From contig CM039467.1 of the NCBI GenBank assembly GCA_022414725.1, positions 15,680,128-15,744,127 on the forward strand: DNA of 64,000 bases, given 5' to 3'. Below are positions 1-64,000 of this stretch, one piece after another (the first letter of the stretch is position 1; each line of letters begins with the position of its first letter). The DNA comes from Microglena sp. YARC (lineage: Eukaryota; Chlorophyta; Chlorophyceae; Chlamydomonadales; Chlamydomonadaceae). The notes under the pieces were generated by a model. That model saw only the letters and a list, made by a program, of their open reading frames with translations. It had not been told where the DNA came from and ran no database searches. Position numbers and translations under genes: made by a program.

Positions 1-258
1 TTAATATAATTTGTTTTTAATATAATTTGTATTTAACATAATTTTAAATTATATTGTGGACCGTATACTCCGAGGGGTGGGGGTGGGGTGGGAATGGGGG
101 GCAGGAAGACAGATTTTTTTGCCGCAGCATCAAAACGGTGTGAGTTGGAATTGTGGAAGTTTCAGAAAACAGGCGGGGATTTTTTCATCGGATCTTGAGG
201 ATAAGCTCTATTAAAAGCGATGATGAGGTGCAGGAGCTTATTCCAGCCAGCCACCTAC
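1..258 (-). other. Intron or 3' flank of the WD40 gene
   Basis: AT-rich start, a short G-rich stretch near 75-100, then ordinary sequence. The donor of the exon ending at 259 reads GTAGGTGG here, so this is intron. No further WD40 exon is visible; one more blade would be expected to the left of the window. Confidence 0.5.
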
Positions 259-399
259 CGGAGTCATGAATCCACGCGACTGGAAAGTTGGAAGGTCATA
301 GAGACGTACAGCATCCTCATTCGAGTACACCAGCATCACCACGGGAGCTCCTTGGGCATCTAACGTTCCTTGCATGGTGATGATCCCAGGTCGAGGTCC
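259..399 (-). CDS. WD40 gene exon 9 (penultimate WD blade)
   Basis: Forty-seven codons, phase 0 at both ends, acceptor CACACACAG and donor GTAGGT. It encodes GAPVVMLVYSNEDAVRLYDL followed by PTFQSRGFMTP. This matches the plant ZFWD segment in which a blade ends in SVRLYDLPSF. The preceding exon ends in Arg-Arg-Arg and joins directly to Gly-Pro-Arg-Pro-Gly. The terminal blade seen in relatives is not in the window. Confidence 0.9.
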
Positions 400-3300
400 C
401 TGTGTGTGGAAAGTGAGAGCGTGTTTGTCTGCTTTCATGCTGTTTACAAAATAAAGTAAACACAAATGTTTAGTTGGTGTTGGTGCTTGAGGTGTGTTTG
501 TCTGCATTCATGTACACCAGCAACACCACGGGGGCTCATAGGGTGTCCAACGTTCCATGCATGACGACAATCCCAAAGTGAGCGCTTGTCATGGTTTGTA
601 TTAAAAAGAAGTATTTTATTGTATTTGTATGTTCTTATACTTTTGCTCCTTATGTTATTGCACGGGTGCTCCTTGGGCGTGGTAGTTCAGAACCTCTTAT
701 ATTAATATCGCTTTTGTCATTGGTGGTGTTTAGGGTGATTGGCTTGTTGTTATTGGTACTGGTGGTGGTGCTGGTGTTGGTACTGGTGGTGCTGGTGTTG
801 TTGTCGGTGTTGGTGCTGGTGTTGGTATTGGTGGTAGTAGTGTTGGTACTGGTGTTGGTGCTGTTGTTGTTGTTGTTGCTGTTGTTGTTGTTGTTGTTGT
901 TGTTGTTGATGGTGGTGCTATTGTTGGTACTGGTGGTGCTGTTGATGTTGTTGTTGGTGGTGCTGTTGTCTTTGTTGGTACTGTTGTTATTGTTACGGTG
1001 CTAGCACGAGGTCCCTGGGAGGTGGAAGTTCAGTACCTCAAATTCATATCGCTTTTGTCATTGGTGGTGTTTAGGGTGGTTGGCTTGTTGTTATTGGTAC
1101 TGGTGGTGGTGCTGGTGGTGGTACTGGTGGTGCTGTTGTTGTTGATGTTGTTGGTGGTGCTGTTGGTGGTACTGGTGGTGCTGGTGGGATTGTTGGTGGT
1201 GGCGCTGTTGTTGGTACTGGTGTTGGTGCTGGTGTTGGTACTGGTGGTGCTGTTGTTCGTATTGTTCGTGCTGGTGTTGGTACTGGTGGTGCTGTTGTTG
1301 GTATTGTTGGTGCTGGTGGTGCTGTTGTTGATGGTGGTGGTGATGGTGTTGGTACTGGTGGTGGTGCTGGTGGTAGTACTGCTGGTGCTGGCGTTGTTGT
1401 TGTTGGTGGTGCTGCTGTTGTTGTTGTTGTTGTTGTTGATGATGGTGGTGGTGCTGTTGTTTGCACTGGTGGTGCTGGTGGTGTTGTTGTTGGTGCTGGT
1501 GTTGTTGATGTTGTTGATGGTGGTGGTGCTGTTGTTGGCACTGGTGGTGCTGGTGGTGTTGTTGGTGGTGCTGGTGTTGTTGATGTTGTTGAAGGTGGTG
1601 GTGCTGTTGTTGGCACTGGTGGTGCTGGTGGTGTTGTTGTTGGTGCTGGTGTTGTTGATGTTGTTGATGGTGGTGGTGCTGTTGTTGGCACTGGTGGTGC
1701 TGGTGGTGTTGTTGGTGGTGCTGGTGTTGTTGATGTTGTTGAAGGTGGTGGTGCTGTTGTTGGCACTGGTGGTGCTGGTGGTGTTGTTGGTGGTGCTGGT
1801 GTTGTTGATGTTGTTGATGGTGGTGGTGCTGTTGTTGGCACTGGTGGTGCTGGTGGTGTTGTTGGTGGTGCTGGTGTTGTTGATGTTGTTGAAGGTGGTG
1901 GTGCTGTTGTTGGCACTGGTGGTGCTGGTGGTGTTGGTGGTGGTGCTGGTGTTGTTGATGTTGTTGATGGTGGTGGTGCTGTTGTTGGCACTGGTGGTGC
2001 TGGTGGTGTTGTTGGTGGTGCTGGTGTTGTTGATGTTGTTGAAGGTGGTGGTGCCGTTGTTGGTACTGGTGGTGGTGCTGTTGTTGGCACTGGTGGTGGT
2101 GGTGTTGCTGGTGTTGGTATTGCTGTTATTGTTGTTGTTGTTGTGGTTGCTGCTGTTTTGTGACGGTGGTAGTACGAGGTTCCTGGGAGGTGGAAGTTCA
2201 GTGGCGACGCATCATCAAAGGCAAAAGGGGGATGGGCCACAGCAAATACTATCATAGCAATAGCAGGTGCGAATAGCACTATTGCAAATGCCATCATTAC
2301 GAATAGCACCATTGCAAATGCCATCATTACGAATAGCACCATTGCAAATGCCATCATTACGAATAGCACCATTGCAAATGCCATCATTACGAATAGCACC
2401 ATTGCAAATGCCATCATTACGAATAGTACCATTGCAAATACCATTACCATCATTACGAATAGCACCATTGTAATTGCCGTCATTACGAATAGCACCATTG
2501 CAAATACCATTACCATCATTACGAATAGCACCATTGTAAATGCCATCATTACGAATAGTACCATTGCAAATACCATTGCCAACATTACGAATACCACCAC
2601 TGCAAATACCATTGCCATCATTACGATTACCACCATTGCAAATACCATTGCCATCATTACGAATAGCACCATTGTAATTGCCGTCATTACGAATAGCACC
2701 ATTGCAAATGCCATCATTACGAATAGCACCATTGCAAATGCCATCATTACGAAAAGCACCATTGCAAATGCCATCATTACGAATAGTACCACTGCAAATA
2801 CCATTGCCATCATTACGAATAGCACCATTGTAATTGCCATTATTACAAATAGCACCATTGCAAATACCATTACCATCATTACAAATAGCACCATTGTAAA
2901 TGCCATCATTACGAATAGTACCATTGCAAATACCATTGCCATCATTACGAATACCACCATTGCAAATACCATCATTAAAAAAGCAGTTGCGAAATAGTAA
3001 GCTGGGTTTGTCTTTTCGCATTTCCACCCATCTCACACTCACCCTCCGCCTCTGCTGCTGGTCTCCCTCCCCATCCTTGTCGAAGCAGAACTCTGGCTCG
3101 GTCTTGAGGACTGCCCCAGGTGCAGGGGTGTCCAGAATCTGCCACACCTTGACTTTTCCATCAAAAGATGCCGAAAGAACATAGCTCTGCAAGCATGTGA
3201 CAGGTTGGAATTTAAAAAAACAATTTATACATATAAATTATATGTATGGTTGGACATATATATATATACAAAATGTCCATCTCAAGATGCCGAAAGAACA

Positions 3301-6300
3301 TAGCTCTGCAAGCATGTGGTCAACTGGAATTTAAAACCTCAATTTACAGCCAATCTATATACATAAAAATGCCTATCCAGGGACATCAAAAGAGCATAGC
3401 TATGCAAGCATGTGATGAATTGGAATTAAAAATGTCATTTTTATATGTCCAACCGGAGGCGCCGAGAGTGCCTAGTTCTGCAAGCATGTGATCAATTGGA
3501 ATTTAAAACCCAATTTACAGCCAATGCATGTACATAAAATGTGTATCAAGAGATGCCGGAATAACATAGCTCTGCAAGCATGTGTTAATTGGAATTTATA
3601 ATCCCATTTTTTAAATGCCCAACCAGAGACGCTGAAAGAAAATTGCGTTGCAAGCAGGTGATCGGTTGAAATTAAAAACCCTATTCACAGCCATTTAATG
3701 TACATAAATGTGTATCCAGAGTCGCCGAAAGAACATACTTCTGCAAGCATGTGATCGATTGGAATTTAAAACCCCAATTTATATTCATAACAAAATGTGT
3801 ATTCAGAGATGCCGAAAGAACATAGCTCTGCAAGCATGTGATGGGTTGGAATTATAAACCCCAATTTATAGCCAATTTATGTACATACAAATGTTTATCC
3901 AAGGACGCCGAAAGAGCATAGCTCTGCAAGCATGTGATCATTTGGAATTTTAACCCCCAATTTACAGCCAATTAACAAACACAAAAATGTCTATCCAGGG
4001 ACGCCGAAAGAGCATAGCTCTACTATCATGTGAAGTTGTGGTGCTATTATTCCTATTATAGGAATGAACTGGACAAAACGATTCCACGAGAACTCGTACT
4101 TCGTAACTTGAAATCGAGACTTTTTGCCTGAAAATCCGAGTATCCTCGACAATTTTGATCGACGGAACCAAAAAGTACCAAACGTTTGTCCAGTTCATTC
4201 CCTGAATTGCTATAAGCATATTTCAATAGCTGTAAAGCAATGCATACAAGTAATCCATGTGTGGGTGTTTGTTTGTTTGTATGTGTGTATGCGTGTGTGT
4301 ACGCGTGTATGTGTGTGTATGCGTGCATGTTTGGGTTTATGGGTGTATGTATATGTGCGTGTATGTGTGTGTGTGTATGTGTGCATGTGTATGTGTGTAT
4401 GTGTGTATGTGCGTGTGTGTATTCGTGTATGTGTGCGTATGCGTGTAAGTGTGTGAGCTACATGGGTATATAGAGGCTGAAGGGATTTGCCAACCCAGAT
4501 TTATTAAGAATACTGTAACCAAACATAATCAGGATGGCCTTGCATCCCATATCCCGCCATCAACCACAACACCACAACGCATGTAACAAACTTACATCCT
4601 ATACCAAGAGCATCCCACCACAACATCACAAGCATGTAACAAACTTACATCCCATACTAAGAGCATCACAACACCACAACACCACACGCATGTAACAAAC
4701 TTACATCCCATACCAAGAGCATCACAACACCACAACATCACACGCATGTAACCAACTTACATCCCATACTAAGAGCATCACAACACCACAACATCACACG
4801 CATGTAACCAACTTACATCCCATACTAAGAGCATCACAACACCACAACATCACACGCATGTAACAAACTTACATCCCATACTAAGAGCATCACAACACCA
4901 CAACATCACACGCATGTAACAAACTTACATCCCATACTAAGAGCATCACAACACCACAACATCACACGCATGTAACAAACTTACATCTCAAACTAAGAGC
5001 ATCACAACACCACAACATCACACGCATGTAACAAACTTACATCCCATACTAAGAGCATCACAACACCACAACATCACACGCATGTAACAAACTTACATCT
5101 CAAACTAAGAGCATCACAACACCACAACATCACACGCATGTAACCAACTTACATCCCATACTAAGAGCATCACAACACCACAACATCACACGCATGTAAC
5201 CAACTTACATCTACTAAGAGCATCACAACACCACAACATCACACGCATGTAACCAACTTACATCCCATACTAAGAGCATCACAACACCACAACATCACAC
5301 GCATGTAACCAACTTACATCCCATACTAAGAGCATCACAACACCACAACATCACACGCATGTAAAACTTACATCCCATACTAAGAGCATCACAACACCAC
5401 AACATCACACGCATGTAACAAACTTACATCCCATACTAAGAGCATCACAACACCACAACATCACACGCATGTAACCAACTTACATCCATACTAAGAGCAT
5501 CACAACACCACAACATCACACGCATGTAACAAACTTACATCCCATACTAAGAGCATCACAACACCACAACATCACACGCATGTAACAAACTTACATCCCA
5601 TACTAAGAGCATCACAACACCACAACATCACACGCATGTAACCAACTTACATCCCATACTAAGAGCATCACAACACCACAACATCACACGCATGTAACAA
5701 ACTTACATCATACTAAGAGCATCACAACACCACAACATCACACGCATGTAACAACTTACATCCCATACTAAGAGCATCACAACACCACAACATCACACGC
5801 ATGTAACAAACTTACATCCCATACTAAGAGCATCACAACACCACAACATCACACGCATGTAACCAACTTACATCCCATACTAAGAGCATCACAACACCAC
5901 AACATCACACGCATGTAACAACTTACATCCCATACTAAGAGCATCACAACACCACAGCATGCATGTAACAAACTTACATCCCATACCAAGAGCATCACAA
6001 CACCACAACATCACACGCATGTAACAAACTTACATCCCATAATAAGAGCATCACAACACCACACGCATGTAACAAACTTGCATCTCAAACTAAGAGCATC
6101 ACAACACCACAACATCACACGCACGTAACAAACTTACATCTCAAACTAAGAGCATCACAACACCACAACATCACACGCATGTAACAAACTTACATCCCAT
6201 ACTAAGAGCATCACAACACCACAACATCACACGCATGTAACCAACTTACATCCCATACTAAGAGCATCACAACACCACAGCATCACACGCATGTAACAAA

Positions 6301-9300
6301 CGTACATCCCATACTAAGAGCATCACAACATCGAGCGCATGTAACAAACTTACATCCCATACCAAGAGCATCACACCACAACATCGAAAGCATGTAACAA
6401 ACTTACATCCCATACCAAGAGCATCACACCGCAACATCGAAAGCATGTAACAAACTTACATCCCATACCAAGAGCAGCACACCACAACATCGAACGCATG
6501 TAACAAACTTACATCCCATACCAAGAGCAGCACACCACAACATCGAACGCATGTAACAAACTTACATCCCATACCAAGAGCAGCACACCACAACATTGAA
6601 AGCATGTAACAAACTTACATCCCATACCAAGAGCAGCACAACATCAAGCGCATGTAACAAACTTACATCCCATACCAAGAGCAGCACACCACAACATCGA
6701 ACGCATGTAACAAACTTACATCCCATACCAAGAGCAGCACAACATCACAACGCATGTAACCAACTTACATCCCATACTAAGAGCTGCATAATTGGCTCCT
6801 TGGTCCGGTTGTCTCCATTTGAGTCCAAGCTCTGTACCACCTGACCAGAGCCTAGATCCCAGACCTGCATACCGTAGACAAGTATGTACGAATGAATAAG
6901 ATAATTTATATATATATATATTTATTATCCGAGTTATTATCTATATTATTATTATCTCTTATTATATATATTATTATTATCATTTAGATTTATGCTACAT
7001 AAATCTATGGATATAGATTTATGTAGCATCTTTGCATAGGCCTACGCATTTGGATTTGCATTTGCATCCTGTGTGTGTTTTGTTACCTTAACCTGTCTTA
7101 GGTCTTAGGCTAAAGGGACCTGTCCAACCTTGTGTATGTTGTTACAGTCCAGGAAAAGCCTAATAGGCTAAAGGGACTTGCCCAACCATGATATCAGAAG
7201 GGGCTGAAACAAGCCTAGATCCCAGACCTGCATACCGTAGGCAAGTATGTCTGAATGTGTGTATGTTTCATCTTTTCACAGGTCTAAGCATTTGAATTTG
7301 CATTTGCATCATGTGTGTGTTTTGTTACCTTTCTTCCTGTGGTATCATTTTGATGTATGTTGCTACAGTCCAGGGAAAGCCAAATAGGCTTAAAGGACTT
7401 GCCCAACCTTGTGTAAGTTGTAACAGTCGAGGGAAAACAGCTGATTGCCTACTCACCCACACCCACACACCCACACATCCTTGCAGGTACTGTCCTAGCC
7501 TGTGGGAACAAGGCTGTGCAGCTGATGATATAGGTCAGTACATGTATGTATGTTGTTACAGTCCAGGGAAAGCCAAATAGGCTGAGGGGACTTGCCCAAC
7601 CATGATATCAGAAGGGGCTGAAACGAAACAAAAACTGATGAACTGACCCCTGCCTACCTGTGTATTTTGTTAAACTACAGGGGCAGCCAAATAGGCTGAA
7701 GGGACTTGCCCAACCATGATATCAGAAGGGGCTTGAAAGAAAAAACACTGATGAATTGAGCCCCAAACAATTGTTCTAGCTACGGTGGCCTGAGTTTGTG
7801 CAACAGTGATAATTTAATTTTACGACAAGACAAGACATACAATAAGCTATATGTATATAGGGATTGGCATTTCATATGTATGTATGTTAAGTCTAGGGGT
7901 AGGCCACATAGGCTAAAGGGACTTGCGCAACCGTATAGAAAGGGCTTAAAAAGAACAAGCACTGGTCATATGCTATTGGCCAAAGGTGAGTATGATATCA
8001 TATGATACCAAACAACTTGCATCATATGATATTGTATTTAAATGGGTACTTTAGCCTAGTCAGACTGCCGGCATCATATGATATTGTATTTAAATGGGTA
8101 CTTTAGCCTAGTCAGACTGCCGGCATCATATGATATTGTATTTAAATGGGTACTTTAGCCTAGTCAGACTGCCGGCATCATATGATTTCATACTGCCGTT
8201 CCCTATATATGTACAAGTATGTACGTGTGATATACAGACAACTATGTACACGTGCTTTACTAACTACTGCGTACATGTGCTGTACATACAACTATGTACA
8301 CGTGCTTTACATACTACTGCGTACATGTGCTGTACATACACTGTGTACATGTGCTGTACATACAACTATGTACATGTGCTATACATACAACTGTGTACAT
8401 GTGCTGTACATACAACTATGTACATGTGCTATACATACAACTGTGTACATGTGCTGTGCATACAACTATGTACATGTGCTATACATACAACTGTATACAT
8501 GTGCTGTACATACAACTATGTACATGTGCTATACATACAACTGTGTACATGTGCTGTACATACAACTATGTACATGTGCTTTACATACTACTGCGTACAT
8601 GTGATGTACATACACTGTGTACATGTGCTGTACATACAACTATGTACATGTGCTATACATACAACTGTGTTCATGTGCTCGCCCTGACCTTGATGAATTC
8701 TTTCCCATCAGCAGAAAACATGAAGTTTCCTCTTATCTAATAATTATGGTTTTATGATGATGCTGATCTTTGCTGATGATACAATTTCCCTGGTGCCTTA
8801 CTGGACTCCAAACGTGACCGTACGATGAACATACAACTACGTGAGTGTGTGAGCGTGGTCCTGCCTTGATGATTCCTTTCTTGTTAGCAGGAAACATTGA
8901 GCTTCCTCGTATATAATCATTATAGTTTTATGATGATGCTGATGATTTAATTTCCCTGGTGCCCTAGTGGACTCCAAATGTGACCGCAGGATGAATATAC
9001 AACTACGTGAGCGTGTCAGTGTGGCCCTACCTTCATGATTCCTTATGAAACCCTAAACCCTAAACCACAGCGTGGCCCTACCTTGATGATTCCTTATAAA
9101 ACCATAATCCCTAAACCCCAGCGTAGCCCTACCTTGATGATTCCTTATAAAACCCTAATCCCTAAAGCCCAGCGCAGCCCTACCTTGATGATTCCTTATG
9201 AAACCCTAATCCCTAAAGCCCAGCGTGGCCCTACCTTGATGATTCCTTATGAAACCCTAATCCCTAAAGCCCAGCGTGGCCCTACCTTGATGATTCCTTA

Positions 9301-12300
9301 TGAAACCCTACACCCTAAAGCCCAGCGTGGCCCTACCTTGATGATTCCTTATGAAACCCTACACCCTAAAGCCCAGCGTGGCCCTACCTTGATGGTTCCT
9401 TATGAAACCCTACACCCTAAAGCCCAGCGTGGCCCTACCTTGATGATTCCTTATGAAACCCTACACCCTAAAGCCCAGCGTGGCCCTACCTTGATGATTC
9501 CTTATGAAACCCTAAACCCTAAAGCCCAGCGAGGCCCTACCTTGATGATTCCTTTCCTGTCGGCGGAAAACATGAAGTTTCCTCCTATTAAATAAGTATG
9601 GTTTGCTGCTGCTGCTTCTGCTGCTGATAATGATGATGATAACCTTTTCCTGGCGCTCTACTGGACTCCAAATGTGACCGTTCGATGATCATACAACTAC
9701 GTGAGTGTGTGAGCGTGCTCCTACCTTGATGATTCCTTTCCTGTCAGCAGAAAACATGAAGTTTCCTCCTATCTGGAGAGCATGCACTGGAGCATCGTGT
9801 CCCCCATCGTCCTTGGTGATGATGGCCTATAGCAGTTGTGGAGGTGAGTTAGGCATTACGGGGGTGTGATGTGTGTACGGGTGTGTATGTGTATGTTTGT
9901 GTGGTGATGATGGCCTATGGGGGTTGTGGAGGTGAGTTAGGCATTTTGGGGTGTGATGTGTGTATGGGGTGTGTATGGGGTGTGTATGGGGTGTGATGTG
10001 TGTACAGGTGTGTACGTGTGTGTATGTGGTGATGATGGCCAATAGCGGTTGTGGAGGAAAGCATGTTTGGGTAGCGGTTGTGGAGGAAAGAATGTATGGG
10101 GTGTGTAGGAGGTGCGCATGTGTATGTGGTGATGATGGTATATAGCGGTTGCGGAGGAAAGCAGGTTTGGGTACGGGCTTTGTGGAGTTCAGGGGGGGAC
10201 TCTTGGGAACAATGGTTTTGGGATCCCACAAGGCATACGTTGGTGCATTCCACATTTGTGGCATCTCATCTGGCATATGTTGGTGCATCTCACATTACTG
10301 GCATCCCACATTTCCGGCATAAGTTGGTGTGTCTCACATTTCTGGCATCTCACCTGTGACATATAGATAGCTGCTTGTGCATTGAAGCTCCACACACCAA
10401 TTGTGTTGTCAGCACCAGCACTAGAACAAGCCCATCACCTAGATGTATAGAGGTATGCACACAAGTTTCCATACGCTATGCAACCAGATTCCTGGCATAA
10501 GTTGGTGCATCCCACCAGGCATAAGCTGGTGCATCCCACATTTCTGGCATCTCACCTGTGACATAAAGATAGCTGCTTGAGCATTGAAGCTCCACACACC
10601 ATTTGTGCTGTCAGCACCAGCACCAGCACCAGCACCACACAGCACCAGCACCAGCTCCACACAACATTTGTGCTGTCAGCACCAGCACCAGCACCACACA
10701 GCACCAGCACCAGCTCCACACACCATTTGTGCTGTCAGCACCAGCACCAGCACCAGCACCACACAGCACCAGCACCAGCTCCACACACCATTTGTGCTGT
10801 CAGCACCAGCACCAGCACCACACAGCACCAGCACCACACAGCACCAGCATCAGCACCAGCTCCACACACCATTTGTGCTGTCAGCACCAGCACTAGAACA
10901 AGCCCATCACCTAGATGTATGGAGGTATGCACACAAGTTTCCATACACTATGCACCTAGATTCCTGGCATAAGTTGGTGCATCCCACATTTCAGGCATCT
11001 TACCTGTGACATAAAGATAGACGCTTGTGCATTGAAGCTCCACACACGAATTGTGTTGTCAGCTCCGGCACTGAAGAGAGCGCCTGAGGCAGTGACCATG
11101 GTCATGACTTCACCCTGGGGTGAATGAATAACTGATTAGTTGATGAGTTAGTTAGTTGGTTAGTTGATTAGTTGGTGAATATCAGTGCAAGCATGCCAAA
11201 GGCAGTGACCATGGTCATGACTTCACCCTGAGGTGAATGAATAACTGATTAGTTGGTGAGTTGGTTAGTTGGTTAGTTGGTGAATATCAGTGCAAGCATG
11301 CCAAAGGCAGTGACCATGGTCATGACTTCACCCTGAGGTGAATGAATAACTGATTAGTTGGTGAGTTGGTTAGTTGGTTAGTTGGTGAATATCAGTGCAA
11401 GCATGCCAAAGGCAGTGACCATGGTCATGACTTCACCCTGAGGTGAATGTATAACTGATTAGTTGGTGAGTTGGTTAGTTGGTGATTTGGTTAGTTGGTG
11501 AATATCAGTGCATGCAAGCCGAAAGGTAGTGACCATGGTCATTATTTCACCCTGAGATGAAGAATGAGATGGTGAATGAATGAACAACTGATTCGTTGTG
11601 TAGTTGGTGTGCTGGTGAATATCTGTGCATGAATGCCGAAAGGTAGTGAACAAGGTCATGATTTCACCCCGAGGTGAAGAATGAGGCGGTGAATGAATGA
11701 ATAACTGATTAGTTGTGTAGTTGGTGTGCTGGTGAATATCTGTGCATGAATGCCGAAAGGTAGTGACCATGGTCATGATTTCACCCTGAGGTGAATGAAT
11801 AACTGATTAGTTGGTTAGTTGGTTAGTTGGTGAATATCAGTGCAATCATGCTGAAAGGTAGTGACCATGGTCATGCTTTCACCCTAAGGTGAATGAATAA
11901 CTGATTAGTTGGTGAATATCTGTGCATGAATGCCGACAGGTAGTGTTCATGGTAATGATTTCACCCTGAGGTGAAGAATGAGGCGGTGAGAGGATAACTG
12001 ATTAGATGTGTAGTTGGTTAGTTGGTGAATATCAGTGCATGCATGCGGGAAGGTAGTGACCATGGAAACAATTTCAACCTGAAATAGAGGGCAACGTTTT
12101 GGTGAATAGTTGGTGAATATCTGTGCATGCAAGCCAGAAGGTAGTGACCATGGACACCATTTCACCCTGAAATCAAGGGCAACGTTTTGGTGAATAGTTG
12201 GTGAATATCTGTGCATGCAAGCCAGAAGGTAGTGACCATGGACACCATTTCAACCTGAAATAGAGGGCAACGTTTTGGTGCATATCTGATTAGTTGATTA

Positions 12301-13347
12301 GTTCTTTAGCTGTTAAGTTGGTGAATATCAGTGCATGCATGTGGACAGGTAGTGAACATGGACATAATTTCAACCTGAGGTGAAGAATGAGGTGGTGAAT
12401 GAATGACTGGTTAGTTGTTTATATGGTGTGTTGGTGAACAGCTGGTTAGTTGGCTAGTTGGTTAGTTGGTGAATATCTGCGCATGCATGCCGAAAGGTAG
12501 TGGCCATGGTAAGGATATTGCCCTGAGATGAAGAACAACGAAGTAGTGGATAACTGGTAAGTTGTGGTTGGCCCCAATGCAAGCAAACGGAAGGGGGGAT
12601 ACTGCTTATATCAACGATTCATCTCCCTGTGCGCCGTCTGATGTGTTTATGTCACATTTCTTGCTGGTTGGTTGGCCCCAGTGCAAGCAAACGGAAGGGG
12701 GGATACTGCTTATGTCAACAGTTCATCTCCCTGTGCGCCGTCTGATGTGTTAATGTGTCACATTTCTCGCTGGTTGGTTGGCCCCAGTGCAAGCAAACGG
12801 GCTGGCCCCCTCAAGTCTCGTCATAATTACTACTATTTATATATTTCACTGGTGAGTTGCGGTTGGCTCCAGTGCATCAGTAGAATACAGTCTGGCGGTA
12901 GCGGAACTCCCGCACAAAGCAAAGCACCTGATTCGACATTTGATGAGTTGTCCAACAGAGATCTTCCAGCTATTAGCAGAGAGTCCAGCTCAACTCTAAC
13001 CCCACACCCAAATACACCCACCCTGTGCCCAGGAAGCTCCCGCAGCCATGTCCCAGATCTATATGATGCCCTCACTTGTTCCCCCCCACCCCCACCCCTC
13101 CCCTAAATACACCCACCCTGTGCCCAGGAAGCTCCAGGAAGTTGGTGGCTAGCTCCAGTGGACATGTCCCAGATCTTCATAATGCCGTCTCCTACTTTCC
13201 GCATTCATACAAACAGGTATCCTCCAGATATGAGCGTAGAGTCCAGCTCAACTCTAACCCCACGGCTAAATACACCCACCCTGTGCCCAGGAAGCTCCAG
13301 TGGGCATGCCCCAGATCTTTATGATGCCCTGACTTGTTCCCCCCCCC

Positions 13348-13395
<48 letters not shown>

Positions 13396-13593
13396 CCCCC
13401 TAACTACACCCACCTTGTGCCCAGGAAGTTGGTGGCTAGCTCCAGTGGGCATGCCCCAGATCTGTATGATGCCCTCACTTCTCCCCCCCCCACCCCCCCC
13501 CCCCCCCCTAAATACACCCACCTTGTGCCCAGGAAGTTGGTGGCTAGCTCCAGTGGGCATGCCCCAGATCTTTATGATGCCTCACTTGTTCCC

Positions 13594-13624
<31 letters not shown>

Positions 13625-13845
13625 ACCCTAAATGCACCCACCTTGTGCCCAGGAAGTTGGTGGCTAGCTCCAGTGGGCATGCCCCAGATCTGTATGATGC
13701 CCTCACTTCTCCCCCCCCCCCCCCCCCCCCCTCCCCCTAAATACACCCACCTTGTGACCAGGAAGTTGGTGGCTAGCTCCAGTGGACATGCCCCAGATCT
13801 TTATGATGCCCTCACTTGTTCCCCCCCCCCCCCACACACACACAC

Positions 13846-13880
<35 letters not shown>

Positions 13881-14209
13881 TACACCCACCTTGTGCCCAG
13901 GAAGTTGGTGGCTAGCTCCAGTGGGCATGCCCCAGATCTTTATGATGCCTTCACTTCTTCCCCCCCCCCCCCCCCCCTCCCCCTAAATACACCCACCTTG
14001 TGCCCAGGAAGTTGGTGGCTAGCTCCAGTGGACATGTCCCAGATCTTTATGATGCCCTCATTTGCTTTCCGCATGCCTACGAACAGGTATCCTCCAGCTA
14101 TGAGCAGAGAGTCCACCTCACCGCCGATGTCCACACTGCTAGTACACTGTATTTGTGAGTCATGTTTAGTTTAGGTGAGTACACTGCATGTGTGTGGTTG
14201 TGCATATTT

Positions 14210-14257
<48 letters not shown>

Positions 14258-15586
14258 TGTGAACAGTGAATGTCCAAACTGCTAGTACACTGTATTTGTG
14301 TGTGGGGTTAAGCTTAGATGGCTGAAGTGTGAACAGTGAATGTCCACACTGCTTGTACACGGTATTTGTGTGTGAGGTTAAGCTTAGATGGCTGAAGTGT
14401 GAACAGTGAATGTCCACACTGCTAGTACACGGTATTTGTGTGTGAGGTTAAGCTTAGATTGCTGAAGTGTGAAGATGGCTGAAGTGTGAACAGTGAATGT
14501 CCACACTGCTAGTACACGGTATTTGTGTGTGGGGTTAAGCTTAGATGGCTGAAGTGTGAACAGTGAATGTCCACACTGCTAGTACACGGTATTTGTGTGT
14601 GAGGTTAAGCTTAGATGGCTGAAGTGTGAAGATGGCTGAAGTGTGAACAGTAAATGTACAAACTGCTAGTACATGGCGTTTGTGAGTGGGGTTAAGCTTA
14701 GATGGCTGAAGTGTGCACAGCGAATGTCCACACTGCTAGTACACTGTATTCGTGTGTGTGAGGTAAAGTTTAGGTGAGCTTAACCTTAGGTGAGGTTAAT
14801 CTTTAGACGAGTTTCATCTTTCAGCGAGCTGAATCCTCGGGTGAGCTGAAGCTTAGATGGCTGAAGTGTGAACAGTGAATGTCCAAACTGCTGGTATACT
14901 GCATTTGTGAGATCAAAGTTCACCTAGCTAGTGGATGTACTCCAACACTTGGCTATTCCGTCATGGGAGCCCGTGCACAGCTGCTGTGATGCTGGGTCTA
15001 GTGGCAATTTTGCACACAAGGCCAAGGCACTTGCTCTTGCTAAGGTTTTCGCACACAGACACACATACGCACTGAGTATTGTGCACACACACACCTGGCC
15101 AGTGGATGTACTCCAACACTTGGCTGTCCCTTCATTGGAGCCAGTGTACAGCTGCTGTGATGCTGAGTCTATTGGCTATTTTGCACACAAGGCCAAGGCA
15201 CTTGCTCTTGCTGTGGTTGTCGCACACAGACACACATACGCACTGAGTATTGTGCACACACACACACCTGGCCAGTGGATGTACTTCAACAGTTGTCTGT
15301 CCCATCATGGAAGACTGTTTACAGCTGCTGTGGTGCTGGGTTATTGACTATTTTGCACACAAGGCCAAGGCACTTGCTCTTGCTATGGTTTGCCCACACA
15401 GACACACATACGCAATGAGTATTGTGCACTCACAGACAGTATTGTGCACACACACACACAAACACAACTGGCCAGTGGATGTACTCCAACAGTTATTTGT
15501 CCCGTCATGGGATCCCGTGTACAGCTGCTGTGGAGCTAGGTTAATTGGCTATTTTGCACACAAGGCCAAGGCACTTGCTGTGGTTT

Positions 15587-15624
<38 letters not shown>

Positions 15625-17520
15625 CTCGCCAGTGGATGTACTCCAACACTTGATTGTTCCGCCATGGGAGCCCGTGTACAGCTGCTGTAATGCTGGGTCT
15701 ATTGGCTATTTTGCACACGAGGCAAAGGCACTTGCTTTTGCTATAGTTTGCGCACACACGCACACACGCACACAGTATTGTGCACACACAAACACACCTG
15801 GCCAGTGGATGCACTCCAACACTTGACTGTCCCGTAATGGGAGCCTGTGTACAGCTGCTGTGGAGCTGGATCTATTGGCTATTTTGCACACAAGGCCAAG
15901 GCACTTGCTCTTGCTAAGGTTTACGCACACGCACACACACACACACACACCTCGCCAGTGGATGTACTCCAACACTTGACTGTCCCGTCATGGGAGCCCG
16001 TGTACAGCTTCTGTGATGCTGGGTCTATTGCGATAGCTGTTAGTTTCTGCATGGAACAAGGGAGGCACATGATCAATTAGTTCGTGATTGGGAAACGCTG
16101 TTTCTTTTGCGGTGCGGGGAGGTGGTGTTTGCGAGTGTTTGTGTGGTGTGGTGGTTGTGTGCGGGGGACACACACACACAAACACACACACACACACCTG
16201 CAGAGTTGCGGGCTACTAATAGCTAGGGAACGGCAACTAATATTAATGTTTCAAAACCTAATATTGACTAATATTATTATAGTGCCACAATAATATTAGT
16301 TGTTCAAATAAATTTAAAATTCTGGTGAGACGGCTCGTCCGACGAATATTATATAATATTATACAATATTATTTATTCACTAATATTATATAACATAGCC
16401 GTTCCCTACAAATAGCAGCTTCAAGCCAGGTCTATTGTGATTTTGAGGATGGATGTCAGATGTGGAGCGGGCTTGTCTTGGGTCAACTATGGCCTGTCTA
16501 AAAGATTGTAATAATAATGATGATTAGCCAGCCATTGGTTCAAGCCCACAGCTGGGTGTGGGTGTGTCGGTGTGGGTGTGGGTGTGGGTGTCAGCTTCAT
16601 TGGAATGCACGCCATGTCGGCCTTCTGACTCACAAGATAGCTTCAGGCATGGATCAAGGGCGGGGAGAGACAGCTGCCTAGACGCTACTACACGGAGCCA
16701 AGAAAAAAAACAGTGTTGGGAAATGGAGGGCGCAGAAGTACGTAGGACAGGTAGCGCACACGCACATTGGTGTGAACAGTCAGGGGCAATACAAGCAGCA
16801 GTACATAGAACAGGTAGCGCACAAGCACATTGGTGTGAACAGTCAGGGGCAATACAAGCAGCAGTACATAGAACAGGTAGCGCACAAGCACATTGGTGTG
16901 AACAGTCAGGGGCAATACATGCAGCAGTACATAGAACAGGTAGCGCACACGCACATTGGTGTGTACAGTCAGGGGCAATACAAGCAGCAGTACATAGAAC
17001 AGGTAGCGCACACGCACATTGGTGTGAACAGTCATGGGCAATACAAGCAGCAGTACATAGAACAGGTAGCGCACACGCACATTGGTGTGCACAGTCATGG
17101 GCAATACAAGCAGCAGTACATAGAACAGGTAGCGCACACGCACATTGGTGTGAACAGTCATGGGCAATACAAGCAGCAGTACATAGAACAGGTAGCGCAC
17201 ACGCACATTGGTGTGAGCTGGCAGTGCCACCAGGCATTGGAGATCAGGAGCCAGCTTTATCTCCTCTTGCTGCTGTCCCCCTCGAGTATCTTCCCTGACC
17301 CAAGTTTTGCTGGTAGTCCGCCCTCCACCTGAAGGGGGCACATCATGCGAGTATAGTGAGTATAGTGAGTAATAAATTAATAAATTAATAAATAGTACGC
17401 CTTCTTACGAGGCGTGAGATTGGGTGGTGGTGGTGGTGTGTGTGTGTGTGGTGTGGGTGGTGGGTGGGGGGTGGGGGTGGGGGTGTGTGGGGGGGGGGGG
17501 CAGCCTCCGTCTGAAGGGTG

Positions 17521-17555
<35 letters not shown>

Positions 17556-19190
17556 ACAACACGCACACACACACTCTCACACACACAATGTGATTCCTTG
17601 CCACGGGGCGTGAGGTTGAAGGAACCTTCTCGTTCACTTGCACTGGGGAAGGTTACTGTGGGTTTTGCTTTTGCAGACCACTACTGCGCTGGAGCTCAGA
17701 CGGCTGAAAGACAGCACAAAGGAAAGTTCTTGGCTTCTGTCAAGGCAGGGATGCACATCATTAGTGAGTCAGAAAGGTAGATGGCTGTTAGGAATGTATT
17801 GAAATGCATGGCCTCCCTTCAACACTGAGCTATCACACGTGGGGTGCACACCGTCAGTGAGTCAGACAGGTAGATGGCTGTTCGGAATGTATTCAAACCT
17901 GTTAAGAATGTATTCAAAAGCATGGCCTCTCTTCAACTCTGAGCAAGCACATGTGGGGTGCACACCACTGTTTTTCTTTTCGGCTATTTGCAGCAGCTTC
18001 TAGGCAGCTCCCTGAGCCAGCCACTGGGCTAAGCCCCAAAAATTCAGCAACGCTAGAAAGCTGATTACGTCAGCTTCATGGTGCACGAGGTTGCTTTAGG
18101 TTTGACTGGTTAGCCAGCCAAGGGAGCTGCCTAGAAGCTGCTGCTCGTAACCCGAAAAGAAAAAAACAGTGGTGCACACCATCAGTGAGTCAGATATGTA
18201 GATGCCTGTTTGGAATGTATCCCGGATCATGGAGGGCAAAAGGGGCGTGAGTGCAGGAGGAGCATGAAGGGCATGTGTGCATCGTTTGAATGTGTGCATG
18301 GGGGGCATGACGTGGAGTGCATGGGAGGCATGGGTGTAAAAAAGGCATGGGCGCATGATGCACGGCCTCCCTTCAATTTTAAGCTAGCACATGCTTGTAA
18401 AAATAGCATCTTTACAAACCACATGCTTAGCATCAACATGACTTGCAGCGATCACAGGCATGCACACGAGACAGCCTCACCAATCACATGCATAAGATGG
18501 CGACTAACATGCAAACAAATTGTATTCACACACCAAATGCATAGCACCTATTGGGCTTCCAGCGATCGCAGCAATGCACACGAGACAGCATCACCAATCG
18601 CATGCATGGGATGGCAACGGACATGCAAACGAATAATCTCCACACACCAAACGCATAGCATCTATTTGGTTTCTAGCGATTGCAGCCATGCACACGAGAC
18701 AGCATCATCAATCATATCCAAAGGATGGCGACGATCCAGCTAATGAATCCTCTTCACACACCAAACGCTTAGCATCCATTCGGCTTCCAGCGATTGCAGG
18801 CGTGCGCACAAGACAGCATCACCAATCATATGCATGGGATGGCGACGGACATGCAAACGAATAATCTCCACACACCAAACGCATAGCAACCACTCGGCTT
18901 CCAGCGATTATGAACATGCACACGAGACAGAATCACCACTCATATCCATGGGATGGCGCCGAACAAGATAACGGATCTTCTCCACACACCAAATACATTG
19001 CATCTATTCAGCTTCCAGTGATTACGAACATGCACACAGAACAGTGTAATCAATTGCATGCATCAAATATTAACAAAACTACACATGACAGCATCACCAA
19101 GCGCATGTATGGGTAGCCAAGTAGGATTAAGGGTCCCATGTGGGATTGATGTGTCTCGCCTCCAACTTAGTGAGTGTACGGGTGGGTGCG

Positions 19191-19251
<61 letters not shown>

Positions 19252-19303
19252 TGTGTGTGTGGAGTGTGTGTGTGTTTGGGGGGGGGGGGGGGGAGGGGGA
19301 GGA

Positions 19304-19353
<50 letters not shown>

Positions 19354-19914
19354 ACGTGTGTATGATACAGTCCAAGGGTATCCAAGTAGGATTAAGGGTC
19401 CTATGTGTGTGTGGTGTACAACACGCAAACGAAACAGCAGCTGCATCACTGATGACATGCATGGAAAACTTGGATGGTACTCACGTCCCCAGTCGTTGTG
19501 GTATCTGCCTCGTCCTCTGTAGGTTGTGTTCCTTCCTCCTCTAGTGTCATTGCCCCAGCCTCCATCCCTGCCTCCTACTCGACCTTGGTAGCTATCATTG
19601 TAGCCCCCTCTCTCACTACGGCCTTCATCGTTGTATCCTCTGCCTCCATCGTTGTATCCTCTGTCTCCAACTCCTCCGTCGTCGTAGTATCCACCACGAC
19701 CACCACGATCATCGTTGTATCCTGTCCGTCCTCTGCCCCGATTGGTGCTTCGACCTCCTCGATATCCACCTTGATCGCCTCCAGTATATTCTCCTCGTCC
19801 CCCTCCATTGTATCCTCCTTCAGTTTCAGGGTGGCCTCCTCGTCCTCGATCATATTCGCTTCGTCCTTCATTGTCGTAGCCTCCCCTTCCGCCACGGTAA
19901 TAACGATCGGCCAT
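259..19914 (-). CDS. RGG-box WD40-repeat protein (ZFWD-like), nine exons, 3' end outside window
   Basis: Nine exons join in frame from the ATG at 19,914 down to 259: 19914-19485, 17328-17207, 16046-15949, 14135-13997, 11114-11004, 9826-9725, 6864-6769, 3186-3043, 399-259. All eight complete introns begin GT and end AG, and phases agree, giving 461 codons before the window edge. Residues 1-143 are Gly/Arg/Tyr/Asp-rich with many RGG and GGY motifs; WD40 blades follow from about residue 175. Blade signatures include TGSHDGTVKCW, GGYLFVGM, SAGADNTIRVWSF, SASFDGKVKVW and VRLYDLPTF. Blade order and spacing match plant CCCH-zinc-finger WD40 (ZFWD) proteins, but no CCCH finger is present. By family knowledge the propeller is a protein-binding scaffold and RGG boxes bind RNA; the exact role is unknown. 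A final blade is expected left of position 1. Fold certain, function inferred. Confidence 0.9.
400..719 (-). repeat. Decayed copies of exon 9 and its acceptor
   Basis: At about 508-580, minus strand, a diverged copy of exon 9 is readable (ATGCATGGAACGTTGGA, then CCCCCGTGGTG) with a stop inside. At 650-705 another fragment keeps the GGTGCTCCTTGGGC stretch. Further short acceptor-side fragments (cgaggtccctgggaggtgg) sit at about 1,007 and 2,175. These are partial tandem copies of the neighbouring exon embedded in the intron. Confidence 0.7.
720..2160. repeat. TGG/TTG-rich minisatellite with a 75-bp higher-order unit
   Basis: Almost pure T and G on the plus strand, built of GGT and GTT triplets. 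From about 1,440 to 2,050 a 75-bp unit repeats about 8 times, alternating between a variant with ttgatgg and one with ttgaagg. Because the unit is a multiple of three, long meaningless open frames occur on both strands. It lies in intron 8 of the WD40 gene. Confidence 0.95.
2260..2985. repeat. 30-bp minisatellite
   Basis: About 24 copies of a 30-bp unit containing ccatcattacgaatagcacc, with some 36-bp variants that add a taccattgcc block. The triplet period again creates open frames without coding meaning. It fills the rest of intron 8 up to the donor of exon 8. Confidence 0.95.
3043..3186 (-). CDS. WD40 gene exon 8
   Basis: Forty-eight codons, phase 0, acceptor TGCTTGCAG and donor GTGAGTGT. 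It starts SYVLSASFDGKVKVWQILD, a WD blade with the canonical Asp-Gly and final Trp, then a Pro/Glu/Lys insert ending DGEGDQQQRRR. Joined to exon 7 it reads LLVWD-SYVLSASFDG, matching the ZFWD order of a blade ending in a WD pair followed by the next blade start. Confidence 0.92.
3187..4035 (-). repeat. Tandem copies of the exon 8 acceptor and exon start (about 9 copies)
   Basis: On the plus strand the block gccgaaagaacatagctctg recurs at roughly 90-110 bp spacing (near 3,285, 3,385, 3,460, 3,555, 3,630, 3,728, 3,810, 3,905 and 4,000), with small changes. On the minus strand this is the polypyrimidine/AG acceptor plus the first codons of exon 8. So intron 7 ends in about nine decoy 3' splice sites just upstream of the real one. 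Confidence 0.9.
4060..4203. mobile_element. Small inverted-repeat element (MITE-like)
   Basis: Terminal inverted repeats of about 17 bp: ggaatgaactggacaaa at 4,061 and its complement tttgtccagttcattcc ending at 4,202. The interior is unique and non-coding, and total length is about 144 bp. No clear target-site duplication was seen. It sits in intron 7, between the acceptor copies and the GT microsatellite. Confidence 0.6.
4257..4456. repeat. GT-rich microsatellite
   Basis: About 200 bp of tg/ta dinucleotide-rich sequence (gtgtgtatgtgtgtatgcg type). A family-B fragment (gctgaagggatttgccaacc) follows at about 4,473-4,495. Confidence 0.9.
4556..6768 (-). repeat. 56-bp array carrying about 40 copies of the exon 7 5' splice site
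   Basis: About 40 units, mostly 56 bp. On the minus strand each unit contains CTCTTAGTATGGGATGTAAG, identical to the last codons of exon 7 plus its donor, followed by intron sequence and a GTTGTGGTGTTGTGATG linker. The units nearest the exon (6,310-6,760) are the most varied; the middle block is nearly homogeneous. The array abuts the real donor directly, so the repeat arose across the exon-intron border. Confidence 0.95.
6769..6864 (-). CDS. WD40 gene exon 7
   Basis: Thirty-two codons, phase 0, acceptor GGTATGCAG and donor GTAAGTTGG. It encodes VWDLGSGQVVQSLD, then NGDNRTKEPIMQLLVWD. The VWDL start completes the blade begun at the end of exon 6 (GIIK-VWDL), the usual place of a WD40 Ile-Lys-Val-Trp strand. 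Confidence 0.93.
6865..7065. other. AT-rich intron segment with a near-perfect hairpin
   Basis: TA/TTA-rich run at 6,900-6,985, then a near-perfect inverted repeat at 6,992-7,029: arms of about 17-18 bp (atgctacataaatctat and its complement) around a 2-bp centre. Non-coding. Confidence 0.7.
7066..7964. repeat. Tandem and decayed copies of interspersed family B
   Basis: Five or more copies of a unit with the core caaataggctgaagggactt, usually preceded by gttacagtccagggaaag and followed by gcccaaccatgatatcagaa. The same core occurs at 4,473 and, inverted, at 57,225-57,262, so it is a dispersed family that was locally duplicated here. Confidence 0.8.
7966..8205. mobile_element. Family C MITE with an internally triplicated block
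   Basis: Begins ttggccaaaggtgagtatga and ends catactgccgttccctat. The inner block tgtttaaatgggtacttt (variant tatttaaatgggtacttt) with gcatcatatgatatt is present three times. The same element, with both ends, lies at 21,249-21,452, which supports a real dispersed family. The left end here is shortened. Confidence 0.7.
8215..8685. repeat. 25-bp minisatellite
   Basis: About 18 copies of a unit like tgctgtacatacaactatgt followed by acatg, rich in the palindrome tgtaca. It lies in intron 6 of the WD40 gene. Open frames across it have no coding meaning. Confidence 0.95.
8686..9724 (-). repeat. Tandem copies of the exon 6 3' end and donor, with telomere-like linker
   Basis: Three long copies (near 8,690-8,740, 8,865-8,920 and 9,540-9,590) keep much of exon 6, including the part encoding FMFSAD. 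Between 9,020 and 9,560 a 51-bp unit repeats about 10 times. On the minus strand each unit carries GGAATCATCAAGGTAGG, the last codons of exon 6 plus the 5' splice site. The linker is cctaaaccctaaaccaca-like, resembling the plant/algal telomere repeat. Confidence 0.9.
9725..9826 (-). CDS. WD40 gene exon 6
   Basis: Thirty-four codons, phase 0, acceptor CTGCTATAG and donor GTAGGAGC. It encodes AIITKDDGGHDAPVHALQIG then GNFMFSADRKGIIK: the GH dipeptide, hydrophobic strand and Asp of a WD blade whose Val-Trp lies at the start of exon 7. Confidence 0.93.
9827..10340 (-). repeat. Acceptor-side copies for exon 6 with GT-rich linker
   Basis: The block gatgatggcctatagcagtt followed by gtggagg recurs about four times (9,818, 9,906, 10,030 and 10,130, with changes). 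On the minus strand it is the exon 6 acceptor plus its first codons. Linkers are tgtgtatggggtgtg-type repeats. From about 10,230 tgttggtgcat/ggcatctcac repeats begin. Confidence 0.8.
10341..11003 (-). repeat. Copies of exon 5 (3' part) with donor, plus CAGCAC microsatellite
   Basis: Near-complete 3' halves of exon 5 occur at 10,341-10,425 and 10,547-10,620, reading ADNTIGVWSFNAQAAIYMSQ (first copy) followed by GTGAGATG on the minus strand. Four CAGCAC-rich blocks at 10,610-10,890 each start from the ctgtcagcaccagcacc end of such a copy. A further fragment lies at 10,870-10,920. Confidence 0.85.
11004..11114 (-). CDS. WD40 gene exon 5
   Basis: Thirty-seven codons, phase 0, acceptor TTCACCCCAG and donor GTAAGATG. 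It encodes GEVMTMVTASGALFSAGADN then TIRVWSFNAQASIFMSQ, a full blade core. Joined to exon 4 it reads LPGHK-GEVMTMV, the classic Gly-His to next-strand spacing. Confidence 0.95.
11115..12535 (-). repeat. Tandem copies of the exon 5 acceptor and first codons (about 15 copies)
   Basis: The block tagtgaccatggtcatgatt followed by tcaccctgaggtg recurs at about 85-125 bp spacing. On the minus strand it is TCACCTCAG/GGTGAAGTCATGACC, i.e. the acceptor and first codons of exon 5. Linkers are gttagttggttagttggtg repeats. Copies drift steadily with distance from the exon. Confidence 0.92.
12540..12860. repeat. Family A interspersed repeat, tandem copies
   Basis: Three copies of ggttggccccagtgcaagca, two followed by aacggaaggggggatactgc and one by the full family A body and a tttatatattt-like tail. 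The same family is at 17,376-17,650 (inverted), 25,605-25,695 and 55,066-55,155. The TTTA-type tail suggests a SINE-like origin, but no A/B boxes are evident. Confidence 0.7.
12861..13996 (-). repeat. Copies of the exon 4 3' end and donor with C-tract and CA linkers (about 9 copies)
   Basis: A unit of about 75-140 bp contains cacccaccttgtgcccagga followed by agttggtggctagctccagt. On the minus strand this is exon 4 codons for TGASHQLPGHK plus the donor GTGGGTG. Linkers are long C runs and (CA)n at 13,340-13,393, 13,590-13,626, 13,708-13,732, 13,820-13,876 and 13,960-13,978. Two copies (near 12,960-13,040 and 13,190-13,260) also keep the 5' half of the exon. Confidence 0.9.
13997..14135 (-). 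CDS. WD40 gene exon 4
   Basis: One base completing a split codon plus 46 codons. Acceptor GTACTAGCAG, donor GTGGGTGT. It encodes VDIGGEVDSLLIAGGYLFVG then MRKANEGIIKIWDMSTGASH and QLPGHK. This corresponds to the plant ZFWD stretch with LGGEV-SL and WVFVG, including a complete Ile-Trp-Asp blade end. Confidence 0.95.
14136..14924 (-). repeat. Tandem copies of the exon 4 acceptor (about 9 copies) and a GT run
   Basis: The unit contains gaatgtccacactgctagta followed by cacggtatttgtgtgtg, at about 70-110 bp spacing. On the minus strand this is TACTAGCAG/TGTGGACATTC, the acceptor and first bases of exon 4. A (GT)n run lies at 14,212-14,254. The linker gttaagcttagatggctgaa is very uniform. Confidence 0.9.
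14925..15948 (-). repeat. Six extra copies of WD40 exon 3 in tandem with intron sequence
   Basis: Six units of about 150-195 bp each carry a nearly whole copy of exon 3 (near 14,930, 15,105, 15,275, 15,470, 15,630 and 15,800) plus intron with ggccaaggcacttgctcttg and (CA)n. Four copies (15,105, 15,470, 15,630 and 15,800) keep the exon frame open and keep the LYTGS-x-x-GT core and Cys-Trp; the 14,930 copy is open to a stop just past its end and the 15,275 copy is broken. Donor GT is kept in most; the true acceptor is replaced by AAAATAG. Confidence 0.9.
15949..16046 (-). CDS. WD40 gene exon 3 (first WD blade)
   Basis: Acceptor CCATGCAG, then 32 codons encoding KLTAIAIDPASQKLYTGSHD and GTVKCWSTSTGE. 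The donor is ambiguous within GAGGTGTGTG; ending two bases after GAG (15,949) matches the phase of exon 4. Joined to exon 2 it reads LPAHTN-KLTAIAID, a standard WD40 Gly/Ala-His turn and first strand. Confidence 0.93.
16047..16221. other. Intron segment with CA run
   Basis: Upstream part of intron 2: ordinary sequence, a gtgtggtggttgtgtgcggg stretch and (CA)n at about 16,165-16,196. No coding signal. Confidence 0.5.
16226..16409. mobile_element. AT-rich MITE with tagggaacggc termini
   Basis: Terminal inverted repeat tagggaacggc at the left and gccgttcccta at the right (16,399-16,409). The interior is about 80% A/T with many taatatta motifs. Flanks share aatagc, a possible target duplication. 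The right terminus matches the right end of the family C element near 8,205. Confidence 0.7.
16741..17206 (-). repeat. 63-bp array carrying about 8 copies of the exon 2 donor
   Basis: About 7.5 units of 63 bp. On the minus strand each contains TTCACACCAATGTGCGTG, matching the last codons of exon 2 (His-Thr-Asn) plus donor GTGCGT. The 63-bp period keeps frames open in several registers on both strands, which explains the long repetitive frames here. It abuts the real donor at 17,206. Confidence 0.92.
17207..17328 (-). CDS. WD40 gene exon 2
   Basis: Acceptor CCCCCTTCAG, donor GTGCGTG. Two bases complete an Arg codon split from exon 1, then 40 codons: GGRTTSKTWVREDTRGGQQQ and EEIKLAPDLQCLVALPAHTN. 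It links the RGG-rich region to the first WD blade. The plant relatives carry a CCCH finger before this point; no Cys/His pattern of that kind exists here. Confidence 0.85.
17345..17660 (-). repeat. Inverted family A copy split by GT/G/CA microsatellite
   Basis: At 17,362-17,416 aataaattaataaatagtac then gaggcgtgaga, and at 17,603-17,646 gcgtgaggttgaaggaacct then cacttgcactgggg, both match family A in reverse. Between them lie GTGG-rich, poly-G (17,489-17,500) and (CA)n blocks with inverted-repeat character. Confidence 0.65.
17661..17965. other. Intron 1 segment with short tandem copies
   Basis: The phrase gtgagtcagaaaggtagatg is repeated three times with changes (17,764, 17,858 and, diverged, 18,184). 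No WD40 exon or CCCH motif was found on the minus strand here. Confidence 0.4.
17966..18171. mobile_element. 206-bp hairpin MITE with 8-bp target duplication (hAT-like)
   Basis: Starts cactgtttttcttttcgg and ends with its complement ccgaaaagaaaaaaacagtg. Arms are about 55 bp with few mismatches and a loop of about 90 bp. GTGCACAC directly flanks both ends (17,958-17,965 and 18,172-18,179), an 8-bp duplication as expected for hAT transposons. Non-autonomous. A remnant of the end (aagaaaaaaaacagtg) lies at about 16,700. Confidence 0.75.
18400..19125. repeat. Minisatellite of about 110-120 bp
   Basis: Six to seven diverged copies of a unit containing cttccagcgattgcagccat, gcacacgagacagcatcacc and cacaccaaacgcatagcatc. 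Located in intron 1 of the WD40 gene. No open frame is conserved between copies. Confidence 0.85.
19190..19352. repeat. (GT)n followed by a long G tract
   Basis: Pure (GT)n at about 19,195-19,247, a short interruption, then G runs interrupted by a few A from 19,277, ending in about 43 uninterrupted G. This could form G-quadruplex on the plus strand; in the WD40 pre-mRNA it appears as poly-C. Length is probably inexact in the assembly. Confidence 0.9.
19485..19914 (-). CDS. WD40 gene exon 1 (start codon and RGG-rich N-terminus)
   Basis: ATG at 19,914, then 143 codons and one base before donor GTGAGTACC. It begins MADRYYRGGRGGYDNEGRSE and continues with repeated RGG, GGYN and DRG motifs to RYHNDWG. 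Low-complexity Gly/Arg/Tyr/Asp regions of this type bind RNA and favour condensates in other proteins (family knowledge). The split codon is completed by exon 2. Confidence 0.85.
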
Positions 19915-20060
19915 CCCGCAGCAGAATCAAAATTTCAAAAGCAGAGCAGCTCGATAGGATTGGTAAAAGGGGCTGGTGTAGTTTCGTTCACTTCTCGCGC
20001 AACCAATCGCTGCTTGGCGCGCAATTAGACAGAGTAGGAACTGTGGAGAAGTCATGTCAG
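19915..20060 (-). promoter_or_regulatory. Probable promoter/5' leader of the WD40 gene
   Basis: GC-rich, CpG-containing, low-copy sequence just upstream of the ATG, unlike the repeats around it. On the minus strand it contains GCGATTGGTTGCGCGAG, with an ATTGG (inverted CCAAT) box about 80-100 bp from the start. No TATA box was found. Assignment rests on position and base composition. Confidence 0.4.
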
Positions 20061-20700
20061 ATTCTCAATATGTGGAACCTTCGGGCGCAGGCCCCCTTCA
20101 CTTGGACCCGAAATTGAAATGTCAGGTTTCAACTTCAACTTCTTTCAAGAGACTCAAGAGTCAAGTGACTCGATATTTGGACCCGACTTTCCGGATAATG
20201 GTCGTTGCCCGCCTACGCCTACGCCTGCGATTAGTCGTCCTCCGTCCTCCGCCCTCCGTCATCCAAGGTCGGCAATTTAGCATCCTTCTTTCTCCCTTCT
20301 GAATTCGTTTTTTGGCGGAGCCCCCCCTTCTGGGGGGCGGGAGCCCCCAGTGTTACCCGGTGTTACCCATTTGTCCGTTCTTCCACCCATCCTACCATCC
20401 ATCCTCTGATCCATCCATCCGTCTGACCGCGAGGAAGCCCGACACGTCAGCCAACGGTCTCGTAACTAACTCGCTTCCCTTGCCACCTGTAGCTCCGTCG
20501 CGATCACTCTCCGCTAATTTTTAGCGTCGCAGGCGACGCTGCATAGAACTTGCTTCATGAGCTTCGCTCCAGTAAGTGGGGCACTGCGTCCCCGTACACA
20601 ACATAGCGCCCACTGAGGATTCAGAAAGAAAGGCGGAGACAGTCTTACAGAAGTAGGAATCTCACGTCGGAAAGGCGGGTCATGCCAGACCACTGTCGAT
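20061..20700. repeat. Low-copy sequence with family F repeat and GC hairpins
   Basis: Contains a hairpin of gcccccccttctggggggc (20,319-20,337) and agcgtcgcaggcgacgct (20,523-20,540, perfect 8-bp arms). The stretch 20,370-20,545 recurs inverted at 38,996-39,150 (shared caacggtctcgta-like, gccaccgt-like and ctccgtcgc segments), so it is a dispersed element. No convincing coding frame. Confidence 0.55.
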
Positions 20701-21248
20701 CAAGATCAAGACGGGCACCACTGATGTCCCACTTAGTATTCCCTTGCACACTCCTGGTCCTTAGCATTTAGCTATTGGCCTCCCCCAAGCTAACATCTTT
20801 TCACACCAAAAGTCAAATATCGCTGCTCGCTGAAAAATCGAGGGTGCCCTTGATTGTGCCTCCATCGAAATGGCTAAGCCGAACTTTTGATCCATCTAAA
20901 ATTAATTTAGGGGGTCCTGGGACCTGGGAAAAAGTCTTCAGAAACCTAAAAAACCCTTAACATTCCAAATTTTGGTTTCTGTGGTTTTACACATTCAAGC
21001 CCGGACCAGCATAATCTGTGAAGAAAAAGAAAAAACAATGGGCTGTCAGAATGTGTCGGAATCGCTCAGAAGCTCGCAACGCAATAATTATGGTCACTGG
21101 GCGGCTCATGTTAGCTTGGAGGGGGCCAATAGCACCTGATCACCTGATGCATTCTGCAATCAGCAGACCGGGGTTGTTTATAACGTTTCGTTTCACGGCT
21201 CTAACGCGGATATCGGAGGGTCTGATATGCTGAAAGCCAAGAAGTTGG
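20701..21248. other. Intergenic sequence, nothing recognised
   Basis: Low-copy sequence between the divergent genes. Short open frames exist but none has a family match or splice context that I can defend. Confidence 0.4.
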
Positions 21249-21452
21249 CTCATGCGTAGGGACTGGCCTATCATAGGATTTTGACCAAAGGCGAGTATGA
21301 GATCATATGATATCTTTTAAATTGCATCATAATGTATTGTACATACATGGTAACTTTACCCTTGTCAGACTGCTGGCATCACATGATATCGTATAATTAA
21401 ATGACTACATATGAAAATATGATATCATATTGCCGATTCCTACGCATGAGAC
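21249..21452. mobile_element. Family C MITE, complete copy
   Basis: Termini ctcatgcgtaggga and tcctacgcatgag form an inverted repeat of about 13 bp. The interior carries ttgaccaaaggcgagtatga, cagactgctggcatcacatg and gatatcatattgccgattcc, parallel to the element at 7,966-8,205. Length is about 204 bp, non-coding. Confidence 0.75.
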
Positions 21453-22880
21453 ATGGATGACTCATGTTGGCTCAAGTAATTGAGATCCTGGCTCTTCATA
21501 TGTAGATGGTGTAAACAGTTATGTCTCCAAACATATATTTTGAAGTACCGGTATCTTTGAACAACTTTGCAACAGACTCATTTGTTTGCCAGGAATTCAT
21601 AAACTGTAACTGTTTTCAAAATCTGCGTTGCATAAGGCAACATCAATGTTTCTTAAGCCCAAATGTCCGTTCTGAACATCACTTACACAAATATGAGCGT
21701 GAGACGTGAGACTCAGCGTTTTGAACACTGGTTGGCTATAATCTCTTTTACACTGCTGATGGCCAACTCCCTTGCTGCTGTAATTTCATACTGGTACTTC
21801 AGAAGCTCTAGCCTTGGCCTGACTCGGCCTGAGTCCCAAGTTCCCAACTCATTCAGACAGGGCCCCTGCTCTCAGAGCATCTGATCCGAGCTGGGCAAGT
21901 CTGAAGATAGTGTGACCCAGGCACGAACCAGTACGGTTGGAAGAGTGAGACCGCCCCCCCTTCCGAAACCCAGCGAGTGGCTCCGGTCAGGGGCCTGTTC
22001 AGGGGGCAGGCCCGACTGGGAGTCGGGTGATCGCCAGTTCTTTAGTTGCTTGTGGCCACACGAAGACGCATCATACCATCCCCTGAAGCTCATATTCCCC
22101 CAAAAATCATTAAGGATGTCCCTGCTTGTCAAGTCCAGCACCCAGATGGCTTGTGCGGCCCGTCAGCAGGTTGGATACAATTCTAGTAGACTTATCTTAC
22201 CCAGTCACCCTCAACTACCAGGCTAGGATCATCGCATCAGCGTTCTTGCGAAATGCGTACATTCACGCAGCTTATGAAATATATTCATGATCATCAGAGG
22301 GAGCAGCATCGCGTAGGGGGATCTTTATGTGTGCCCATCGGCCCCATGGGTCGGAGAGTCAGTCAACCACTGTTTCACGAGGTCGCCTTCGCATATGCCC
22401 AGCTCGTGCCTCAGTGCAGCGGCATGAAGTAGATGCACTGATCGATCTCGAACTCTCGCAAGCACATGGGGCATCAGCATCGGGGACGCAGAATGAGGCG
22501 GATCGTCTGTATTTGGGTCCACTCAAACCCAGCTCGCGCCCCACCCAAGATAAAGATAGATCAGCTCATGAGTGGATGGATAAGCAGCAGGCTGCTGGAA
22601 TTTGACGATGATGCATACTCGATTCGGTATCTATCTGCGCGCTTGCGTAGAGTCGTATCTTTTTTAGCCTCAACTTATTTTATCTCGCGCGAAATTCCCA
22701 GACTGCGACCTATTGTCAGCAGGCATCAGTCTAGACTCCTGTGACACTGTGCCTGTCGTAGATATGGCCGATGATTATCTTTCCCTGAGCTACATGCAAT
22801 TGTGAGGTTCTCTAGAGCCAGCCCTCTTTTGCACTAGCCCCCATCTACTGAAGAGGGTTGGATCCATTAACCCTTCTATC
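21453..22880. other. Intergenic low-copy sequence with unassigned short frames
   Basis: More balanced base composition than the repeats around it. A 92-codon frame at 22,327-22,605 (plus; contains VDALIDLELSQAHGASASG) and a 65-codon frame at 22,522-22,325 (minus; contains VHLLHAAALRHELGICEGD) look protein-like but overlap, and neither is recognised. A degraded transposon or the 5' end of the PsbP-like gene are both possible. Confidence 0.3.
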
Positions 22881-22982
22881 AGTATTCGGGCTCAATGTCT
22901 GCAGGAGGAGTATACATGGGTAGCCTAAACACTACTGCAACAAACTCCTGAGTACAGAATGCTATCATATGAGGCAGTTACT
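22881..22982. repeat. Family E interspersed repeat
   Basis: Shares caatgtctgcagg, taaacactactgcaac and cctgagtacagaatg with 25,270-25,370 and 50,650-50,750. The three copies have the same order of blocks. Function unknown. Confidence 0.6.
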
Positions 22983-22984
22983 AG

Positions 22985-23030
22985 GTAGATCACCATCATC
23001 ATCACTATCGTCATCATCATCATCACCATT

Positions 23031-23064
<34 letters not shown>

Positions 23065-23171
23065 CCATCACCATCACCATCACCACCATCACCATCATAA
23101 TCATCACCGTCACCATCATCCTCATCATAATCATCATCACCATCACCATCATCACCATTATCATCACCATC

Positions 23172-23227
<56 letters not shown>

Positions 23228-23228
23228 T

Positions 23229-23304
<76 letters not shown>

Positions 23305-23535
23305 CCATCATCATCATCATCAACATCACCATAATCATCACCATCATCACCATCACCATCATCGTCACCATCATCATCATCATCACCATCACCATCATCA
23401 TCATCATCATCATCATCATAACCTTCATCATCATCACCATAATCATCACCATCATCACCATCACCATCATCACCATCATCGTCACCATCATCATCACCAT
23501 CATCATCACCATCATCATTATCATCATCATCAGTG
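22985..23535. repeat. (ATC)n-type microsatellite, about 550 bp
   Basis: Near-continuous cat/atc triplets with scattered acc and gtc variants. It produces long Asp-, Met- and His-rich frames on the minus strand, which are artefacts of the triplet repeat. Confidence 0.98.
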
Positions 23536-23900
23536 AAGTTGAGTTGAGTTGAGTTAACCCAAATGCCATTTATATGCCAGATTAAAGTCCTATGGTAGCA
23601 AATGCAAGCAGGCACCCATTCTGAAGATCCTTCATGTAGCCAACCATCAATCCATCTCCCAGCTCGTATTCCTTGCATGTGGTTTTACTGTTTGATTGCA
23701 CAGTGAACTTGAGAGCATCCAGGTGTCAATTGTTAGTCAGTTTGAATCACTGTGGTAGCTCATACAAGCAGGCATGCATGTGCGCAGGTCCCTCATATAG
23801 CCACCCATCAGTCCATCTACCCAACTCGTTTTCCTTGCATGCGGTTTGATTGCAACCAGGCCACTACATTCGCCATTTTACGTTCCGTGAAAAGTGTAGA
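23536..23900. repeat. Two-copy tandem duplication of about 170 bp
   Basis: The phrase caagcaggcacccattctga, ccatcaatccatctcccagc and ttccttgcatgtggtttt at 23,600-23,690 is repeated with changes at 23,765-23,850. Non-coding. Confidence 0.7.
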
Positions 23901-23939
23901 TTGGGGCCTTCAAGTTACTTGCTGACACGTTCAAGATTC

Positions 23940-24480
23940 AAGATTCAAGATGTGTTATTTGACATATGCTTGATCCAACATTCAAAAACCAACATTCAAC
24001 ATTCAATATATGTTACTTGATATATTGATCCAACTCCTCATTCAAGATGTGTGATGAACTGATTATGGGGCCACCTCCCATGAAGTATGATCATGTGTGA
24101 TGATATGAACACCTTGTATTGGTTGAGATGATATGACAACCTTCCATGATTTTTGATGATTTATCCACTACGTATGATGTGTGATGATGATGTGTGATGA
24201 TATGGCAACCTTCCATTGGATGACATGATATGACTACCGGCCATGCTGTATCGATGTGTCATCATTTGACCTCCTCTCGTGATTTCTGATTATTTGACCA
24301 TCTCTCGTGATTTCTGATGATTTGACCTGCTGTCGTGATTTCTGATGATTTGACCATCTCTCGTGATTTCTGATGATTTGACCTGCTGTCGTGATTTCTG
24401 ATGATTTGACCATCTCTCGTGATTACTGATGCATTGACCTCCTCTCGTGATTTCTGATTATTTGACCACTATCCATGTGC
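23940..24480 (+). repeat. Short tandem repeats upstream of the PsbP-like exon
   Basis: attcaagattcaagatgtgt repeats at 23,930-24,050, then about 8 copies of a unit near 38 bp with gtgatttctgatgatttgac (24,245-24,460). The latter leads directly into copies of the next acceptor, again joining an array to a splice site. Confidence 0.8.
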
Positions 24481-24680
24481 AGGTGGCTGTACCTTTTGTC
24501 TAGATCTATATAATAGACGTCTATATTAACTATATAGAGATCTAGATCTAGATTTTTGATGGTTTGACCACTGTCCACATGCAGGTGGCCGTTCCTGTCT
24601 AGATCTATACAATAGATATCTATTTTATCTAAATGATCTAGATATAGATTTCTGATGATTTGACCACTGTCCATATGCAG
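24481..24680 (+). repeat. Copies of the acceptor of the transit-peptide exon
   Basis: Three versions of the acceptor at about 100-bp spacing: ccatgtgcaggtggctgtac (24,471), ccacatgcaggtggccgttc (24,573) and the real ccatatgcaggtggccgtac (24,671). Each is followed by tctagatct-rich sequence and a gatttgaccactgtcc repeat in the decoys. Confidence 0.85.
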
Positions 24681-24753
24681 GTGGCCGTACCTTCTATCTC
24701 CAGGCGCTCGATGCGTGTGGTGGCCAAGGCAACTGCCCATGCAGAGCTCTCCG
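24681..24753 (+). CDS. PPL1: PsbP-like exon: chloroplast transit segment
   Basis: Twenty-four codons plus one base, acceptor CCATATGCAG and donor GTAGGTTC. It encodes VAVPSISRRSMRVVAKATAH then AELS: basic, Ser/Ala-rich and without acidic clusters, as in stroma-targeting peptides. It joins the next exon as Gly/Ala codon G+CC. The upstream exon with the true start was not found, so the 5' frame is inferred from the downstream phase. Confidence 0.75.
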
Positions 24754-27700
24754 GTAGGTTCTGCTTTTATGTGAGGTAGGGGTGGGTGGGGGGGTTGTAG
24801 TGGGGGTGTGTGGTGGCCAAGGCAACTGCCCGTGCGGAGCTCTCCGGGAGGTTCTGCTTTTGTGTGTGTGTGGTGGTGGTGGTGTGCGGTGGCCAAGGCA
24901 ACTGCACATGGGGAGCTCTCTGGTAGGTTCTGCTTTTGTGGGTGTGGGTGTGTGAGGGGGGGGGGGGGGGGGGGGGGGGCAAGGCAACTGCCCATGCAGA
25001 GCTTTCTGGTAGGTTCTGCTTTTGTGTGGGTGTATGGGTGTGGATGTGTGTGTGGGGTGTGTGTGCGTGTGGTGGTGGTGGTTTGTGTGGTGGAGAAGGC
25101 TACCTCTGACTTCAGTCTTTTTTACCTAAGCTTTGAACTAAGTCATGCTTTACCTAAGCTCACCCCAATATTTGTTGGCCGTGCTGCTAAAAGTAGCCCA
25201 AAATAGAGTCAGTGGTGGTTGGCCTGGGATCGTATATCCCTAGAATTGGATTGATAACTTGTTCTATCAGCCTTCAGGCTGCCCAATGTCTGCAGGCTGA
25301 TCATACCGGGGCAGTATAAACACTATCATACCACACTACAAAGGACAGAATGTCATCACATGGTTGTACACAGTTTTAAGACATGCCTAGGTCTTGAATT
25401 GTGTTGATCACCTCCCCCCACCCAACCCCCATCCACCCATGCAACCAGCTTCCAACCAGCTCCCAAACAGGGTTTAACTAGAGCTAACTTGAGAGGCCCC
25501 TAACACGCTGGCTCATGTCTGCACATGACAAGAGATCAGGAAGAGTGCTATATACAAAAATGCATTTCGTTTCATTGATCTGTTGCAGTGTTTTACAGCC
25601 AACTTTATTGGTGGTTGGCCCCAGTGCAAGCAAACAGGCTGGCCCTCTCAACCTCACGCCTCATAATAAGACATACTATTTATTTATTTATTAAGCCAAC
25701 TTTGGGCTGCTCACTGTCTTCCAATTCCAAGTCATCTTCTTACCATGCAATTACCACACAATTATCATACTGTTACAACACAATTACCACACAGTTACCA
25801 TAATATTACCACACAATTACCATATGGTTAAAACACAATTACCACACAAATACCACCAACACCCACCACCAACAACCAACCTCCAACAATCACCACCTTA
25901 ACCATAACTATCGTCTCTTGTGCAGCCATGAGCTGGAGGCGAGTGCTCCGCACCAACCACCCACCACCAAAAACACACCAAAAACACCACCACCAACACC
26001 ATTGTCTCTTGCGCAGCCATGAGCAGGAGACAGGTGCTCCGCGTGGGAGGCAGCCATGAGCTGGAGGCGGGTGCTCCGCACCAACCGCCCACCACCAACA
26101 CCCACAAAACACTACCACCACCACCACCATTGTCTCTTGCGCAGCCATGGGCAGGAGGCAGGTGCTCCGCGCAGGAGGCAGCCATGAGCTGGAGGCGGAC
26201 GCTCTGCACCAACCACCCACCACCAACACCCACCAAAAAACACCACCTCCACCACCATTGTCTCTTGCGCAGCCATGAGCAGGAGGCAGGTGCTCCAGAC
26301 ATCAGCCGCCAGTGCCGCCGCTGTGTTCTTGCCTACTTTGCCTGCCATGGCCAAGGGTGGGTAAAATATGCATTTTTAGTTAGGTGAACATGACTTGTTC
26401 TACGCACGGCTTTCTAGCGCCTCTGTTTTCTTGCCTACTTTGCCTGCCATGACCAAGGTTGGGTGGCATTTTTAATTAAGATAACTTAAATTGCTTATAT
26501 GCACGGCTTTTTCTGCGCCTCTGTTTTCCTGCCTATTTTGCCTGCCACACCCAAGGTTGGTTTGAACATACACTTTTCAATTAAGTAAACTTAATTTGCT
26601 TATCTCCATAAGTGCCTTAGTCCTAAAACGCCCTAACACTTAGGCACCTATGGAGATACATGCACGTCTTTTTTCATTCTATAGTTGTCTAATTACAATG
26701 AATTTGTGTTGCCTTGATCATATCTGGGCATTCTTCAGGAAGAAAAGTTTGAGCAGAAGATTTAGGTCCTTGCAAAGCTGCAATAGAAAATCCAAAGGGC
26801 AGGTATGGCAGGTGTACTGATCATTTCGCTGGACATTAGACAGTGCTGGGTTCGAATCCCTACGGGTGTGCTTCAGTGTTTGTGGTCGCTGTCAACCGCC
26901 ATGGTAGCACTGTCTAGGTAAAGCAGCAGCCCGTTCTGTACCGCCGGAAGGCAGGGCTCCCTTGATACCATGCCTACCCCCCCAAGGCTTTTTTCAAATG
27001 TGAAAGCAGATTTCTTCTAGCTTAATGGTTTTAGGCGTCCTCCAGGGACAGCATTTGAGTACTTCTTGAACCTTTGTATTGCTTTTACAGCCTTCTACAG
27101 CTTTTTAGGGCCATTAAGGGCAAAAAAACACCTGGTGTACATTGTCAAGTGATAATTTTGTTAAAAACGGGGTTGAAATTAGAGATCGCCATATATAGCG
27201 GGAATAAAAAGCCCTGTCCCACCAGGCGTTTTCATTACTTAGGCAGGTGTATGGAGTACATTTTCGACGAGAATGTCCGAGACCATTTCCGGGATTTTTT
27301 GAAGGAGAGGACCAGTGTCTTTATTTCGTGCCATGGTGCGCCTGGTTGCCTTGAGGGTGCCACTAGCAGCCTTTGTGGTGGTACTAGCAGCTTTTTGGCC
27401 CTATAGCAACCCCAAGAGGCTCTAATGTAGCACCCACAAATCAAGAAGGTGCATAATTCCGCACTTGTGCTACAAGTAGCACCTTGAAAAGAAAACCCTG
27501 ACTATTTCTAGAGTACAGGACAATTAATGAATTATTGGTATCGAGTACATCCAGTTGTCAGTGATTGTTTTTTCAAATCTGAAAGTGGGTTTCTTCTAGC
27601 TCAATGGTTTTAGGCCTCCTCCAGGGACAGCGTTGTAGTGCTTTCTGTAGCTTTTTAGGGCCATTGAGGGCAAACAAAAAAAACCTTGTTACAGCGATAA

Positions 27701-30700
27701 TTTCGCTAAAACGGGGTCAAAACTAGCGAATGCTATATATAGCGGAAATAAAAATCCCTGCCAGTGGTTATTACATCCATTCAGGGGACGAATTGGGTTG
27801 AGAGGTCAGACTTAGTACTTTATCTTAGACGGAATCTCCTATACTTCTCCCATCAGTCTCAAATTTCAGGCTAAATTGGAGATACGAAATCCGAAGTCTG
27901 TCATTTGTCGGAAAACAGCTCCTTAACCATCCCTGGAATTGCTAGAATGGTCGCTTAGGGTCGTGTAATTGCAGTTCACTTTAAGCAAACTGCATTCGTA
28001 GCAGGCTTGGCTGACTCAAAACAATCAAAAACAGAGGGGAAAAGAAAAAGGTCTCAGTCTCAGTTAACAAGAATTAACAGGATGAATGAACCCAAATCCA
28101 TACTCTGTCTTCAAGATATCTTCATTATCAGGATTCATGTTCAGTTATGCAAGCATGCTTTCACACGCTTCCATAACTAAACATGAATCCTGTTAATCCG
28201 TGACATCCACCTAGGCCGAATCACAGTCTGCTGTGACAGCTTAGCTCAGCCGGCTGTGACGGAGCCAATGTGCATGTCAGGAATTAACAGTTATGAAAAG
28301 CATAGCATAGCATGTGAAAGCATGCTTTCATAACTTTCATTATGAAATTCACAACTTTCATAACTTTCATTATGAAATTCACATCTTTCATTATGAAAGC
28401 ATAGCCAAGCATGTGAAAGCATGCTTTCATGACTTTCATTATGAAATTCGTGAAATTCATAACTTTCGTTATGAAAGCATAGCATGTGAAGGCATGCTTT
28501 CATAACTTTCATGACTTTCATTATGACATTCGTGAAATTCATAACTTTCATTATGAAAGCATAGCATAGCATGTGAAGGCATGCTTTCATAACTTTCATT
28601 GTGAATGCATAGCATGTGAAGGCATGCTTTCATGACTTTCATTATGACATTCGTGAAATTCATAACTTTCATTATGAAAGCATAGCATAGCATTTGAAGG
28701 CATGCTTTCATAACTTTCATTGTGAATGCATAGCATAGCATGTGAAGGCATGCTTTCATGACTTTCATTATGACATTCGTGAAATTCATAACTTTCATTA
28801 TGAAAGCATAGCATAGCATGTGAAGGCATGCTTTCATAACTTTCATTATGACATTCGTGAAATTCATAACTTTCAGTATTAAAGCATAGCATAGCATGTG
28901 AAGGCATGCTTTCATAACTTTCATTATGACATTCGTGAAATTCATTACTTTTATTGTGAATGCATAGCATAGCAAAGCATGTGAAGGCATGCTTTCATGA
29001 CTTTCATTATGAAATTCGTGAAATTCGTAACTTTCATTTTGAAAGCATAGCATAGCATGTGAAGGCATGCTTTCATAACTTTCATTATGACATTCGTGAA
29101 ATTCGTAACTTTCATTTTGAAAGCATAGCATAGCATGTGAAGGCATGCTTTTATAACTTTCATTATGAAATTCGTGAAATTCGCAACTTTCATTTTGAAA
29201 GCATAGCATAGCATGTGAAGGCATGCTTTCATAACTTTCATTATGACATTCGTGAAATTCGTAACTTTCATTTTGAAAGCATAGCATAGCATGTGAAGGC
29301 ATGCTTTTATAGCTTTCATTATGAAATTTGTGAAATTCGTAACTTTCATTTTGAAAGCATAGCATAGCATGTGAAGGCATGCTTTCATAACTTTCATTAT
29401 GAAATTCGTGATATTCGGAACTTTCATTTTGAAAGCATAGCATAGCATGTGAAGGCATGCTTTTATAACTTTCATTATGAAATTCGTGAAATTCGTAACT
29501 TTCATTTTGAAAGCATAGCATAGCATGTGAAGGCATGCTTTCATAACTTTCATTATGACATTCGTGAAATTCGTAACTTTCATTTTGAAAGCATAGCATA
29601 GCATAGCATGTGAAGGCATGCTTTCATAACTTTCATTATGACATTCGTGAAATTCGTAACTTTCATTTTGAAAGCATAGCATAGCATGTGAAGGCATGCT
29701 TTCATAACTTTCATTATGACATTCGTGAAATTCGTAACTTTCATTTTGAAAGCATAGCATAGCATGTGAAGGCATGCTTTCATAACTTTCATTATGACAT
29801 TCGTGAAATTCGTAACTTTCATTTTGAAAGCATAGCATAGCATGTGAAGGCATGCTTTCATAACTTTCATTATGACATTCGTGAAATTCGTAACTTTCAT
29901 TTTGAAAGCATAGCATAGCATGTGAAGGCATGCTTTCATAACTTTCATTATGACATTCGTGAAATTCGTAACTTTCATTTTGAAAGCATAGCATAGCATG
30001 TGAAGGCATGCTTTCATAACTTTCATTATGACATTCGTGAAATTCGTAACTTTCATTTTGAAAGCATAGCATAGCATGTGAAGGCATGCTTTTCATAACT
30101 TTCATTATGACATTCGTGAAATTCGTAACTTTCATTTTGAAAGCATAGCATAGCATGTGAAGGCATGCTTTCATAACTTTCATTATGACATTCGTGAAAT
30201 TCGTAACTTTCATTTTGAAAGCATAGCATAGCATGTGAAGGCATGCTTTCATAACTTTCATTATGACATTCGTGAAATTCGTAACTTTCATTTTGAAAGC
30301 ATAGCATAGCATGTGAAGGCATGCTTTCATAACTTTCATTATGACATTCGTGAAATTCGTAACTTTCATTTTGAAAGCATAGCATAGCATGTGAAGGCAT
30401 GCTTTCATAACTTTCATTATGACATTCGTGAAATTCGTAACTTTCATTTTGAAAGCATAGCATAGCATGTGAAGGCATGCTTTCATAACTTTCATTATGA
30501 CATTCGTGAAATTCGTAACTTTCATTTTGAAAGCATAGCATAGCATGTGAAGGCATGCTTTCATAACTTTCATTATGACATTCGTGAAAATTCGTAACTT
30601 TCATTTTGAAAGCATAGCATAGCATGTGAAGGCATGCTTTCATAACTTTCATTATGACATTCGTGAAATTCGTAACTTTCATTTTGAAAGCATAGCATAG

Positions 30701-33700
30701 CATGTGAAGGCATGCTTTCATAACTTTCATTATGACATTCGTGAAATTCGTAACTTTCATTTTGAAAGCATAGCATAGCATGTGAAGGCATGCTTTCATA
30801 ACTTTCATTATGACATTCGTGAAATTCGTAACTTTCATTTTGAAAGCATAGCATAGCATGTGAAGGCATGCTTTCATAACTTTCATTATGACATTCGTGA
30901 AATTCGTAACTTTCATTTTGAAAGCATAGCATAGCATGTGAAGGCATGCTTTCATAACTTTCATTATGACATTCGTGAAATTCGTAACTTTCATTTTGAA
31001 AGCATAGCATAGCATGTGAAGGCATGCTTTCATAACTTTCATTATGACATTCGTGAAATTCGTAACTTTCATTTTGAAAGCATAGCATAGCATGTGAAGG
31101 CATGCTTTCATAACTTTCATTATGACATTCGTGAAATTCGTAACTTTCATTTTGAAAGCATAGCATAGCATGTGAAGGCATGCTTTCATACTTCATTATG
31201 ACATTCGTGAAATTCGTAACTTTCATTTGAAAGCATAGCATAGCATGTAAGGCATGCTTTCATAACTTTCATTATGACATTCGTGAAATTCGTAACTTTC
31301 ATTTTGAAAGCTTTCATAGCATAGCATGTGAAGGCATGCTTTCATAACTTTCATTATGACATTCGTGAAATTCGTAACTTTCATTTTGAAAGCATAGCAT
31401 AGCATGTGAAGGCATGCTTTCATAACTTTCATTATGACATTCGTGAAATTCGTAACTTTCATTTTGAAAGCATAGCATAGCATGTGAAGGCATGCTTTCA
31501 TAACTTTCATTATGACATTCGTGAAATTCGTAACTTTCATTTTGAAAGCATAGCATAGCATGTGAAGGCATGCTTTCATAACTTTCATTATGACATTCGT
31601 GAAATTCGTAACTTTCATTTTGAAAGCATAGCATAGCATGTGAAGGCATGCTTTCATAACTTTCATTATGACATTCGTGAAATTCGTAACTTTCATTTTG
31701 AAAGCATAGCATAGCATGTGAAGGCATGCTTTCATAACTTTCATTATGACATTCGTGAAATTCGTAACTTTCATTTTGAAAGCATAGCATAGCATGTGAA
31801 GGCATGCTTTCATAACTTTCATTATGACATTCGTGAAATTCGTAACTTTCATTTTGAAAGCATAGCATAGCATGTGAAGGCATGCTTTCATAACTTTCAT
31901 TATGACATTCGTGAAATTCGTAACTTTCATTTTGAAAGCATAGCATAGCATGTGAAGGCATGCTTTCATAACTTTCATTATGACATTCGTGAAATTCGTA
32001 ACTTTCATTTTGAAAGCATAGCATAGCATGCTGAAGGCATGCTTTCATAACTTTCATTATGACATTCGTGAAATTCGTAACTTTCATTTTGAAAGCATAG
32101 CATAGCATGTGAAGGCATGCTTTCATAACTTTCATTATGACATTCGTGAAATTCGTAACTTTCATTTTGAAAGCATAGCATAGCATGTGAAGGCATGCTT
32201 CATAACTTTCATTATGACATTCGTGAAAATTCGTAACTTTCATTTTGAAAGCATAGCATAGCATGTGAAGGCATGCTTTCATAACTTTCATTATGACATT
32301 CGTGAAATTCGTAACTTTCATTTTGAAAGCATAGCATAGCATGTGAAGGCATGCTTTCATAACTTTCATTATGACATTCGTGAAATTCGTAACTTTCATT
32401 TTGAAAGCATAGCATAGCATGTGAAGCATGCTTTCATAACTTTCATTATGACATGACCGTGAAATTCGTAACTTTCATTTTGAAAGCATAGCATAGCATG
32501 TGAAGGCATGCTTTCATAACTTTCATTATGACATTCGTGAAATTCGTAACTTTCATTTTGAAAGCATAGCATAGCATGTGAAGGCATGCTTTCATAACTT
32601 TCATTATGACATTCGTGAAATTCGTAACTTTCATTTTGAAAGCATAGCATAGCATGTGAAGGCATGCTTTCATAACTTTCATTATGACATTCGTGAAATT
32701 CGTAACTTTCATTTTGAAAGCATAGCATAGCATGTGAAGGCATGCTTTCATAACTTTCATTATGACATTCGTGAAATTCGTAACTTTCATTTTGAAAGCA
32801 ACTAGCATAGCATGTGAAGGCATGCTTTCATAACTTTCATTATGACATTCGTGAAATTCGTAACTTTTCATTTTGAAAGCATAGCATAGCATGTGAAGGC
32901 ATGCTTTCATAACTTTCATTATGACATTTCGTGAAATTCGTAACTTTCATTTTGAAAGCATAGCATAGCATGTGAAGGCATGCTTTCATAAACTTTCATT
33001 ATTTGACATTCGTGAAATTCGTAACTAGCATTCATTTTGAAAAATTCGCATAGCATAGCCATAGCATGAAGGCATGCTTTCATAACTTTCATTTATCATT
33101 CATGTGAAATTCGTAACTTTCATTTGAAAGCATAGCATAGCATGTGAAGGCATGCTTTCATAACTTTCATTTTCATTATGACATTCGTTATGAAATTCGT
33201 AACTTTCATTTTGAAAGCATAGCATAGCATGTGAAGGCATGCTTTCATAACTTTCATTATGACATTCGTGAAATTCGTAACTTTCATTTTGAAAGCATAG
33301 CATAGCATGTGAAGGCATGCTTTCATAACTTTCATTATGACATTCGTGAAATTCGTAACTTTCATTTTGAAAGCATAGCATAGCATGTGAAGCATGCTTT
33401 CATAACTTTCATTATGACATTCGTGAAATTCGTAACTTTCATTTTGAAAGCATAGCATAGCATGTGAAGGCATGCTTTCATAACTTTCATTATGACATTC
33501 GTGAAATTCGTAACTTTCATTTTGAAAGCATAGCATAGCATGTGAAGGCATGCTTTCATAACTTTCATTATGACATTCGTGAAATTCGTAACTTTCATTT
33601 TGAAAGCAGCATAGCATAGCATTGAAGGCATATTCATAACTTTCATTATGACATTCGTGAAATTCGTAAAGCTTTCATTTTATGAAAAACGCTTTCATAG

Positions 33701-35530
33701 CATAGCATGATGAAGGCATGCTTTCATAACTTTCATTATTGACATTCGTGAAATTTCGTAACTTTTTCATTTTGAAAGCTTTCATAGCATAGCATGTGAA
33801 GGAAAGCATGCTTTCATAAACTTCATTATGACATTCGTGAAATTCGATCTTTCATTTTGAAAGCATAGCATAGCATGTGAAGGCATGCTTTCATAACTTT
33901 CATTATGACATTCGTGAAATTCGTAACTTTCATTTTGAAAGCATAGCATAGCATGTGAAGGCATGCTTTCATAACTTTCATTATGACATTCGTGAAAATT
34001 CGTAACTTTCATTTTGAAAGCGCATAGCATAGCATGTGAAGGCATGCTTTCATAACTTTCATTATGACATTCGTGAAATTCGTAACTTTCATTTTGAAAG
34101 CATAGCATAGCATGTGAAGGCATGCTTTCATAACTTTCATTATGACATTCGCTGAAAATTCGTAAACTTTCATTTTTGAAAGCATAGCATAGCATGTGAA
34201 GGCATGCTTTCATAACTTTCATTATGACATTCGCTGAAATTCGTAACTTTTCATTTTGAAAGCATAGCATAGCATGTGAAGGCATGCTTTCATAACTTTC
34301 ATTTGACATTCGTGAAATTCGTAACTTTCATTTTGAAAGCATAGCATAGCATGTGAAGGCATGCTTTCATAACTTTCATTATGACATTCGTGAAATTCGT
34401 AACTTTCATTTTGAAAGCATAGCATAGCATGTGAAGGCATGCTTTCATAACTTTCATTATGACATTCGTGAAATTCGTAACTTTCATTTGAAAAGCATAG
34501 CATAGCATGTGAAGGCATGCCTTTCATAACTTTCATTATGACATTCGTGAAATTCGTAACTTTCATTTTGAAAGCATAGCATAGCATGTGAAGGTATGCT
34601 TTCATAACTTTCATTATGACATTCGTGAAATTCGTAACTTTCATTTTGAAAGCATAGCATAGCATGTGAAGGCATCTTTCATAACTTTCATTATGACATT
34701 CGTGAAATTCGTAACTTTCATTTTTGAAAGCATAGCATAGCATGTGAACATGCTTTCATAACTTTCATTATGACATTCGTGAAATTCGTAACTTTCATTT
34801 GAAAGCATAGCATAGCATGTGAAGGCATGCTTTCATAACTTTCATTATGACATTCGTTAATTCGTAACTTTCATCATTTTTTTCATTTAAAGCATAGCAT
34901 AGCATGTGAAGGCATGCTTTCATAACTTTCATTATGACATTCGTGAAATTCGAACTTCATTTGAAAGCATAGCATAGCATGTGAAGGCATGCTTTCATAA
35001 CTTTCATTATGACATTCGTGAAATTCGTAACTTTCATTTTGAAAGCATAGCATAGCATGTGAAGGCATGCTTTCAAACTTTCATTATGACATTCAGTGAA
35101 ATTCGTAACTTTCATTTTGAAAGCATAGCATAGCATGTGAAGGCATGCTTTCATAACTTTTTCATTATGACATTCGTGAAATTCGTATCATTTTGACACG
35201 CATAGCATAGCATGTGAAGGCATCATCTTTCATAACTTTCATCATACATTGAAAATCGTCTGCGCCAAATTCGTAACTTTTGGCCATAGCATAGATGGAC
35301 ATCACGTGAAATCTGCTTTCATAACATTGAACTTAAATCCTGACAATCGATTTTGTAAACATGGCATACCCTTTGGGACATTCATTTTTGGCATAGCGCT
35401 CTCCCCGTGAAGGATGCTTTCCTTTAGGCAGTATAACTATCTATGAATCAAAATTTCGAACTTTCATTTGAACTTGGCTCAAGCATAGAATTCAGCCAAG
35501 TGAAGCTGCTTCCCGTAACTTCACTTATGA

Positions 35531-35564
<34 letters not shown>

Positions 35565-38500
35565 TTTTTTTGTAAATTCCGTATTTCATTTTGAAACTAG
35601 CAATTAAGGCACTGAATGAACATTATAGACTGTTCACATAGCCTACTCGGAGTCCCAGCAACATCAACCCCTTGGTACTTGACGATGAAGCACTGGATTA
35701 CCATGGACCCTTTTGGTTCTTTAAAGCAAACCGTTACCCATTTTTTTTTTCCATCCTATTATTCTATCTAAAATTCTCTCTCCTAATCAAGGCCTCATCT
35801 TGAACCCCACTTACAACATTTATTCCAGGAATTCCTCTCTTTTTACCAGTAGCAATCAGCTCCTACCCCCGCTATCATTAATTAAGGCACGGGTAAAACA
35901 ATAATGTTGAGCCACCGCTCTGCCAACATCACCACCACCACCGCCATACCACCAACCCCCACTACTAACAACAAACAACCACCCAGCACAACCACCCACC
36001 TGCCAACCACACCCACACACAACGCCACCACACCCCACCGCCAACATACCGCTACACACCACCAACAACACACACCACCCACCCCAACCAACAACATTCC
36101 ACATCTCTAAACCTGCATGCGCTCGTCTCAGCCCCCGCTCCACTCCGTTCCTCTTCTTTTGAGGACTTCAACATAACATTTGGAGCCACACGGAGTCCTC
36201 CACACCATTTCAACCACCACCCACCGCACATTACACCGCACCACCAACAACACCACCACCCACAACACAACCTCCACTTTACTAACAACACGCCACCAAC
36301 AACCCCCAACCCACCACACCAAAAACCACCCATCTACAACCCCCGCCCTCTTCCTTTGACTTCAACAACAACTACCCGCACCACCAACCCCCATCCACCA
36401 CGAACCCCCATCCACCAACAACACCCACCCACCACCAACCAACACAACCCCCACTGACCAAACAAAAACCACCCACTACCCCGCCCACCAACAACCACCC
36501 ACCAACCAACAACCAACCACCACCACCAACCAACAACACCCCACCACACCAACAACCACCTGCCAACCAACCCACCACCCAACAATCCAACCTGCACATC
36601 TCCAAACATGATACGCAGCCCCCGATAGTTCCTCTTCTTTTGAGGACTTCAACAATATAGTTTGAGCAACATTAACCACCACCAACAACAACTACACCCA
36701 CCAACCAACCACCAACAGCAATGCGCAGCCCCAGCATTTTCCTATGCTGATGAAAACTTGAACGATAAAGGTTGGAGCCTACACGAGTCCCATACATCAA
36801 ACCACCACCAACAATAACACCCACCAACACACCAAAACAAACGTGCAGGCCCCCGCTGGTTTTTCTGCTTATGAGGACTTGAACGACGGATACAAGTTCC
36901 TCTACCCCTTCGGATGGCAGAGAATCTCCATCAAGGGTGCTGACATAGTCTTCTCTTCAAGGTTGGTAATTCTGTTATTTGCTTGGCACATTTTATAACG
37001 TTGAATATCTTGAACTTGAATACTCTCTTTACCTTCTCTATAGCTACCTTCTCTGTTGCTACCTCCATCAAGGGTGCTGACGTTGTCTTCATGGTTGGTC
37101 AGGCTTATTATTTGTTTGGTCGTATATTATGATGTTTGGATACCTTCTCTACACATTCTCTATATATACCCTCTGTATTGCTACCTCCTCTACTGCTACC
37201 TTCTCTGTACCTTATCTAAAGCTACCTTCTCCATACCTTTTCTACTGCCACCTTCTGTATACCTTCTCTGTACCTTATCTATAGCTGCCTTCTCTATACC
37301 TTCTCTACTGCTACGTTTTCTTATATGTTCCTTATCTATAGCTACCTTCTCCATACCTTCTCTACTGCTACCTTCTCCATACCTTATCTATTGCTACCCC
37401 ATCTGTACCTTATCTATAGCTACCTTACATATACCTTATCTCCCACCCATGCACCCTCAACTCACCCCACACATACTCCTACCCCTGCCCCAATCACCTC
37501 ACTTCACCCGACACCCATCCCCTTCCCCATGACCTTCCCCACCCCCATCCTCATTCCCATGTGTGAGGTGAAGTGAGCTGCAGGGGCACGGGGTTGGAGT
37601 ATGTGTGAGTGAAGTGAGATTAGGGCGCAGGGTTGGAGTATGTGTGGTAAAAGTGAGTGCCGGGCAGGGGTTGGAGTATGTGTGGGGTGGAGTGAGTGAG
37701 GGGGCAGGGTTTGGAGTATGTGTGAGGTGAAGCAAGGTGAGGGGGCAGGGTTTGGAGTATGTGTGAGGTGAAGCAAAGGTGAGGGGGGCAAGGGGTGGGA
37801 GTATGTGTGAGGTGAAGTGAGGTGAGAAGGCAGGGGTGGGATTTGGATGGGACCACTCGAAGGGCCACATGAGAACCGCGTTCGGTCTGTGGAGCCGGTC
37901 CAATTCAGCTAAGGCATTTTGAGCACGATATGTTGGATGATCTGTAGAGATCCAACATACCATCTGATTGATACCATTTTGCGCGGGAAGATCAACTTGT
38001 TCAAGAGCAAGGCTGACATCAGCGAGTTAAGTGACATTGACTATGTACTGTATCATGTCTAGCTATCTCTAACATTAACTAAATCCCATTTTGTACCGCT
38101 TCATGTCTGCCTAGACTGTCCATCTAAGAGGATGCCCGATATGCTGTCCGTAGGACGTCATGGAGGCCCTGGAGTCAGTCAGTGTGACCATGATTGACAC
38201 TGGCAAGGCTGACATTGGCGAGTTTGGTGACATTGAATATGTACTGCATCATGTCTACCTATCTCTAACATTAATTAAATCCCATTTTGTACCGCTTCAT
38301 GTCTGCCTAGACTGTCCATCTAAGAGGATGCCCAACACAACTCCAACACCACTCCAACCACGCATCAATAGGCTGTTTTGTAGGACGTCATCGAGGCCCT
38401 TGAGTCGTCAGTGTGACCATCATATGACACTGGCAAGGCAGACATCAGCGAGTTAGGTGACATTGAATATGTTGCATCATGACTGCCTATTTCAACTTTA

Positions 38501-40813
38501 AATTAAAGCCCAACTTGTACCGCTTCATGTCTGCCTAGACTGTCTATTAACAAGGATGCCAACACCAGTACCGCGACAGCAACAACCAACTCAAACATAT
38601 GCTGTTTGTAGGACGTCATCGAGGCCCTTGAGTCCGTCAGTGTGACCATCATTGACAAAAGCTGACAAGGCTGACATCAGCGAGTTCGGTGACATTGAAC
38701 CTGGTCTTGGCGAGACCCTTGCCAAGAATGTGCTCGTCCTCCCCCTAACCAGGAGGTCAAAGCTAATCAAGACCGTCGAGGTGAGTTGGCCCTGAAAAAT
38801 GTGTTCATTGGTCATATCATTTCGGGCCCAGCTAGACCCAGCCAGACCTGTCATTGCCTCAACACTTCCATGGAGGGGCCTCACACTTCCATGGAGGGGA
38901 AGCTTGATCAGCAGGGGGGGGGGGGGGGAGGGGGGGGGGGGGGGGCTGGAGCAAGGGGGACTGTCGAGGGTGAGTTGGGCCCTGACAAGTCTATGCGTGT
39001 TGCGAGCGACGCTAAAAAATAGGCGGAAAGGTATATGCGACGGAGCGACCAGGTGGCAACGGTAGTGGAGTTTAGTACGAGAACCGTTGGCTGACAATGT
39101 CAGGCTTTGTTGTTCTCGGTCAGACAAGTCGGTTGGTCAGACAGGATAATGGGTAACCTGGGAAAATGTTCAATGTAAAGTCAAAGTCGAATTCATATGG
39201 GCGTTTCTTCAATTCATTTAAATTTCAATTATCTCAGTGCTAACTGAAAGTCAACTTCACATATGGTTATCTCTTAATGTAAGGCAAATTCAAATCACCA
39301 AATTCACTAAATGGCTTATCTCATCAATATAAAGCAAAGATTCAGTATCTACTCACATTTGGCTATTCTTCATGTTTAGACTAATTTCAATTATCTTATC
39401 AATGATCTCAGTCACTTCAATACGGCTTATTTTCTCTTCAATGCAAGGCAATTTCAAATTTAGACCACTTCACCTAATGGCTTATCTCATCAATATAAGG
39501 CAGATTCGGCAATCTATTCATATGACTTGTCTCTCTTCAATGAAGGGCAAATGTCAAATCTTATTTCATCAATTCGTTAATCGAAGTCACTTCATTGGGG
39601 CATATTCTCTTCACATGTAAGGCAAATTTCAAATTCACCACAATTCACTGTATGGCTTATTCTCATCATTATAAATGCAGATTCAGTAATATACTACATT
39701 TGGCTTATCTCTTCAATTAAGGTAATTTCAAATCACCAATTCAATCATTGGCTTATCTCTTCAATTGTTTTCAAATTTCTGTGACGACTTGCTTTTGCAG
39801 AGGAAAGACGAGAACGAGAAAAATGTGCAGTACAGTCCATGTGCAGTACAATTATTGGTCATCCAGTTCACATAATTCAAATTTGAATTCATATGTGTGA
39901 TCTCCTCAATCCATTTAAATTTGCAGATGAAAGGCGAGAATGAGCGCAAGTACTATGAGCTTCTATGTTAAACGCAGCCAACCTCTGCCTTTCAATCTGT
40001 TTTTCAAATTTCAAATTATCTCATCAATGCAACTCTACAGTCAACTCCACGTGGCTCATCCTTCAATATGTTTAAAATTTCTGTGACAAATTACTTTCTT
40101 TTGCAGGAAAGACGAGAAGTAGGAGCGCAAGTACTAGAGTTCGAGTTCACCCGCAGCCGAACCCCGGCTTTTAATTGTTTTCAAATTTCACCAAATCATC
40201 TCATCAATGCAACTTAAGTCAACCTCAATATGACTTAATATCTTTAATTTGTTTTCAAAATTTCTATTGACTCCTTGTTCTTCTGCAGAGGAAAAAGACG
40301 AGAACGAGCCTCGAAGTACTTACGCAGTTCGAGTTCACACGCAGCCAACCCTGGGCTACCACGCGCACCAAGTCAGCGTTGTGTCCGTCTCAATGGTAAG
40401 TCTTGGTTCTTGGGCTCCACACAACATCAGTTGTCTGCGGTGGCAAGCAGCAGCCATGGGAACACTGCCTTACCTTAGTTGTCTTCTACCAGAACTATTT
40501 GTGTTTTATGAGCTTGTGTTTTATGAGATTTGGGTTCCAACTGCGGTTGCTTTGTCGTGCTGTGGTTAATGCGCTTGAGCTCCACAAGATATACTCTTGG
40601 TCAGGCAAAGCAAAGCGTGGAACCAACCGTTAGTTTCTTCTAACCAGTGCTATTTGTGTTTTATGCGCTTGGGTCTACAGCTAGGTTTGATATATGCACT
40701 TAGACCCCACAGGAAGATCTCTTGTCAGCAGGCAGCGAGGGAACGCACCCACATAGTTTCTTCCTTCCTATTGCAATTTGTGTTTTAATGCGCTCGAGGG
40801 TTTTACCTGCTAT

Positions 40814-40847
<34 letters not shown>

Positions 40848-43800
40848 GGGGGGGGGGGGGAGGTTGCTTTGTAGTGGCCGTTGTTTGGGTGCTTGGACTG
40901 CCACAATATAGCTTTGTCCTGGTCAGCAGCAGCGTGGGAAACGCACAGCTTAGTTGTCTTCTACCAGAACTATTTGTGTTTTAATGCGCTTGGGTTCTAA
41001 CTGCTAGGCTTGCTTAAATGCGCTGGGCTCCCACAAGATGGTACTCTTGGTCAGCAGCAAGTGTGTAGTAGTTTCTTCACCTGTATTATTGTGTGTTATG
41101 CACTTGGGTTCGTACTGCTGGGTTGCTTATGCGCTTGGGCTCCACAAAGAGAGAGATTTTCTCAGCAGCAGTGGTGTGTAGTTTCAATCTGCTGTATTAT
41201 TTGTGTTTGATGCCTTCGGCTCTACAGCTAGGTTGCCTAATGCCTTGGACCCCACATGATATACTCTTTGTCACAGCAGTGGTGTAGTTTCATCTGGCCT
41301 TGTATTATTTGTGTGTGATGCGCGTTGGGCTCTTACAGCTAGGTTGCCTAATGCGCTTGGACTCCACATGATAACCTCACTTTGTTCAGCAGCAGTGTGT
41401 GTAGTTTCATCTGCCTGCTTATTTGTGTTTGATCCCTGGGCTCTACAGTAGGTTCGCTAATGCGTCTCGGACCCACATGCACTCTACTCTCCTGGTCGCT
41501 CAGAGTGGTGTGTAGTTTCATTTGCCTGTATTGATTTTGTGTTGATGCGCTTGGGCTCTCAACAGCCTAGTTGCCCTAATGCCGCCTTGCGACCCACATG
41601 ATAATACCCCTCTTGGTCAGCAGCAGTGTGTGTAGCTCTTCATCTGCCTTTATTATTTGTGAGTTGATCCGCGCTCTCGGGCTCACAGTGTTGCCTAATG
41701 CGCTTGGAGCGACCCCCACATGATCATACCTTTGGTCAGTCCAGCAGTGTCGTGTAGTTCAATCTGCCTGTCCTTATTTTGTGGTTGATCGCGCTGGGTC
41801 TACAGCTAGTTGCCTAAATGCGCCTTGGGACCCCACATATATACTCTTGGTCAGCAGCATGTGTGTAAGTTTCATCTGCCTGTCCTTAATTTGTGTGGTT
41901 GATCGGCGCTTGGTGCTCTACAGCTAAGTGCCCTAATCCCGCTGGACCCACCATCTGATATACTCTTGGTCAGCAGCAGCTGTGTGTGTTCATCTCTGTA
42001 TTATTCTGTGAGTTCGATGCGCTTGGGCTCTACAGCTAGGTTGCCTAATGGCGTCTTGGACCCCACAGATATGCCTCTTAGGTCAGCACATGTGTGTAGT
42101 TCATTGCCTTATTATTTTGTGCTGTTGATGCGTTGGGCTCTACAGCTATGGTTGCTTAATGCGCTTGGACCCACTATGATATATTCTCTTGGTCAGGCAG
42201 CAGTGTGTGTAGTTTCATCTGCTGTATTATTTGTGTGCTCTCGATCCGGCTTGGGCTCTATCAGCTAGGTTGCTAAATCTGCTTCCCGACCCACAAATCA
42301 TTATCTTTGGATACAGAAGCAGTCGTGTGTAGTTTCACTGCCGTATTTATTTGTGTGTGATCGCTTGGGCTCCTACAGCTAGGTTGCTAACGCGCCTTGC
42401 GACCCACCCACTCGCATATCACCTTTCTGTCAGGCAGCAGCCGAGAAACCACTGGCTTCTTCGTTTCCCTTCCTCCAATTGTATTCCTGGTGTTATGCGC
42501 TTGGGTCTCACTGCTAGCGTTGCTTGAATGCGCTTGGGCCCTCACCAGATGTAACTTTGGCCTCACCCAGCAGTCGTCGTCGTACGTTTTCTTCTCCCTT
42601 ATTTTGGTGTGTTTCTGCATTGGGTCTACTGCTGGCTTCGCTTAATCAGCGCTTGGCTCACAAGATGTTACTTCTTGGTCAGCAGCAGTGTGTGTGTTTC
42701 ATTGCCTGTTATTTGTGTGTTGATCGCGTTGGGCTCTACTAGCTAGGGTTGCTAAAATGCGCTTGACACCAATGATATACCCTTTGAGTCAGCAGTCATG
42801 TGTGTAGTTTCATGCCTGTATTTATTTGTGTGTTGATTTGCGCTTGGGTCTACAGCTTGGTTCCTAATGCGCTTGGACCTCCACCATGCATGATACTCTT
42901 GGTCAGCACTAGTGTGTGTAGTTTCATCTGCCTGTCTTATCTTGTTGTTTTGTATGCGCTTGGCTCCTACAGCTAGGATCCTAATGCGCTTGGACCTACC
43001 AATGAAATTACCTTGGTCATCAGAAGTGTGTGTTAAGGTTTCATCTGCCTGTATTATTTGTGTTGTTGATGCGCCTTGGCTTAGCAGCTTAGGACTTGCT
43101 AATCGCTTGGACCGCACATGATATACTTTGTGTCCAGTACAGTGGTGTAGTTATCTATCTGCCTGTATTATTTGTGAGTTGATGTGCGCTTGGGCTCTAC
43201 AGCTAGGTTTTCCTACTGCGGCTTGGGACCCCACATAAATATACTCTTGGTCAGACAGCAGTGTGTGTAGTTTCATCTGCCTGTATTATTTGTGTGCTGT
43301 ATGCCGCTGGGCTCTACAGTAGGTTGCCTAATGCGCTTGACACACATGATATACTCTTGGTCAGCGACAAGTGTGTGTAGTTTCATCTGCCTGTTATTAT
43401 TGATGTGTTGATATTGCGCTTGGGCTCGTACAGCTAGTTGCATACATGCGCTTGGACCACCACATGATATACTTTGGCAGAAAGCAGTGTGTGTATGTCA
43501 TCTGCTGTATATTGTGTGTTTGATGCGCTTGGGCCTCTACCAAGTATGGTGCCTAAATGCGCCTTGGACCCCACATGGATTATATCTTTTGGTCCCAGCA
43601 GCAGCGAGGGAACCATGCTGTTAGTTTCCTTCCTGCAATTTGTATTTGTGTGGTTGATGCGTCTTTGGGTTTACTGCTAGGTATTGGCCAATGCGCTTGG
43701 GCTCAGCAATCTCTTGGTCATCAGCAGTTGTGTGTAGTTTCTTCTTCTACCTGTATTATTGTGTGTTATGCGACTGGGTTCTACTGCTGGGTTGCTTAAT

Positions 43801-46800
43801 GCGCTTGGTGCTCACAATGATTATTCTGTCAGCCAGCAGTGTGTGTAGTTTCATTTGCATGTAATTATTTGTGTGTTGAAATGCGCTTGGCTCTACAGCT
43901 AGGTTGCCTAATGCGCTTGGACCCACAATGATTATATTCTTGGTCAGTCAAGCAGTGTGTTTGTAGTTTCATCTGCCTTATTATTTGTGTGTTGATGCGC
44001 TTGGGTCTAACAACTTGGTTGCCTAAATGCGCTTGACCCCACATGATATACCCTTGGATCAAGCAGCAGTTGTGTGTAGTTTCATCTGCCTGTCTTATTT
44101 GTGTTTCGATGCGCTTGGGCGTACAGCTAGGTTTGCCCTAAATGCGCTTGGCCCTCCACAGATATACTCTTTGGTCAGCAAGCATGGTGTGTAGTTTCAT
44201 CTGCCTGTATGTATTGTGTGTTATGGCTTGTGGCTCTACAGCTCAGGTTCTAATGCGCTTGGACCGAACATATAACTCTGTGGTCAGCAAGCAAGTGTGT
44301 ATTTCATCGCCTTATTATATTGTGAGTTGATTGCGCTTGGGCTCTACAGCTAGTTGCCTAAGTGCGCTTGACCCAAATGATATATCTTGGTCAGCAGCAG
44401 TGTTGTGGTTCATCCTGCCTGTCATATTTTGGTTGTTGTATGCGCTTGGCTCTACAGAGGTTGCCTAATCTTGGACCCACCTGATATACTCTTTGGTCAG
44501 CAGCAGTGTGTTGTAGTTCATCTGCCTGTATTTGTGTATTGAGCGCTTGGGCTCTAACAGCTTAGGTTGCTAATGCCTTGGACCAATGATTACTCTTGGT
44601 CAGCAAGTCAGTGTGTGTGTTTTCATCTTCTGTATTTATTTGTGTGTTGAATTAGCGCTGTGGGCTCTACAAGCTAGGTTGCCCATATGCGCTAGTGGAC
44701 CCCAATGATTATACTTTGGTTCAGCATCGCAGTGTGTGTAGTTTCTATCTGCTGTATTTATTGTGTGTGTTGATTTGCGCTTGGGTCTACAGCTAGGTGC
44801 TAATGGCGCGGACCACCTGCAATATATCTGGTCAGCAGCAGTGTGTTAGTTTCATCTGCCTGTGATTATTTTGTGTGTTGATCGATGTCTTGTAGTTTCA
44901 GTCTGCCCTGTATATATTGTGTGTTATGATGGGCGCTTGGGCTTACAGCTAGGTTGCCTAAATGCGCTTGGACCCCCACATGCATATAATACTCTTGGTC
45001 AGCCAGCAGTGGTGTGTAGTTTGTTTCATCTGCCTGTATTATTTTGTGTTGTTGATTGGCGCTTGGGCTCTACAGACTTAAGGCGTCCCTGTAATGCGCG
45101 CTTGCCCCACAATGATATACTCTTGGTTCAGCAGCAGTTGGTGTAAGTTTTCATCTGCCTCGTATTATTTGTGTGTTTGATGCGCTTGGGCTCTACAGCT
45201 AGGTTGCCTAATGCGCTTGGACCCCACATGATATCTTTTGGTCAGCAGCAGCGGTGAACCACTGTAGTTTTTCAATCTGCCTCGTAATTATTTGTATTTG
45301 TGTTGATGCGCTTGGGCTCTACAGTAGGCTTGCCTAGCCTTGACGCGCACCATGACTATACTCTTGGTGCCAGCAGTGGTGTTTCATCTGCCTGTATTAT
45401 TGTGAGTTGATGCGCTTGGGCGTCAGCTAGGTGCAATGGCGGCTTGGACCACATGATATACCTCTTTGGTCAGCAGCAGTGTGTGTAGTTTCCATCTGCT
45501 AACTGTATTATTTGTGGTTTGATTGGGCGCTGGGCCTACACGTAGTTGCCTAATTGTCACTTGGACAGCACACATGATATACTCTTGGTAGCTGCAGTGT
45601 GGTGTAGTTTCATCTGCTGGGTATTCTTTGTGTGTTATATTGACGCCTTGCGGCTTCTACAGCTAGGTTGTCCTAATGCGCTTGGACCGACCACATGTAT
45701 TCTTGGTGCACAGGTGTGTGTAGTTTCATCTGCTGTATTATTTGTGTGTCTGAAAAGCGCTTGGCTCTACAGCTGGTTGCCTAGTGCGCTTGGCCACATG
45801 ATATACTTTTGCAGCAGCAGCGAGGGAACCACTGCTAGTTTCTTCTCCATTTGTATTGTGTGTTTGAATGCGCTTGGGCTTCTACTGCTAGGTTGCCCTA
45901 AATAGCGCTTCGGGCTCCACAGATGTACTCTGGTCAGGGCAGGCAGTGCTGTGTAGTTTCATTCTAACTGTATTATTGTGTGTGTATTTTGTTGGCTTAG
46001 CAGCTTGGTTGCCTAAGTTTCTCATCTGCCTGTATCATGTGTGTGTTGAGTTGGATTCGCACGGCTTCTAGCTAGGTTGCAATGCGTTTGGTCAGGCAGT
46101 GTATTAGTTAGAGTTCTGCCTGTAATTTGTGTGATGAGTCGCTGCTGTTGAATGCGCTTGGGGTCAGCGCAAGGTACACTAAATGCCGCTTGGGACCCCA
46201 CATGATATACTCTTGGTCCAGCAGTCGTGTGTAAGTTTCATCTGCCTGTATTATTTGTGTGTTTGAAGTGGCTCTTACAGCTAGGTTTGCTATGCGGCCT
46301 TGGACCCCACATGATATTTACTCTTGGTCAGGCAGCAGTTGTGTAGTTTCAATCTGCCTGTATTATTTCTGTGAGTTTGATGCGCTTGGGCTTCTAACAG
46401 GGTGGCCTAATGGCCGCTTGGACCGCAACTGATTACTGCTCTTGTTCAGTCAGCAGTGTGTGTAGTTTCCATCTGCCTGTATTATTGTGTGCTTGACATC
46501 CGCGCTTGGGCTCTTGTCAGCAGCAGTGTGTGTTAAGTATCTGGCCTTATTAGCTTGGCACCTCCACATGATAATCTTCTTGGTCAGCAAGCAGTTGTTA
46601 GTTTGCACTCTGCCTGTATTAATTTGTGGGTCAATAGCGCTGAGCTGCGCTTGGGCTCTACAAGCTAGGTTGCTAATGCGCTTGGACGCCCACATGAATA
46701 TCACCTCCTCTGGTCATGCAGCAGTGTGTAGCTTAGTGTTCCATCTCCTGGTATTATTATTTGTGTGTTTGAGCGCTGGCGCTGGGCTCTACAGTCTAGG

Positions 46801-49800
46801 TTGCCTAATGCGCTTGGACCCCACTATGATCTACTCTTTGGTCAGTCAGCAGTGTGTGTAGTTTTCATCTGTCAATGTATTTATTTCGTGTGTTGATGCG
46901 CTTGGGTTACAGCTAGTTGGCTTCGCCTAAATGCGCTTGACCCACATGATATTACTCTTAGGTCCAGCAGTGTGTGTAGTTTCATCTGCCTGTATTTATT
47001 TGTGTATTGATGCGCGGTGGGCTGCTAAGCTAGGTTGCCTAATGCCGCTTGGACCGCACATGTATATTACCCTCTTGATCAGCAGCCAGTGTGTGTAGTT
47101 TCATTCTGCTCGTCCTATTTGTGTGTGGTTGATGCGCTTGGGCTCTACGCTAGGTTGCCTAATGCGCTTGGAACCCTCACAATGATATATACTCTTGGTC
47201 AGCAAGGCAGTGTGTGTAGTTTCATTGTACTGCTCGTCCTGTATTATTTGTGTGTTGATGCGCTTGGGCTCTACAGCTAGGTTGCCTAATGCGCCTTGGA
47301 CACACATGATATAGCTCTTGGTCAGCAGCAGTGTGTGTAGTTTCATCTGCCTGTATTATTTGTGTGTTGATGCGCTTGGGCTCTACAGCTAGGTTGCCTA
47401 ATGCGCTTGGACCCCACATGATATATCTCTTGTCAGCAAGCAGTGTGTGTAGTTTCATCTGCCTGTATTATTTGTGTGTTGATGCGCTTGGGCTCTACAG
47501 CTAGGTTGCCTAATGCGCTTGGACCCCACATGATATACTCTTGGTCAGCAGCAGTGTGTGTAGTTTCATCTGCCCTGTATTACTTTGTGTGTTGATGCGC
47601 TTGGGCTCTACAGCTGGTTTTGCTAATGCGCTTGGACCCCACTGATATCACTCTTGGTCAGACAGCAAAGTGCTGTTAGTTTCATTCTGCCTGTAATTAT
47701 TTTGTGAGTTGAGGCGCTTGGGCTCTAACAGCTAGGTGCCTATGCGGCTTACGGACGCCCACATGATATACTCTTGGTCAGCAGCAGTGTGGTAGTTTCA
47801 TTGCCTGTATTATTTGTGTGTTTGATGCGCTTGGGCTCTACAGCTAGGTTGCCTAATGCGCTTGGACCCCACATGATATACTCTTGGTCGCAAGCAGTGT
47901 GCTGTAGTGTTTAGTTTCATCTGCTGTATTATTTGTGTGGATGCGCTTGGGCTTCTACAGCTAGGTTGCCTAATGCGCTTGGACCCACATGATATACTCT
48001 GGTCAGACCAAGCATTTCTTCTGCCTGTATTTTTGTGTATTTCCTCCTGTATTATTTGTGTTTGATGCGCTTGGGCTCTAACAGCTAGGTTGCCCTGATG
48101 ATGCGCTAGGCAGTTTGTATGGCTTGACGCTAGGTTGCCTAATCACCCACGTCATGTGCCTGCTATTATTTGTGTGTTGATGCGCTTGGGCTCTACAGCT
48201 CAGGTTGCCTATGCGCTTGGACCCCACATGATATACTCTTGGTCAGCAAGCAGTGGGTGTGTCAGTTTCATCTGCCTGTATTATTTGTGTGTTGATGGCG
48301 CCTGGGGCTCTACAGCTAGGTTGCCTAATGCCCGCTGACCCCACTGATATACTTTTTTGTCAGCAGCAGCGAGGGAACCACTGCTAGTATTCTTCCTCCA
48401 ATTGTATTTTGTGTGTTGATCGCCGCTAGGGTTTGCTAGGTTGTTTTGTATTGGCATTGTTCATGCGCTAGGGCTCTACAATATTTCGTCTTGGTCAGCA
48501 GCAGGCGTGGGAACCACCAGCTAGTTGTCTTACCAGAACCATTTGTGTTTCTATGCGCTTCGGGCTCCACAAGACTTTGTCCCTTGCCTTGCCCACGCGC
48601 AATCCATACCCATCCATCCAGACGGAACTATGCAAAACCCACCTACCCATCCACACCCATTCAATGCGCACCATCCATACCCATCCATCCAGAGGGGGCG
48701 GATCCATGCCAAACCCCCCTAATCCACACCATTCATGCACACCCATCCATCCCATCCATGCAAACCCACCTAACCCATCCAACCCATTCATGCACACCCA
48801 TCCATACCCATCCATCCGTACCATCCCATTGCAAACCCACTGCCCATCCACACCCATTCATGCACACCCATGCCATACCCATCCATCCAGACCGGATCCA
48901 TGCAAACCCATTCTACCATCCACACCCATTCATGCGCACCCCATCCATACCCATCCATCCAGACGGAATCCATGCAAACCCCTATATCCACACCCATTCA
49001 TGCACACCCATCCATACCCATGTCCATCGCAAAACCCACCTACCCATTCCACACCCATGGGTCATGCACAATCCATACCCATCCATTCCGTACCCATCAT
49101 GGTGCAAACCCACCTACCCATCCACACCATTCATGCACACCCATCCATACCCATTCTATCCAGACGGATCATGCAAACCCACCTGCCCATCCACACCCAT
49201 TCATCGCACACCGCATCCATGGACCCTCTCATCCAACGGATCCATGCAAACCCACCTACCCATCCACACCATTCATGCAAACCATCCATACCATCCATTA
49301 CTCCGTACGCCATCCATGCAAACCCACCTACCATTCTCACACCCATTCATGCACACGGCCATCCATACCCATCCATCCGTACGGCATTCCATGCAAACCC
49401 ACCTACCCATCCACACCCATTCATCGCTACACGCATCCATCCATCCATATCCGTACCCATCCATGCAAACCCACCTACCCATCCACACATCCTATTCATG
49501 CACACCATCCATACCCAATCTATCCAGACGAATCCATGCAAACCCACCTACCCATCCCACACCCATTCATGCACACCTATCCATTACCCATCATCCAGAC
49601 GGAGCCATGCACCCCACCTACCATCCACACCATTCATGCACACCCATCCATACCATCCCATCCGGTACCCATCCATGCAAACCCACCTACCCATCCACAC
49701 GCCATGTCATGCACACCCATCCATACCATACCATCGTACCATCCATGCAACCCACCTAGCCCATACCCTCACAACCCATTCATGCACACCCATCCATACC

Positions 49801-50352
49801 CATCCATCCGTACCCATCCATGCAAACCCACCTACCCATCCACACCCATTCATGCACACCCATCCATACCCATCCATCCGTACCCATCCATGCAAACCCA
49901 CCTACCCATCCACACCCATTCATACCACCATCCATACCATGGGTTCGGCCATCCAGACGGATCCATGCAAACCCACCTACCCATCCACACCCAATTCATT
50001 GCAACACCCATCCATACCCATTTGGGTCCAGCGTACGGAGCATCCATGCAAACCCACCTACCCATCCACACCCATTCATGCACACCCATCCATACCCACC
50101 CATCCATCCGTACCCTTCTACCCATCAACACCCACGCCATTCCATGCACAGGCAAATTCTTTCACCTCACACACTGGGTCCAGCGAGAGGAGGTGGGGCA
50201 AGATGCAGCCTAAGCTGGAGAATTCCATCCACTCTTTCCTTCTGACCAGTAATGGGAAACGGGAGCGAGATGATGCATGCAGCCCACTGCCCATGCTTTT
50301 CACTGTGGAAACACATATTTTTGATAATTTTTTGCCCTACAGAGTTGTGTAA
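24681..50352 (+). CDS. PPL1: PsbP-like thylakoid lumen protein (PPL1 type), six recognised exons, first exon not found
   Basis: Exons at 24681-24753, 26273-26355, 36849-36965, 38612-38780, 40289-40395 and 50152-50352. The protein has a basic stroma-targeting segment, then SRRQVLQTSAASAAAVFLPT ending LPAMAK, a twin-arginine lumenal signal with Ala-x-Ala-like cleavage site. The mature part shows GFSAYEDLNDGYKFLYPFGW, DVIEALESVSVT, KYYEFEFT and SSERRWGKM, in the order of plant PPL1 (YAFLYPFGWQ, DVIEPLESVSV, YYQFEFT, NERRWEKM). In plants PPL1 acts in the lumen in photosystem II repair (family knowledge). The gene spans 25.7 kb. Exons 4-6 carry indels, so this copy as assembled does not translate cleanly; sequencing error is more likely than decay because all splice sites survive. 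AATAAA lies at 50,475. Confidence 0.85.
24754..25100 (+). repeat. Copies of the transit exon 3' end and donor, with GT/G tracts
   Basis: Three more copies of ggccaaggcaactgcccatg, cagagctctc and ggtaggttctgctttt at 24,809, 24,889 and 24,978, separated by tgtgggggt-type sequence and a G tract at 24,957-24,979. The donor GGTAGGTT is intact in every copy. Confidence 0.92.
25101..25600. other. Intron sequence with family E repeat
   Basis: Mostly low-copy. Family E lies at about 25,270-25,370 (cagccttcaggctgcccaat, cagtataaacactatcatac). The remainder shows no coding signal. Confidence 0.5.
25605..25860. repeat. Family A repeat and ACAATTACC tandem repeat
   Basis: Family A at 25,605-25,695 is the clearest copy: gccccagtgcaagcaaacag, ctcaacctcacgcctcataa and a tttatttatttatt tail. 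Then about 8 copies of cacacaattaccat-like 17-mers at 25,750-25,855. Confidence 0.8.
25861..26272 (+). repeat. Copies of the twin-arginine exon acceptor and start
   Basis: The acceptor and exon start tctcttgcgcagccatgagc followed by aggaggcaggtgctcc occurs at 25,912, 26,003, 26,130 and, for real, at 26,261, with extra half copies beginning gcagccatgagctggaggcg at 26,050 and 26,179. Linkers are ccaccaccaacacccac repeats. Several copies keep the two Arg codons. Confidence 0.92.
26273..26355 (+). CDS. PPL1: PsbP-like exon: twin-arginine lumen signal
   Basis: Acceptor TCTTGCGCAG. It encodes AMSRRQVLQTSAASAAAVFL then PTLPAMAK: Arg-Arg, a hydrophobic Ala-rich core and a small-residue cleavage site, the layout of thylakoid Tat signals. 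Phase 0 into exon GCCCCCGCTGG requires the exon to end at AAG. Here AAG is followed by GGTGGG, whereas two downstream partial copies read AAG/GTTGGG; the exact donor is therefore uncertain. Confidence 0.85.
26356..26570 (+). repeat. Copies of the Tat exon 3' end and donor
   Basis: Partial copies at 26,415-26,465 (ttgcctactttgcctgccat, then gaccaaggttggg) and 26,525-26,560 (tgcctattttgcctgccaca, then cccaaggttgg). They keep a regular AAG/GTTGG donor, unlike the full-length exon. Confidence 0.85.
26601..26658. repeat. Hairpin of about 24-bp arms
   Basis: tatctccataagtgccttag pairs with taggcacctatggagata, with a centre of about 20 bp. Possible small MITE. It sits in the long intron of the PsbP-like gene. 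Confidence 0.6.
26806..26885 (+). repeat. tRNA-like fragment, possible SINE head
   Basis: gggttcgaatccctac matches the tRNA T-arm/pol III B box (GGTTCGAATCC). About 35-40 bp upstream, atggcaggtgtactg resembles an A box. The acceptor stem does not close and the anticodon loop is too long, so this is not a tRNA gene; a tRNA-derived repeat is more likely. Confidence 0.4.
26985..27235. repeat. Family D interspersed repeat, copy 1
   Basis: Contains tttcttctagcttaatggtt, ttaggcgtcctccagggaca, ctttttagggccattaaggg and a tatatatagcgggaataaaa end. Copies 2 and 3 lie at 27,570-27,775 and 57,600-57,845 in the same orientation. Confidence 0.75.
27236..27569. other. Intron sequence with an unassigned frame
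   Basis: A frame ending at 27,406 encodes CMEYIFDENVRDHFRDFLKE and GAPGCLEGATSSLCGG. It looks protein-like but has no family match by eye and no splice context; it could be the extended body of the family D element. Confidence 0.25.
27570..27775. repeat. Family D interspersed repeat, copy 2
   Basis: ttcttctagctcaatggttt, aggcctcctccagggacagc, ttacagcgataatttcgcta and tatatatagcggaaataaaa in the same order as copy 1. Confidence 0.75.
27776..28265. other. Intron sequence with a hairpin at 28,129-28,192
   Basis: Mostly low-copy. Inverted repeat: caggattcatgttcagttat at 28,129 pairs with ataactaaacatgaatcctg ending at 28,192, arms about 26 bp. The hairpin loop contains gcatgctttca, the motif that the adjacent 78-bp satellite repeats. 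Confidence 0.55.
28285..35270. repeat. 78-bp satellite array, about 88 copies
   Basis: Unit: gaaggcatgctttcataact, ttcattatgacattcgtgaa, attcgtaactttcattttga, aagcatagcatagcatgt. Copies at 28,285-29,600 are varied (attcataa and attcgcaa variants, shortened units); 29,600-32,400 is nearly homogeneous; from about 32,400 random one-base indels appear and by 34,800-35,270 the array breaks down. The 78-bp length equals 26 codons, so frames run open on the minus strand without coding meaning. It lies in the intron between the Tat exon and the first mature-protein exon. Confidence 0.97.
35271..35880. other. Scrambled satellite edge, poly-T run and low-copy intron
   Basis: 35,271-35,530 contains broken satellite fragments mixed with other sequence, then a run of 30 T at 35,533-35,562 and 8 more after one A. 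This is probably a poor join in the assembly or a low-accuracy read. 35,580-35,880 has no recognisable feature. Confidence 0.6.
35881..36848 (+). repeat. CCA/ACC-rich array with copies of the exon 36,849 acceptor side
   Basis: Long caccaccaac-type linker with four decayed copies of the exon start: 36,134-36,195 (cctcttcttttgaggacttc), 36,345-36,365, 36,618-36,680 (ttgaggacttcaacaatata) and 36,722-36,800 (atgctgatgaaaacttgaac). Each matches the part of the exon that encodes AYEDLND. Divergence is high. Confidence 0.8.
36849..36965 (+). CDS. PPL1: PsbP-like exon: start of the PsbP fold
   Basis: Acceptor AAACGTGCAG. It encodes APAGFSAYEDLNDGYKFLYP then FGWQRISIKGADIVF, the hallmark N-terminal strand of PPL1-type PsbP domains. 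With donor GTAATTC at 36,966 the exon adds SSRL and keeps phase 0 into the next exon. A ghost copy at 37,066-37,100 reads GACGTTGTCTTCATGGTTGG, which suggests an ancestral end VVFK/GTTGG; the extra TCTTC here would be an insertion or a sequencing error. Confidence 0.88.
36966..37440 (+). repeat. Ghost copy of the exon 3' end, then a pyrimidine-rich repeat
   Basis: A copy of ctccatcaagggtgctgacg followed by ttgtcttcatggttgg sits at 37,063-37,098. From 37,140 to 37,440 about 15 copies of a 20-bp unit such as ctaccttctccataccttct follow. Confidence 0.85.
37441..37850. repeat. Inverted pair of GGGGTTGGAGTATGTGTGAG-type repeats
   Basis: 37,455-37,560 is C-rich (cccacacatactcctacccc). 37,563-37,830 contains about 6 copies of a 45-50-bp unit with ggggttggagtatgtgtgag, the complement of the former. 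The two halves could fold into a long imperfect hairpin. Confidence 0.7.
37985..38611 (+). repeat. Three tandem copies of the DVIEALESVSV exon with intron
   Basis: Unit of about 225-235 bp. Copy at 38,000-38,045 (partial), 38,155-38,240 (open: DVMEALESVSVTMIDTGKAD then IGEFGDIEY) and 38,394-38,475 (one-base gaps). Each is preceded by ttgtaggacgtcat-like acceptor in the fuller copies and followed by catgtctgcctagactgtcc intron. Confidence 0.9.
38612..38780 (+). CDS. PPL1: PsbP-like exon: DVIEALESVSV segment
   Basis: Acceptor CTGTTTGTAG, donor GTGAGTTGG. It starts DVIEALESVSVTIID, continues KADISEFGDIEPGLGETLAK after a frame break, and ends with KLIKTVE after another. The plant family has DVIEPLESVSVNLVP, then the -IAETLIKKVLAPPNQ region. 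The breaks are acaaaagctgac where ghost copies read acactggc, and a base shift near aggaggtcaaagct. These could be read errors or true damage. Confidence 0.82.
38781..39175. repeat. Poly-G tract and inverted family F element
   Basis: Runs of G at 38,917-38,944. Short copies of the donor side follow (gtcgagggtgagttgggccc at 38,963). 38,996-39,150 is the inverted counterpart of 20,370-20,545 (gcgacgct, cggagcgacc, aaccgttggctgacaatgtc). Confidence 0.65.
39176..39785. repeat. Degenerate short tandem repeat of about 65-75 bp
   Basis: Repeated motifs ggcttatctc, ttcaaattcaccaa and catcaatataaggca occur about nine times with heavy divergence. Leads into copies of the next exon. Confidence 0.7.
39786..40288 (+). 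repeat. Three decayed copies of the KYYEFEFT exon
   Basis: Copies start at 39,800 (ttttgcagaggaaagacgag), 39,925 (ttgcagatgaaaggcgagaa, then cgcaagtactatgag) and 40,106 (tttgcaggaaagacgagaag, then cgcaagtactagagttcgag). Units are about 125-180 bp. Compared together they give a consensus RKDENERKYYEFEFTRSQP. Confidence 0.88.
40289..40395 (+). CDS. PPL1: PsbP-like exon: YYEFEFT segment
   Basis: Acceptor TTCTTCTGCAG, donor GTAAGTCTT. The intact parts encode KDENE, a diverged KYY, FEFT and, after a base shift, GYHAHQVSVVSVSM. The plant family reads YYQFEFT, then a YTRHAL-ITV stretch. At least two indels relative to the consensus of the neighbouring copies. It is the last of four copies and the only one with a complete 3' end and donor. 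Confidence 0.8.
40396..48585 (+). repeat. 111-bp satellite array, about 73 copies
   Basis: Unit: tgatgcgcttgggctctaca, gctaggttgcctaatgcgct, tggaccccacatgatatact, cttggtcagcagcagtgtgt and gtagtttcatctgcctgtat. It starts right after the donor of the YYEFEFT exon; the first units (40,396-41,300) and last units (48,350-48,585) are divergent, with agcgagggaaccac variants. Dense random indels in the middle indicate low accuracy. A G tract lies at 40,806-40,862. Confidence 0.96.
48586..50151 (+). repeat. 70-bp C-rich minisatellite with acceptor-like ends, about 22 copies
   Basis: Unit: gcaaacccacctacccatcc, acacccattcatgcacaccc, atccatacccatccatccgt, acccatccat. The real acceptor reads cattccatgcacag/gcaaattc; each unit contains cattcatgcacaccc and begins gcaaaccc, so the array seems to derive from the acceptor region. 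Open frames on both strands are repeat artefacts. Confidence 0.93.
50152..50352 (+). CDS. PPL1: PsbP-like last exon
   Basis: Acceptor CCATTCCATGCACAG. In one frame it starts KFFHLT, and after one base shift reads TGSSERRWGKMQPKLENSIH then SF. The plant family reads NFYTLTTGANERRWEKM then VVDSFKI and stop. As read, the frame continues to TAA at 50,350-50,352, about 34 residues longer than the family; a one-base gap would give a TGA right after SF at about 50,251. The conserved ERRW-KM helix is diagnostic. Confidence 0.87.
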   Translation, partial: ANSFTSHTGSSERRWGKMQPKLENSIHSFLLTSNGKRERDDACSPLPMLFTVETHIFDNFLPYRVV

Positions 50353-50500
50353 GAGAGGGTGTAGAAACAGTAACAGCCACCACTGCTTCGAATTTGAGTT
50401 TGAATTGTTAGAACACGGGACGTTTTTGGTCACCCACTTCTTCCAGAATCCAGTTGGAGGTCAAAGTTTGGGGGAATAAAAAATTTGAATTGTTACATTT
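50353..50500 (+). terminator. PPL1: Probable 3' UTR and polyadenylation region of the PsbP-like gene
   Basis: TGTAA at 50,346-50,350 (the signal preferred in many green algae) and AATAAA at about 50,475. Low-copy A/T-rich sequence between. Which signal is used cannot be told from sequence alone. Confidence 0.4.
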
Positions 50501-51010
50501 TGATTCACGGGCCAAGTTCTTTCCAGATCAGTTGGAAAGTCGAAGTTCCATTCCTTCAAAGTGTGTGCAGGCGGGTCCCACTCCTAGCTGGAGCGGCGAC
50601 CTAATTTTTCAAGGTGGACACGGCAGAATTTTGGTTAGATTGCACGGTATTGCAGCCTTCAGGCTGTCCGCCGTCTGCAGTAAACACCTGGTGGTGTAAA
50701 ATACTACCGTGTTACTGCTGTACCGCACTCCTGAGTGCAGAAATGTAACCACACCGGCAGAAAGAGTCCCACAGCTTCACTTTCAACTCCCCGGACAAGG
50801 TCTCTTCGTATATGAAAGGATGGACATGATTACTGGACCTAGTCGTCGTACATGACAGAAGTCTTCGAGGTGCATTGCCGCTCTCGCCCCCAGTCTCCTC
50901 GGTAAGAACACCACTACACCAGGCCGGTCAGTTTGGTAGGAGATAGACATTTCTTCGGGTGAAAGGGGTCCACACTCCACAGGATTTCGCTGGAGATGGC
51001 ACATAGTAGA
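50501..51010. repeat. Low-copy sequence with family E repeat
   Basis: Family E at about 50,650-50,750 (cagccttcaggctgtccgcc, gtctgcagtaaacacctg, ctcctgagtgcagaaatg). Rest unassigned. Confidence 0.5.
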
Positions 51011-51800
51011 TCGATCATGTATACCCGTGGCCTTCTGCCTTGAACGCGAATACCTTTTCTGGTACACACACCAAGACACGCAAAATGACCAACTTGATCC
51101 ACTTGGTACATATAAGGTGTGGAAGTGGGAACAGCTCCAGCTTTCAGACACCAGGGGTGGCACGGTAGTGAGGTAAGACCCCCAGGCCCTCCCTAACCGA
51201 ATCCTTTTGTGCTGGTACACACACCAAGGACCGGTATAGGGACCCCCCGCCCCCCCTAACCGAATCCATTTTCTGTACAGGGGTGGGGTATTATGGGGGT
51301 CGGGGACCCTTAAACCTGGAAATTGAAAGGTCGGACCAATTAACTGGAAGCAGTATCTCTGTGTCTGTTTGAAAAGGGTAATCCCAATGGAAAACCCTAT
51401 CCTAAACCGAATCCACTTCTTGGTAACCGACCCTCACTTCAAGGAACCAAGGTGCAATACGAAAGCAACGCAATACCGTAATAGGGGGGCACCAACCGCC
51501 CCCCTTCCGTAGGGGACCGAATCTACCACTTTGGTCTGGTACACCAAGAGCCCGTAGCCGTATAGACACACCCTCGCTGATAACCGAGAATCCACTTTGG
51601 GTTGAGCACCACATTAACACATCAAGACCAGTGTATAAGTCCCCACCTAACACGAATCCACTTTCTGGTAAGTGGTACAGTGGTTCAGTTCACAGAAAAA
51701 AGCGGTTTTTACCCCCCCCCGCTAACCTCCCCGGCGATGGTGACAAAACCCTTCATCCAAGAATTAAGCCACCACGTTCGTGGTACAGTGGTAGAACCTT
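51011..51800. repeat. Degenerate repeat with taaccgaatccactttctgg core
   Basis: The core ccctaaccgaatccattttc / aacacgaatccactttctgg with ggtacacacaccaag recurs about 7 times at 60-110 bp spacing, with heavy divergence and indels. Non-coding. Confidence 0.7.
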
Positions 51801-53967
51801 GCACACTAAGACCGCGGGGCTGGACTTTTCTATGGCTTTCCCCCCGGCCAATACACGTTTTGTGTGAGCATTTTTATGTTGATTTAAACATGCAGTTGTG
51901 GATCCACAAGACTAGGTTATTATAGGTTAAATGGTTACAGAAACACACAACCGAGATTTGCACCTGGTGGCTCTTGATAGGGCGAGCGGTGTTCGATAAT
52001 TGAGTTGAGGATGGTTTTCCGAGCCGGCCGAGGAGGTGGGTCTCCCACTACAAACCAACGAATCGGAGGAATTCGAGTTCGAGTGGGCGGGTTGGCCGGG
52101 ACAGTAAGGGGGTTGGACAGGCTACAAAGATGGAGTAAGGTGCAGACCACAGAGTGGGAGCAACGACCGTGGGGTCTGTCTGTTACAGTACGTCAGGGCC
52201 GGCACCCACTTATATAAGCGCTAACCGGGCCACGTGCCCATTCTAAAAAAGTACAAGCGTAAATTAAAAATACAGTAACAGGGGAGTGTAGCGGTCGCAA
52301 CTATAGCTAGCTCAAACGGCTATTCCGCAAATGGTCGTTCCTTCGGGAAACTTTACACGTCCGTGATAACTGTTATTAACCACGATGTAAACAGAGGTTA
52401 ATATTCATTTTCAATTTCAATGTTCAATTACGAAACAAGGAGGGCTGGATAACAGAAACTGCCATCGACTGGTCCAAACAATCGCCAATGTCACAATCTT
52501 CAACCAACGGCAATCCGAACAACACAGACCTACAAGCACTCTATGACCTGGTCCCCCAACAATCGCCACCAACCAACCAACACCGACAACCAAACCTACA
52601 AGCACTCTGATGATCCTGTGTCGGCCGATCTATCAAGGAATCGCTAAGAGGACCGTTGAACGCAATGGAGAAACCGCTAATGGCGGGACCGGTAAACACA
52701 TGTGACACTGGACAAAGTCTCACGGAGTCCACTATCCTGGACAAGTCTTTAACCATGTCCTACTCCATATTTGAGCTCTGCTGGTCAGTTGGCTCCCTAG
52801 TTTACCTAGGGCAGTGTAAACCATTCAGACCAGGCGGACCCTTTGGCAGTGGAGGACGGTGGACCGCAAGCACAGAGTCGGCATGAAAACTATAGTAGCA
52901 AATCCAACATTTCAAATCTTTACAAACACTTCAACAGGGGCCACTCAAGAAGTTATTTTTTTAGAACAGATCTACTATCGCTAATGAAGTTGCTTTTTGC
53001 CCTTACCAGATGCCGCCCCCCCCCCCCCTCATTGGCTAAAAGGCCAATATCTTGCCTCTACCAATAATAATTAATGAAGAAAAGTTAGGTGCATACTAAC
53101 CTACAGCGTCCGAGCTCTATCAGTTAGTCATTCCTAAAACGTGTTATTGGCTTTTTCAGTATGGTGAGTGGTATAAGCGATTAAGCGACCCCTGCCCACC
53201 ACCACCCTAGCACACTCGCCCACCCCCCACAACACACGAAAGTAACTCCGGTAATAATAGGTAAGCTGGCAGCTCAGGCTGCACTTAGTGAGTTATCTGC
53301 ATTTACATTTTTAAACAAAAGTGTAGGTTCATAAATAATCATCAGAGGCCGGCTCAGCTAGGAGTCTCATTAAGATAGCAAGGTTGTGGGGCCAAACGGG
53401 GTCTTAGGCAAGCTGAAACACCCCTCCATCGAGAACCCGACACCACTTCCTCCTTTGCATGAAGTACAACTAGGTTGTCTAGCCTGATCCATTTTAAGTT
53501 CAGCTACATTTGCCGCTTATGGCTAGGCCTTCTTGATATTAGTCGGTCTGCCTCTATACTGATTGGTACCGAAACGTATCTTTGGCTGGAAGCCAGTTTA
53601 GGTTTTCGTCCTATCATTCTCTACTAAGTTGACTGCAAGTTTGGTGTGGAACACAGACAGTGGCTTAAAGAACTTGCGAGACGGGGAAAAAATGCAGTCT
53701 TTGGACGCCTTGGCTTTGGCCAATGCACTGCTTTGCTGGGCCTGGTGCGACTTAAGGCCGTGTTGCTGGAGGGCACTGGACGAACACGATTGCCGATTGT
53801 TGCAAGTTGTTGTCAAGGGCTTCGGGTGGCGGAAGGCGCCTCGGCTGCGAGTTGTGGGCAATTTGGCCTGGGCTTCTCTAGCCTCGGCCTCAGCCCTGGC
53901 CTTGACCTTTCTTTTTTGCATCCGTTTGCTGTGAACCAGCAAGCGCGGATCTGCGCCCTGCTTACAG
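51801..53967. other. Low-copy region, partly GC-rich, no confirmed gene
   Basis: 52,208-52,216 ttatataag is a TATA-like motif in GC-rich surroundings. Two diverged copies of a unit with ctacaagcactctatgacct lie at 52,480-52,610. 53,620-53,940 is GC-rich and open in three frames (for example plus-strand QSLDALALANALLCWAWCD and GKNAVFGRLGFGQCTALLGL). It could be coding with frameshifts, but I do not recognise it. Confidence 0.35.
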
Positions 53968-54187
53968 CTTCCAACTGCTAAAGTCGGGAACTCTCGTCGG
54001 CTCTGGTAGTGCAGTTCTGGTTGGCGTTCAGACTGGATGTACCTTCCAGTACATCCACTTAATTACACCCTTGGGTCTAATCGAGCAACGACTGAAGATT
54101 CGTAACGCATTCGTCGAGGCGTTTTCGATGGGTGTGCTTGCACGTTCGATTCTGGCCACAGACGAAGAAGGTGTGAAGAAAGTTTGA
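53968..54187 (+). CDS. Unassigned exon-like 3' coding piece ending in a stop
   Basis: After the acceptor CCTGCTTACAG the frame reads FQLLKSGTLVGSGSAVLVGV, QTGCTFQYIHLITPLGLIEQ, RLKIRNAFVEAFSMGVLARS and ILATDEEGVKKV, then TGA at 54,187. The balanced composition, an amphipathic acidic/basic tail and a splice acceptor suggest the last exon of a plus-strand gene. I do not recognise the family. The upstream exon may lie in the GC-rich stretch at 53,620-53,940. Confidence 0.45.
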
Positions 54188-55065
54188 GATCGGCCTCGAC
54201 CCCCCCACCCCCCCCCCCATTGTGGGACCCCCCCCACATCTCAGCCCCCTGCCACTTTCCCCCCACATTGTTTTTTAACGAGTTCGGGGTCTACGTGCCA
54301 AATCGGAGACGATTAACAGCGTGCGCCTCCCCACATACGTTTTGATGGCCCCTCTTCCACTTCAAATATTGTACTCTGAAATATTTTTGAGAAGCGGGCA
54401 CAAGGACTAAGGGATGAAGCGGGAAACTACCCCCCCCCCCCCCCCCCTCCCCCCCCCCCCGGCCCCCCTCCCCCCGCCAGGCCAAACACTAGACTACCAA
54501 AACAGTCACAACAGAGGTTACACATGCAATCATCCAGTGCGATGCAGTTTTGTGTAAGGAACCCCCACACCCCACCCACTCACCCGTCTCCCCCCTATCA
54601 CCTCAATATTGGTTCTGGAGCCAATTGTCCAGAATTCCAGGAAGAGCAAAAATCACAGATTTATTTTGCCAATTTGTTTAGGTTCCTAAAGATGCTCCAA
54701 CCCCCCCCAGCAGACCCCAGGCATAAGTTCAGCCTTGTGACCACTCCCCCTAGTACCCAACCAACTTGGGTTTCCTTATAAGGTTGCTGGCAGGTGATCA
54801 ACGAAACACCAGCCAATCCCTAGTCGGTGTTTTTATGCATCACAGATCCGATGCAATTCTCAACCTTCACCCACCTAGGGATCTCTGTAGTAGCCGCCTC
54901 AAACCTCTGCACCAAACTTACACCACTGCATGCCACTGTCTCCTTCCAGATTGCGTGCAGAATACTTTTTGACCAAGCAAAAAAAACCTCCTCCAGGATG
55001 ACAGCCCCCCCCCCCCCCCCCCCACCCCCCTCCCCCCACCCCCCCCCCCCCCTAGGCCCCCCCCT
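54188..55065. other. C-rich tracts and low-copy sequence
   Basis: C tracts at 54,200-54,250, 54,428-54,475 and 55,007-55,052. A minus-strand frame near 55,000-54,820 encodes EEVFFAWSKSILHAIWKETV and looks protein-like but has no family match. Confidence 0.4.
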
Positions 55066-55156
55066 TCTTATTGGTTGTCTGCCCCAGTGCAAGTAACCGG
55101 CGGGCTGGCCCCCTCAGCCTCATGCTCGTAATAAGCATACTGTTTATTTAATTATA
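55066..55156 (+). repeat. Family A interspersed repeat
   Basis: ttggttgtctgccccagtgc, ggctggccccctcagcctca, tgctcgtaataagcatactg and a tttatttaatta tail, parallel to 25,605-25,695. Confidence 0.75.
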
Positions 55157-55179
55157 CGTCCACATTCCATCAACAAGAA

Positions 55180-55600
55180 ATTTAATCCCAGTGTGATGCC
55201 TGTTATTACCCCTTTCATTATTTACCTCCTATCACTGTTTTTACCAATGTCTGACGTTCAAGTTCAAGATCCAGATCCAGCTCCCTCCCTCCGATGCTTC
55301 TCCTGCCACAAACAAGCATTTATCCAGTGTGATGCCTATTTTACCCCATGCATTTTTACCCTGGCACTGTTTTACCATTGCTTATCTGACGTTCAAGTTC
55401 AAGATCCAGCTCCCCCCTCCGATGCTTCTCCTGCCACAAACAAGCATTTTTATCCCAGTGTTATGCCTGCTTTGCCCTTTCATTTTTACCCCGGACACTG
55501 TTTTGCCCCGGTCACTGTTCTAGGTCTGACGTTTCAAGTTCAAGATCCTCGCACCAGCTCCTCCCCCTCCCGATGCGTCTCCTGCCATTCCCTAATGGCA
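55180..55600. repeat. Tandem repeat of about 130 bp, three to four copies
   Basis: Unit contains cccagtgtgatgcctgttat, ctgacgttcaagttcaagat, ccagctccctccctccgatg and cttctcctgccacaaacaag. Copies begin near 55,188, 55,325 and 55,453. Frames are open by chance in places only. Confidence 0.85.
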
Positions 55601-55789
55601 GAGCGCAGGTTGTGATTTGGCGTCATGCCTTTATGCTCCAATGGAATATTGGTGAGCGGTGAGTTATCACTCCTGGACACCCACTCAGTGATGGCTAGTT
55701 TCTTGTAAGTGTACCTGCACCAATGCAGTACAACCACATTAGGTCAGAAGTTTCCATGATCAATGAGCCTCTCAATGATTTCAAACTTG

Positions 55790-56115
55790 TCTCAGTCTAG
55801 GCAGGTCTCGAGGGATTTTTCTCGGTCTAGGCAGGTCTAGGCAGGTCTAGGGGGATAGTTCTCAGCCTAGGCAGGTTTAGGCAGGTCTAAGCAGGTCCTA
55901 GGGATTAGTTCTTCAGCCTAGGCAGGTCTAGGCAGGCCTATGAGATGTAAATCTGGTCGGTCTAGGCCAGGTCTAGCAGGTCTATGGGGATTTTCTCCGG
56001 TTGGGCAGTCGTAGGCAGGGTCTAAAGCAGGTCAGCGGGGATTTTATCAGTCTAGGCCAGATCTAGGCATGTATAAGGGATAGTTCTCAGTTAAGGCATG
56101 TTTAGGGGAAATCCA
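55790..56115. repeat. gtctaggcag minisatellite
   Basis: Repeats of a 10-11-bp gtctaggcag motif within units of about 55-60 bp that include gggatagttctcag. Many one-base errors. Confidence 0.85.
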
Positions 56116-56224
56116 GAACAAAGCTGTGTATGTTATATGATGACGATTCAGCCCATAACACCATTCTGACCGGTTCCTCAACGTTCCCGTAATTCATTGA
56201 TGACCTGGCGGTGTTCACTGATAT

Positions 56225-56640
56225 TTTCATTAGTTACCCATAGGGTGACTTCTGTTGATGGGCCCTGGTTATGTAATTGACTTGTTGTATGGTGGTTTGT
56301 AATTGACTTGTTGATGGGTGGTTTGTAATTGACTTAAGATGTTGATGGGTGGTTGTAATTGACTTGTTGATGGTGGTTGTAATGACTGTTGATGCGTGTT
56401 TGTTAATTGACTTGTTGATGGTGAGTTTGTAATTTAGTTGTTATGTGGTGTAATGACTTGTTTGATGGTGGTTTGTAATTGACTTGTTGTAATGGTGGAT
56501 TGTAATGTTGAGTTGTGATTGGTGCGTCGTTAATATGAGTTTGTTGATGTTGTTTGTAATTTAGTTGTGATGGTGGTTTGTAAATTGGATCTTGTTGAGG
56601 TGGTTCACAGGATATTTCCATTTGACCCATCAGGGTGACT
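56225..56640. repeat. Minisatellite of about 28 bp
   Basis: Repeats of gtaattgacttgttgatggg followed by tggttt, about 13 copies, bordered by two copies of a longer segment (gatattttcattagttaccc and gatatttccatttgacccat). Confidence 0.9.
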
Positions 56641-56689
56641 TTGTTTTAAGTTGTGAAAGGACTTTCACCCCAATATTCAGGATGCTGGC

Positions 56690-56930
56690 TAGTTGGTCAA
56701 TCAGCTCAACCAAACCAGAGTCATTCAAGGCAAAGTTGGTTGGTCAATCAGTCAACCAACCAGAAGTCATTCCAAGGCAAAGGTTTGGTTGGTCAATCAG
56801 TCAACCAACCAGAGTCAATTCAAGCAAAGTGCGTTGGCCCAATCAAAGTCAACCACCAGAGTCATTCAAGCAAAGTTGGATTGCCGTCAGTCAGTCAACC
56901 AACCAGAGTTCAACCAACCAGGGAATATTT
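56690..56930. repeat. Minisatellite of about 48-52 bp
   Basis: About four to five copies of ggttggtcaatcagtcaacc followed by aaccagagtcattcaaggca. Contains short ggttgg/ccaacc palindromes. Confidence 0.9.
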
Positions 56931-57055
56931 GTATCCCGGACACAAACCAGCGTCACGTTGTGTGGATGACGGTTATATAGATCGAATCATGGGCTCTCCC
57001 CTAGCCCCTCCTGTCACGGTTGGGCAGTCTCTACAGCCTACTTGGCCTTCACATT

Positions 57056-57440
57056 GACTGCAAACAACACACATTACCAAGACCAAGACAAGACCAAGAT
57101 CAACAACACCACACCAACACCATCAACAACAACTCACATAACAGCCCAACACCTGACCCCTTCGGTGATTTCATGCGGAGGGGAATTTGAGGGCAACATC
57201 AGTACTCATACACTTACTGATCTGCAGTCCCTTCAGCCTATTTGGCCCACCTCTGGACTGTAACAACAACAACAACAACAACAACCACCACCACCACCAC
57301 CACCACAACAACAACCACAACAACAACCAACCACTAACAACATCAACACCACCACCACCACCACCACCACCACAAACAACCACAACAACAACAACATCAA
57401 CAACCACCACCCACCACCACCACCACCACAACAACAACGC
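57056..57440. repeat. CAA/CCA microsatellites and inverted family B fragment
   Basis: 57,060-57,160 is caacaccacaccaac-rich. 57,225-57,262 is an inverted family B core (cagtcccttcagcctatttg, then gactgtaac). 57,262-57,440 is (AAC/ACC)n. Confidence 0.85.
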
Positions 57441-57599
57441 ACAACAACCACAGGACCCAAGGACCAACCTAGGTCACTATCTGTACAGTTTTTGTCTGCT
57501 GGTAAACACATTCAGGAGAACCACCTGGTTTGCACTATTGAATCAGGCGCCATCCCACGGCACCCCGCCCTCACGAGACCAAGGGCCAACAAGCAACAC

Positions 57600-57845
57600 T
57601 GCTGATTTTATTTTCAAATCTCGTTTCTTTTCTAGTTAATGTTTTAGGCTCTTTCCGGGACAACATTTTTGTGGATTGTGCTTTTTGTAGCTTTTTAAAG
57701 CTTTTAAAGTCCATTAAAAGGGCATAACAACTGTTTTTTATCCCAGAGTTTTTTTGCACTTTTTATTACAGCGATAATTTCGGCTAAGATTGGGTCAAAA
57801 CTAGGCGGACGCTCAATATTATAGCCGGGGGAAGAATCCCTGAAG
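57600..57845. repeat. Family D interspersed repeat, copy 3
   Basis: Same block order as the two copies at 27 kb: tttcttttctagttaatgtt, ctttccgggacaac, attacagcgataatttcggc and tatagccgggggaagaatcc. It confirms family D as dispersed. Confidence 0.75.
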
Positions 57846-57923
57846 CAACATGAGACAAAGGCTTACCGATGCTTCTTTACCCATCACAACAAAGAAGGGC
57901 TGATGCAACAAGTGGGATGGCGG

Positions 57924-58003
57924 CCCCCCCCCCCCGCCCCCCCCCCCCCCTCCCCCCCCCCCCCCCTCCCCCCCCCCCCCCCCCCACCACACCCCCCCCC
58001 CCT

Positions 58004-58040
<37 letters not shown>

Positions 58041-58170
58041 ACACACACACATGCCCCCACACCTCACCCCACTACCACCACACACAAACACACAAAACAC
58101 CACACACATACCCCCCCACCCCCCACCCCCACACACACACTCACACAACACCCCTGCTAACGTGCTCGTA
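57924..58170. repeat. Long C tract and CA/ACC repeat
   Basis: About 115 bp of C with few interruptions (57,924-58,040), then (CA)n and ccaccccacacac-type sequence to 58,150. Capable of i-motif/G-quadruplex formation; length probably unreliable. Confidence 0.92.
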
Positions 58171-58178
58171 CCCATCAG

Positions 58179-58238
58179 CCACAAAGCGGGCGACGCATCC
58201 AAATATTGGGGAGGAGAGGGTGGCGTGAATCCATGCCA
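58179..58238 (+). CDS. Candidate small exon of a third gene
   Basis: A branch-point-like ctgctaac, acceptor TACCCATCAG and donor GTAAGTGCC frame 60 bases of low-copy sequence. One open frame reads HKAGDASKYWGGEGGVNPC. No family recognised. Its donor GTAAGTG resembles the GGTAAGTG repeated in the following array. Confidence 0.35.
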
Positions 58239-58339
58239 GTAAGTGCCAGCAGCATGGCTATGGCAGCAGGCTGTACCTAATATCGCTCTATATTGTGTGG
58301 GCAATCTAACGTCGATAAACAGCGGGGGATAATTGCCCC

Positions 58340-61300
58340 ATGTGGTGTGACCCAGTGTTGTGTGTATTAGTGTGTGCTATTACCGGTAAGTGATTGTGTG
58401 TATACGTGTGTGTGTCTGCCTATGTGTGTGTATACGTAAGTGATTTGTGTTATACGTGTGTTTACTGTGGTGTCTGCCTATGTGTGTGTGTATTAGGTTG
58501 TTATTACCGGTAAGTGATTGTGTGTTATACCGTGTGTGTGTCTGCCCTATGTGTGTGTGTATTGTGTGTGGATATACCGGTTAAGTGATTGTGTGTATAC
58601 GTGGTGTGTGTCTGCCTATGTGTGTGTGTATTAGTGTGTGTATACCGGTAAGTGATTGTGTGTAACGTGTGTGTGTTCTGCCTATGTGTGTGCTGTTATT
58701 AGTGTGTGTATACGGTAAGTGATTGTGTGATACGTCTGTGTGTGTCTGCCTATGTGTGTGTGTATTAGTGTGTGTTCTATACCAGTAAGTGGATTGTGTG
58801 TATACGTGTGTGTGTTCTGCCTATGTGTGTGCGTGTGATTAGTGTGGATCTATACGTAGTGATTGTGTGTATACGTGAGCGTGTGTTTTGCCTATGTGTG
58901 TGTGTTATGAGTGTGTGCTATACGCGTAAGTATTGTCCACCGGTGGTATACGTGTGCTGTGTCTGCCTAGTGTGGTGATGTATTTAGTGTGTGTATTACC
59001 GTAAGTGATTGGTGTGTAATACCGTGTGTTGTATGTCTCCTATGTGTGTGTGTAATTAGTGTGTGTTTACCAGTAAGTGATGTGGTGATACATTGTGTGT
59101 GTCTGCCTGATGATGTTGTGTGTATTAGTGGTGTATACCGGTAAGTGATTGTGTGTATGACTGTGATGTGTCTGGGCCTATGTGATGGGTGGGTATAGGT
59201 GGTGTGATTTATACGTAAAGTGATGTGTTGTATTACGTGGTGTGTGTCTGCCTACCGTGGGTGTGGTATTAGGTGTGTATACCGGTAAGTGATTGTGTGT
59301 ATACGTGTGTGTGTTCTGCCTATGTGTGTGATTCAGTGTTGCTTTTTATACCGGTAAGTGATTTGTGTGTGATACAGGTCGCTTGTGTGTCGCCTAATGT
59401 GTGTGTGTTATACGGTAGTGATTGCTGTGTATACCGTGTGTGTGTCTTGCTATGTGTGTGGTCTGGTATTAGTGTGTGAATATACTGGAAGTGATTGTGA
59501 CCTGTATTAGTGTGTGATCATTCGTATACCGGTAAAGTGATTGGGTGTATACCGTGTTATTGTGTGTCTGCCTATGGTGTGTGTATTAGTCATGTTGTGT
59601 ATACGGTAAGTGATTGTGTGTATACGTGTGGGTGTTCTGCCTATGGGTGTGTATTAGTGTGTGCCTATATACCGCGTAAATGATTGTGTTGTATTACGTG
59701 TTGTGTCTGCCTATGTGTGCTGTGTATTTGTTGTATACACATTACTTTTTTAATTAAAAAAAAATAAATATAATACAACCGGTTAATGATTGTGATGTAA
59801 CGTGTGTATGTCTGCCGTATATGTGTGTGTATTAGTGTGTGCTTAACGCCGGTTAATGTGATTGTGTGGTTATACGTGTGTGTGTCTGCCTATGTGTGAT
59901 GTGAATTAGTGTGTGATATACGGTAAGTGATGTTGTGATGTATAGCGTGTGTTTGTGTCTGCCTTATGTGTTGTGTATACCGGGGTAAGTGATTGTGTGA
60001 TAAGTGTGTGTCTGCCTATGTGTGTTGTATACCGTTAAAGTAATTGTGTGTAAATACGGTGGTGTGTGCTACCTATGTCGTGTGTTGTATTCAGTGTGTG
60101 ACTATACCGGTAAGTGATTGTGTGTCATTAGTGTGTGTCTGCCTTATGTTGTGTGCTATTACCGGTAAGTATTGTGTGTGTACAGTGTGTGTTGTGTCTG
60201 CCTATGTGTGTGCTATACCGGTAAGTGATTGTGGTGTATACGGTGTGTGTGACTATTCTATGGTGTGTCTGCCTATGTGTGTGCATATACCGGGTAAGTG
60301 ATTGTGTGTAATTACGTGTGTGGTCTGCCTATGCGGTGTATACCGCGTTAAGTTGATTTCTCTGACATGTGTGTAACGTCAATTGTCGAATGAAAGCAAC
60401 CTTGTTGTCTGCCTATGTTTGGTATACCGGTAAGTGATTGTGGGGTATACGATGGTGTTTTGATGTAAGCATGTGTCGCCTATGTGTGCTGTATACCGGT
60501 TAGTGATTGTATTGTGGATACGTGTGTGTGTGTCTGCCATTCGTAGTGTTATACGGTAGTGATTGTAATGTGTATACGTGATCGGCTGGTCACGATTCTG
60601 ATGTTGATATGTGGCTGCCTATGTGTTGTGCTATTACCGGTAAGCTGATTGGTGTATACGGTACGCACTGTTATTGTGTCTGCCTATGTGTGAACCTGGG
60701 GTGGACCTCCAGTTATACCCGGTTAAGTAATTGATATACTACTTGCATTCTAGTGCCGCTTGTGTCTCTTAGGTGTGTGTTTATACCCTGTGGTAATGAT
60801 TGTGTGTAGTACCGGACGCAGTACGGGCCTGCAATAGTGATAGATCTCAGGCTGTTTGGGTGTGTGGTGCTATGTGTGATGGAGTGTGCATATACCGCTT
60901 TTTAATGTGCTCTGTGTTCTATACTGTTGTGTGGTGCCTGCCTGATCTGTGTTGTGTATTACCGGTTAGTGATTATGGTAGACGTGTGCGGATGTGTCTG
61001 CCGATGTTGTGTTATACCGGTAAGTGATTGTGTGATACGTGTGTGTTGTCGCCCCCTGATTGTTTTTGTTGCGTCTATACACGCGTAAAAAAGTGATTGT
61101 GTGTATACGTTGTGTGTGTGTCTGCCTATGTGTGTGGTGGTATACGTTTAAGTGATTTGTGGTGGTATAGGTGTGTGAATCTTGCATATCATTACATCGC
61201 GCTGTCTACCTACGCGATATTTGTGTGCCTTTATGTGCATTATTGATGTGTATACGGTAAGTGATTTCGTGTATTAGTGTGCTGTGTGTCTGCCTATGCT

Positions 61301-64000
61301 GTGTGTTTTTTACCTGTAAAGTGATTGTGTGGATACGTGTGTGTGTGTCTGCCTATGTGTGTTGTTCATATACCGGTAAGTGATTGTGGTATAACGTGTG
61401 TGCTGTGTACTTGTGTCTGCCTATGTGTTGTGTATACCGGTAAGTGATTGTGTGTTATACGTGTGTGATGTGTCCTGCCTTATGTGTGTGGTATTACCGG
61501 TAAGTTGGATGTGTGTATACGTGTGTGTGTGTCTGCCTAATGTGTGTGATATACCGAGTAGTGATCTGTGTGTATATACGTGTGTGTGTCTGCCTATGTG
61601 TGCTGACTGTTTTTTTATGACCGGTAACGTCCATTGTGTGTATACGTGTGTGGGCTCAAGATGTGTCTGCCCTATGTGTGTGTATACCGCGTAGTGATTG
61701 TGTGTATACGTGCGTGCAAGTATGACATCATACTACGCGGCTTCCCAATTTGTGTGTGTCTGCCCTATGTGTGTGTATACCGGTAAGTGATGGGTGGGTA
61801 TACGTGTGTGTGTGTCTGCCTAGTGTGTGCATATTAACCGGTAAGTGATCTGTGTGGTATACGTGTGTTGTGTCTGCCGGATGTGTGTGATATACCGGTA
61901 AGTGATCCGTGTTGATACGGTGTGTGTGTTGCTAGTGTGTGTGTGCTATACGGTCAAGTGATTGTGATGTAACGTTCGTTGTGTGTCTGTCTGCCGTTAA
62001 TGTGTGTGTATACCGGTAATGTGATGTGTGTGTATACGTGTCGTGTGTGTCTGCCTATGTGTGGTTATACGTAAGTGATTGTGATGGTTACGTGTGTGTG
62101 TGCTCTGGCCTATGTGTGATTGGTACATATACCGGTTAAGTATTGTGTGTATACGTGTGGGTGTCTGCCTAATGTGCTGTTGGTCTATACCGGTAAGTGA
62201 TTGTGTGTATACGTTATGCGTTGTGTGTGTTGGTCTGCCTAGGGATGTGTGCTCAATACCGGTAAGTGATTGTGTGTATACGTGGTGCTTATAATGTGTG
62301 TGTCTGCCTATGTGTGTTACAATAATACCGCGTAAGTGATTGGTGTGTATACGTGTTTGTTGTGTCTGCCTATGTGTCTGAGTGTTTATACCGGTAAGTA
62401 TTGTGTGTAGACGTGTCAGTCTGCCTGTGTGTGTGTATACAGGTAATGATTGTGTGTATACGTTGTGTGTGTGTCGCCCTATGGTGTGTATACCGGTAAG
62501 TGATTGTGTGTTATACGTGCTGTGGTTGCTTCCATGTGTCTGCCATGTGTGTGTATCCGGTAAGTGATGTGTGTTATACGTGTGTGGTGTCTGCCTATGT
62601 GTGGTTACCTGGTAAGTGATTGTGTGTATACGTGTGTGTGTGTTTGCCTAGGGTGTGTTGTATACCGCGTAATGATTGTGTGTATACGTGTGTGTGTGGT
62701 CTGCCTACATGGTCATCTAAATCGCAAAGACGTAGTTCTGTGTGTGTGTGTCTGCCTATGTGGTGGTAACCGGTAAGTGATGGTGTGTAACGTGCACTGA
62801 GCAAGACTTGTGGTGTCATTCTGCCTATGGTGTGGTATACCTGGTAAGTATTGTGTGTATACGTGTTGTCCGTGGTTGCCTATGTGGTGTGGTGTCTGCC
62901 TATGTGTTGTGATATACCCGGTAAGGTTGCATTGTGTGTATACGGTGTGTGTTTCTGCCTATCACTCTATATACGATTGGTATTCTATATCCTAGTGTGT
63001 GTTAGTATACCGGTAAGTGATTGTGTGTATACGTGTGTGTGTTGTCTGCCTTATTGGATTTCATGGCTGAAATATATACGGTAACGTTGATTGTCTCCTA
63101 TACGTGCATCGTACTCTTGTCGTGGTCTGACTATGGATGTGTGTGTGTCTGCCTATGCACAACTGCCGCATTGTGATCTACGGTAAGTGTATTGTGTGTA
63201 TACGTGGTGTTCTGGTGTGTCTGACCTATGTGTGTGACTTTCAGCTATACCCGGTAAGAGTGTGTGTAAACGGGTGTGTTGTCTGCCTTGTGTGTGTATA
63301 CCCGTAAGTGATTGTGTGTATACGTGGTGTGTGTCTGCCTATGTTGTGTGCTATACCGGGTAATGGTTTGATTGTCGTGTATACGTGTGTGTGTGGTCTG
63401 CCTATGCTGTGTGTATACCGGTTTAAGTGATTTGTGTGTATACCCGTGTGTGTGTGTCTGCCTATGGGTGTGATATACCGGTTAAGTGATTGTGTGTATA
63501 CGTGGTGTGTGTCTGCCTATGTGGGTGGATACCGGTAAGTGCATTGTGTGTATTACGTGTGTGTGTGTCTGCCCGTGTGTGTGTGTGTCTGCCCTAATGT
63601 TGTGTGTATTACCCGGTAAGTGATTTGTGTTATACGTGTGTGTGTGTCTGCCTATGTGTGTGTATGTACCGCGTAAGTGATTGTGTGTATACGTGTGTGT
63701 GTGTCTGCCCTATAGTTGTTGTGTGTGTTTCTGCCTATGTGGTGTGTATTACCGGTAAGTGATTGTGTGTATACGTTGTGTGTGTTGCCTATGTGTGTGT
63801 ATGTTATACGGTAAAAGTGATTGTGTGTATACGTTGTCGTGTGTCTGCCTATGTGTGTTGAGTAATACCGGTAAAGTGATGGTGGTGTGATGAGCGTGAT
63901 GTGTGTGTCTGCCTATGTGTGTGTCTTTGAATGGTAGTGTGTCTGGCCTATGTGGTTGTATTTACCGGTAAGTGATTGTGTGTATACGTGTGTGTGTGTG
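58340..64000 (+). repeat. Satellite array of about 52 bp with GGTAAGTG in most units, runs off the window
   Basis: About 95-105 units: gtgtgtgtctgcctatgtgt, gtgtataccggtaagtgatt, gtgtgtatacgt. Early units include an extra tattagtgtgtg. The accGGTAAGTGattg segment is an ideal 5' splice site on the plus strand. Random indels are frequent. By analogy with the arrays in the two genes, it may have arisen from an exon-intron border of a plus-strand gene to the right or at 58.2-58.4 kb. Confidence 0.93.

Follow-up and report, generated by a model that had tools for sequence, protein, structure and literature searches.

Tandem repeats containing exon edges and splice signals in the introns of two neighbouring algal genes

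Among the closest described systems, taken here from parts of the respective publications, are repeats at exon-intron boundaries of human genes, which modify introns and splicing and have units of about 30 bp with four repeats on average (De Grassi and Ciccarelli 2009, PMC2812944). For human segmentally duplicated genes, 27 intron modifications are described (PMC2812944). In the potato RdRp gene, a tandem duplication across the 3' border of an intron into the beginning of the exon, by which splice signals were inherited, led to an intron gain (PMC4974935). In Chlamydomonas and Volvox, the density of tandem repeats is highest in introns and raised towards intron ends, and GT/AC motifs are abundant (PMC3887541). 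Introners are intron-linked repeated sequences found in diverse eukaryotes (PMC9860276), and in zebrafish, introns with dinucleotide repeats at either end are known (Lin et al. 2016, as summarised in the review PMC9198270). Among the titles and abstract beginnings of the searched literature, none reports an alga whose introns consist mainly of junction-containing arrays.

The window analysed here comprises 64,000 nucleotides and contains a gene for a WD40-repeat protein (gene A) and a PsbP-like gene (gene B), whose exons and arrays are listed in Table 1. Exon borders were set by tblastn of homologous proteins and exact splice contexts, and are named below by gene and exon number. A junction copy was counted if it was found with E ≤ 1e-3 on the same strand, at most 10 kb away and with at least 10 nt on each side of the junction. 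The GC content of the window is 33-52 % per 2 kb, below the 53-54 % of two sequenced snow algae, and a 24-base dispersed repeat of the window had no matches in viral and genome contig collections. Among named organisms, the best matches come from green algae, chiefly Chlamydomonadales.

Table 1. Exons and junction arrays of genes A and B in the window
Feature	Position	Strand	Remarks
Exon A9	259..399	-	donor 258/259; gene runs past window start; tblastn P0001 100 % and other homologs
Exon A8	3043..3186	-	tblastn homologs, exact splice contexts
A8 acceptor array	3187..4040	-	9 copies, mostly 27-30 nt exon per copy; extent hand-drawn
A7 donor array	4550..6768	-	40 copies, 56-bp unit including 20-23 nt exon
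Exon A7	6769..6864	-	1 more acceptor copy at about 7227
A6 donor array	8650..9724	-	12 copies, unit mostly 51 bp
Exon A6	9725..9826	-	tblastn homologs, splice contexts
A6 acceptor array	9827..10160	-	3 copies, 13 nt exon
A5 donor array	10300..11003	-	3 junction copies and exon-only copies
Exon A5	11004..11114	-	tblastn homologs, splice contexts
A5 acceptor array	11115..12560	-	12 copies, 28-33 nt exon, spacing mostly 82-117 bp
A4 donor array	13000..13996	-	8 copies, 67-145 nt exon
Exon A4	13997..14146	-	tblastn homologs, splice contexts
A4 acceptor array	14147..14910	-	8 copies, 20-28 nt exon, AG intact in 3/8
A3 array	14921..15950	-	last 80 nt and donor, 5 copies (6 by second settings)
Exon A3	15951..16046	-	tblastn homologs, splice contexts
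A2 donor array	16732..17206	-	63-bp unit, 6-7 copies
Exon A2, 3' part	17207..17242	-	5' border tentative; tblastn homologs
Exon A1, RGG-rich	19485..19915	-	donor tentative, without junction copies; tblastn
Exon B2	24681..24753	+	2 acceptor copies upstream, 3 donor copies downstream
Exon B3, twin-arginine signal	26273..26356	+	3 acceptor copies, 2 donor copies
Exon B4	36850..36961	+	2 acceptor copies, 1 donor copy; tblastn homologs
Exon B5	38612..38780	+	acceptor and 88 nt exon copied twice; tblastn homologs
Exon B6	40289..40395	+	frame broken; 1 acceptor copy 187 nt upstream, second settings only
Exon B7, last	50152..50252	+	0 junction copies by main search; array at 48.6-50.1 kb adjoins; tblastn homologs

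The initial annotation had claimed that copied junctions lie in the neighbouring introns at most exon borders. This is confirmed, and it is largely right that the exon edges and splice signals of most exons have been copied into the adjoining introns and multiplied there as tandem repeats. Further junction copies, with units spanning exon, intron and splice site as in the boundary repeats of the De Grassi type, were found at 18 of the 27 borders in the two genes (15 of 20 where the sequence is better polished), and this number did not change at a stricter threshold of 1e-5. In total, these 18 borders have 122 copies. In gene A, the donors have 6 (A2), 5 (A3), 8 (A4), 3 (A5), 12 (A6) and 40 (A7) copies, and the acceptors 8 (A4), 12 (A5), 3 (A6), 1 (A7) and 9 (A8). 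In gene B, the acceptors of B2, B3, B4 and B5 have 2, 3, 2 and 2 copies and the donors of B2, B3 and B4 have 3, 2 and 1. The search at E ≤ 1e-3 found no junction copies at the A1 donor, A3 acceptor, A8 donor and both A9 borders, or at the B5 donor, both B6 borders and the B7 acceptor. A second search with other settings gave different counts at some borders, such as 30 for the A7 donor and 7 for the A8 acceptor, and added a single copy of the B6 acceptor, a weak match for B7 at a distance of 811 nt and, for A9, an exon-only copy without a splice site, none of which were counted. The copy numbers given in the initial annotation were correct within a few copies. The array at the exon 5 acceptor exists as described, with 12-13 copies instead of about 15, and what had been described as seven copies of the whole of exon 3 are 5-6 copies of the last 80 of its 96 nt with the donor. 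The copies at the A6 and A7 acceptors had not been listed.

The locality of these copies is a direct observation. A search of the whole window on both strands placed all 122 copies in the adjoining intron (for the B2 acceptor, in the upstream flank), with one weak extra match at 58,048, within a run of C. The copies are head-to-tail direct repeats like those of minisatellites, whose units measure about 10-100 bp or longer, and some borders, namely the A7 acceptor and the B4 donor, have just one further copy. How far the copies reach into the exon is specific to each border, mostly 13-88 nt, and largely common to the copies within one array, as one founding duplication per array would give. The intron part of the unit is longer at acceptors than at donors, with medians of 81.5 (n = 10) and 47.5 (n = 8), respectively (p = 0.006; lengths hand-read). 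Within exons, copies are nearly absent: 84 of 284 interior exon points have copies, and only one, in the RGG-rich exon 1, has a copy in the same exon. According to hand-drawn extents, junction-containing arrays make up about 64 % of the intron DNA in introns 2-8 of gene A and only about 8 % of that in gene B.

In seven arrays, the divergence of the copies from the functional junction is 2-35 %, apart from a single outlier of 53 %. They are therefore not one segment that was duplicated in the assembly, a possibility that the initial annotation had named as speaking against its claim and that was checked here in the sequence. The exon parts of the copies carry 318 substitutions, of which 73 are synonymous, 239 nonsynonymous and 6 introduce a stop. 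As the neutral expectation is 25.5/70.9/3.6 % (p = 0.30), the copied exon parts look neutral and their coding constraint is lost. The rates at the three codon positions are unequal (0.152/0.090/0.105, chi-square p 7e-5); given the neutral synonymous share, this is attributed to the common history of copies within an array. Splice dinucleotides are intact in many copies, with AG in 30 of 43 acceptor copies and GT in 75 of 81 donor copies, although the copies are not independent and four of the non-matches (two at the B3 donor, two at the B4 acceptor) stem from a one-base border ambiguity. In the A7 donor array, GAT/GTAAGT is intact at 38 places. The expected reservoirs of decoy splice sites have thus been left behind. 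In gene A, use of 88 of the 94 usable decoys is predicted to introduce a stop codon, and the exon-2 donor array is the only one of this gene with decoys that are in frame and open.

Repeat coverage in the two genes is 0.33-0.41 in exons (30-60 nt inside), 0.67 at borders and 0.85 in introns (+100), without a clear peak at the border, while tandem repeats cover 0.61-0.64 of introns and 0.14-0.20 of two intergenic stretches. The comparison with random positions proposed in the initial annotation went against it, as duplication affects a fraction of 0.855-0.858 of random points in today's introns and 0.67 of borders. This test is length-biased because arrays inflate the very introns that supply the random points, and hence a founder simulation was used. 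It was based on 34 arrays with hand-curated lengths and units, with the B6 acceptor included and the B2 acceptor left out of the 18 junction arrays. With uniform founders on collapsed introns, 6.9 of the 34 arrays are expected to span a junction, compared to 18 observed (P printed as 0.0000, 20,000 draws), and for arrays of at least three copies the numbers are 5.6 expected and 15 of 30 observed (P 0.0000). For ancestral introns of 250-150 nt, the expectation rises to 14.4-20.1 of 34. Random founder placement therefore fits only if the ancestral introns measured no more than about 250 nt. In addition, detection probably favours junction copies, the exon side being conserved. An alternative collapse of the introns by union-find was dropped since it over-merged microsatellites (intron A-i3 to 19 positions, B-i6 to 77); its p_c was 0.195-0.229, and its binomial P values of 3e-6 (gene A) and 0.013 (gene B) both favoured a border excess.

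An unexpected observation is that all 12 introns with firm borders shift from G/T-rich to A/C-rich sequence. The keto skew is +0.209 in the first 500 nt (or half) and -0.258 in the last in 12/12 introns, and the polarity persists in all 12 after removal of simple runs. These values are near the mean skews of the flanks, which are +0.20 for nt 7-45 past 14 donors and -0.25 for nt -45 to -4 before 13 acceptors, with the opposite skew in 4 of the 14 donor and 4 of the 13 acceptor flanks. Donor arrays are positive in 9/9 cases and acceptor arrays negative in 8/10, and the polarity is weaker in intron DNA outside the junction arrays (+0.05/-0.12, in 6 of the 7 introns that retain 150 nt or more in each half). 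A pairing of intron ends as the cause is not supported: the two ends of one intron do not pair better with each other than ends taken from different introns do (ranks of 5, 2, 6, 3, 9, 11, 4, 1, 10, 5, 9 and 12 of 12), and 5':5' duplexes are even stronger. Ordinary duplication does not predict the polarity without a further step.

On balance, it is probable, with some reserve, that the introns of both genes grew mainly by ordinary local tandem duplication that was tolerated across borders. Segments of about 25-230 bp would have been duplicated locally in tandem by slippage or unequal exchange. Those crossing a border would be nearly harmless and tolerated because the junction copy next to the exon stays in use, while everything beyond it would turn into intron. 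Once inside the intron, exon edges with their GT or AG would be freed from coding constraint and multiply as a minisatellite, and every border-crossing event would extend the intron outward at its end. Selection would purge duplications within exons and those severing a needed splice context. The copy next to the exon is presumably the one that is spliced, and exon definition is suggested by internal exons of 73-169 nt that sit between introns of 1.2-10.5 kb. In four of the seven arrays tested (A2, A6 and A7 donors and A4 acceptor), neighbouring copies are closer to each other than to the functional junction, so growth there occurred mostly within the array. In the A4 donor and A5 acceptor arrays, similarity to the exon is greatest in those copies that lie closest to it (Spearman -0.70, p = 0.052 and -0.63, p = 0.091), a pattern expected from repeated copying out of the border, and this counts against ordinary duplication. 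An alternative is a process in which splice junctions themselves raise duplication, for example by R-loops or pausing at exon borders, and introns are built from both ends out of units derived from donors and acceptors. This is possible but doubtful. It is favoured by the founder excess, by the agreement of the intron-half and flank skews and by the array skews with weaker polarity outside. However, the coverage has no clear border peak, the excess disappears with ancestral introns of 150-250 nt, detection is probably biased, some flanks have the opposite skew, and the sample consists of two genes. The interpretation in the initial annotation is partly supported: the growth of introns largely from exon-edge arrays holds in gene A and far less in gene B, and seeding at junctions would have the founder excess behind it only with ancestral introns longer than about 250 nt. 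A broader reading, likewise possible but doubtful, is that duplications arise preferentially at exon borders and introns of this algal lineage grow from both splice sites, with G/T-rich donor units filling the 5' half and A/C-rich acceptor units the 3' half, leading to the polarity and to decoys ignored by a tolerant, exon-defining spliceosome.

Unlikely is a selection on composition or decoys, in which G/T-richness at the 5' end and A/C-richness at the 3' end avoid early acceptors and late donors or let the ends pair. The persistence of the polarity without simple runs and the lower share of intact AG than GT would fit, and the avoidance of premature AGs is described for Drosophila and other eukaryotes in the part of PMC10946897 considered here. 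However, the ends of the same intron do not pair preferentially, and GT is mostly kept in donor copies, so those decoys were not purged. The later part of the window is apparently poorly polished, with 12-20 % indels in most arrays from 41 kb onward and frame breaks in exons B4-B7, and for this reason the copy counts for gene B are less certain. An artefact of the long-read consensus is nevertheless improbable as the source of the arrays, since gene A has an open reading frame in all of exons 3-9 and arrays with diverged copies. Furthermore, P0017, apparently a gene model from the same species, contains several exon-2 donor units, although fewer than the window, and may share the same or a related assembly. 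Introner-like mobile elements, inserted together with their own splice sites, would account for repeated splice sites at many intron ends. They are a very improbable source, because each family holds the sequence of a single exon, 122 of the 123 matches in the window lie in the adjoining intron, and no family recurs in many unrelated introns of this window.

Ordinary duplication across borders would provide a concrete route for intron lengthening, as selection would be blind to such events because one junction suffices. The case illustrates how introns can lengthen outward from their ends; a process targeted at splice sites is unproven. It raises the question of how the spliceosome picks its site from as many as 40 almost identical ones nearby. 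Such loci can mislead gene predictors: the EukProt models P0001 and P0017 appear to divide gene A in two, and P0017 translates decoy units as protein. Should polarity and junction excess prove to be general in this genome, intron composition would be tied to the mode of intron growth.

In the Rogers model, a new intron is reportedly missing from orthologs and bounded by duplicated AGGT or inherited sites. As far as the consulted parts of the sources extend, the locus resembles potato RdRp in that the duplication spans an intron-exon boundary and carries splice signals along (PMC4974935, Rogers model cited therein), whereas in potato a new intron arises and here existing introns lengthen and the copies are not exon-like (PMC4974935). 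Unlike introners, each family here belongs to a single border and contains the sequence of that exon (PMC9860276). Like zebrafish introns, those of this locus have ends that are opposite in composition or bear repeats, but the polarity here is independent of simple runs and pairing of an intron's own ends is not favoured (PMC9198270). As in Chlamydomonas and Volvox, introns are rich in repeats, with repeats near intron-exon junctions and GT/AC motifs (PMC3887541), but units of about 25-230 bp form arrays of up to several kb and contain exon sequence, the latter unreported in the parts of PMC3887541 considered. The locus resembles the human boundary minisatellites in that internal tandem repeats lie at exon-intron boundaries, and differs from the human set of 27 modifications in its extent: of the 27 borders in the two adjacent genes 18 are affected, one of them with as many as 40 copies, and such arrays make up about 64 % of the intron DNA in introns 2-8 of gene A (PMC2812944).

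Both genes of the window, which was judged from protein homologs to be nuclear DNA of a green alga, carry copies of their exon-intron junctions within their introns. Two EukProt protein models, P0001 and P0017, match gene A (WD40) in tblastn over long stretches at 94-100% identity and, for this reason, probably come from the same species. The P0001 match covers exons 4-7 and 9. P0017 is identical over residues 1-98 and 88% identical in its repeat part; its exon 1 frame differs from the MADRYY frame. Gene B (PsbP-like) shares 48-56% identity with its best ten homologs. Using tblastn and exact splice contexts, 27 exon borders were set, including a tentative A1 donor; the 27 do not include the unsettled 5' border of A2. 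Frame breaks occur within exons B4-B7, and the B4 acceptor has one base too many for the frame. Exons 3-9 of gene A all have lengths that are multiples of three and phase 0 on both sides, so that any single one could be skipped without a frameshift; P0001, which lacks exon 8, is an instance of such skipping.

Genes, arrays and exon borders of the window, with the length of exon carried in the junction copies
Feature	Position	Strand	Description
Gene A	19,915 to beyond window start	minus	WD40 protein (Pfam WD40, E 5.6e-20)
Gene A exons 3-9	259-16046	minus	96, 150, 111, 102, 96, 144, 141 nt; open in frame
Gene B	about 24.7 to 50.25 kb	plus	PsbP-like protein (PF01789, E 1.5e-37), twin-arginine signal
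Introns with firm borders (12)	400-50151		genes A and B
A2 donor array	16732-17206	minus	63-bp unit, open in gene A frame; mostly 23 nt of exon
A3 donor			mostly 80 nt
A4 acceptor			mostly 20-28 nt
A4 donor			mostly 67-145 nt
A5 acceptor			mostly 28-33 nt
A6 acceptor			mostly 13 nt
A6 donor			mostly 14 or 48-50 nt
A7 donor			mostly 23 nt
B5 acceptor			mostly 88 nt
Gene B intron 3 array	28707-35250		78-bp unit, about 83 copies, away from exon borders
Dispersed element	12660-12845; 25612-25690; 55078-55160		core like CCAGTGCAAGCAAACGGGCTGGCC and A/T-rich tail
G/T-rich array	58359-63978	plus	5.6 kb, donor-like ACCG/GTAAGTGATTG in unit

Junction copies were searched with 80 nt centred on each border, compared with the same strand of the window within 10 kb, and counted if they extended 10 nt or more on both sides at E<=1e-3. 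They are present at 18 of the 27 borders and number 122 in total, with 107 copies at 11 of 16 borders in gene A and 15 copies at 7 of 11 in gene B. This bears out the initial annotation, which had reported them at most borders of both genes and at five or more in gene B. Of the 20 borders in the better polished part (gene A, B2 and B3), 15 are copied. When the whole window was searched on both strands, all 122 copies were located inside the intron bounded by their own border or, for the B2 acceptor, in its upstream flank; elsewhere, a single weak match occurs inside a C run. The longest array, at the exon-7 donor, contains 40 copies, the number estimated beforehand, and the intact motif GAT/GTAAGT at 38 places. 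The length of exon carried in the copies is typical of each border. Exon 3 had been described as copied whole, which does not hold, as the copies lack its acceptor and first 16 nt.

Most copies retain their splice site, with GT kept by 75 of the 81 donor copies and AG by 30 of the 43 acceptor copies, in agreement with the earlier proposal that decoy splice sites are left behind. Of the 13 AG losses, five fall in the exon-4 acceptor array and two, at B4, are due to a one-base border ambiguity, which also accounts for two GT losses at B3 (of six in all). Among 105 gene A decoys examined, 11 lack GT or AG, 88 are predicted to add a stop codon to the mRNA, and six remain in frame and free of stops, all of them from the exon-2 donor array. 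Use of decoys in this array would yield proteins with 0-7 additional 21-residue repeats, and P0017 translates several of its units as protein. The 318 exon-part substitutions in gene A copies (73 synonymous, 239 nonsynonymous, 6 stop) do not differ from the synonymous fraction of 25.5% expected under neutrality (p=0.30, a rough value since array copies share history). In four arrays, mean identity between neighbouring copies (A2 donor 0.95, A6 donor 0.93, A7 donor 0.93, A4 acceptor 0.86) exceeds the identity of most copies to the functional junction (0.78-0.90; 0.65-0.67, one 0.84; 0.81-0.91, one 0.47; and 0.72-0.80, respectively). Two further arrays, A4 donor and A5 acceptor, have their closest matches to the functional junction in the copies next to the exon (0.93-0.98 and 0.95-0.96). 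Comparison of copy identities found neither pattern in the A8 acceptor array.

Whether duplication is seeded at junctions, as had been suggested, depends on the level of analysis, and the site-level and founder-level tests disagree. At site level, copies are found at 0.67 of borders; for random intron points (400 per gene) the fraction is 0.858 in gene A and 0.855 in gene B, with 0.28 at intergenic and 0.30 at exon-interior points. By distance, 0.33-0.41 of positions lying 30-60 nt within exons are duplicated, and the fraction is 0.67 between the border and +20, 0.56-0.59 between +30 and +40, and 0.85 at +100. The dip just past the border is small (15-16 versus 18 of 27), and no clear peak at the junction was found by distance across the 27 borders. 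However, this test of present-day points is biased towards intron interiors because arrays inflate them. At founder level, each array of a hand-made list was shrunk to one unit and counted as one founding duplication; 18 of 34 arrays span a junction, compared with 6.9 (sd 2.1) expected from uniform founders on the collapsed introns (P printed as 0.0000, 20,000 draws). The expectation rises to 10.1 (P 0.002), 12.6 (P 0.03), 14.4 (P 0.11) and 16.9 (P 0.40) if all introns are set to 400, 300, 250 and 200 nt, respectively, and the excess vanishes at ancestral lengths of about 150-250 nt. Junction copies are also probably easier to detect because the functional copy keeps its exon side conserved. 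Given this likely bias and the hand-made list, a two- to three-fold junction preference is possible but not proven, and so is a duplication process directed at junctions.

Two other observations point to random duplication with splicing and coding as the filter. Copies exist for 84 of 284 exon-interior points, and at only one of these, in the RGG-rich exon 1, does a copy lie within the exon itself; there are therefore hardly any protein-altering duplications. Acceptor repeat units include more intron (median 81.5, n=10) than donor units do (median 47.5, n=8; p=0.006). For this comparison, unit and reach were read by hand, the main period was used for arrays of varying spacing, the B6 acceptor was included, and the A5 donor, being irregular, was excluded. 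Such a difference is expected if a branch point and pyrimidine tract have to be retained in the copy adjoining the exon.

The introns also show a constant polarity from G/T-rich to A/C-rich in the 5' to 3' direction. In all 12 introns with firm borders, G+T content is higher over the first 500 nt (or half) than over the last, with a mean keto skew of +0.209 at the start and -0.258 at the end (Wilcoxon p=0.0005), a difference never reached in 5,000 intron rotations. GC skew and TA skew, taken separately, point the same way in 11 of 12 introns, and polarity is kept in all 12 after removal of dinucleotide and single-base runs (+0.149/-0.250). The tentative intron 1, outside the 12, lacks it (-0.26/-0.11). 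Since intergenic 500-nt blocks span -0.44 to +0.34, it is the constant orientation that is unusual rather than the skew size. Beside donors and acceptors, mean skew is similar to that of the intron ends (+0.20 and -0.25), with the opposite sign at 4 of 14 donor and 4 of 13 acceptor flanks. Outside junction arrays it is weaker (+0.05/-0.12), with polarity in six of the seven introns with enough DNA left (five were dropped). The polarity is consistent with, but no proof of, introns growing from their ends. By RNA duplex energies, an intron's own two ends showed no pairing preference for each other.

Further features lie beside the two genes. The G/T-rich array, with 22 matches to its donor-like motif at <=1 mismatch (17 exact), may belong to the donor of a third gene, a candidate with no exon recognised. 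Between 29.7 and 31 kb, copies of the 78-bp array are nearly identical. The dispersed element, seen several times by eye, is guessed to be a SINE; its 24-base core had no matches among viral and prokaryote contigs. From about 41000 to 64000, and more mildly from about 32000, the window looks like poorly polished long-read sequence, because, unlike in gene A, arrays from 41 kb on mostly contain 12-20% indels and the reading frame is broken in exons B4-B7.

Junction copying into introns is real and striking in its density, and, as a mechanism, ordinary tandem duplication agrees best with the data. A duplication crossing a border would be harmless because one junction suffices. The junction arrays are a strong variant of known phenomena: published reports describe repeats at exon-intron boundaries in human genes (PMC2812944), a duplication crossing a boundary in potato (PMC4974935) and intron ends rich in repeats in green algae (PMC3887541).
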